From Verrucomicrobiota bacterium (lineage in GTDB: Bacteria; Verrucomicrobiota; Verrucomicrobiia; JAWXBN01): a DNA stretch of 35,726 bases. The position numbers and the translations under genes were made by a program. Below, in pieces: positions 1 to 35,726 of the stretch. Positions within the stretch are counted from its first letter, which is position 1; every line of letters starts with the position of its first letter. The notes below the pieces were generated by a model. That model worked only from the letters and a program-made list of their open reading frames with translations. It was not told the origin of the DNA and ran no database searches. Location of the stretch: contig JAWXBN010000026.1 of assembly GCA_034440155.1 (NCBI GenBank), forward strand, positions 1-35,726, written 5' to 3'.

Positions 1-1
1 T

Positions 2-340
2 GGGTATCCTGAACGCGTGGTTAATGGTGACAATGGGGTGTTTTTCTCCACTGAGCTGAGATCACCCACCGTCAGTTTTGGCGATTTACTCGATTTTCCG
101 CAGTTACAGGACGAATTGCAATTTTTGGTATTTATAGATTATGGTCATGCAGGGATGCATTCCCCTCAGCCCGGCCAGACTGCTGAGTATGACCTGTTGG
201 GAGTAGGACCAGGCTTGAGATACCGGATTAATACCTATTTAACGGTTCGTTTCGATTACGGATTTCAGTTGCAGCGCAAAAATATTACGAATAATCCCGA
301 TTCGTCCATGGCGAACTTAGGGATTATTGCATCATATTAG
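2..340 (+). CDS. TpsB-type (FhaC/ShlB family) outer-membrane transporter, C-terminal fragment
   Basis: The reading frame is open from base 2, so the gene begins upstream of the window and only about the last 112 residues are present. The visible part has the pattern of the C-terminal beta-barrel of two-partner secretion transporters in the Omp85 superfamily: an RGY-like element (GYPERVVNGDNG), then STELRSP, a strand with FIDYGHAG, GVGPGLRYRI, and a final strand ending in an aromatic residue (ASY). Such proteins export a single large partner exoprotein across the outer membrane. The partner starts 12 bases downstream (353-8248), which is the expected TpsB-TpsA order and strongly supports the call. 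The GTG at base 17 should not be taken as a start, because family homology continues upstream of it. The POTRA domains cannot be seen here. Confidence 0.82.
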   Translation, partial: GYPERVVNGDNGVFFSTELRSPTVSFGDLLDFPQLQDELQFLVFIDYGHAGMHSPQPGQTAEYDLLGVGPGLRYRINTYLTVRFDYGFQLQRKNITNNPDSSMANLGIIASY

Positions 341-352
341 GATTGTAAAATC

Positions 353-3300
353 ATGTTGAGTAGTTTAAAAAATAAGGCTCACCAGAGCGGCATTATGAAA
401 ATGGCGAACACCATATTTTTAATTTGCTTGGGAGTATTTATTCCTGTGTTTACCCTTTTGGCCAACCCGACAGGTGAGCAAGTCGTCGGGGGAGGAGCCA
501 CTTTCGACCGTAATAACCCCAATGTCCTGAATATCACGACAGGGGACAGGGCGATTATTAACTGGCAGAGTTTCTCGATTAATCAGGGGGAAATGACGAA
601 ATTCCTCCAATCAGGTCCTGGGGCCGCAGTTCTAAATCGTGTTATTGGGGGCGATTCTTCAGCCATTATGGGAGCCTTGTCAGCCAATGGTCAGGTCTTC
701 CTGATTAATCCTAATGGAATCATTTTTGGTAACGGGGCACAAATTAATACGGCGGGGTTTCTTGCTTCCACCATGGATGTAAACAACGAAAATTTCATGG
801 CCGGTGGTGATTTGCATTTTGTCGGAGATTCAAGCGCCAAAGTCGTTAACCTAGGTAAAATCCAAGCTGACTCAGGGGATATCGTCATGCTCGCCCGGCA
901 AGTGGAAAATCATGGACAACTCAATGCTCCTAAGGGTGGCGTTTATATGGCCGCTGGTAAAGAGGTACTACTGAGTGAAAAAGGTAAAGACCGTGTTTTT
1001 GTGAAAACGGGGTATAATGGCAATTCTGTCGTGGGTGACGGGGTAGTGAATAAAGGCTCCATAAATGCCCTCCATGCAGACCTCCAAGCCCAAGGAAATA
1101 TTTATGCTTACGCGATCAATAACCAAGGCAGTATTCATGCTACGGGTGTCGTAAAAGAAGGGGGACGGGTTAAATTAACAGCGGGGGGCATCGGTAACGG
1201 AGCAGGAAATATTATCAATAGCGGATCAATTATGGCTGATAACTCCGGCGAAATCCTTGTAAAAGGTCAAAATGTGACCACTACGGATTCCTCGGTTATC
1301 CAGGCGAAAACAACTTCAACAGCGAGGAAAAGTAAAATAAAAATCGAATCAGAAGATACCACGCTAGTTTCCGGAGAAATCAACGCCTCATCTGATACGG
1401 ATAAAGGCGGGAGTATTCAGATCACAGGAGTGAAAGTGGGGGCTATGGGTTTGCGTGCTGATGCATCCGGACAAACGGGTGGCGGAGAAATTTTACTCGG
1501 TGGGGATTACCAAGGCAAAAATCCTGATGTCAAAAATGCCCAAAAAACAACAGTGACAGCGGATACCAAACTCATTGCCGATGCCAAAGGTAATGGTGAT
1601 GGGGGAAAAGTCGTCGTCTGGTCCGATGATACCACAAAGTTTTATGGTTCAATCAGTGCTAGGGGTGGTGTCGATGGAGGTAAGGGAGGTTTGGCTGAAG
1701 TTTCCGGTAAAGAAAATCTCATTTATCGTGGATCTACAGACCTTCGTGCATTTGACGGGACGGCAGGAACTTTACTCCTTGATCCGAAAAATATAACGGT
1801 TTCCGGTATTCCAGGGGCGGTGAATGCCTCCTATACAAACACAGTCAATAACCTTTTTGTGAATGATCCCACACTGGATTATACCTTCCTCGCATCGGAT
1901 ATCGTCAGTAATCTGAACCTAGCATCCATGGTGCTCCAAGCAAATAATGACATTATTATTGCCACAGATGTGATTGCGACCAATGGCGTTTTTGACCTGA
2001 CTTTGCAAGCAGGACGTTCGATATTTATCGGCCAAGCCTCCGATGCGACCATTAGGCTCGGAGGTGACTTTACTGCGATAGCTAATGATAATGATATATT
2101 TGTACAAACGGCACAACGTGATGCAGGTGTTGGTGGATTTTTTATGCTGCCCGGGTCCACGATTGATACATCCCTTAATGCGGGAGATATTTCAATTGAG
2201 GTTCGTCAAGGTGCTGGTGCTGGACAAACATCAGGAAATATCGTCTTGGCAAATCTCAATGCTGGGGCGGGGGATGTTTTAGTCACAAACTCAGGAAATA
2301 CAGCAGGAAGTAGCATTCTTATGGTAAGTAATAATGCTCAAATTGTTGGTAATTCGGTAAATTTTGGGATTAATAGTGCCGGGGCGGGAAGTAATACAAC
2401 CGGTTCTATTGGTATGTCGACTAATCCGATGATTGTTACAACAAGTACAAATGGAGTCTCTGCCTTTGGACAAGGAGGTGGTGTTCATCTGACGGCATCT
2501 CGATTTAGTGGAGCGGCTAGTACGAGTGTGAATTTATACGTAAGTAGTGTCGTAACAACTAACGGAGGAAACATAACATTAAGCGCCTTACAACCTACAA
2601 CATTACTTTACATAAATGGACCAGTCAGTAATACAGCTGGCGGAATCACTACTCTCATCGCTGATGGAATGATAGTTAATACTAATGTGGTATCAACGGA
2701 CCGTATCAACGTAATGCCTGCAAATCAGGCAAGAATGATTCTAGGATCAACAAATTTTGTTAATGGTATCCTTTCTCTTTCCACTTCAACATTAAGTAAA
2801 TTTATTACACCCACCTTACAATTGGGTAGTAGTAATGTTACGTCGATTTCGTTTCAAAGCGATATTACATTTGTCCCAACAAACGTACAAACATTGACCC
2901 TTAAGTCTGGTGGAGGAATTTCTTCAGTTGCTAATATATTGACAGTAAGTAATTTTGCATTTGAAGCAAATGGTAGTGTTAATTTTGGGAATCTTGCTCC
3001 GATAGGGCCTTTGGTGGATGCATATACAATAGCAGGCCGAGTTACGGGAGCAGCAAGTATAGCCTTTGCAAATGCAGGCACAAATCTTGTCATTGGAGAA
3101 GTCGATGGTTATAAAGGATTAAGGACTCAGAATGGATCAATCACTGTCGAACAGGGTAATGGTGTGTTAACCATTGCTCATACAGTAACGAGTCCTACTG
3201 ACTATGATATCGATGCCGGTAACTCGGCCGTAGTGTTTAGTATGGCAAATCCAACAAATGGCGTATCAAGTAATGGATTTTTCACTTTATCTTCAGGAGC

Positions 3301-6300
3301 ATTGGTTCGTGGAGGATCTGGATCAATTTCGGCAGCACAAATTCAAATTAATACTAATGCTCTTTTATCGATAGGTTCAGGAGGTACATTGACAGCTGAT
3401 CGTATGGATATTTTTGGAAGGATTGTGGCACAAAATACTGGGAGCGAGATTTTACTAAATACATTTACTAAGGGTGGATCTGTCTCCGCGATAGCGATGA
3501 ATGGACTGTTTGGATCTCTTCTCCCAATAAATAACGGTTATCCAGCAACACCAGTCGCCACGTATACAGTAACAACTGTTGATGGTAATGGTTCTGGATT
3601 ATCTTTAGGTTATATTCAAACAGAAATATCGCCTGGAAATAATTCATATGATGTATTTTTACCTGTAACTGGAAAAGGATCCGGATATACTGAAGCCCCG
3701 ACCATTACTTGGACACCTCCTCCTGGTGGTGGGATTACCATTGAAACACAAGTAGTATCTTTGACTGATGGTCGCGCTATTACTTTGGGTACAAAAGGAG
3801 CATACGTGCCAGGAGCTGCTGGGGCATTATATTTAAACCAGCAAGACGTTGATAACATAAGTGCAGGTAATGTAAGAATTGGTGATACGACTTCTGGCCA
3901 AATCAGTTTGGCAGGGGATATAACTATTAGTGCTTTCGATACATTGTCGCTTAAAACGAGAGCTGATATTATAGGGACCGGAAGAATTACGGTAAATAAT
4001 CTAGATTTATTTGCTACGAAAGGTGTTGCGTTAACCGGTGAAAATAATGTGAACAATGTCACAGGTAATCTCCGACAGAATACCTTTACATTTAATAATG
4101 CCGGTAGTTTTGCTGTCGGTGCCTCAGGCATACAAACTGCAGCAGCTCAAATCAATATTAGCCTTACAACCACTTCTGGAGATATTACCCTCAACGGTCC
4201 TGTCAGCTCAGGAGGTGGGTCAGGTAGCATATTCATCAGAGCTAATAATGGTCAATTTGCGAATACATCATCAGGAACTTTGAGTGCAGGAGGTAGCACC
4301 ATAACCATAGAGTCTGATACGATCAATATCGGTGGCCAAATCAGTGCTAATGCGGGGATTTATTTGCGTCCTAATAATCCTGCATCTACTATTTCAATCA
4401 ATGATGCAACTGCAAATTATAACCTGACAACGACTCAGTTAATGCTCCTAGATTCGACTGGAGGAGTTGAGGTTGGCAGAACAAACGGAAGTGGGGCTAT
4501 TAGTATAGGTTCTCTTGGTCCAGTCAATTTGTCATCAGAGACTTATAATTTAACAGTATATGGGGGATCTCTGACCAACCAAGGGAATTTAACAATGGGC
4601 CCAACACAGCAATTTGCAGCGTTTGTTGATTCAATAGCCATTATCTCAAACATCACAGCACAAGGAGGGATTACACTAGCTCCGCGCTCGGATGCAGTAG
4701 GCATAGCTTTGAACGATGCAACGGGAGCTTTTAGTTTAACTGCGACAGAATTGGCTCAATTAACAACCAGCTCTGTTAAAATTGGCCGTGAGTCTGGAAC
4801 GGGGCCTATCAATATTGGATCATTAGGCACGATTAACTTAACAAATGCAAATTCATCTTTCCTTCTGTTTGGCTCGGGAAGTCCTGTCTCATTTAACTTC
4901 CAGAATCCGGCTGACACTTTCGCATTAAGTCAAAATCAGAGTTTTACCATATACACGGGTGGAAGTGTGTTGAACTCTGGCCTCAATCAAACAGACATTA
5001 CGATTGGCGGGCCAAACGGTACATTAGGAATAGGTAACTTTGGGGTTCTAGTAAATTCCAGTTCCACCGTAAACCTGCGCACTTCAGTGGCGAACCTGTC
5101 TGGTGCCAGGACCACAGGTACATTAACAATAGCTAATAATACAAACTTGAATGTTCAAGGAATTGTTAATTCTTTGAATAATAATATATTCTTGAGTGCA
5201 GCAAACGGCACATTAACAAGTTCGAGTAATGGAACAATCAATGCGGGGTCAGCCAGTGTCACACTGGAAGCAGGGTCTTTGAATTTGCTTAAAACTGTGA
5301 CAGGAACGAATTCGATCACCCTACAACCCTATACAAATAATATTTCCATTGGATTGAATGATACTAATGGGGCATTCCGATTAACAGCAGGGGCATTTGG
5401 AAATCTGATCACCACCAATGTGAATATTGGCAGGGTGGACGGAATCGCCCCGATCTACATCGGTGGTCTGGGGAGCATTAACTTGGCCAGCCGTGATATG
5501 AATGTGAATCTCTTGGGTGCCTCCAGTGATGTGGTATTTAACTTTACCGGAAATAATACCCTGACGTTACGGAATAACAAAACGATGGTATTTAATACCG
5601 GTGGGAATATCAGTAATCCAGGTGGATCGACAAAGGATTTAACGATCGGTGGAGTGGGTACAGTCATTATACAGAATGCCAAAAATGTGGCTATGACCAC
5701 AGCTTTAGGGCGTTTGGGTGGTTCGACTAATACAGGTAGCTTCCAACTGGTGAATAATACCTCTGGCCAATTTGCGGTAGTCGGGGATGTGTTGATTCAG
5801 GGTTCGGGTGCCTACGGGACAAATATCATTAGTGCCGGACAAGGGGATCTCTTTATTAATAGTGATGTGACTTCTACGAATGGAACTCTGAATCTCCTTG
5901 CGCAGAACGGTGTGCAGATTACCGCCGGAGTCGATATCAATACACAAGGGGGGGGCTTGCTTGTGAATGCGGATGTAGATGGAAATGGGGCAGGCCAGTA
6001 TAATCAAGCCGCTGGAGCCGCTGTGACAACAGGCGGAGGGACCAATGAGATCATTGCCTCGGATGTGGTTATATTGGGGACAATTAATGCGGGTGCCGGT
6101 GATATTGTTTTGAGGCCATCACTCAGTAATACGACAGTCAATGTAGGTAATAATAATGGGGGTAATTTCTATGTGAATAATGCTGAACTCGCTAATATCA
6201 CCTCCACAGGTAAAGTAACAATTGGTGATCGCGCGAATACGACAAACCTGATTTCCGACGGCGCAAATGCGGGTGCGCTTAATGTCCGTTTACGATCAAA

Positions 6301-8248
6301 GGGCAATATCAACGACAATGGTGGAGCGGGACTTAATACGACGGGTTATGTGGTATTAGATGCGGGAGGTTCCATCGGATCGACTACAACATTTAATATC
6401 AATGGATCACCTAACCTAACCGTCATCAGTGAAGGTGACGGAGTGAATGTGACTAGCGGCACGACATTGACAGATTTGGCTGTAAAGACAGATGGCACCG
6501 TCACAAACCAATCAATTGTGGATGGAGGAAATATCACCTATAACGTGGGTGAAAACGCATTAACGACTACAATAACCAATGCCTCTGTGGCGGTGGGGTC
6601 ATTAAATTTTGCTTATACGAATACGGGGGGATCAATTGTTATAAGTAATATTAATACTGGGGTCTCGGGGGATTTGGCCGTGAATGCCGCCAGTAATATT
6701 ACACAAACACTCAATGGTGTTTTGGAAATAGGGGGCAATAGCCAGTTTATCGCTGCGGGTGGTAGTGATATTATTCTGGACCAAACCGGCAATGATTTTG
6801 GAGGGGGTGTTTCCTTTACAAACAATAGCCCCGGACTTTTGAATAATATCAGTATTTATGACCAAACGGGTTTGGCAATCGGGCCGCTCCAGTTAACGAG
6901 TAACTTAACCGTGGTGGCCAACGGGATCACTAACTCAGGTGCACTTGTTGTCGGAGGTTTAGCTTCATTTGATGCAGGTGCCGGTAACGACTTGAATTTG
7001 AGCGGGTTTACTAACCAAATGGCAGGCCTTTCAATCGTGAATGCCAATAATGCATCAGTCTTAAATAATGGTTCCCTGAATCTGGCCGCCTCACAAGTGA
7101 CAGGAAATCTTAATGTAACCAATTTAAATGGAACAATTACGAATACCGGGATGTTGATTGTGGGTGGGAATTCCGTTTTTGTAGCGAGTGCCGGTCAATC
7201 CGTGTATCTGGGAAGTCCGCTGAATAATTTCTTTGGGACAGTCGGGTTTACTGGTTTAGGGGGGAATTTACAGAATATCCAACTCAACAATCTAGGGGCC
7301 ATCAATCTAGCGGCATTGGCTATTAACGGGAATTTGGCAGTGAATTCTGGTGGAGCCGTGACCCAATCGGGCGCATGGCAGGGATCCACCCTTTCACTAA
7401 CGTCCGCAGGGACAATTGTCCTGACTAATTCAGCTAATAATTTTGCGGCACTTGGCACGGTCAGCAGGGGGGGGGACTTTAGTTATACTGATACAGGTGC
7501 TCTGGCCATCAATGGCAATATTAATACCGGAAATACAGCAAGTGATGTTACGATTATTAGTTTCGGAGGAGCCATCTCATTAAATGCGCAAATTGCTGCA
7601 TCTGGTATTGGTAATGATATTACACTGGTCAGTGATGTGGGATTTATTAATTCAGCCGGAGCTACTGCCTTAAGCCCGACCGCAGGAAGCCGTTATCTTG
7701 TTTATTCAGTTTCTCCGTTGGCAAATACCTTGGGAGGTCTCACCCCAGTCTTTGAGCAATATAACCTCACTTATCCGACCACCCCGGCTGATACTGTAAA
7801 TAGCGGTGTGCTTTATTCCCTCGCTTCACCTCCTCCTATCCCCCCCACACCACCGACTCCGACACCGACTCCGACTCCTAGTCCTAGTCCATCATCTTCA
7901 TCAACCGCTATTAATCCGAATGCATTATTATTATCACAATTCATACAGAATTTCGCCTTTGTTAACGAATGGTATAGTGACCGTTTGAGGCCTAAAGATA
8001 GCCGTTACCTTGCTGATTTCTTTGGGTGGGCGCAGATTTACAGCCAGTTCAATAATAACATGCTTTACAATAATGTGGCCGGTGCGGGCAAAGGAAAAGT
8101 CATGGCGGGGTTTTCATCATTTAATCTCACATCAGCTGATAGTTACGATGATATGATGGATGAGGATGTGCGTAACCGCAAAAGAGTCAGAAAAACATCT
8201 GCAACCCAGACGACACCTCCGATCTTGCCTGATAACCGTTCCTTCTAG
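353..8248 (+). CDS. TpsA-type filamentous hemagglutinin-like exoprotein (2631 aa)
   Basis: This is a very large secreted adhesin-like protein, the substrate of the upstream TpsB transporter. The N-terminus has a signal peptide (charged residues, then a hydrophobic run around residues 18-37 ending near LLANPT). It is followed by a TPS secretion domain (about residues 40-240) with the family hallmark NPNGI at residues 119-123, preceded by INWQSFSI. The rest is a long Gly/Asn/Ser/Thr-rich beta-helix-type region of N-G-x-I/L repeats. One repeat class of about 105 residues recurs at 4391-6255. A Pro/Thr/Ser linker lies at about residues 2493-2518, then a C-terminal domain of about 110 residues with aromatic and basic residues that I do not recognise. 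The ATG at 353 is preceded by AGGA; ATG at 395 is an alternative that keeps a shorter signal peptide. The role is probably adhesion or cell-surface interaction; toxin activity is not evident. The middle of the gene is more AT-rich than its ends. Confidence 0.9.
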   Translation: MLSSLKNKAHQSGIMKMANTIFLICLGVFIPVFTLLANPTGEQVVGGGATFDRNNPNVLNITTGDRAIINWQSFSINQGEMTKFLQSGPGAAVLNRVIGGDSSAIMGALSANGQVFLINPNGIIFGNGAQINTAGFLASTMDVNNENFMAGGDLHFVGDSSAKVVNLGKIQADSGDIVMLARQVENHGQLNAPKGGVYMAAGKEVLLSEKGKDRVFVKTGYNGNSVVGDGVVNKGSINALHADLQAQGNIYAYAINNQGSIHATGVVKEGGRVKLTAGGIGNGAGNIINSGSIMADNSGEILVKGQNVTTTDSSVIQAKTTSTARKSKIKIESEDTTLVSGEINASSDTDKGGSIQITGVKVGAMGLRADASGQTGGGEILLGGDYQGKNPDVKNAQKTTVTADTKLIADAKGNGDGGKVVVWSDDTTKFYGSISARGGVDGGKGGLAEVSGKENLIYRGSTDLRAFDGTAGTLLLDPKNITVSGIPGAVNASYTNTVNNLFVNDPTLDYTFLASDIVSNLNLASMVLQANNDIIIATDVIATNGVFDLTLQAGRSIFIGQASDATIRLGGDFTAIANDNDIFVQTAQRDAGVGGFFMLPGSTIDTSLNAGDISIEVRQGAGAGQTSGNIVLANLNAGAGDVLVTNSGNTAGSSILMVSNNAQIVGNSVNFGINSAGAGSNTTGSIGMSTNPMIVTTSTNGVSAFGQGGGVHLTASRFSGAASTSVNLYVSSVVTTNGGNITLSALQPTTLLYINGPVSNTAGGITTLIADGMIVNTNVVSTDRINVMPANQARMILGSTNFVNGILSLSTSTLSKFITPTLQLGSSNVTSISFQSDITFVPTNVQTLTLKSGGGISSVANILTVSNFAFEANGSVNFGNLAPIGPLVDAYTIAGRVTGAASIAFANAGTNLVIGEVDGYKGLRTQNGSITVEQGNGVLTIAHTVTSPTDYDIDAGNSAVVFSMANPTNGVSSNGFFTLSSGALVRGGSGSISAAQIQINTNALLSIGSGGTLTADRMDIFGRIVAQNTGSEILLNTFTKGGSVSAIAMNGLFGSLLPINNGYPATPVATYTVTTVDGNGSGLSLGYIQTEISPGNNSYDVFLPVTGKGSGYTEAPTITWTPPPGGGITIETQVVSLTDGRAITLGTKGAYVPGAAGALYLNQQDVDNISAGNVRIGDTTSGQISLAGDITISAFDTLSLKTRADIIGTGRITVNNLDLFATKGVALTGENNVNNVTGNLRQNTFTFNNAGSFAVGASGIQTAAAQINISLTTTSGDITLNGPVSSGGGSGSIFIRANNGQFANTSSGTLSAGGSTITIESDTINIGGQISANAGIYLRPNNPASTISINDATANYNLTTTQLMLLDSTGGVEVGRTNGSGAISIGSLGPVNLSSETYNLTVYGGSLTNQGNLTMGPTQQFAAFVDSIAIISNITAQGGITLAPRSDAVGIALNDATGAFSLTATELAQLTTSSVKIGRESGTGPINIGSLGTINLTNANSSFLLFGSGSPVSFNFQNPADTFALSQNQSFTIYTGGSVLNSGLNQTDITIGGPNGTLGIGNFGVLVNSSSTVNLRTSVANLSGARTTGTLTIANNTNLNVQGIVNSLNNNIFLSAANGTLTSSSNGTINAGSASVTLEAGSLNLLKTVTGTNSITLQPYTNNISIGLNDTNGAFRLTAGAFGNLITTNVNIGRVDGIAPIYIGGLGSINLASRDMNVNLLGASSDVVFNFTGNNTLTLRNNKTMVFNTGGNISNPGGSTKDLTIGGVGTVIIQNAKNVAMTTALGRLGGSTNTGSFQLVNNTSGQFAVVGDVLIQGSGAYGTNIISAGQGDLFINSDVTSTNGTLNLLAQNGVQITAGVDINTQGGGLLVNADVDGNGAGQYNQAAGAAVTTGGGTNEIIASDVVILGTINAGAGDIVLRPSLSNTTVNVGNNNGGNFYVNNAELANITSTGKVTIGDRANTTNLISDGANAGALNVRLRSKGNINDNGGAGLNTTGYVVLDAGGSIGSTTTFNINGSPNLTVISEGDGVNVTSGTTLTDLAVKTDGTVTNQSIVDGGNITYNVGENALTTTITNASVAVGSLNFAYTNTGGSIVISNINTGVSGDLAVNAASNITQTLNGVLEIGGNSQFIAAGGSDIILDQTGNDFGGGVSFTNNSPGLLNNISIYDQTGLAIGPLQLTSNLTVVANGITNSGALVVGGLASFDAGAGNDLNLSGFTNQMAGLSIVNANNASVLNNGSLNLAASQVTGNLNVTNLNGTITNTGMLIVGGNSVFVASAGQSVYLGSPLNNFFGTVGFTGLGGNLQNIQLNNLGAINLAALAINGNLAVNSGGAVTQSGAWQGSTLSLTSAGTIVLTNSANNFAALGTVSRGGDFSYTDTGALAINGNINTGNTASDVTIISFGGAISLNAQIAASGIGNDITLVSDVGFINSAGATALSPTAGSRYLVYSVSPLANTLGGLTPVFEQYNLTYPTTPADTVNSGVLYSLASPPPIPPTPPTPTPTPTPSPSPSSSSTAINPNALLLSQFIQNFAFVNEWYSDRLRPKDSRYLADFFGWAQIYSQFNNNMLYNNVAGAGKGKVMAGFSSFNLTSADSYDDMMDEDVRNRKRVRKTSATQTTPPILPDNRSF
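4391..6255 (+). repeat. Degenerate ~105-aa repeat modules inside the TpsA exoprotein
   Basis: At least four copies of a module are visible. Each begins with a segment like I-x-L-N-D-A/T-x-G-A-F-x-L-T and continues to I-G-R-x-x-G-x-x-P-I-x-I-G-x-L-G-x-I-N-L. They start near 4391, 4701, 5342 and 6138; the last is the most diverged (GNFYVNNAELANITS, then VTIGDR). The spacings of about 310, 641 and 796 bases fit a basic period near 315 bases, with some copies too worn to recognise. A second shared element, resembling S-S-x-G-T-L/I-x-A-G-S-x-x-V/I-T-L/I-E, precedes copies 1 and 3. This suggests internal duplication that lengthened the beta-helix stalk. Confidence 0.65.
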
Positions 8249-8366
8249 GACTTTGTTTTATTAAGTTTCCTCCAATAGAGAGACATTTTTATTATACGGG
8301 GAAGTTGTGTCGCGGGAAGAGAGGTGAAGGGATCGATTATATCTGGCATTTTTTGATCAAAAAAAA

Positions 8367-8443
8367 TGGTCGGAGCGACAGGATTCGAACCTGCGACATC
8401 CTGGTCCCAAACCAGGCGCTCTACCAAGCTGAGCTACGCTCCG
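8367..8443 (-). tRNA. tRNA-Pro (anticodon UGG), CCA encoded
   Basis: Read on the minus strand, a 7-bp acceptor stem CGGAGCG/CGCTCCG encloses a standard cloverleaf. The T arm contains GGTTCGAATCC (complement of ggattcgaacc). The anticodon stem CTGGT/ACCAG has a loop reading TTTGGGA, so the anticodon is TGG. The discriminator base is A and the 3' CCA is encoded. A T-rich stretch (complement of 8359-8366) follows directly and could end transcription. It lies 29 bases downstream of tRNA-Arg and is probably co-transcribed with it. Confidence 0.96.
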
Positions 8444-8472
8444 ACAATTAATAATCGATAAAAAAAATACTT

Positions 8473-8549
8473 TGGTGCACCCATCAGGATTTGAACCTGA
8501 AACCTTCTGATCCGTAGTCAGATGCTCTATCCAGTTGAGCTATGGGTGC
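8473..8549 (-). tRNA. tRNA-Arg (anticodon ACG), CCA encoded
   Basis: On the minus strand the acceptor stem GCACCCA pairs with TGGGTGC, followed by discriminator A and an encoded CCA. The anticodon arm is TCTGA-CTACGGA-TCAGA, giving anticodon ACG, normally modified to ICG to read CGU/CGC/CGA. The T-arm GGTTCAAATCC is present. Total length including CCA is 77 nt. It is the first of two tandem minus-strand tRNAs, upstream of tRNA-Pro. Confidence 0.96.
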
Positions 8550-8688
8550 CTTCCAGAATTGAGAAGCATGGAGAACTAAGGAAATTATTCAAGTCCGAAG
8601 ATAAAAAATATCGCAAAAAACTTTATAGTCAGGCAATATTCTTTTTTCACGAGAAAACAGGTTTGATATTGAATACGGGTTTTTTAAA

Positions 8689-10365
8689 ATGATTTTGTTC
8701 ATGAAGTTTCAAAAAAACCTCTATACAACCGTCTTAATCTTGGTGCCGGTCCTCCTAGTTTACCTCTGTGCCCATGCTAGTCTTGTTGGTATTCTTGAAG
8801 ATGAGGTGATTTATCAAGAAACAGCAGAATCCTTAGCCGATCATGGGACTTTTACCGTCGATACATTACCCGGGCACCCTTCGATTACTAAATATCCCCC
8901 TCTCTATACATGCGTCCTTGCACTTGTGATAAAAACAACTGGTTTTATCACGCCGTGGATGGCTCAGAGGGCTTATATTCTCCTCCAATGCGTTATCACG
9001 GGATTATTGGCTTATTGGTTATTAGTTGTTTGGGGAAAACGATTGGGGTTATCACCTTTGGAACAGTTTTTCGGGATGGGCGCCATTTTTTTTAATTACC
9101 ATGTCCTCATGGTTTTTGCCTCTCCGATGTCTGAGGCTCTTTTTATGCTCTTTGGTGTTATGCTGGCATATGATTCATATCCCGCCCAAACCATGAATAA
9201 GAAGCGGCAAGGGGTCATTTGTTTGCTTTCGGCAGGGTTACTTTTGACCCGGAGTATTGGAATATCGATTATTGCCGGGTCAGCAGCAGCATTCTTTCAA
9301 AGAAAACAGTACAGAATGCTGATTTTATTAGTCGTATCGACGGCTTGCTTTATGGGTATCCTTAAAATCTATCAATCCTCATTTGTCCGACCTGGCCAGA
9401 AAGCCGATATGACGGCAATTTTGAGTTACTACACATCGTATCATTATCATTTAGTCCCCTATCAGAATGATTTTCATAGGGACGGGTTAATCGGTCTAGT
9501 AAATGGTATCGGTATGAATGCCGTTCATAATTTGAGTAATGGAGTAGAGTCTTTAGGGGAGGTTCTTTTTCCATTTTATGAGGAATCCATAAAACCGTCG
9601 ACCAATAAGCCGATCATACCCCTTATTGCAGGGGGGATTGTCGGCTGTTTATTTATTTTGGGACTATTACTCTGTAAAGAAGGCCGTTATTTATTGTATT
9701 TTTTGATTCCTTACCTTGGTATGCTCCTTGTATGGACATGGCCATTTACAGGGAGGTTTTGGGTGCCTGTACTTCCCTTGGTGATTTTGGGTTTGCGAGG
9801 GGTATTACTCCGTTTTGACAGGATGGGGCGATGGCTCTTTTATGCATTATGCTTATCGACAATGATCATGAATCTTCCCTTTGTCGTTGGACGGATGTCG
9901 GTAGCCATTTCTTCCCCTGATAATCATGAGTCAGTGGACAAGACCGATCCTCTGGAGGTGCGCGAATACAAAGAGTACCTTGCGTGGCTTAAAGAGAAAT
10001 CTTCCGAGCAGCCTAAGATGATTTTGCTGGGGGGCATGAATACGATGCAAAAAGCCAGGCAATACGGTGTATCTGGGGCTTGGTTAGAAGCGATGAACGG
10101 GCCAGAACCCTTCCTGATGGTCTCCGTGGGGGCACAATTAACTCCAGAGGAAATGGAGGAAGAGCGGATGAAGTTGGCCTTGTTATTGAATAAGGTCGCC
10201 TCTCAATTCCACGATCAGCCCGTGTTTGTAGTCTCAGATTTCACATTGAATAAAAGGTATCGCTCCTATTTGGATACTTTTAGCCGGGAAAATGGTGGAA
10301 TCGCGCCGGTCTTTGTTTCTGAGTCAGGAAATATTAGAGTGTACAGGCTTACGCCTAAAATATAG
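8689..10365 (+). CDS. GT-C type membrane glycosyltransferase (PMT/ArnT-like), 558 aa
   Basis: This is a polytopic inner-membrane protein with roughly ten hydrophobic segments in the first 400 residues and a soluble C-terminal part of about 150 residues. Near residue 38, after the first membrane segment, it carries an acidic motif (LEDEVIYQETAESLA). This matches the D-E-x-x-Y-x-x-x-A pattern of dolichyl- or undecaprenyl-phosphate-sugar dependent GT-C transferases (PMT/ArnT/glycosyltransferase 39 group), in which the acidic residues act at the periplasmic active site. KYPPLYT a little further on is also typical. By family it probably transfers a sugar from a lipid-phosphate donor to a lipid, glycan or protein outside the membrane; the acceptor cannot be told from the sequence. 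It stands alone between tRNA genes. ATG at 8689 is used; ATG at 8701 is an alternative and neither has a strong ribosome binding site. Confidence 0.72.
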   Translation: MILFMKFQKNLYTTVLILVPVLLVYLCAHASLVGILEDEVIYQETAESLADHGTFTVDTLPGHPSITKYPPLYTCVLALVIKTTGFITPWMAQRAYILLQCVITGLLAYWLLVVWGKRLGLSPLEQFFGMGAIFFNYHVLMVFASPMSEALFMLFGVMLAYDSYPAQTMNKKRQGVICLLSAGLLLTRSIGISIIAGSAAAFFQRKQYRMLILLVVSTACFMGILKIYQSSFVRPGQKADMTAILSYYTSYHYHLVPYQNDFHRDGLIGLVNGIGMNAVHNLSNGVESLGEVLFPFYEESIKPSTNKPIIPLIAGGIVGCLFILGLLLCKEGRYLLYFLIPYLGMLLVWTWPFTGRFWVPVLPLVILGLRGVLLRFDRMGRWLFYALCLSTMIMNLPFVVGRMSVAISSPDNHESVDKTDPLEVREYKEYLAWLKEKSSEQPKMILLGGMNTMQKARQYGVSGAWLEAMNGPEPFLMVSVGAQLTPEEMEEERMKLALLLNKVASQFHDQPVFVVSDFTLNKRYRSYLDTFSRENGGIAPVFVSESGNIRVYRLTPKI

Positions 10366-10441
10366 TATTGACATCCGGGCGGCGGCGGGAAAAACAAGTT
10401 AGAAGCAGTTGAATCCCACTGATTTGATCAAAAATTCAGCT

Positions 10442-10457
10442 TGTGAAAAATTTCACA
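10442..10457. promoter_or_regulatory. CRP-like palindrome TGTGA-N6-TCACA upstream of nuoF
   Basis: The 16-base sequence TGTGAAAAATTTCACA has perfect 7-base arms around a central AA and matches the classical CRP half-sites TGTGA and TCACA with the correct 6-base spacer. It lies 162 bases upstream of the nuoF ATG and just past the 3' end of the minus-strand tRNA-Gln. It could be an operator for a CRP/FNR-family regulator, or a weak hairpin downstream of the tRNA. No T-run follows it, so a terminator role is less likely. Confidence 0.4.
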
Positions 10458-10481
10458 TGTACTAATTTTTGGGAATGTTTA

Positions 10482-10555
10482 TGGCTGCCGATCTAGGATT
10501 CGAACCTAGACAAAGTGATTCAGAATCACTTGTGCTACCATTACACTAATCGGCA
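10482..10555 (-). tRNA. tRNA-Gln (anticodon CUG), CCA encoded
   Basis: On the minus strand the acceptor stem TGCCGAT pairs with ATCGGCA, followed by discriminator G and an encoded CCA. The anticodon arm AGTGA-TTCTGAA-TCACT gives anticodon CTG. The weak U-A first pair and G discriminator are typical of tRNA-Gln. Total length is 74 nt. It lies 64 bases upstream of the nuoF start, in the opposite orientation. Confidence 0.95.
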
Positions 10556-10579
10556 ATGAAAAAACTTGTATAAACCAAT

Positions 10580-10600
10580 ACGACCTTTTACAAGGGTCGT
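10580..10600. promoter_or_regulatory. Inverted repeat in the tRNA-Gln/nuoF intergenic region
   Basis: ACGACC (10580-10585) and GGTCGT (10595-10600) form a perfect 6-bp inverted repeat around TTTTACAAG, 20 bases upstream of the nuoF ATG. It could be a hairpin in the nuoF leader or a binding site. It also lies in the region that must hold the tRNA-Gln promoter on the other strand. The function is unknown. Confidence 0.3.
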
Positions 10601-10619
10601 CAAGAAACTTGGGAATTTT

Positions 10620-11972
10620 ATGGCTACGCCTGAAAAGCGCATACTTTTAAAAAATATTGATCAGCAGGGATATACAATTGATATCGACTGCTATCTCAAT
10701 CATGGGGGATATAACGACCTGAAGAAGGCTTTGGGGATGAAGCCCGCTGATATTATTACCGAGGTTAAGACATCAGGACTCAGGGGACGGGGCGGGGCTG
10801 GTTTTAGTACAGGAGTGAAATGGAGCTTTATTGACCCGGCCAAAAACACCAAGCCAGTATATTTGATCTGTAATGCCGACGAATCCGAACCGGGCACATT
10901 TAAAGACCGCCAGTTGATCCATAAAGATCCGCATCAGTTGATTGAGGGGATGGCAATAGCCTGTTTCGCAAATAATGTAAAATTGGCCTATATTTATATC
11001 CGCGGGGAATTTCAATATGGGGCGAGGATTCTTGAAAAGGCCATAGAAGAGGCCAAGGCAAAGAATTTCCTCGGGAAGAATATTTTAGGTTTGGGATACG
11101 ATCTTGAAATGTATGTCCACCGTGGCGCGGGTGCCTATATTTGTGGCGAAGAAACCAGCTTGATCGAGTCACTCGAGGGGAAACGACCCTATCCCCGGAT
11201 TAAACCGCCCTATTTCCCGGCCGTTCTGGGCTTATACATGTGCCCGACGATCGTGAATAATGTGGAGACCCTCTGCAGTGTGAAACACATTATCGCCATG
11301 GGCGGTGCTGAATATGCCAAGATGGGGTATCCTAATAATACAGGGACCCATATCCTCTCGGTGAGTGGGGATGTGAATAAACCCGGCTATTATGAGTTTG
11401 CACTGGGGGAAATTACTTTAGGGCAATTAATTTATGATGTTTGTGGTGGGGTAAAAGGTGGGAAGCTAAAGGCCGTTATTCCCGGTGGCTCATCTTCAAA
11501 GGTTTTGAGGGCTGGTGAACGCTACAATATCAAACAAAAAGCAGCTGATGGCTCCATGATCGAAAAGGAAATCGGGATTGAGGATATCCTCATGGATTTT
11601 GATACTTTGGCGGCGGTGGGTTCCATGGCGGGTTCCGGAGCCGTTATTGTCATGAATGACACGAGGAATATGGTGGATATCCTCGCTAACATCAATGAAT
11701 TCTATGCGCATGAGTCATGTGGCCAGTGTACACCGTGCCGGGAAGGCTCATTATGGATGAGCAAGATCACCCAGCGTATGACCCATGGCGGGGCCCGTAC
11801 AGAGGATACCAGCCTCCTCAAAAGTGTGGCGGATAATATCGCCGGAAGGACCATTTGCGCATTTGGCGAGGCCTGTTCTTGGCCGACGCAGAGTTTTGTG
11901 GCAAAATTTAAAAATGAGTTTGAAGCGAAGGCGGCTGAAATGGAAGCCGGGAGCGTTCATTCCACCCATTGA
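10620..11972 (+). CDS. nuoF: NADH-quinone oxidoreductase subunit F (NuoF)
   Basis: This is the 51-kDa subunit of respiratory complex I, which binds NADH and FMN and carries a [4Fe-4S] cluster in the cytoplasmic arm. The sequence shows the glycine-rich FMN/NADH segment GLRGRGGAGFSTGVKW, then CNADESEPGTFKDRQL, RGAGAYICGEETSLIESLEG, and PPYFPAVLGLYMCPTIVNNVETL. The C-terminal cluster ligands are SCGQCTPCREG plus the later Cys in TICAFGEAC. From ATG 10620 (MATPEKR) it has 450 residues, the usual size. An in-frame TTG at 10566 would add 18 residues lying against the tRNA gene and is unlikely. It heads nuoFGHI; nuoE, which normally precedes nuoF, is absent and replaced by an opposing tRNA gene. Confidence 0.97.
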   Translation: MATPEKRILLKNIDQQGYTIDIDCYLNHGGYNDLKKALGMKPADIITEVKTSGLRGRGGAGFSTGVKWSFIDPAKNTKPVYLICNADESEPGTFKDRQLIHKDPHQLIEGMAIACFANNVKLAYIYIRGEFQYGARILEKAIEEAKAKNFLGKNILGLGYDLEMYVHRGAGAYICGEETSLIESLEGKRPYPRIKPPYFPAVLGLYMCPTIVNNVETLCSVKHIIAMGGAEYAKMGYPNNTGTHILSVSGDVNKPGYYEFALGEITLGQLIYDVCGGVKGGKLKAVIPGGSSSKVLRAGERYNIKQKAADGSMIEKEIGIEDILMDFDTLAAVGSMAGSGAVIVMNDTRNMVDILANINEFYAHESCGQCTPCREGSLWMSKITQRMTHGGARTEDTSLLKSVADNIAGRTICAFGEACSWPTQSFVAKFKNEFEAKAAEMEAGSVHSTH

Positions 11973-12011
11973 CAAATTCTAACGAGTAACCCTTAATCAC
12001 AGAAAATTTCC

Positions 12012-13658
12012 ATGACAGCCGCTACTGAAATAAAACTGCAAGTCGATCTGGTCAATGTCCAGATAGACGGGCAATGGATGCAATTTCCCAAGGGGATGAA
12101 ATTGATCGAGGCCATTAAACAAGCCGGAAAATTTGTCCCTCATTACTGTTACCATGAGAAACTCAGCACTCCCGGTAACTGCCGTATGTGTATGATCGAA
12201 GCAGGCATGCCTAAAATGGGTCCCGATCGTAAACCAATCATGGGTGCAGATGGGAAACCTGAAATCGGTTGGATGCCACGCCCGATGATTTCCTGTGCGA
12301 ATACAGTAGCTGAAGGCATGGGCGTAAAAACTGATTCCCCACTCGTTAAAGATTGTCAAAATGGGGTTATGGAACTTTTACTCATTAACCACCCGCTGGA
12401 TTGTCCGATTTGTGATCAGGCCGGTGAATGCAAATTGCAGGAGTATTCGATCGAATACGGCACTGGTCAATCGCGTTTTGTCGAAAATAAAGTCAAAAAA
12501 CCCAAGGAAGTGGAGCTGGGGCCACGCGTGACGTTAGATGACGAACGTTGTATTCTTTGTTCCCGTTGTATCCGTTTCTGCCAGGAGATTGTCAAAGATG
12601 ATGTCTTGGGATTTGTTAACCGGGGCAGCTATAATACATTGACCTGTCATCCGGATAAAAAACTCGATAACAACTATTCCTTGAATACCGTGGATATTTG
12701 CCCTGTGGGGGCTTTGACCAGCACGGATTTCCGTTTCAAAATGCGTGTATGGTTCCTCAAAGAGACTAAGAGCATTTGTACAAGTTGCGCGACGGGTTGT
12801 AATACGATTGTTTCCACCCGTGAAAATGTGGTGTATCGCCAGGTGCCCCGTGAAAATAATGACGTAAACTCCTCTTGGATGTGTGATTCGGGACGGTTGA
12901 ATTATTCATTTACAGCGGAAAACCGTGCGAATGGGGTGAAAATCAAATCATTCAAAGGCCACAATGAGCCAACATTCATCGATGCATTTACAGGAATCGC
13001 CTCTGGACTGAAACAATTTGCACCAGAAGAAATTGCCATTATCGCATCGGGACGAATGACTTGTGAAGAGCTTTTCCTGACTAAAAAGCTGGCTGACGAT
13101 TTAAAAGTCACCCAAACCGATATTTATCCTAGGACCCAGTCTGCTGATGGTATTTTGATGGTGACAGACCGTAATCCTAATACGAATGGGGCAAGACTTT
13201 CCGGATTGATCACAGGTGAAGCCGGTGGAAATCTGGCGCAAATTGCGAGCAGTATTACCTCCGGAAAAATTAAGGCGGTCTTGGTTTTTGGCGAAGATTT
13301 ATTGGATATCGGTTTTAATCCTGAACAACTCGCCGCCCTCAAGCTTTTGGTGACTGTGTCTTCGCGCAATCTTAAAACAGATAACCAAGCTGATTTTATT
13401 CTACCCGGTCTGACTTGGGTGGAAAAACGCGGGACGATGATTAATCTCAAAGGTCGTATCCAGAAAATGAATAAGGCCATTGAACCTCTCGTTGCCGCTA
13501 TGGATGACTGGGAGATTATTCAGGGGATACGGACATCCTTGGGAGCAAAAGACTATTATGACCAAGCCAGTGTCTTTACGGATATGGCGGGAGAATGGAC
13601 CGCTCTCAATGGTTTGAACTATGGGAAAATCAGTGATTCAGGAGTTCAAATATTATGA
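12012..13658 (+). CDS. nuoG: NADH-quinone oxidoreductase subunit G (NuoG), short form of 548 aa
   Basis: This is the 75-kDa-type iron-sulfur subunit of complex I. Ligand motifs appear in order: an N-terminal [2Fe-2S] site (CYHEKLSTPGNCRMC and later SCAN), the His-ligated [4Fe-4S] site (HPLDCPICDQAGEC), and a further [4Fe-4S] site (CILCSRCIRFC with a later CPVGAL). There is also a complete CX2CX3CX27C set beginning CTSCATGC, the pattern of the additional N7 cluster found only in some bacteria. The remaining molybdopterin-oxidoreductase-like part is only about 260 residues, much shorter than in the roughly 900-residue E. coli NuoG, although the frame is intact. It starts 39 bases after nuoF, and its stop overlaps the nuoH ATG by four bases, implying translational coupling. 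Confidence 0.96.
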   Translation: MTAATEIKLQVDLVNVQIDGQWMQFPKGMKLIEAIKQAGKFVPHYCYHEKLSTPGNCRMCMIEAGMPKMGPDRKPIMGADGKPEIGWMPRPMISCANTVAEGMGVKTDSPLVKDCQNGVMELLLINHPLDCPICDQAGECKLQEYSIEYGTGQSRFVENKVKKPKEVELGPRVTLDDERCILCSRCIRFCQEIVKDDVLGFVNRGSYNTLTCHPDKKLDNNYSLNTVDICPVGALTSTDFRFKMRVWFLKETKSICTSCATGCNTIVSTRENVVYRQVPRENNDVNSSWMCDSGRLNYSFTAENRANGVKIKSFKGHNEPTFIDAFTGIASGLKQFAPEEIAIIASGRMTCEELFLTKKLADDLKVTQTDIYPRTQSADGILMVTDRNPNTNGARLSGLITGEAGGNLAQIASSITSGKIKAVLVFGEDLLDIGFNPEQLAALKLLVTVSSRNLKTDNQADFILPGLTWVEKRGTMINLKGRIQKMNKAIEPLVAAMDDWEIIQGIRTSLGAKDYYDQASVFTDMAGEWTALNGLNYGKISDSGVQIL

Positions 13659-14815
13659 TTTTGGCACTGACAGATTCTCTTCAATGGATGGTTCCTTTGG
13701 TGATTACTTTGGTGAAAAGCGGGCTGATTATTTTTGCATTTCTCCTCCCTTTTGTGTCCTACAGTGTTTATGCTGAACGCCGTATTAGTGCGTTGATCCA
13801 AGACCGCCTTGGCCCTAATCGTGTCGGTCCGTTCGGGCTTTTCCAGCCGATTCCCGATGCCGTTAAATTCCTGCTAAAAGAAGATTTTACTCCGGCACAT
13901 GTGAATAAGCTCTATTTCTGGATTGCTCCATCCTTGGCGATGATTCCTTCTTTGCTGACGATTGCAGTCATTCCTTTTGGTAGTACCATTAATGTGAATT
14001 ACACATTCATTTATGGGTCTTACGAATTTGTTGTTTCACCCATTCAGCTGGTAGTCGCAAATCTGGATGTGGGACTACTTTACGTTTTCGCGATTTCCTC
14101 ATTGAGCGTTTATGGGATTGTCATCGCAGGCTGGGCTTCCAACTCAAAATATCCATTCCTCGGTTCCATTCGTGCCACGGCGCAGTTAATCTCTTATGAA
14201 ATCGCGATGGGCTTGGCCATCATGCCTATTTTACTGATCTTGGGTACGTTAAACCTCAGTGATATTGTCATCTGGCAGGCGAAAAACGGATGGATTGCGA
14301 TGCCGTTTTTCTCAGAAACTCTGGGCTTTCACCTTACTAGCTGGATTTTGTGGCTACCATTCCTGCTATCTTTCATTATTTTCCTAGTAGCAGGATTTGC
14401 AGAAACAAATCGTTTGCCCTTCGATTTGCCTGAATGTGAAACAGAGCTGGTCGGCGGTTATCATACTGAATATTCCTCCATGCGTTTTGCTCTCTTCTTC
14501 TTGGGTGAATATGCTGCAATGATTGTGATGTCAGCACTCATGGTCACCCTTTTCTTCGGTGGCTGGCATTTTCCGTTTCTACCTGTTTCGGCGGAAGGAA
14601 TGGGTTTGTGGAGTTCTCTGAAATTAGCCATTCTTCATGTGGTCACCTTTTCAGTGAAAATGATTCTCTTTATGTTATTCTTTATTTGGGTTCGCTGGAC
14701 ATTACCGCGTTTTCGTTATGACCAGTTGATGAATCTGGGTTGGAAGGTATTCCTTCCCTTATCGATTGCAAATTTGATTTTGACCATGATTGTGTTATTA
14801 ATTTTGAAAGGCTAA
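13655..14815 (+). CDS. nuoH: NADH-quinone oxidoreductase subunit H (NuoH)
   Basis: This membrane subunit of complex I forms much of the quinone-binding chamber at the junction of the peripheral and membrane arms. The conserved first loop AERRISALIQDRLGPNRVGP is clear, followed by DAVKFLLKEDFTP, and later AETNRLPFDLPECETELVGG, with its conserved acidic residues, then YHTEYSSMRFALFFLGEY. About eight transmembrane segments are seen. At 386 residues it is slightly longer than the typical 320-350, mainly through longer loops in the first half. It begins inside the nuoG stop (ATGA overlap) and ends one base before the nuoI ATG. Confidence 0.97.
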   Translation: MILALTDSLQWMVPLVITLVKSGLIIFAFLLPFVSYSVYAERRISALIQDRLGPNRVGPFGLFQPIPDAVKFLLKEDFTPAHVNKLYFWIAPSLAMIPSLLTIAVIPFGSTINVNYTFIYGSYEFVVSPIQLVVANLDVGLLYVFAISSLSVYGIVIAGWASNSKYPFLGSIRATAQLISYEIAMGLAIMPILLILGTLNLSDIVIWQAKNGWIAMPFFSETLGFHLTSWILWLPFLLSFIIFLVAGFAETNRLPFDLPECETELVGGYHTEYSSMRFALFFLGEYAAMIVMSALMVTLFFGGWHFPFLPVSAEGMGLWSSLKLAILHVVTFSVKMILFMLFFIWVRWTLPRFRYDQLMNLGWKVFLPLSIANLILTMIVLLILKG

Positions 14816-14816
14816 T

Positions 14817-15383
14817 ATGATTGTCGACAGGCCACAGCTTAAATGGTACGAAAAAATTTATCTCCCGACGATTGTTGCTGGGATGGCAATTACGTTGAAA
14901 CATCTCAAAAAATCTTTCCTCGCTAATATCGGGATGAGGACAGAACCCAAGCTCCACCCGAGCTTGGAAATGTCCAAACGCGGGACATTTACCATGCAGT
15001 ATCCGGAAGAAAAATGGCCCATGCCGGATGGTTACCGTGGTGCGCCCACACTGGTTAAAGACGAGGATAATCGTGAGAAATGTGTGAGTTGCCAGCTTTG
15101 TGAGTTTGTTTGTCCTCCGCGAGCGATCCGTATTACACCGGGATTTACTCAGGACGAACGCCATGCGAATGTAGAAAAAGCGCCCAAGGAATTTGAGATA
15201 GATATGATTCGTTGTATTTACTGTGGGCTTTGTGAGGAAGTTTGCCCCGAGGAAGCTATTTTCCTCCTGAAAGAATATGCGATTACAGGCTCCAGTCGGG
15301 CTGAGATGGTCCACGATAAAGAGAAACTTTATGATATGGGGGGAGTCTTACCTCTGCCGATCAAGAAGTGGAAAAATAAGTAA
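14817..15383 (+). CDS. nuoI: NADH-quinone oxidoreductase subunit I (NuoI)
   Basis: This is the 23-kDa ferredoxin-like subunit of complex I, carrying clusters N6a and N6b that pass electrons toward the quinone. Two CX2CX2CX3CP motifs are visible: CVSCQLCEFVCP and CIYCGLCEEVCP. The N-terminal amphipathic segment (MAITLKHLKKSF) is typical for membrane association. It has 188 residues. It is the last gene of this nuo group: only a bidirectional terminator follows, so nuoJ-N must be elsewhere if complex I is complete. Confidence 0.97.
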   Translation: MIVDRPQLKWYEKIYLPTIVAGMAITLKHLKKSFLANIGMRTEPKLHPSLEMSKRGTFTMQYPEEKWPMPDGYRGAPTLVKDEDNREKCVSCQLCEFVCPPRAIRITPGFTQDERHANVEKAPKEFEIDMIRCIYCGLCEEVCPEEAIFLLKEYAITGSSRAEMVHDKEKLYDMGGVLPLPIKKWKNK

Positions 15384-15422
15384 TCGTATAATTCTCTTTT
15401 TAAGATCTCCATTTTTATCATA

Positions 15423-15458
15423 AAAAAACCGCTGAACTTATTGGTTCAGCGGTTTTTT
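15423..15458. terminator. Bidirectional rho-independent terminator (nuoI / glyQS)
   Basis: AAAAAACCGCTGAAC pairs perfectly with GTTCAGCGGTTTTTT around a 6-base loop. The A-run on one side and T-run on the other let the same hairpin stop nuoFGHI from the left and the glycyl-tRNA synthetase gene from the right. It sits exactly between the two convergent stops. Confidence 0.93.
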
Positions 15459-15486
15459 ATTAATCCTAACATCTGTCAGAGTCGGG

Positions 15487-17130
15487 TTAAGCAATTTGCC
15501 CTTGGATGAAGGCGAGCAATTTGCTGATGGGCAAACGTTCCTGTTTCATGCTGTCGCGGTGGCGGATGGTGACCGTATCTTTTTCACCGGTGAGCTCACC
15601 TTCGCGGACGCCTTCGATAGTTTCAAAGTCGATTGTGACACAGAATGGTGTGCCGATTTCATCCTGGCGCGCGTATCTTTTACCGATTGATCCGGCATCA
15701 TCATAAAAAGCATTCATATGGGGACGCAGCAGGTTTAATACTTCCCTTGTTTTGGAGACAAGCTCTGGCTTGTTTTTGAGTAACGGGAAGGTGGCGACTT
15801 TAATGGGGGCGACACGGGGATGAAATCTCATCACGACGCGGGTTTCAGTTTTGCCTTTATCATCAGTTACTGGTTCCTCATGGTAAGCATTACAAATCAA
15901 GGCTAGGACGAGGCGGTCGGCCCCGGCTGAAGGCTCGATGACATGGGGGACATAACGGGTTTTGGCCTCGTCGTCGAAATATTCCATTGATTTACCACTG
16001 TGTTCCTGATGCTGGGTCAGGTCGAAAGATCCACGAGCGGCGATTCCTTCGAGTTCCTGCGTGCCAAAGGGGAATTTGTAGAGGATATCCACGCAAGCAC
16101 GGGCATAGTGGGCGAGTTCTTCTTTTTTCTGCCAGTAAAGTTCAAGGGTATTGAGTCCAAGGCCGATTGATTCATACCATGCTAGGCGTTGTTGCACCCA
16201 GTAGATATGCCAAGCTTGCCAACCCCAGTTATTTTCGGGTTCGGGTAGGGGGGTATTTTCGTCGGCAGATGCGATATTCCCTGCGATTTGCTGGACGATT
16301 TCATCGGGTTTGATGAAAAATTCTAATTCCATTTGCTCAAACTCACGGCTACGAAAAGTAAAATTACGAGGGGTTACCTCATTCCTAAAGGCTTTACCGA
16401 CTTGGGCGATACCAAAGGGGACTTTCATCCGAGAAGTCTCAAGGACATTCTTAAATTGCACAAAAATGGCTTGGGCTGTTTCTGGACGCAGGTAGGCGAC
16501 ATTTTCTTCGCTGGCGACAGGTCCGACATAGGTTTTGAGCATCAGGTTAAACGGACGTGCTTCACTGAGTTTCGCCCCGCTTTCTGGGTGGAAATCATTC
16601 GTATTCTCGATTTTTTGCGAGGATTCACCCTCGAGTACGGGCTTTTCTAGACCGCGTTTCGTATAATACTGGAGGGCGACTTTGCGTGCACTTTCAGGGG
16701 GTTTCCCAATAGCGATGAGGACATGGAAAGACTCGAGCGACTCCTTACCAGAGCTTTCGCATTTTGCACCCGTGTAAGAGTAAGCGATACCGGAGGAAGG
16801 ATCGACTTGGTCGGCTCGAACTCGTTTATTGGTCAAGGTACATTCCCTCATGAGGTCGGAGAATGTGTCGACGTGACCGGAAGCTTTCCAGATAGAAGGG
16901 TGCATAATGATTGTGGCGTCGAGCCCGACAATATCCTCACGCCAATGAGTCATGCATTTCCACCAGTAATCTTTGACATTGCGTTTGAGCTCAGCCCCCA
17001 TCGGACCGTAGTCCCAGAATCCGTTGATTCCCCCGTAAATTTCACTGGATTGGAAAATTAAGCCCCGGCGTTTACACAAGCCGACGATCTTTTCCATCAA
17101 TTGCTGGTTATTTTTGGTATCTTCTGCCAT
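15487..17130 (-). CDS. glyQS: Glycyl-tRNA synthetase, single-chain (alpha2) type
   Basis: This class II aminoacyl-tRNA synthetase charges tRNA-Gly. The N-terminus has the family segment GLIFQSSEIYGGINGFWDYG. Motif 2 is seen in LRPETAQAIF and FRNEVTPRNFTFRSREFEQM, and motif 3 in EPSAGADRLVLALI; an anticodon-binding domain follows. This is the dimeric type shared with eukaryotes, archaea and some bacteria, not the two-gene alpha2beta2 type. I chose the ATG at 17130 (MAEDTKNN), with AAGAAG upstream, giving 547 residues. The longer frame to 17190 adds 20 residues without family similarity. It is a single gene, convergent with nuoI and divergent from the 17219 gene. Two copies of GCAAWTTGC fall within its last 40 bases (15491 and 15516). 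Confidence 0.96.
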   Translation of the reverse strand: MAEDTKNNQQLMEKIVGLCKRRGLIFQSSEIYGGINGFWDYGPMGAELKRNVKDYWWKCMTHWREDIVGLDATIIMHPSIWKASGHVDTFSDLMRECTLTNKRVRADQVDPSSGIAYSYTGAKCESSGKESLESFHVLIAIGKPPESARKVALQYYTKRGLEKPVLEGESSQKIENTNDFHPESGAKLSEARPFNLMLKTYVGPVASEENVAYLRPETAQAIFVQFKNVLETSRMKVPFGIAQVGKAFRNEVTPRNFTFRSREFEQMELEFFIKPDEIVQQIAGNIASADENTPLPEPENNWGWQAWHIYWVQQRLAWYESIGLGLNTLELYWQKKEELAHYARACVDILYKFPFGTQELEGIAARGSFDLTQHQEHSGKSMEYFDDEAKTRYVPHVIEPSAGADRLVLALICNAYHEEPVTDDKGKTETRVVMRFHPRVAPIKVATFPLLKNKPELVSKTREVLNLLRPHMNAFYDDAGSIGKRYARQDEIGTPFCVTIDFETIEGVREGELTGEKDTVTIRHRDSMKQERLPISKLLAFIQGQIA

Positions 17131-17166
17131 AACATTCTTCTTTTTTATAATTGGAAGACATGAGAC

Positions 17167-17181
17167 TATCCTGATAGGATA
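17167..17181. promoter_or_regulatory. 15-base palindrome between divergent glyQS and the 17219 gene
   Basis: TATCCT-GAT-AGGATA is a perfect 6-3-6 inverted repeat in the 88-base divergent promoter region. A TTGACA hexamer on the minus strand (complement of 17185-17190) adjoins it and could be part of the glyQS promoter, though I see no good -10 at the usual spacing. It is a candidate operator only. Confidence 0.3.
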
Positions 17182-17218
17182 ACCTGTCAAGAAAGTCGCG
17201 AAAGGAATATAAAGTCAG

Positions 17219-18250
17219 ATGGCTACGGCAATGGATGAAATGAGGGTCAGAAAGGGGAAAATATTTATTGCCTCCCTGATCATTCTTGGTGTGATGGTTT
17301 CGATCCCCTTTCTCTTCTCGGTTTTTGTAGTGCCTTTTGGACGAATGCTTTCAAAACAATCCATCTCCACGAAAGAAAAAGTCGAACAGGTGGCGACCTT
17401 GCCCCCGACTGTCCCGTCTCCAATTCAGACCAATCAAACAGTGGTCATTCCTGAGACAGTGGTTCCGGCTCCTGTGATTATCCCTTTAACACCTGCCCAA
17501 ATCAAAACAATCAAGGATTATATTGATGCGGCGACCAAAGAAAGGTATGCGGGGAATTTCCAGCTCTCATTAACCAACCTTCAAAAGGCATTAGAAATAG
17601 GCCCAGATTATACGTCTACCCATGTGGCCTTTGCAGAGCTTTATGAGTCATTTGATGATAAGCCAAAAGCGATAGACTCATGGCAAAATGTTTTGGAACT
17701 AGAAACAAATAAAAGCAGCAGGGTTCATACTGAGACATTGGCGAAAATGGATGTTTTGAGAAAAAAACTGGATGAAAAAGGGACTGATATTTCCGGGGTG
17801 CCTGCAGAGATCCCTACCGGGGAGGGATTTGTCTTTGTGGATAACGTGGATACACAAAGGGATAATAGTGCCCTTTTTGATGAGAGGATGCTCCTTAAAA
17901 TACAGGTAGGAAGCAAAAGTGCGGTGAAAGTCATTGATCCGGCCTTGGTCAAAATACAGGTTTATTTCTATGACTTGTTGAGTAATAACCAAGTGGTCTC
18001 TACCAAAGCCCGTGTTAAGGCAAATTTTATCGATAATTATGTGGACTGGGCTGATGGGCCCGAATTTATGCAAGTCGTTTATGAGGTTCCTAGGGGGACT
18101 TGGCAGAAAGAGCTTAATAATAGTGGAATATCAAGAAATTTATATGGCTATATTATCAGGATATATTATGATAATAAACTACAAGATGTTTATGCGGATC
18201 CTTCCCAGTTGGCCCAACTTTTTCCTGCCAAAGAAACTTTGGCCCCTTAA
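17219..18250 (+). CDS. Membrane-anchored protein with TPR-like segment, unknown function (343 aa)
   Basis: I do not recognise the family. There is a short cytoplasmic N-terminus, one strong transmembrane segment at about residues 15-40 and a Pro/Thr/Val-rich linker at about residues 60-95. A helical region at about residues 100-170 reads like a tetratricopeptide repeat pair (AGNFQLSLTNLQKALEIGPD, then HVAFAELYESFDDKPKAIDSW). The C-terminal domain, about 150 residues, is beta-rich with many V-x-V-x-F/Y strands. The topology suggests a domain held outside the cytoplasmic membrane. The stop is two bases before the ATG of the receptor-like gene at 18253, so the two are surely co-transcribed and may act together, for instance as partner domains on the same side of the membrane. 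AAAGGA lies upstream of the ATG. Confidence 0.8.
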   Translation: MATAMDEMRVRKGKIFIASLIILGVMVSIPFLFSVFVVPFGRMLSKQSISTKEKVEQVATLPPTVPSPIQTNQTVVIPETVVPAPVIIPLTPAQIKTIKDYIDAATKERYAGNFQLSLTNLQKALEIGPDYTSTHVAFAELYESFDDKPKAIDSWQNVLELETNKSSRVHTETLAKMDVLRKKLDEKGTDISGVPAEIPTGEGFVFVDNVDTQRDNSALFDERMLLKIQVGSKSAVKVIDPALVKIQVYFYDLLSNNQVVSTKARVKANFIDNYVDWADGPEFMQVVYEVPRGTWQKELNNSGISRNLYGYIIRIYYDNKLQDVYADPSQLAQLFPAKETLAP

Positions 18251-18252
18251 AT

Positions 18253-20868
18253 ATGTCTAAAGGAATTCTCGTTTTTGATTCTGACAACGAAGCATTACAA
18301 CATGTTGTCGGGATCCTTTCACCCTATTCAAATTATCAGGTGCTTCAAGCTCAAAACTGGGAGCATTTGAATCATTATTTGCAGAAAGAGACAGTTGATT
18401 TGGTGGTTGCCGAAATTTATACCCCAGAAATTTCCGGTGGTGATTTGGCGGCTTTTCTGAAGGGGAATTATCCGAATATTCCTATTTTATTCCTCACAGG
18501 ATATGATCCTGCCTATCTCATCGGTGATGAAAGGGCGGCAGGGATACCAGTACTGGCAAAACCGGTTGATGCCCAAGGCTTGATTGCGGCGATAGTCCCA
18601 CTGATTTTTAAGAAAGGACCTGCCACTCCCGTCGCAGTAGCGGATCCACAGCCCGTGGCTGTACAGGTGGCTCCGGTAGTTGCTGCTCCGGAACCAGAGG
18701 TGGTTATTACGCCAGTCATTGAGGCTGCTGCACCTGTAGTCCAGGCAGTCCCGGTGGTGGTGAAGGCTGTCGCGGTTACTGCCCAGCCTATCGTCGAAAG
18801 TATCCACCAGATCGCGGCGAAATCAGCCAGCCTAATCAGTCCTGTTAAACCGGCTTTTGTTTCAGAGTATGGCGAGAATATGGAGACCGGTCAGAAAAAA
18901 GGATTTACCCAGGTCTTAAGGCAGAAAGAAGAAGAGGAACAGAAGGGGTTCTCCGGAAACCTCGACCAATTTTCACTCGTGGATATCCTTCAAATGTGTT
19001 GTATTAGCGGACGCACAGGTAAATTAGTTTTCAGCCGCGACCATCATCATGGAAATGTTTATATCCATAAAGGCGCCCTCAAACACGCTGAATGCGGCAT
19101 CTATGAGGGGGAACAAGCCGTCTACGAGATTATTGCATGGGATTACGGCAGTTTTCGTTTTGATGAGGGAGAGTTCCCTTGTCCTCAGACGATTAAAGTA
19201 GGATGGGAACACATCTTGATGGAAGGCGTAAGGATCCGTGATGAGAAAAAGGAAGCTTCTGGTACTCAGGATCATTCGGAGTTGATCGGTAAAAAAGTCG
19301 GTAATTACCAGGTAAACCGGCTTATGTATGAGGATGCCTATACAAAGACTTATGAGGCTGTTCAAATCGGCGTTAACCGTAAGGTCGCCCTCAAAGTCCT
19401 TGTTGCTGAACGCGCCGTGGATCCACTCCAATCCCGTGGTTTTCTGGATATAGCCTCGGCAAAGGCCAAGCTCCAACACCCGAATATTACGGCTGTTTTT
19501 GAAGCCGGTGAGTCCGGAGGGTGGTATTATTATTCCCAAGAAATATTCATGGGTGAATCCCTGGAGAAACTCGCAGAGAATCCAGGGAGCATGAATAACG
19601 TCAAAATCCTGAAGCTGATCCTCGACATTTGTACAGCATTTACCTATTTGCAGCGGAATCAAATCTGGCATCATTTGGTCGAGGCAAGGCATGTCCTTGT
19701 GGATATTAACGGGAATGTGAAAATCACCAATCCGGCGATCATTCACCCGGAAAATAATGTGATGGTATCTTCTGAAATCAATGCGTTGGGTGTGTCCCTG
19801 CAGCCTTTCACCAAAGCCCCAGGCATGCAGCCACAGGTTCTTTCTTTATTGGGGAGGATGCTTCTTTTTGGGGATCAAGGGTATGATTCCTATGCTGCCC
19901 TCCAGCAGGATGTTAAACAAATCGAATCCGCCTATAAACCCCAACAAAAAATAGAAATCGCCCAACAAGACCAGTCGGCAATCAAGGCGCTGGCAGAGAT
20001 GAAGAAGAAACAGAAACGTAATTTTCTCATTGCAGTGGTGGGATTATTTGTGCTGCTGGGGCTGGCTGCGGGGGTCGTCTGGGCTTTGCGTTCAGAGAAA
20101 CCCCGCCTGACCACTATTGAGATGGTCCAGATTCCTGCGGGGGAATTTATTTACCAAAATGGTGAGACGAAATCGCTGCCAGCATTCTGGATCGATAAAT
20201 ATGAGATTACCATTTACCAGTACAAAGAGTTTTTAAATGCGACGGTGGGTAAAGCAAATGCCCAATACCAGCAGGACAGTAAAGACAGGGATAATACACC
20301 GAAGAACTGGACGGCCGTCCTGAGTGCAATTCAAAAACAAATGCCTTTCCCCATACCGGGTAAACAGGGGCAGTTACTTTCTTGGGATAGTCCCGTATTT
20401 AACGTGAGTTGGTACGATGCCTATGCTTATGCAAAATGGGCCGGAAAAAGATTACCCACAGAGGAAGAATGGGAAAAGGCGGCTCGTGGCACTAAAGGAT
20501 ATGTGTATCCTTGGGGTAATGAGCCGGATGCCAAAAAAGCAAATGTAGGGACAGATAACGGCGCATTCTATGCGACCCCCGGTGGAATAGACGGATTCAA
20601 TAAAGTATCACCCGTCGATGCTAAGAAAGATGATAAGAGTCCTTTTGGGGTTATCGGGTTTGCTGGGAATGTCTCGGAATGGACCGATACCTGGGACCGG
20701 AGTAAAAAAATATCGGTGGTCAAAGTGCCTATGGTTCGTGGAGGTAGCTGGTACACGGAGGATGTGAAAATGTCCCTCCGCATTAATGATTTTAGTCCGC
20801 ATGAAAAACGTGAAGATATCGGGTTCCGCTGTGTCAGTGACACGGCTCCTGCCAGCCAAAGCCAGTGA
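18253..20868 (+). CDS. Pseudo-receiver / PATAN (DUF4388) / pseudokinase / TM / FGE-sulfatase-domain receptor (871 aa)
   Basis: This is a multidomain membrane protein. Residues 1-118 resemble a response-regulator receiver (ILVFDSD start, T82 and K103 kept), but the phospho-acceptor Asp is Glu54. A Pro/Ala/Val linker follows, then a PATAN/DUF4388 domain (about 231-320, GFSGNLDQFSLVDILQ). A Ser/Thr-kinase-like domain (about 345-580) keeps the VALK lysine (K381). In it HRD is HHL (473-475), the catalytic-loop Lys and Asn are Glu477 and His480, and DFG is NPA (493-495), so it should be catalytically dead. One membrane segment (about 592-613) precedes a formylglycine-generating-enzyme-like domain (about 621-865) with PAGEF, VSWYDAYAYAKWAGKRLPTE, FGVIGFAGNVSEWT and RGGSW. 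It lacks an obvious catalytic Cys pair and is probably a ligand-binding module. The fold assignments are by motif; the signalling role is inference. Confidence 0.85.
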   Translation: MSKGILVFDSDNEALQHVVGILSPYSNYQVLQAQNWEHLNHYLQKETVDLVVAEIYTPEISGGDLAAFLKGNYPNIPILFLTGYDPAYLIGDERAAGIPVLAKPVDAQGLIAAIVPLIFKKGPATPVAVADPQPVAVQVAPVVAAPEPEVVITPVIEAAAPVVQAVPVVVKAVAVTAQPIVESIHQIAAKSASLISPVKPAFVSEYGENMETGQKKGFTQVLRQKEEEEQKGFSGNLDQFSLVDILQMCCISGRTGKLVFSRDHHHGNVYIHKGALKHAECGIYEGEQAVYEIIAWDYGSFRFDEGEFPCPQTIKVGWEHILMEGVRIRDEKKEASGTQDHSELIGKKVGNYQVNRLMYEDAYTKTYEAVQIGVNRKVALKVLVAERAVDPLQSRGFLDIASAKAKLQHPNITAVFEAGESGGWYYYSQEIFMGESLEKLAENPGSMNNVKILKLILDICTAFTYLQRNQIWHHLVEARHVLVDINGNVKITNPAIIHPENNVMVSSEINALGVSLQPFTKAPGMQPQVLSLLGRMLLFGDQGYDSYAALQQDVKQIESAYKPQQKIEIAQQDQSAIKALAEMKKKQKRNFLIAVVGLFVLLGLAAGVVWALRSEKPRLTTIEMVQIPAGEFIYQNGETKSLPAFWIDKYEITIYQYKEFLNATVGKANAQYQQDSKDRDNTPKNWTAVLSAIQKQMPFPIPGKQGQLLSWDSPVFNVSWYDAYAYAKWAGKRLPTEEEWEKAARGTKGYVYPWGNEPDAKKANVGTDNGAFYATPGGIDGFNKVSPVDAKKDDKSPFGVIGFAGNVSEWTDTWDRSKKISVVKVPMVRGGSWYTEDVKMSLRINDFSPHEKREDIGFRCVSDTAPASQSQ

Positions 20869-21791
20869 GTAAAGAGATTCCCCCATTTTTTGCGCTTGTC
20901 GGGCCGACCGCATCCGGAAAATCGCAAATTGCACTGGAATTGGCCAAGTTGATTCCGTTGGAGATTATTTCTGCTGACTCGATGCAGGTTTACCGGGGGA
21001 TGGATATTGGCACGGCTAAACCATCAGTTGAGGAACAAAAACTTATACCCCATCACACGATTAATCTGGTGGAGATAAACCATATTTTTGATACAGCCGA
21101 ATATCTTCGTCACGCGCAAATTGCAGAAGAAAAAATAGTTTCAAACGGAAAATTACCCCTATATGCAGGAGGAACAGGTCTCTATATAAGGGCATTGCGT
21201 TACGGCCTGGAAAGCAATTTGCCCCGGAATGACCATCTCCGTGAGGAGCTCGAAGATCTCCCGCTGGATGAGCTCCAAGAAAAAGTCGCCTTTTTCGGTG
21301 TACACGGACTGAATCAATCAGACTGGAAAAATAAGAGGCGCCTGATCCGGGCCGTGGAAATTTGTTCCCATGAAGGGAAGTCATTGGTCGAGTGCCGCAC
21401 GTCTTGGCAAGGGAAGGGAAGGTCAGGAATAGTTTTTTGTCTGGATCGAGACATGGATGAGCTGACTCGGAGGATTAACCACAGGATTGATCAGATGATG
21501 GGAGAGGGATTGGTGGATGAAGTGCGCAATTTGCTCGAAAAGGGGTTGATTCATAACCCAGTGGCGATGCAGGCAATCGGTTATAAGGAGGTCGTGACCC
21601 ATATAGAAGGGAAAGCATCCTTGGATGAATGTGTCTTGGAAATCAAAATAAAGACAAGGCAATTTGCTAAACGCCAGAAAACATGGTTCTCTAAGGAAAC
21701 GGATATGAAACTCATTACACTTGCGCCCGAGTCCTCAATGGCCTTGGCCGCTGCGCAAATTGCCCGGGATATTGAAAATTATGATGCATAA
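20865..21791 (+). CDS. miaA: tRNA dimethylallyltransferase (MiaA)
   Basis: MiaA transfers a dimethylallyl group to N6 of A37 in tRNAs reading codons that start with U. The P-loop GPTASGKS is at the N-terminus, followed by ISADSMQVYRGMDIGTAKPS, YAGGTGLYIRAL, RRLIRAVEI and a C-terminal QAIGYKEV. Length is 308 residues, normal for the family. The start is GTG at 20865, overlapping the receptor stop by four bases (GTGA), so translation is coupled. Its end overlaps the hflX start; hfq, which separates these genes in enterobacteria, is absent here. Six copies of the iterated nonamer GCAAWTTGC fall inside this one gene. Confidence 0.97.
   Translation: MSKEIPPFFALVGPTASGKSQIALELAKLIPLEIISADSMQVYRGMDIGTAKPSVEEQKLIPHHTINLVEINHIFDTAEYLRHAQIAEEKIVSNGKLPLYAGGTGLYIRALRYGLESNLPRNDHLREELEDLPLDELQEKVAFFGVHGLNQSDWKNKRRLIRAVEICSHEGKSLVECRTSWQGKGRSGIVFCLDRDMDELTRRINHRIDQMMGEGLVDEVRNLLEKGLIHNPVAMQAIGYKEVVTHIEGKASLDECVLEIKIKTRQFAKRQKTWFSKETDMKLITLAPESSMALAAAQIARDIENYDA
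20924..21763. repeat. Cluster of six GCAAWTTGC sites within miaA
   Basis: Exact copies lie at 20924, 21116, 21214, 21526, 21659 and 21755. Three read GCAAATTGC and three read the complement GCAATTTGC on the plus strand. They fall in two codon phases, encoding SQIA, AQIA, SNLP, RNLL, RQFA and AQIA, so a single conserved peptide does not explain them. This is the densest part of a window-wide family of 22 copies. Confidence 0.7.
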
Positions 21792-23061
21792 ACTCGCCCC
21801 AGTACCTGTCGAAAGAGTCGTGCTTGTCGGCCTCGTCCATGGTGAACACACCATTTGGGATGTGGAAGAGTCGTTGGAAGAGCTCGAAGAGTTAGCCCGT
21901 TCCGCCGGGGCGGAGGTGGTCGGGGTTTTCCACCAAAAACTGGATTATCCGAAAGCAGCTTATTATATAGGGAAAGGCAAGGCGGAGGAGCTGGCCGAAT
22001 ACTGCAAAAGTGAAAAAGTAGACATGGTTGTTTTTGATGATGACCTAAATCCGGCACAGGGACGTAACTTGTCTGAGATTTTTAAGGTCAAAGTCATCGA
22101 CCGCACAGAACTCATCCTCGATATCTTTGCCCAACGTGCCCGGACCAAAGAAGGACGTATCCAGGTGGAGCTCGCCCAGCTCCAGTACCTTTTGCCACGT
22201 CTGAAACGGATGTGGCTCCACCTTTCCCGGCAGGCGGGTGGCATCGGCGGCCGTGGTCCCGGTGAAACCCAGCTCGAGGTCGACCGTCGCCGCATCCAGG
22301 AGAAAATTTCCCGCCTCAAAAATGAACTCGGAGGGGTCCGGTCCACCCGCGCTACCCAACGCCATGCGCGCGAGAGAACCGGTATTCCCGTTGTCTCCAT
22401 GGTGGGTTATACCAATGCGGGAAAATCGACTTTGATGAATGCCATGACGGGGGCCGGAGTGCTCGCAATGGATAAACTCTTTGCGACACTGGATCCTACG
22501 ACCCGCCAATTTATCCTGCCCAATAAGCTCCCGATCCTTGTTTCGGACACAGTGGGATTCATCCGGAAATTACCCACGCATCTGATAGAGGCTTTTAAGG
22601 CTACTCTGGAGGAGGTCGTCCACGCTGACTTACTTTTACACGTCATTGATGTGACACATGAACATTTCGAGCAACACATGGAGGCGGTAGATGCGATTCT
22701 CCAACAGATCGAAGCTTGGGGGAAACCCACGATTCTAGTTTTTAATAAAATCGATAAACTCGAAAATAAATACCGCGTTGAGCAATTAGTCGAACATTAC
22801 CCAAACTCCGTGGCGATTTCGGCTAAGAACCATACCGGGCTGGATCAGCTTGCCGACGAGATTATGCGTCAATTCGCAGACCGTTCCCAGCGTTACCGCT
22901 TAAAAATCCCGATCGGTGATGCCCACGCTATCGCTGAAGTCCGCAGCAAATTGCCCATCCTCCATGAGAGATATACGAATAAGAATGCCTTTATCGAAGC
23001 CATTATTCCCGAACCCCTCCATCACCGTTTCGCTCATTTTATCGTCCAAGACAAAGAATAA
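21781..23061 (+). CDS. hflX: GTPase HflX
   Basis: HflX is a ribosome-associated GTPase that binds the 50S subunit and in other bacteria splits stalled 70S ribosomes. The N-terminal HflX domain includes GKGKAEELAEYCKSEKVDMVVFDDDLNPAQ and a glycine-rich turn GGIGGRGPGETQLEVDRRRI. The G domain has G1 GYTNAGKSTLMNA, G3 DTVGF, G4 NKID and G5 SAK. I chose the ATG at 21781 (a second ATG follows at 21784), where family similarity begins. This overlaps miaA by 11 bases. The longer frame from 21721 lies within miaA and is not supported. It is the last gene of the four-gene run and convergent with the polymerase gene. Confidence 0.96.
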   Translation: MMHKLAPVPVERVVLVGLVHGEHTIWDVEESLEELEELARSAGAEVVGVFHQKLDYPKAAYYIGKGKAEELAEYCKSEKVDMVVFDDDLNPAQGRNLSEIFKVKVIDRTELILDIFAQRARTKEGRIQVELAQLQYLLPRLKRMWLHLSRQAGGIGGRGPGETQLEVDRRRIQEKISRLKNELGGVRSTRATQRHARERTGIPVVSMVGYTNAGKSTLMNAMTGAGVLAMDKLFATLDPTTRQFILPNKLPILVSDTVGFIRKLPTHLIEAFKATLEEVVHADLLLHVIDVTHEHFEQHMEAVDAILQQIEAWGKPTILVFNKIDKLENKYRVEQLVEHYPNSVAISAKNHTGLDQLADEIMRQFADRSQRYRLKIPIGDAHAIAEVRSKLPILHERYTNKNAFIEAIIPEPLHHRFAHFIVQDKE

Positions 23062-23102
23062 TCTTTGGGGACTTCCTAAATCATCATCAGGGCGAGAGCA
23101 CT

Positions 23103-25298
23103 CTAAAATAACTCTGGCTCTTTCTCGGTGACAGGATTCAGAAAGGGTTCGAACTTTTTGTAGAGTTCATCGAGTTTAGAGAGGTAGTAATCAATATTTT
23201 CATCGCGGGCTTCGGGATTCCATTCAGCCGCGAGCTTGGCCGCTTCAAAGACTTTGACCTTCTTGGTTTTACCGGTGATGTAATAGGAGACTTGGTCACC
23301 GGGTTGCAAATTGCGCCCGCTCTTGAGGGCGAGCTCATAGGCGGCGGCACGGTTACGGGCGCTGCCTGAGATTTTCTCCTGATATTTAACGAGGGAATCT
23401 TGAAGGGTGTCCGTTTTCATGAATATCTCGACGGGCCATTTCCCGGACGTCAGATTATTCCGGTATTCCTCAAGCAATTTGCTCACTTTAGCCGGTTGGG
23501 AGTGGAGCAGGGCGGAGACGGTTTCCTCCATAAAAGTCCGTTGGAATTTCTCGAGACCACGGGACTTCATCGAGGCCCCTTTAATCACGATGGAGTCGTC
23601 TTGTTTAAGTAGGGCATAGTTTTTCGCCTTGTAGCTGAACATAGCCTCGTAACGTTCATCAAACTCCACAGTGATCCCGGGAGGCAGGATTTTTTGGATA
23701 TCGTCTTCCAGTTTCTCAGCCCCGTCGGCGGGTGGGACAAAATAAATACCGTCCGTATCCAGTTCGATTAATTTAGCCCCCCGGTCTTTGAGCCAATTCA
23801 TCATCTCGGTAATAATCTCCCGGCCTTTGGCGGTGACTTCACTGGCAGCGGTGAAATCGGCAAAGTGGGCTTGCTCGAAACCGAGGTAACCGTAGAAGGA
23901 ATTGATCAGGATTTTAAACGTTTGTTGGAGGGCTTGATAATGATCTTTTTCCGCTTTGGTTTCTGCATTTTGCGCCAGTTTCTTTGAGTTTAGGCGGAAT
24001 TCCCGGAGGTCGATTAACATTTTTTTGAATATGCCCAGTGTATCTTTTTTCGGGACGTAATCAAAAGCCAGCATGACGGAGGGATACAGACTTGCGACGT
24101 CACAATGCCAGACATTTCGAGCGACTCCCTCGAAAAATATGTCGGTGTATCCACCAGGAAATCCCCGGGCCTCGGGTTCAAAAGGAATCGCTTTTTTAGC
24201 CTCAAAATATTCCCGGAGGAAAAGCGAATCGATCTTGGTGGCGTTCCCGCGGATAATCACATTCTGGAAATGGTAGGGGAAAATCTGGGCTTGGATAAAA
24301 TAGCTCTGGCTCAGTAACCCTGAAATCGCACGGGTTTCCCTCACATCGTCGAGGGCATAAGCCTTTGCTTTTTCAGGATCATCCTTGAATGTCTGGGCGA
24401 TTTTTGCGCCGTCGATATAGGTGCGGTCTTTGGAGGCAAATCCGAAATGTTTGGCGACTTCCTTCAAGGAAAAGCTTTCCAGCTCACGTGTACCGACATC
24501 ATAAAAGAGGACAAGGATATAAGTGTCGATGATGTGCCGGCCATAAATTTCGAACTTAGGATAATTCAGTGTGCGCTCGGCAATCTGTAGGCGGGAGGCG
24601 CGTGAGGATAGTGCACTGCCATCGCGGCCCCATTCGAGTTTGACTTTATGCCGTTTGGCCCGGGCTTGGATGTATGGTAGGTCAAAACGGAAGATGTTAT
24701 GACCTTCAATAATGTCAGGGTCTTTATCCTTGATGATTTTGTTGAGCCGTTGGAGCAATTTGCTTTCGTCCCCGTCAGTCAAGACCTCTTCCCAACCATG
24801 GTTATCCGAGACAGCGATAGCCAGAATGCGGTCATCCTCCTTTTGGGCGTTGGAGAATTCCTCCCCCGTGCTATTGGTCTCGATATCGAGCTGCATCCGG
24901 TGGAGACCCTCATAGAGCATCCCCTTAAAAAAGGTTTTCCCAGTGGCGAGGAGGAATTGGTGGATCGGGTCATTCAGTGCGAGGCAAGGGGCCTTTTGGG
25001 AGGTGAGCGATTTGCGCGCGTCCGAGTAGGTTTTCCAGTCAGGGAATGTCGCCAGGGTCGTGTAGGCGTATTCACCGCTAAAACTTTCCGTGTCGGCTTT
25101 CCCGGGGAATTTCCCCAAGGCACCATCGACGGTCCAGAGGAAGGGGGTGAATTCCACCTTGCGGCTTGAGAGGGTTTTACCATGCCGGGTGAATATCTCC
25201 ATTTCGTAGTCGCTGGCTTGTTCGACAGCGACGATGGCCTCCTCGGGATCTCGCCCGAAGAGCAATTTGTTCTGGGAAAAGGGGGAATCGTTTTTCAC
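23103..25298 (-). CDS. Family B DNA polymerase (731 aa)
   Basis: This is a DNA-dependent DNA polymerase of family B with intact proofreading and polymerase sites. Exonuclease motifs are DIETNS (Exo I), HNIFRFDLPYI (Exo II) and YALDDVRET (Exo III). Polymerase motifs are DVASLYPSVM (A), an NSFYGYLG segment (B), and ELDTDGIYF (C). The DTDG form of motif C is that of archaeal enzymes rather than the DTDS of E. coli Pol II. Length is compatible with a complete enzyme. It probably acts in repair or translesion synthesis; the replicative enzyme is expected to be family C. The start is GTG at 25298; no clear ribosome binding site. It is divergent from malQ and convergent with hflX, and has three GCAAWTTGC copies (23306, 23474, 24755). 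Confidence 0.93.
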   Translation of the reverse strand: MKNDSPFSQNKLLFGRDPEEAIVAVEQASDYEMEIFTRHGKTLSSRKVEFTPFLWTVDGALGKFPGKADTESFSGEYAYTTLATFPDWKTYSDARKSLTSQKAPCLALNDPIHQFLLATGKTFFKGMLYEGLHRMQLDIETNSTGEEFSNAQKEDDRILAIAVSDNHGWEEVLTDGDESKLLQRLNKIIKDKDPDIIEGHNIFRFDLPYIQARAKRHKVKLEWGRDGSALSSRASRLQIAERTLNYPKFEIYGRHIIDTYILVLFYDVGTRELESFSLKEVAKHFGFASKDRTYIDGAKIAQTFKDDPEKAKAYALDDVRETRAISGLLSQSYFIQAQIFPYHFQNVIIRGNATKIDSLFLREYFEAKKAIPFEPEARGFPGGYTDIFFEGVARNVWHCDVASLYPSVMLAFDYVPKKDTLGIFKKMLIDLREFRLNSKKLAQNAETKAEKDHYQALQQTFKILINSFYGYLGFEQAHFADFTAASEVTAKGREIITEMMNWLKDRGAKLIELDTDGIYFVPPADGAEKLEDDIQKILPPGITVEFDERYEAMFSYKAKNYALLKQDDSIVIKGASMKSRGLEKFQRTFMEETVSALLHSQPAKVSKLLEEYRNNLTSGKWPVEIFMKTDTLQDSLVKYQEKISGSARNRAAAYELALKSGRNLQPGDQVSYYITGKTKKVKVFEAAKLAAEWNPEARDENIDYYLSKLDELYKKFEPFLNPVTEKEPELF

Positions 25299-25391
25299 AA
25301 GGGTTACTTAACCTTATCAATTCATGATCGGCAAGATTTCAAAAATGAAGATAATGAAAGTTGCGACTTGAGATTATCGGATGGGGGGAGT

Positions 25392-25427
25392 ATGAGCTAT
25401 CTAACATTTTTTACTTATGCCTATTGA
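25392..25427 (+). CDS. Possible 11-residue leader ORF overlapping the malQ start
   Basis: ATG at 25392 opens a short frame, MSYLTFFTYAY, ending in TGA at 25425-25427. It is preceded by a purine-rich GGGGGGAG (25383-25390), the only Shine-Dalgarno-like sequence near malQ. The frame runs 11 bases into malQ, whose own ATG (25417) has only T-rich sequence upstream. Ribosomes loaded here could re-initiate on malQ. The spacing to the ATG is short and this may be chance. Confidence 0.3.
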   Translation: MSYLTFFTYAY

Positions 25428-27129
25428 TTTCAGCAAAAAAAAGGCCGGACTCCTTGTACCGGTATTCGCCCTGAGAAGAACCGATGATCTGGGGATCGGG
25501 GACACTCAGGCAGTCAAAGAGACCATTGATTTTTGTAAGGGGGTAGGGGTAGGTGTCCTACAGTTGCTACCTATCAATGAGACAGGCGGGGATAATAGCC
25601 CTTACAATGCTGTCAGTGCCTTGGCTCTCGACCCCGTTTATATCACGATGACACCGGAACAAGTCCCCGGACTTGATCCTGCTCATCTCGCGCAAATTGC
25701 GACCCCGGATGTACTTGGACGGGTTCGTCCTGGCCCGGTGAATTATAGTTTGGTCAAACCCCTAAAACGCAAATTGCTCGAAGCGGCTTATGAAGGGTTT
25801 CTTTCCGGGGGCGACAATCAATCGCGCAAGGCATTTGATACTTTCAAAAATGAGCACAAGGATTGGTTAGGGGATTATTCACTCTTCAGCCTTTTATTGG
25901 AAATCTATCAGGGTGATGCGCGTTGGCCCCAGTGGCACTTGAATCACGTGTGCAGTTCTGCGACTCGGAAATGGATCGCTGCGAACAAGGATAAAGCGGC
26001 TCTAGAAAAGAGGGCTGACTTTTTTGCCTATGTCCAGTGGGTCGCATTCACGCAATGGCTTGAAATCCGAGCTTACGCCGATAAAAACGGGGTTCAGCTC
26101 ATGGGCGATATTCCTTTTGGCGTGAGCCGATACAGTGCCGATGTCTGGGGGAACCCAAAGATATTTGATCTCGATTGGTCAGGCGGAGCTCCTCCCGAGA
26201 CATTCTTTAAATGTGATCCTTTCACCGAAAAATGGGGCCAGAACTGGGGAATCCCCCTCTACCACTGGAAAGAAAATGAAGCCGAGGATTTTGCTTGGTG
26301 GAAAAAGAGGGTTCGCCTGACCTGTAAGGTCTTCAATCTTTTCCGGATCGACCATGTGCTCGGATTCTTCCGGATATACTCTTTCCCTTGGACACCTGAA
26401 AAGAATGGGGAATTTATGAATCTTACACTTGAGCAGGCGAAGGAGAAAACGGGCGGTCTCCTCCCCGGATTCCTTCAATATCCTGATGAACCTGTGGATT
26501 TGGCAGTGAAAAACTCCATTCAGGGATATCGTTTGCTCGATAAGATAAAACAATTTGCTGCGGAAGAAGGGGTTGTCGCCGAGGATCTCGGGGTGGTGCC
26601 ATCCTATGTGAAACCGATTTTAGAGGAGCTCGCTATTCCCGGTTTTACCATTCCGATTTTCGTGAGGGATGAGGAGACTCGTGAATTCCTTTCTCCATCC
26701 GATTACCCGGAGAAAACGCTGATTACCTTTGCCACCCATGATCATCCCCCGATGGCTTCTTATTATGCCGACATTGTGGCGCGTTGGAAAGGCCCCGGCG
26801 GACATGAGGCTTGGCTAGATATAGAACGCCTGATGAGACTCCTTGGCTTGGCACTCGGGAGGCAAGGACAACCTCCCGCCGAGTTTAATCCCCTCATCCA
26901 CGAAGCTATGATGAAGCTCATTTTGGATAATCATTGTTGGCTCGCGGTCTTTATGATTACCGATTTACTCGGGAATACCCAGAGGTTTAATGAACCCGGT
27001 TTGTCCGCGGATTCAAACTGGAGCCAGCGTCTGGATTTCAGCCTCGGCGAACTCAAAGCCCACCCGACCTATTCCGCAGTCGTAGAGCAATTTGCGCTGA
27101 TGGTAAAAGCCAGTGGACGCGCGGGTTAA
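25417..27129 (+). CDS. malQ: 4-alpha-glucanotransferase (MalQ, amylomaltase, GH77)
   Basis: It transfers alpha-1,4-glucan segments between maltodextrins in glycogen or maltose metabolism. Family motifs in order: LLPINETGGDNSPYNAVSA, LMGDIPFGVSRYSADVWG, FRIDHVLGFFRIY with the nucleophile Asp, VVAEDLGVVP with the acid/base Glu, and FATHDHPPM with the third catalytic Asp. The 570-residue length is that of a bacterial GH77 enzyme without large N-terminal additions. ATG at 25417 is the only in-frame choice, since a TAA lies five codons upstream. A strong ribosome binding site is lacking, but the short frame at 25392 may load ribosomes. No other glycogen genes lie nearby. It is divergent from the polymerase gene, with GCAAWTTGC copies at 25692, 25769 and 27087. 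Confidence 0.96.
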   Translation: MPIDFSKKKAGLLVPVFALRRTDDLGIGDTQAVKETIDFCKGVGVGVLQLLPINETGGDNSPYNAVSALALDPVYITMTPEQVPGLDPAHLAQIATPDVLGRVRPGPVNYSLVKPLKRKLLEAAYEGFLSGGDNQSRKAFDTFKNEHKDWLGDYSLFSLLLEIYQGDARWPQWHLNHVCSSATRKWIAANKDKAALEKRADFFAYVQWVAFTQWLEIRAYADKNGVQLMGDIPFGVSRYSADVWGNPKIFDLDWSGGAPPETFFKCDPFTEKWGQNWGIPLYHWKENEAEDFAWWKKRVRLTCKVFNLFRIDHVLGFFRIYSFPWTPEKNGEFMNLTLEQAKEKTGGLLPGFLQYPDEPVDLAVKNSIQGYRLLDKIKQFAAEEGVVAEDLGVVPSYVKPILEELAIPGFTIPIFVRDEETREFLSPSDYPEKTLITFATHDHPPMASYYADIVARWKGPGGHEAWLDIERLMRLLGLALGRQGQPPAEFNPLIHEAMMKLILDNHCWLAVFMITDLLGNTQRFNEPGLSADSNWSQRLDFSLGELKAHPTYSAVVEQFALMVKASGRAG

Positions 27130-27167
27130 AAAAAAAGAACTCTCCCTAACGATAGATTTGGGAGGTT
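27128..27167 (-). terminator. Rho-independent terminator downstream of fabH
   Basis: On the minus strand, AACCTCCC pairs with GGGAGAGTT (one bulged base) around a 13-base loop, followed by C and a run of nine T. It lies 48 bases past the fabH stop and abuts the convergent malQ stop. It should end the DUF177-rpmF-plsX-fabH transcript. Confidence 0.8.
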
Positions 27168-27214
27168 CCCCATGGTAGTAAAATGATGAAGGGAACCATC
27201 TCGGGACTAAAAGG

Positions 27215-28228
27215 TTACCACTCGATAATGGTACAGCCCCAAGTCAGTCCACCGCCGAAGGCGACCATAAGGATCAGGTCGCCGGATTTGAGGCGGCCTT
27301 CCTCGACAGCTTCATGGAGGGCGATACCGATAGAAGCGGCGGAGGTATTTCCGTATTTATGGACATTGACTATAAGACGGTGGTCGGTAACACCCAGACG
27401 CTGGGCGACGGCATCGATAATACGGTTGTTGGCTTGGTGGGGAATAACCATGGCGAGGTCGGAAGCTTTGAGCCCAGCCTTTTCAAGGGTATCCACAGCC
27501 ACTTGGCTCATGGAGGTGACAGCTTGTTTAAAGGTCTCCTTGCCATTCATCTTGATGTAATGTTGGCGGGAGTCGACGAGCTCCTGAGAGATGGGCATTT
27601 TGCATCCGCCGCCAGGGATATTGAGGATATCATGGTATCCCCCATCAGCAGCAAGGGTGGTTTTAATCACGCCACGTTTGCCTTTTTTGGCAGGTTGCAT
27701 GACGATAGCGGCGGCCCCATCACCGAAGAGGACGCAGGTATTACGGTCAGTCCAGTCCAGCAAGGAGGTGAGTTTGTCCGCACCAATGACCAGAACGTTA
27801 TTATAAGTGCCGGTAGCAATAAAATTCCGGGCTGTCTCTATGCCGTAGATGAAACCAGCACAGGCTGCCTGGAGATCGAAAACAGCCGCATTTTTTGCGC
27901 CGATTTTATGCTGGATCCAGCAAGCAGTGGACGGGAATACGGTGTCAGGAGTGACTGTTGCGCAAATAATCAGGTCGATATCCCCCGGTTCGAGCCCGGC
28001 ATTTTTTATGGCCATGAGGGAAGCTTTTGACGCCATGTCTGAGGTCATCTCGTCTTTGTGCGCAATCCGGCGTTCTTTAATTCCCGTGCGGGTCGTTATC
28101 CATTCATCCGTGGTCTCGACGATTTTGGTCAGATCGTGGTTAGTTAAAACCTTTTCAGGGACGTAAAAGCCTGTTCCTACAATTTGGGCGGAACGAATAT
28201 TTTGGTGCAACATATTCTCTGCTGACAT
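27215..28228 (-). CDS. fabH: Beta-ketoacyl-ACP synthase III (FabH)
   Basis: FabH condenses an acyl-CoA primer with malonyl-ACP to start fatty acid synthesis. The Cys-His-Asn triad is visible: LQAACAGFIYG (Cys), VIPHQANNRII (His) and HKYGNTSAASIGIAL (Asn). Other hallmarks are TTDEWITTRTGIKERR and LFGDGAAAIV, and GGGLTWG near the C-terminus. It has 337 residues, slightly long because of about ten N-terminal residues before the usual beginning; an internal ATG at 28213 would shorten them. It follows plsX by 12 bases on the same strand in the widespread plsX-fabH order. Confidence 0.97.
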   Translation of the reverse strand: MSAENMLHQNIRSAQIVGTGFYVPEKVLTNHDLTKIVETTDEWITTRTGIKERRIAHKDEMTSDMASKASLMAIKNAGLEPGDIDLIICATVTPDTVFPSTACWIQHKIGAKNAAVFDLQAACAGFIYGIETARNFIATGTYNNVLVIGADKLTSLLDWTDRNTCVLFGDGAAAIVMQPAKKGKRGVIKTTLAADGGYHDILNIPGGGCKMPISQELVDSRQHYIKMNGKETFKQAVTSMSQVAVDTLEKAGLKASDLAMVIPHQANNRIIDAVAQRLGVTDHRLIVNVHKYGNTSAASIGIALHEAVEEGRLKSGDLILMVAFGGGLTWGCTIIEW

Positions 28229-28240
28229 ATGACAAATAGT

Positions 28241-29275
28241 CTAACGAAGCGCGTCAGCAGGGAAAGATTTATTTTGAGAGACCTCTTTTAAAACCCGGAT
28301 CACGTGGTCATTGAAATGGTGCTGCACAAAGTCTCCTGCACGGTGGATGGTTGTCTGGATAGCCCGGGGCGAAGCTGAGCCATGCGCTTTTAAGCACAGA
28401 CCATTGATGCCTAAGAGTACCGCGCAACCGAATTCATCCGGATCAGCCCCTTTTTTCAGGTCAGCGAAGGAACCTTTCATCAGGAGTGCCCCGATTTTGC
28501 GGATGAGACTTTTTTTGACGGATTTTTTAATCCAGTAACCCACAGCACGGAAAGTGTCTTCAGCTGTTTTGAGGATCGTATTTCCCGTAAGGGCATCGGT
28601 GATCAAAACATCAAATTTATCGGAGAAAATCTCGTGCCCGTCGAAATTCCCGCAGAAATTCAACCCGCTGGTTTTTAAAAGCTGGTGGGTGGCGATAATT
28701 AAATCATTCCCCTTATTCTCCTCGGTGCCGATCGAGTAAAGACCGATGCGAGGATTTTTAATGCCGAATACTTTTTCAGCATAGAGGGAGCCCATGTAAG
28801 CATATTGGAGCATATGTTCAGGCTTCGGATCAATATTGGCCCCGGCATCCATCAGGATAAAACGGCTATCCCGCCCGGGCATGAGGCAGGCCAGACCGGG
28901 ACGGTCGACACCTTCTAGTGTACGGAGTTTAAGGTGGGATATACTAAAGTATGCCCCGGTATTCCCAGCAGAAATCACAATATCCGCTTTGCCGTCATTC
29001 ACGAGGCTAACGGCTTTAGAGAGGGAGGAATCTTTTTTGCGGCGGACGGCAATAATCGCATCCTCATCCATTTCCACAACTTGTGAAGCATGGACAATTT
29101 GCACCCGTGAATCATTCGACATACGGTGCTTTTCGAGTTCCGATTTAATCCGGGACTCGTCGCCGACCAAAAAGAGGGTTTTTATACGGGCATCAGAGCG
29201 CAGCGCAAGGGCTGCTCCCTCGATAATATTTTGTGGGGCGTGGTCTCCGCCCATGGCATCCAATGATACTCTCAT
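28241..29275 (-). CDS. plsX: Phosphate acyltransferase PlsX
   Basis: PlsX makes acyl-phosphate from acyl-ACP, the substrate for PlsY in phospholipid synthesis. It begins with the signature MRVSLDAMGGDHAP, followed by SAGNTGAYFSISHLKLRTLEGVDRP and ALTGNTILKTAEDTF. Length is 344 residues, normal. It lies in the common rpmF-plsX-fabH order, linking ribosome and membrane synthesis. Unlike a simple read-through arrangement, an apparent terminator hairpin separates it from rpmF, so its expression may depend on read-through or its own promoter. Confidence 0.97.
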   Translation of the reverse strand: MRVSLDAMGGDHAPQNIIEGAALALRSDARIKTLFLVGDESRIKSELEKHRMSNDSRVQIVHASQVVEMDEDAIIAVRRKKDSSLSKAVSLVNDGKADIVISAGNTGAYFSISHLKLRTLEGVDRPGLACLMPGRDSRFILMDAGANIDPKPEHMLQYAYMGSLYAEKVFGIKNPRIGLYSIGTEENKGNDLIIATHQLLKTSGLNFCGNFDGHEIFSDKFDVLITDALTGNTILKTAEDTFRAVGYWIKKSVKKSLIRKIGALLMKGSFADLKKGADPDEFGCAVLLGINGLCLKAHGSASPRAIQTTIHRAGDFVQHHFNDHVIRVLKEVSQNKSFPADALR

Positions 29276-29292
29276 ATAAGAAATGGCTTAAC

Positions 29293-29327
29293 AAAAAATG
29301 CCGCTTCCTTTTCACAGGTAAGCGGCA
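29293..29327 (-). terminator. Intra-operon terminator or attenuator between rpmF and plsX
   Basis: On the minus strand TGCCGCTT pairs perfectly with AAGCGGCA around a 13-base loop, followed directly by six T. It sits 30 bases past the rpmF stop and just upstream of plsX. It meets the criteria of a rho-independent terminator and would reduce plsX-fabH expression relative to DUF177-rpmF. Confidence 0.82.
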
Positions 29328-29356
29328 AAATCTTTTAGATTTGAATTTCTATCGAA

Positions 29357-29542
29357 TTATTTCGCCGCTTCCACAGTGATCACCTGACGGCCTTTGTAAA
29401 GACCAGTCGCCGGGTTGATCCGATGAGGAATGAAGCTAGTGCCTGATTCTTTGTCGAAAGCGAGTTGACCAGCTTTCCAGCGCTTTGCGGCGCGGCGTGA
29501 ACGGAGGCGTGATAGTGATGTTTTGCGTTTTGGTGTACCCAT
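29357..29542 (-). CDS. rpmF: Ribosomal protein bL32, cysteine-free form
   Basis: This is a small protein of the large ribosomal subunit. It begins MGTPKRKTSLSRLRSRRA and ends YKGRQVITVEAAK, the family pattern, with PHRINP in between. Length is 61 residues. The four Cys that bind zinc in the C+ form are replaced: the aligned positions read Asp, Ser, Asn and Thr. It is therefore a zinc-independent C- form. AAGAAAGG precedes the ATG. It lies between the DUF177 gene and plsX in a conserved arrangement. Confidence 0.95.
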   Translation of the reverse strand: MGTPKRKTSLSRLRSRRAAKRWKAGQLAFDKESGTSFIPHRINPATGLYKGRQVITVEAAK

Positions 29543-29559
29543 AAACTGTACCTTTCTTA

Positions 29560-30048
29560 TTATTCTTCAGGATTTTTTAATTGATCTAAGACTCCCCATA
29601 CATCCGCAGGGGATTTCTCGTCCGGAAATTCATTATTCTCACCGATGTCAGTATCTGCTTGGCGCACCGACTCGAAAGGGTAGGAGTATGGGCATAAACC
29701 TTTGGAAGTCAAGGGGCACTTTGGGATAATTGGCAAACGGAGCAGGATTTCTTCCCGTATCTCCTCTGTCAGGTCTATCTCATCCCCTTGGATATCCACT
29801 GTCACGGCAAAGTTTTTGAGGTGCAGTTTAACCGGAAAATATTCAGAACACCGTCCACAAATGGCCCGGATACTGGCTGTAATACTCCCGGTGGCGGTGA
29901 CAATCTCGGTCGCTTTTAAGAGGAATAGACGGTATTGAATCGCCTCTTTTGCGTCAACTAGTTTATCATCAACGCTTAAGATCGATCCTGGCAACTCGCC
30001 CTCGAACTCTTTTCCATCATCGGGAATGTCTGTTATAAATATTTTCAC
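29560..30048 (-). CDS. DUF177 / YceD family protein
   Basis: This is a member of the conserved family encoded next to rpmF in most bacteria, implicated in 23S rRNA accumulation. The CGRC motif in the middle (AICGRCSEYFPVKL) and a later CPLTSKGLCPY match the family, as does the acidic segment GDEIDLTEEIREEILLRLP. Length is 162 residues, normal. The start is GTG at 30048; no ATG fits. It is the first gene of the rpmF-plsX-fabH run, 17 bases upstream of rpmF, and divergent from the Fur-family gene. Confidence 0.9.
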   Translation of the reverse strand: MKIFITDIPDDGKEFEGELPGSILSVDDKLVDAKEAIQYRLFLLKATEIVTATGSITASIRAICGRCSEYFPVKLHLKNFAVTVDIQGDEIDLTEEIREEILLRLPIIPKCPLTSKGLCPYSYPFESVRQADTDIGENNEFPDEKSPADVWGVLDQLKNPEE

Positions 30049-30068
30049 GCAAAATTATAGGTTTTCTA

Positions 30069-30084
30069 TTGAGACTATTCTCAA
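30069..30084. promoter_or_regulatory. Perfect 16-base inverted repeat between DUF177 and fur (candidate Fur-family operator)
   Basis: TTGAGA-CTAT-TCTCAA lies in the 78-base divergent region, 43 bases upstream of the Fur-family ATG. The complement reads TTGAGAATAGTCTCAA, which shares the GAGAAT element of some Fur boxes although the spacing is not the classical one. It is well placed for autoregulation of the regulator and possibly of the ribosomal/lipid operon. It is inferred from position and symmetry only. Confidence 0.45.
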
Positions 30085-30126
30085 TTTTAGATTGTCAAAA
30101 ATGAGAAGTCAAACTAGTTTAGCGGC

Positions 30127-30585
30127 ATGTTGCAGGAAACCAAGAAAAGAGTCATCAGTTTTATGGAGTCCAAGGGTCTGCGTGTGACCGGTCCCCGGTT
30201 GGCGATTGTTGAGGCTGCCTTTAATACAACAAAACACTTTACTGCGGAAGAGCTCCTCGACATGGCGCGCGTGCTCGATAAGAGCGCTTCCCGCGCGACC
30301 GTTTACCGTACATTACCGATATTGGTGGAGAGTGGTCTCCTCCGTGAGATGGATTTTGGAAAGAACTGCAAATACTACGATCCGAACTATGCGGAGCATC
30401 CAAATCACAACCACATTATTTGTCAGGATTGTGAAAAGATTTTCGAATTTGACGAGGATAAGATTGAAGAAATCGAGGAGGAAGTCTCTCGGAAAATGGG
30501 CTTTAAACTCGAAGGCCAGAATCTCCAGCTCAGGGGAAGCTGCGAAAAGCTTAAGTCCATAGGTTCTTGCACCCATAAAGAGTAA
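30127..30585 (+). CDS. Fur-family metalloregulator
   Basis: This is a DNA-binding transcriptional regulator of the Fur/PerR/Zur family. The winged-helix region is clear (GLRVTGPRLAIVEAAF, then SASRATVYRTLPILVESGLL), followed by the metal and dimerisation region EHPNHNHIICQDCEKIFEF. The first CxxC pair (CQDC) is present. The second Cys pair near the C-terminus is irregular, CEKLKSIGSC, with eight residues between the two Cys rather than two. The structural zinc site may therefore be altered. The metal or signal (iron, zinc, manganese or peroxide) cannot be told. Length is 152 residues. It starts at an ATG without a strong ribosome binding site. It is divergent from the DUF177-rpmF-plsX-fabH run and ends nine bases before the stop of the opposing AraC gene. 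Confidence 0.93.
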   Translation: MLQETKKRVISFMESKGLRVTGPRLAIVEAAFNTTKHFTAEELLDMARVLDKSASRATVYRTLPILVESGLLREMDFGKNCKYYDPNYAEHPNHNHIICQDCEKIFEFDEDKIEEIEEEVSRKMGFKLEGQNLQLRGSCEKLKSIGSCTHKE

Positions 30586-30594
30586 AAGTTACTT

Positions 30595-31329
30595 TTAAAG
30601 GCTGTCTTGGTAGGTTTGGGGAGATTTGCCCGTGACCTTTTTAAATTGCCGGGAAAAATAATAGGGATCTTCGAATCCGACTCGCGCGGCGACTTCCTTG
30701 ATTTTTAAACCCCTGACTTGCATGAGTTGACAGGCTTCTTTTATTCGTAGATCCGTGAGGAAATTCAATGGTGTTTTTCCGATCGTTTTCATGAATAATT
30801 TTCTCAAGTGATCCGGACTGACCCCGAGTTTCTCTATGGCTTGGCTGAGCTGAAATCCTGAATTGCCGATATTGTCAAAAAGCAGATGACGGAGTTTCTC
30901 CACTGATGGATGGATATCCTGCGAAGTAGACCAACGATCAAAGAGGAGGATGATGGCGTCAAAAAGGTGTTGAGAGATGTAATAAGAGTTTTTTTGGCCA
31001 AAACGCATTTCTTTGAGGATCATGGTGCTCAGGGAGAGGAATTCCTGTTGGGGGGTATCCTGATAAACCATGACGCCCCCGGTTTTTGAAAAGGGAAATT
31101 CATCCGTCCCCATATGAATATTCCGGTAACCTTCCTCACTGACCTCCTCTTGGGGAATATGGGGCGGCATACAGATAATGGTGCCCGGCTGGAAGGCAAT
31201 CCATTCTTTTCCGATCCGGGTTTTGCCTTGCCCGTGGGTGTAAAGGACCAGTTCCCAATGTTTATCCTTGTGCTCGGGGTACCGCATGAGGGGTTCGGGG
31301 AGAAACCCGATTCCAAGGAATTTGGCCAT
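30595..31329 (-). CDS. AraC-family transcriptional regulator
   Basis: The N-terminal half is a cupin-like sensor (RYPEHKDKHWELVLYTHGQG, then FQPGTIICMPPHIPQEE), suggesting binding of a small ligand. The C-terminal 100 residues hold the two helix-turn-helix motifs of AraC/XylS regulators (LGVSPDHLRKLFMKTIG and GFEDPYYFSRQFKKVTGKSP). I start it at ATG 31329; a TTG at 31341 in the same frame adds four residues and cannot be excluded. Regulators of this cupin-AraC type often control a neighbouring catabolic gene, and here the divergent neighbour is the PhyH-family dioxygenase. Confidence 0.92.
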   Translation of the reverse strand: MAKFLGIGFLPEPLMRYPEHKDKHWELVLYTHGQGKTRIGKEWIAFQPGTIICMPPHIPQEEVSEEGYRNIHMGTDEFPFSKTGGVMVYQDTPQQEFLSLSTMILKEMRFGQKNSYYISQHLFDAIILLFDRWSTSQDIHPSVEKLRHLLFDNIGNSGFQLSQAIEKLGVSPDHLRKLFMKTIGKTPLNFLTDLRIKEACQLMQVRGLKIKEVAARVGFEDPYYFSRQFKKVTGKSPQTYQDSL

Positions 31330-31398
31330 GGCATCAAACAAGCAAAAATATCGTTTTTGTCCATCATCTTATTGATTCTGTCTATGGAGAAAGAGGAG

Positions 31399-31413
31399 AA
31401 GAATGGTATTCTT
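31399..31413. promoter_or_regulatory. 15-base palindrome in the AraC/PhyH divergent region
   Basis: AAGAAT-GGT-ATTCTT is a perfect 6-3-6 inverted repeat, 43 bases upstream of the PhyH ATG. AraC regulators usually bind direct repeats, so this might instead be the site of another factor. It is a candidate only. Confidence 0.28.
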
Positions 31414-31455
31414 TACACAAGATTCAATTAAAAACCCCTAATCAAAACAAACCCT

Positions 31456-32244
31456 ATGTCATACACATTCACCCAAACCCAAATCGACGACTTCCACCGG
31501 GACGGCTACGTCATTGTCCGCAATTTTTTTAGCAAGGAACAAATGGATCTCCTGCTCGAAGTAACCAAAAGTGACCTCGGCATTATCGGGACGGCATGGG
31601 ATATGCCAGATGCCAAAGGCCGTAAAAGTAAACTGAAACTTTGGGACTTTGCCGGGGAAGACCTCTACGGCATGTTTTCGCGTTGTGAGAGTATCGTTTC
31701 GAATGTCGAAAAACTGCTCAATAGTCCGGTTTACACATTTCATAATAAAATCATGATGAAAGAACCTCTTGTGGGCGGGGCGTGGGAGTGGCACCAGGAT
31801 TATGGGTACTGGTATAATGACAAAGTCCTTTCCCCTGACCTCGTCAGTGTCATGGTCGCCATCGACCGCGCTAATAAAGAAAATGGCTGCCTTCAGGTCC
31901 TCAAGGGTTCACACCGCCTAGGCCGGGTGAACCATGGGACAGTGGGGAATCAAGCTGGTGCAGATTTAGAAAGGGTGGAAGGTGCCAAAAAGCGTTTTGA
32001 CCTTGTCCATGTGGAGCTCGAAGCCGGCGATGCCTGTTTCTTTCATAGTAATACACTGCATAGCTCTGCGGCCAATGAATCCCCTAATCCCCGGTGGAGT
32101 ATGATCTGCTGTTATAATGCGGTTTATAACACCCCCTTTGACGGAGGCCAAAGCCACGGGGGGGATTACAGACCGGTTAAGAAAGTGCCTGATTCCAAAA
32201 TCCTTGAAGTAGGTGCACGCAGCGATTTTTCAGTGGCTAAATGA
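31456..32244 (+). CDS. Phytanoyl-CoA dioxygenase (PhyH) family Fe(II)/2-oxoglutarate oxygenase
   Basis: This is a non-heme iron, 2-oxoglutarate-dependent oxygenase. The N-terminus FHRDGYVIVRNFFSKEQMD is typical of the family. The iron triad is visible as H-x-D in WEWHQDYGYWY and the distal His in ACFFHSNTLHSSAANES; NPRWSM supplies the Arg expected to bind 2-oxoglutarate. Length is 262 residues. The substrate is unknown; PhyH-family members hydroxylate very varied small molecules. It is divergent from an AraC regulator that probably controls it. Its stop overlaps the convergent mnmA stop by eight bases. Confidence 0.9.
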   Translation: MSYTFTQTQIDDFHRDGYVIVRNFFSKEQMDLLLEVTKSDLGIIGTAWDMPDAKGRKSKLKLWDFAGEDLYGMFSRCESIVSNVEKLLNSPVYTFHNKIMMKEPLVGGAWEWHQDYGYWYNDKVLSPDLVSVMVAIDRANKENGCLQVLKGSHRLGRVNHGTVGNQAGADLERVEGAKKRFDLVHVELEAGDACFFHSNTLHSSAANESPNPRWSMICCYNAVYNTPFDGGQSHGGDYRPVKKVPDSKILEVGARSDFSVAK

Positions 32245-33358
32245 TAGAAACCATTTCTTGGGCGGGGGCATTGGCGATCTTTGCCTCCCGCATGATCCAT
32301 CCGCCGCCTAAGACCACGTCGTCGTCATAAAGCACACAGGCTTGCCCCGGTGTCACAGCGCGTTGGGGTTCATCAAGTTTGATCAAGGTCTCATTTTCAT
32401 CGAGGGAAATGACTGTTCCCATGGCCCCCGGGTGTGAATAACGGATTTTGACCGAAGCACGGATGGGGCCTGTAGGCCTTTCGATCCCTGACCAGCTGGC
32501 CCGGTCGATCTTAAATTCCGAGACGAAAAGATCCTCTTGGTCACCCACGATGACCCGGCTGGTATCCGGATCGATATCGATGACGTAACGGGGTTTGGGA
32601 CTGCCCCCGGGTAACCCCTTACGTTGTCCTATGGTAAAGCGTTCGATGCCGTCATGGTCAGCGATGAATTTTCCCTCCTTATCGTAAATACCCCCCTTGG
32701 AGAAATTCTCCGCGCCCACCCGTTTTTCGAGGAATGCCGCATAGTCATTACCGGGAACAAAACAAATCTCGAAGCTGTCTTCCTTGTCATAGGTTTTCAG
32801 CCCGAGCTCCTTCGCGATAGCCCTGATTTCAGGTTTGGTTTTATCACCCAAAGGCATGACTGAATGACGGAGTTGTTCCTGATCGAGGCTGAAAAGGAAG
32901 TAAGACTGGTCTTTTTTACGGTCAGCCCCTTTACGCAAAATCATCCGCCCGTTGCGTTCCTCGATAATCGCATAGTGGCCGGTGGCAACAAAGGTCGCCC
33001 CGAGGGATAGGGCTTTTTGTTGGAGGGACCCAAATTTCATGTGTTCATTACACATGACGCAGGGGTTTGGGGTTCGTCCTTTTTTGTATTCGCTCGTGAA
33101 ATAATCAATGATGATTTTTTCAAATTCCTTGGCCTCATCCACTACGTAGTGGGGCATGCCTAGGGCGTGGCAAACGGCGCGTGCATCGGCGACGGCTTGG
33201 GGGCCGCAACACTTCTCCTCGGCATGGCTCATACATTTTTGCCATACCTTCATCGTGATTCCGATGGGCTCATATCCGGCTTGTTTGAGGAAATAGGCGG
33301 CGACGGAGGAGTCGACTCCCCCGCTCATTCCAATGATGGCACGTCCTTTTGATGTCAT
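32237..33358 (-). CDS. mnmA: tRNA-specific 2-thiouridylase MnmA
   Basis: MnmA thiolates U34 of tRNA-Lys, tRNA-Glu and tRNA-Gln. The N-terminal PP-loop GMSGGVDSSVAAYFL is present, with catalytic cysteines in NPCVMCNEHMKFG and FEICFVPGNDY, and the C-terminal signature VVLGGGWI. I place the start at ATG 33358, four residues before the PP-loop strand (373 residues). The longer frame to 33520 lacks family similarity and crosses a terminator hairpin. A Cys-rich insert CMSHAEEKCCG early in the protein occurs in some lineages. The 3' end overlaps the dioxygenase gene on the other strand. Confidence 0.97.
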   Translation of the reverse strand: MTSKGRAIIGMSGGVDSSVAAYFLKQAGYEPIGITMKVWQKCMSHAEEKCCGPQAVADARAVCHALGMPHYVVDEAKEFEKIIIDYFTSEYKKGRTPNPCVMCNEHMKFGSLQQKALSLGATFVATGHYAIIEERNGRMILRKGADRKKDQSYFLFSLDQEQLRHSVMPLGDKTKPEIRAIAKELGLKTYDKEDSFEICFVPGNDYAAFLEKRVGAENFSKGGIYDKEGKFIADHDGIERFTIGQRKGLPGGSPKPRYVIDIDPDTSRVIVGDQEDLFVSEFKIDRASWSGIERPTGPIRASVKIRYSHPGAMGTVISLDENETLIKLDEPQRAVTPGQACVLYDDDVVLGGGWIMREAKIANAPAQEMVSII

Positions 33359-33421
33359 AGAAGTGGCTAATTTAACCGATCCCAGTGCAAATTGCAAAAT
33401 AAACTCTGGGGGACGGAGCAG

Positions 33422-33457
33422 AAAAAACGGGAATGCCGGATCTTTTTGAGGCATTCC
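33422..33457 (-). terminator. Rho-independent terminator for the Thr/Gly-rich gene
   Basis: On the minus strand GGAATGCC pairs perfectly with GGCATTCC around a 12-base loop, followed by CG and six T. It lies about 80 bases past the stop of the 33538 gene and upstream of mnmA, so it separates the two units. Confidence 0.75.
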
Positions 33458-33490
33458 TGCGAGGGTGATTGGAGGAATTTGCCCGAGGAG

Positions 33491-33525
33491 GGGATGTGTC
33501 CCTAATGCCGGGACAGTCACATCCC
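33491..33525. other. Strong two-part stem-loop between mnmA and the Thr/Gly-rich gene
   Basis: GGGATGTG (33491-33498) pairs with CACATCCC (33518-33525), and inside it TCCC (33499-33502) pairs with GGGA (33510-33513), leaving CAGT bulged. The 12-bp imperfect stem has no T-run. It lies just past the stop of the 33538 gene, before the terminator at 33422-33457, and could protect the 3' end or assist termination. Confidence 0.5.
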
Positions 33526-33537
33526 ATCGGTGTATCC

Positions 33538-34257
33538 CTATTCTTTGGTTGTACTCACAGTGCCTGATTCAGAGTTATTCCATTGTCGCCCATTAAACCA
33601 TTTTCCAGAGGTTTTGCGGTTTATCGTATTGCCGTCTTTGGTCGTGACCACATTCCGGTTAGCTGTTTTTCCTGTATCTGTCGTGGCTTCGGAGTCTACT
33701 GTCCGGGTGCCATCGCTATTGGTAACAGTTTTATTAAAATCTCCGGAATGTCCGCCGCTGGTTGTGTAGGATCCTGTTGTCGTGTGGCCAGTCTCAGTTT
33801 TTGTCACTTCCTTGGTGGTTTCGGTGGTCTGTCCATTCGCGCCGGTATAGGTGCTATTCACCGTTGCGGAACCGTTACCCGTTTTGGTGATATCCTTTTC
33901 ATAGGTGGAGGTTTCGCCATTGTATCCTGTGTGTGTCCCTTCGGCATGAATCGTATCATCACCGGTTTTTGTCACGGTTCCCTCAGTCGTGGCTGTCTTT
34001 CCATCAGCTCGGGTAGTCGTAGTTGATGTCGTTCCGCTTTTGGAGTCCTGATCCCAGTTCTTGTTTGCAGTCCGGGATACTTGGCCTCCTTCGTTATTCT
34101 GCCAATTCGTTGTTTTTGTGGAGTGAAGATCACTCCCGTCTTTTTGTCGGGTAGCCGTCCGGTCAAAGGACCCGGTTTTACCGTTGGCGTGGGTCGCCGT
34201 TCCTGATTTTTTATGGGTTTTTGCCTCAAGAAGGGGACATTGGGCGATTAAAAACAA
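33538..34257 (-). CDS. Thr/Gly/Asn-rich secreted repeat protein, start codon uncertain
   Basis: The family is unknown. The mature part is highly polar and rich in Thr, Gly, Asn, Asp and Lys. It is built from irregular repeats of about 17-25 residues in which T-x-T or T-x-D/N-G-x-T recurs (for example TYTGANGQTTETTKE and NSDGTRTVDSEATTDTG), resembling a beta-structured or surface-coating protein. It ends with GKWFNGRQWNNSESG. The frame from TTG 34257 begins inside a hydrophobic stretch. Continuing upstream in the same frame gives a convincing signal peptide (KSLNKVSLLSISLLFLIA), but no ATG, GTG or TTG is available before the in-frame stop. CTG at 34290 is the best-placed candidate. Secretion is thus likely but the true start is unresolved. 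A terminator follows at 33422-33457. Confidence 0.65.
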   Translation of the reverse strand: MFLIAQCPLLEAKTHKKSGTATHANGKTGSFDRTATRQKDGSDLHSTKTTNWQNNEGGQVSRTANKNWDQDSKSGTTSTTTTRADGKTATTEGTVTKTGDDTIHAEGTHTGYNGETSTYEKDITKTGNGSATVNSTYTGANGQTTETTKEVTKTETGHTTTGSYTTSGGHSGDFNKTVTNSDGTRTVDSEATTDTGKTANRNVVTTKDGNTINRKTSGKWFNGRQWNNSESGTVSTTKE

Positions 34258-34472
34258 TAGACTGATACTGAGGAGTGATACTTTATTCAGGCTCTTCGGG
34301 ATTTCGGGTAGGTAAAATTGAGGGGGAAACCTTTTGTTGAATTATCTCTCTAGACTTTACGACATAATCGAAGGTTACAAAAGTAAATATTTTTTTATTC
34401 AGGCCTTGCGGCTTGACCCCCGGAAAGATGAGGGTTATGCGTGAGTTATAAATAATTAACTGACGGGATATT

Positions 34473-35165
34473 GTGAGCGTGAAGCTGGATGAATACTGGC
34501 ACCCAGGATGGGAGGGGGCTAAAGAAAATTTTAAACCCGGATTGATTGTCCAGAGTCTGATCCTCTTGTTGGTTCTGGGTTATTATATGGTTCCCTTTTT
34601 TCACGATTGGTTGGTCAGTGTGACGAATTGGCGTAATGAAACCGGGATTATCTCTGCGTTTATTTTAGGCGGGTGCGGAGCCGGGTTGACTTCGGAGCTG
34701 CTCAAATGGTTGACTTCGCAGGAAAATAAATGGAGGCGGCATAGCTGGAAATATTATGTTTTTAACTTCATTTATTGGGGCCTCAATGGAATGGTCGTTG
34801 ACTTGTTTTATAAAGGTCAGTCATTGGTTTTCGGTGATGGCCGGGATGTGATGACCCTGCTTTTAAAGGCTCTTGCTGATCAATTTATTTTTACCCTGCT
34901 TTTTATGCATATTTTTAATTGCCTGGCTGTTTCATGGCGTGACAGTGGGTTTAAATCACAAATATTTCTTGATGAACTCAGGGATCAGTATTTTAAAAAA
35001 CGTTATGCCCCGGCCTATGTTTCAAATTTCTGTTTCTGGTTCCCGACTGTCTTGATTATTTATTGTATGCCGTACCCGCTCCAGATGCCCACAGGTGCCT
35101 TAGCCGGGATTTTCTGGGTTCTCATCCTGAATTTTGTCGTCAACCGCCGCGATCTAAAACCGTAG
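34473..35165 (+). CDS. Integral membrane protein with Mpv17/PMP22-like C-terminus (230 aa)
   Basis: This is a membrane protein with about four to five hydrophobic segments (around residues 25-42, 57-75, 90-110, 130-150 and 190-225). The C-terminal section, with NFCFWFPTVLIIYCMPYPLQ, then FWVLILNFVVNRR, recalls the W-x-x-W-P-x-x-Q-x-x-N-F-x-x-V-P pattern of the Mpv17/PMP22 family of small eukaryotic organelle membrane proteins, with related proteins in some bacteria. The resemblance is remote and by eye. The start is GTG at 34473 (MSVKLDEYWHPGW). It stands alone with a terminator downstream. A function cannot be assigned. Confidence 0.72.
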   Translation: MSVKLDEYWHPGWEGAKENFKPGLIVQSLILLLVLGYYMVPFFHDWLVSVTNWRNETGIISAFILGGCGAGLTSELLKWLTSQENKWRRHSWKYYVFNFIYWGLNGMVVDLFYKGQSLVFGDGRDVMTLLLKALADQFIFTLLFMHIFNCLAVSWRDSGFKSQIFLDELRDQYFKKRYAPAYVSNFCFWFPTVLIIYCMPYPLQMPTGALAGIFWVLILNFVVNRRDLKP

Positions 35166-35187
35166 GTGAAGTGTTAAAGAACTTTAC

Positions 35188-35224
35188 GTTTCACCGCGGA
35201 CTTTTTGCCGTGAAACTTTTCTTT
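35188..35224 (+). terminator. Rho-independent terminator after the membrane protein gene
   Basis: GTTTCAC-CG-CGG pairs with CCGTGAAAC (two bases bulged) around an 8-base loop, followed by TTTTCTTT. It lies 23 bases past the stop of the 34473 gene. Confidence 0.7.
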
Positions 35225-35288
35225 ACCTCGGGACGATCTTTGCTGCACAATCCACGCCAATGCATTTTTTGGATAAATACCCATTGAG

Positions 35289-35627
35289 ATGAACCGGGCC
35301 GCGGCATACGGGGCCAGCCCTTGGCCGGACGAGCAGGCCGCACCTTTTGCGGCAGGAATTTTCTGCGCAAAAGCGGGGTTGATTGTGATGGTCATTTACG
35401 CCGCGTGCTGCGGGATGTTTTTTGACCGTACGGTCAATGACGTGAATCAATACACGCAAATTGCTTCACCCACCGCGCAAATTGCCCCCACGTACGATGT
35501 GGATGGGAGTACTTGGGTTTCCCCCGTCCCAGCATCCGGACAGGTGTCGTCGGGGACATTCACCTACGACGAGGAAATCCGGCTCAAGACCACGACTATG
35601 GGTAATACCAATGAGGAATCCCTCTAG
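35289..35627 (+). CDS. Hypothetical protein with one predicted membrane segment (112 aa), doubtful
   Basis: I do not recognise this protein. It would have an Ala-rich start, one hydrophobic segment (about residues 28-45, LIVMVIYAACCGMFF) and a polar C-terminal half containing a doubled element (TQIASPTAQIAPT). That element is created by two GCAAATTGC copies 21 bases apart. Overlapping frames on the minus strand (35174-35395 and 35223-35459) are also open, and the region is GC-rich, so open frames are expected by chance. If none is a gene, 35166-35726 is about 560 bases of non-coding sequence holding a terminator, an 8-bp hairpin (35344-35373), a 16-base palindrome (35422-35437) and the two nonamers. 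Confidence 0.35.
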   Translation: MNRAAAYGASPWPDEQAAPFAAGIFCAKAGLIVMVIYAACCGMFFDRTVNDVNQYTQIASPTAQIAPTYDVDGSTWVSPVPASGQVSSGTFTYDEEIRLKTTTMGNTNEESL

Positions 35628-35660
35628 GAAACGATATAGCGCTGATATTCAGGAAATACG

Positions 35661-35726
35661 ATGACCCGTGTATTGACGGCTAACTTCACCAGTCTCCCGG
35701 CTGTATGGCGCGTGCTCGTTTTATAA
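35661..35726 (+). CDS. Possible 21-residue ORF at the window end, doubtful
   Basis: ATG at 35661 is preceded by AGGAAA and opens a 21-residue frame (begins MTRVLTANFT) that stops with TAA on the last three bases of the window. The frame is short and unrecognised. Its placement after the 35289 frame with a plausible ribosome binding site is its only support. Confidence 0.2.
   Translation: MTRVLTANFTSLPAVWRVLVL

Follow-up and report, generated by a model that had tools for sequence, protein, structure and literature searches.

GCAAWTTGC, a highly iterated palindrome that has altered protein sequences and may be a DNA-uptake signal

What process fills a stretch of bacterial DNA with copies of one nine-base palindrome? 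The window (the whole stretch of DNA that was analysed, 35,726 bp) carries 22 exact copies of GCAAWTTGC, compared with a mean of 0.51 and a maximum of 4 in 100 dinucleotide shuffles. An exact-match scan of the window returned all 22 start positions listed in the earlier note. The sites are given here without strand, each with the gene in which it lies and, where available, the amino acids encoded at that point.

4609 to 4617, GCAATTTGC, TPS/FHA-like adhesin gene (353-8248), QQFA
7588 to 7596, GCAAATTGC, TPS/FHA-like adhesin gene (353-8248), AQIA
12430 to 12438, GCAAATTGC, nuoG, CKLQ
13238 to 13246, GCAAATTGC, nuoG, AQIA
15491 to 15499, GCAATTTGC, end of the glycyl-tRNA synthetase gene, GQIA
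15516 to 15524, GCAATTTGC, glycyl-tRNA synthetase gene, SKLL, 25 bp from site 15491
20924 to 20932, GCAAATTGC, miaA, SQIA
21116 to 21124, GCAAATTGC, miaA, AQIA
21214 to 21222, GCAATTTGC, miaA, SNLP
21526 to 21534, GCAATTTGC, miaA, RNLL
21659 to 21667, GCAATTTGC, miaA, RQFA
21755 to 21763, GCAAATTGC, overlap of the miaA end (AQIA) and the hflX ORF (RKLP)
22946 to 22954, GCAAATTGC, hflX, SKLP
23306 to 23314, GCAAATTGC, family-B DNA polymerase gene, RNLQ
23474 to 23482, GCAATTTGC, family-B DNA polymerase gene, SKLL
24755 to 24763, GCAATTTGC, family-B DNA polymerase gene, SKLL
25692 to 25700, GCAAATTGC, GH77 4-alpha-glucanotransferase gene, AQIA
25769 to 25777, GCAAATTGC, GH77 4-alpha-glucanotransferase gene, RKLL
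27087 to 27095, GCAATTTGC, GH77 4-alpha-glucanotransferase gene, EQFA
33387 to 33395, GCAAATTGC, N-terminal part of the mnmA ORF, ahead of the recognised domain
35456 to 35464, GCAAATTGC, small ORF at the contig end
35477 to 35485, GCAAATTGC, small ORF at the contig end, 21 bp from site 35456

As described previously, two codon phases are represented among the window copies, one encoding QIA or QFA and the other K or N, then L, then L, P or Q. The site at 33387 had been taken as probably non-coding; it in fact falls at residue 42 of an ORF called as MnmA (minus strand, 32237-33520), but its coding status is uncertain because it precedes the recognised MnmA domain, which begins at residue 61. 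The gap in the distribution between 27.1 and 33.4 kb is real but ordinary, with a chance of 0.03 per given interval at this density and more than 20 intervals available. An 87-bp stretch at site 35456 shares 97.7% identity with the start of contig C36 of the host genome.

The window is itself contig C26 of that genome (2,763,229 bp in 132 contigs, 97% complete), and its 22 copies are part of a total of 1522 across the genome, one per 1815 bp or 551 per Mb; the reversed word occurs seven times. The earlier note had held that enrichment restricted to the window would speak against its reading, an outcome that did not occur, and the density that it likened to HIP1 or to the Haemophilus USS is maintained across the genome. 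Statistics were computed on a sample of 934,117 bp of the host genome, window included, of which 931,129 bp were readable (34% of the genome). This sample contains 507 copies, whereas a third-order Markov model, the check proposed earlier, expects 9.5 and orders 1 to 4 together span 9.5 to 14.5. Expectations climb to 66, 275 and 470 at orders 5, 6 and 7, because these orders absorb the word itself. GCAAWTTGC is the top 9-mer of the sample by count and by order-3 observed/expected ratio (O/E, 53.6), and the next-commonest 9-mers overlap it and are less than half as numerous. In this third of the genome, over-represented words are therefore dominated by one palindrome, as is characteristic of HIPs.

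Codon usage was considered as a source of the word. Sample genes were called as longest non-overlapping ORFs, without a gene finder, and 766 of them formed the shuffle set. Shuffling synonymous codons within genes, as had also been proposed, left 42.2 copies (sd 5.7, maximum 52 in 30 shuffles) compared with 421 in the real coding sequences, and codon bias is ruled out as the cause of the enrichment. The other outcome that the earlier note had named as refuting it, counts close to those of codon-shuffled genes, thus did not occur either. Density is similar in coding DNA (0.53 per kb) and elsewhere (0.60 per kb), so coding DNA is hardly depleted, and the coding sites are divided among the three phases as 38, 194 and 188. 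All reading frames and non-coding DNA carry the word, which upholds the earlier argument that it acts at the level of DNA and is not the trace of one protein motif.

Dispersed repeats, codon-pair bias or a recurring protein motif, with the word as their by-product, are refuted for the bulk of the copies, and we regard such an origin as extremely improbable as a general explanation. Some similar stretch lies within 150 bp of 93 of the 507 sampled sites, one dispersed repeat carries site pairs, and a stricter shuffle that kept codons within first-base/next-base classes retained 133.7 (sd 9.1) of the 421 coding copies, although this procedure permutes little in single genes. Against these points, only 30 of the 507 sites have the word inside a stretch that recurs at least twice elsewhere, the other 477 lying outside such repeats, the synonymous shuffle removes nine-tenths of the coding copies, and the flanks of coding and non-coding sites, described below, are alike, with the preference visible in each phase.

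The effect on proteins is in the direction opposite to that of a protein motif generating the word, and is what a drive at the DNA level predicts. Among 5344 tripeptides, QFA ranks first (106 versus 33.5 expected, O/E 3.16) and QIA second (198 versus 67.3 expected, O/E 2.94). The word itself encodes 79 of the QFA and 109 of the QIA occurrences, and the 27 and 89 that it does not encode are near expectation. The excess comes from the word; thus, GCAAWTTGC changed amino acids and not codons alone. The tripeptide ANC is also over-represented (34 versus 7.4 expected). Whether or not the word is an uptake signal, this is a clean natural case of DNA-level drive altering protein sequences. Uptake sequences, too, reportedly alter protein composition (Findlay and Redfield in 2009).

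The flanking bases indicate what might be recognised. Symmetrised over 506 sites (420 coding, 86 non-coding), the flanks have G at a frequency of 0.61 and T at 0.05 at position -6, A and C together at 0.70 at position -5, and C at 0.43 at position -9 and 0.36 at position -8; past about -10 there is almost no preference. Values were alike in the coding and non-coding sets, and the preference was present in each of the three phases. Palindromic extensions of this kind (G-6/C+6 0.61, C-9/G+9 0.43) are another feature of HIPs. G-6 and C+6 occur jointly in 66 of 180 sites, compared with 66.5 expected under independence. The independence of the half-sites, together with the graded symmetric flanks, therefore suggests that the recognised object is a dyad of ~21 bp with two half-sites contributing separately, with a consensus of about CynGmGCAAWTTGCkCnrG around the core GCAAWTTGC. 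Independent half-site variation fits additive half-site contacts.

Enrichment is confined to close relatives of the word, with O/E values of 49.5, 2.16, 0.82 and 0.89 at zero, one, two and three mismatches. Genome-wide over-representation accompanied by enriched near-cognates is a property of uptake words, but here it is lost at the second mismatch. The one-mismatch words (2.2-fold overall, a surplus of 289 sites, or 0.57 of the number of perfect sites) are enriched selectively, with tolerance at the ends (G1 to A, 8.7-fold) and at the centre (S, 13.9-fold) and all other changes at 0.57- to 2.9-fold. It had been noted that no copy has G or C at the centre; this is true of the window, where GCAASTTGC is absent, but not of the genome, since the sample holds 49 centre-S sites. 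The G-6 bias is also seen in this near-cognate (0.66). Because the intended control words were biased as well (TCAAWTTGC 0.50, 44 readings; GAAAWTTGC 0.39, 31 readings), the near-cognate flank comparison is only suggestive.

The word was also counted across the class, in 384 genomes including the host, which is the only genome of its order in the survey. In the other 383 the count ranges from 0 to 165, or no more than about 38 per Mb (from rounded sizes) compared with 551 per Mb in the host. There, the word is often several times as frequent as its reversed control, and the seven reversed copies in the host consequently understate the background; other genomes are the better yardstick, and the host is still over ten-fold above the densest. 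We also scanned stretches from 40 class genomes for other palindromes. Nine stretches under 9 kb were excluded, and none of the remaining 31 contained a palindrome of like enrichment and density, on a scale (20 kb) that reveals only very dense words. A lead from one class genome, TCACSGTGA, was rejected as it is not genome-wide (98 copies in 2.4 Mb, with a maximum of 178 among 93 genomes). The GCAAWTTGC dyad also occurs in pairs on phage contigs, so dyad-binding proteins probably exist; in ten such contigs inspected by eye, the pairs are seemingly near replication or regulatory genes.

Within the host, sites are clumped. Non-repeat site pairs less than 250 bp apart number 107 in the sample (61 expected), and pairs 85-115 bp apart number 63 genome-wide (26 expected). 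A peak at 96-98 bp raised the possibility of helical or fixed spacing, as in a wrapped complex, but periodicity was not significant (power 6.4 versus a 95% null of 7.7) and the peak is partly due to the dispersed repeat. Among 50 of the 63 pairs listed, 19 lie outside the sample and are apparently non-repeat by eye, and 4 of these 19 are spaced at 96-99 bp compared with 2.5 if uniform over 85-115 bp; fixed spacing was rejected. One stretch of 18.4 kb, which holds a type III-B CRISPR locus (Cmr6 identified by family search), contains no sites, with a chance of 4.5e-5 for that one stretch, uncorrected for its selection, and neither does a 6.5 kb stretch whose first ORF is integron-type integrase-like by eye. 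Uptake words are characteristically depleted in newly acquired DNA as well as in genes.

Functional bias of the site-bearing genes is weak. Two random sets of 20 genes each, one from the 48 bearing at least two sites and one from the 232 bearing none, were drawn from a pool of 356 genes of 250-600 codons and scanned with NCBIfam. Any NCBIfam match at 1e-10 was obtained for 19/20 site-bearing and 12/20 site-free genes (Fisher p 0.02), and an equivalog above cut-off, counted by hand, for 11/20 and 8/20 (p 0.53); the site-bearing genes are longer, with a mean of 408 versus 364 codons. Within the sample, the most site-rich gene is that of an OGG-like DNA glycosylase (six sites in 909 bp; 150 of 398 bits, below the family cut-off), and xseA has five. 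This repair-gene trend is a post hoc observation. DUS favour genome-maintenance genes. A RuvA gene on contig C101, named by eye from the DNA, has four sites in about 330 bp.

Several of these properties would suit a chromosome-architecture or recombination site, at which a dimeric protein (nucleoid-associated, Chi-like or repair-linked) binds the dyad all along the chromosome and selection keeps the copy number high, since what counts is how many sites are bound and how widely they are spread. The symmetric graded 21-bp dyad is appropriate for a dimer, and the near-equal coding and non-coding density, the local clumping, the empty CRISPR stretch and the phage dyad pairs are all in its favour. 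Known architecture or Chi words, which are usually oriented, are enriched only several-fold compared with ~50-fold here; selection for site number would not by itself have to rewrite proteins as seen for QFA and QIA; and no matching protein was found. Overall, we consider an architectural role rather unlikely, if still a serious competitor.

Modification of the word had been suggested in the earlier note. Palindromes are typical methyltransferase targets, but the usual sites are shorter than a contiguous 9 bp with preferences to +/-10. Four DNA methyltransferase families (PF01555, PF00145, PF02384 and PF02086) gave 0 matches in the 97% complete host genome; the same searches were positive in 11, 10, 13 and 4 of 14 control genomes, respectively. 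When the ORFs of the sampled third were scanned for motifs, six candidates emerged, but none was convincing as a DNA methyltransferase, and the best of them resembles RsmD by eye. With no member of the four families found in the host, a modification-linked site is disfavoured. Despite the precedent of HIP1, as described in part of PMC4390886, a restriction-modification or methylation mark (an orphan methyltransferase site) is very unlikely.

The same result bears on a HIP-like origin, in which the word would be left by biased repair or mutation (mismatch-repair, strand-break or similar), perhaps with an unrecognised modification, and the sites themselves would have no function. The word is palindromic and indifferent to coding, its enrichment is limited to zero or one mismatch, and its 551 copies per Mb lie within the HIP range given in the relevant section of PMC4390886 (around 500-2500 per Mb). 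Deviations are frequent at the end positions, as that paper also reports for HIP1, with the centre tolerated even more here, and a repair model proposed by Elhai is outlined there (PMC4390886). However, HIPs co-occur with methyltransferases of matching specificity (PMC4390886), and the host has no match in four families and unconvincing candidates in the motif scan. Flank preferences to +/-10 also exceed the HIP extensions in Table 3 of PMC4390886, and graded flanks suit binding better than a fixed enzyme site. We therefore regard a HIP-like origin as unlikely.

Components of DNA uptake, by comparison, are encoded by the host. ComEC is present as a 793-aa frame (119 of 190 bits, below the NCBIfam cut-off), as is a DprA gene. 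Pilus ATPases, found via E. coli HofB and YggR, comprise four of PilT/PilU type above cut-off, arranged as two tandem pairs, and one PilB-like ATPase that is interrupted by a contig end (561 of 676 bits, below the NCBIfam cut-off). Competence machinery, which an uptake word calls for, is represented by these genes. ComEC and DprA are widespread, being found in 10/14 and 11/14 control genomes.

Taken together, the very strong enrichment, the graded and symmetric flanks, the independence of reading frame and the rewriting of proteins point to a dimeric, sequence-specific protein coupled to a drive. Our best guess, offered tentatively and as somewhat short of probable, is that a symmetric DNA-binding protein drives the spread of the word as a palindromic DNA-uptake signal. 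Under this proposal, a putative dimeric protein would recognise the genome-wide dyad, and the word would spread by a drive acting on DNA itself, most likely biased uptake: type IV pili and ComEC would take in kin DNA bearing the dyad, recombination would write the imported dyad into the chromosome, and copies would accumulate until protein function halted them. We know of two kinds of bacterial word that reach such enrichment, uptake sequences and HIPs. Uptake is the best-supported process, as the methyltransferase hallmark of HIPs was not seen in four families and uptake machinery is present. The empty CRISPR stretch and, post hoc, the repair-gene trend are counted in its favour. The four-family negative points to a putative DNA-recognising protein, perhaps for kin-DNA recognition. 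Palindromy, the near absence of coding depletion, the clumping and an enrichment that stops at one mismatch argue against uptake, and no receptor protein for the dyad was found. The fuller proposition, a palindromic self-DNA uptake signal in an order unrelated to Pasteurellaceae and Neisseriaceae, with a dimeric receptor and a proteome rewritten at QIA and QFA, is possible but should be held as doubtful. If true, it would mean that uptake specificity had a separate origin in a further lineage, where the reader is symmetric and the orientation of the site makes no difference. In the library searched, GCAAWTTGC as a whole word in four spellings gave no match, no title on a palindromic uptake word stood among those listed, and a search on uptake sequences in Verrucomicrobia gave one off-topic review, which is no proof of absence in print.

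Compared with known systems, GCAAWTTGC resembles Chi in being a short over-represented chromosomal word. Chi is asymmetric and oriented. The enrichment is ~50-fold, versus about 6.7-fold for E. coli Chi (1008 sites where 151 are expected) in the portion of PMC1939737 consulted. The likeness to the USS of Haemophilus and DUS of Neisseria is closer: these occur about once per 1-2 kb, with 1465 and 1892 copies per genome in the figures drawn from PMC7811141 compared with 1522 here, and the host shares with them flank preferences beyond the core, enriched one-mismatch words, altered protein composition and ComEC, DprA and type IV pilus ATPases. GCAAWTTGC differs in its symmetry, USS and DUS being described as non-palindromic in an extract of PMC1939737, and USS likewise in one of PMC12616744. 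It is also clumped and hardly depleted in coding DNA, whereas uptake words are under-represented there and fairly evenly spread (PMC7811141, in part), and its enrichment does not fall gradually with mismatches as theirs does (PMC1939737, in part). The host lineage probably belongs to neither Pasteurellaceae nor Neisseriaceae.

Highly iterated words are uncommon, and debate continues over what HIP1 does, with methylation as the leading clue. HIP1 (GCGATCGC) and the alternate cyanobacterial HIPs are similarly short, dominant, over-represented palindromes at hundreds to thousands per Mb, with palindromic extensions and many end deviations, in the parts of PMC4390886 used here. GCAAWTTGC differs from them in its AT-rich, odd-length core with a W centre, its graded flanks to +/-10 and its host, which lacks matches to the four methyltransferase families and encodes NuoF and NuoG; none of the 383 other class genomes has it at comparable density. 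To our knowledge, cyanobacteria lack NuoF and NuoG. The analogy of GCAAWTTGC to HIP1 and uptake sequences stands and the methylation reading is disfavoured; a palindrome of HIP1 or USS abundance with no match in four methyltransferase families would uncouple iterated palindromes from methylation.

GCAAWTTGC also occurs in pairs within a hairpin-rich dispersed repeat of the same Verrucomicrobiota genome, where the two copies are spaced 96–99 bp apart. By reading of the sequence, stretches resembling this repeat are present on four contigs (C4, C46, C77, and C101). The repeat and the other features considered here, in the window and in sampled stretches of the genome (L numbers), are as follows.

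L057:233–842: hairpin-rich dispersed repeat bearing GCAAWTTGC pairs
Window 353–8248: two-partner-secretion adhesin, 2631 aa, with a TPS domain and DUF5649 repeats
Window 23103–25298, minus strand: family-B DNA polymerase with an exonuclease domain
L035:8848–11312: tandem pair of PilT/PilU-type ATPases
L066:11260–13513: tandem pair of PilT/PilU-type ATPases
L053:1–18387: type III-B CRISPR (Cmr) locus
L051:3–956: tyrosine recombinase at a contig end, integron integrase-like by eye

The host of the family-B polymerase is a bacterium. Both PilT/PilU-type tandem pairs are found in the same genome as ComEC and DprA. No copies of GCAAWTTGC were found across the 18.4 kb holding the Cmr locus or in the 6.5 kb stretch bearing the tyrosine recombinase.

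Outside this genome, paired dyads were found on 36 phage stretches from viral contigs of diverse base composition (L128–L163), each with 2–6 copies of GCAAWTTGC. A frequent form is GTGCAAWTTGCAC, and in 9 of the 36 the starts of the paired dyads are 23 bp apart. In ten stretches inspected by eye, the dyads seemingly lie close to replication or regulatory genes and may be operators or iterons.
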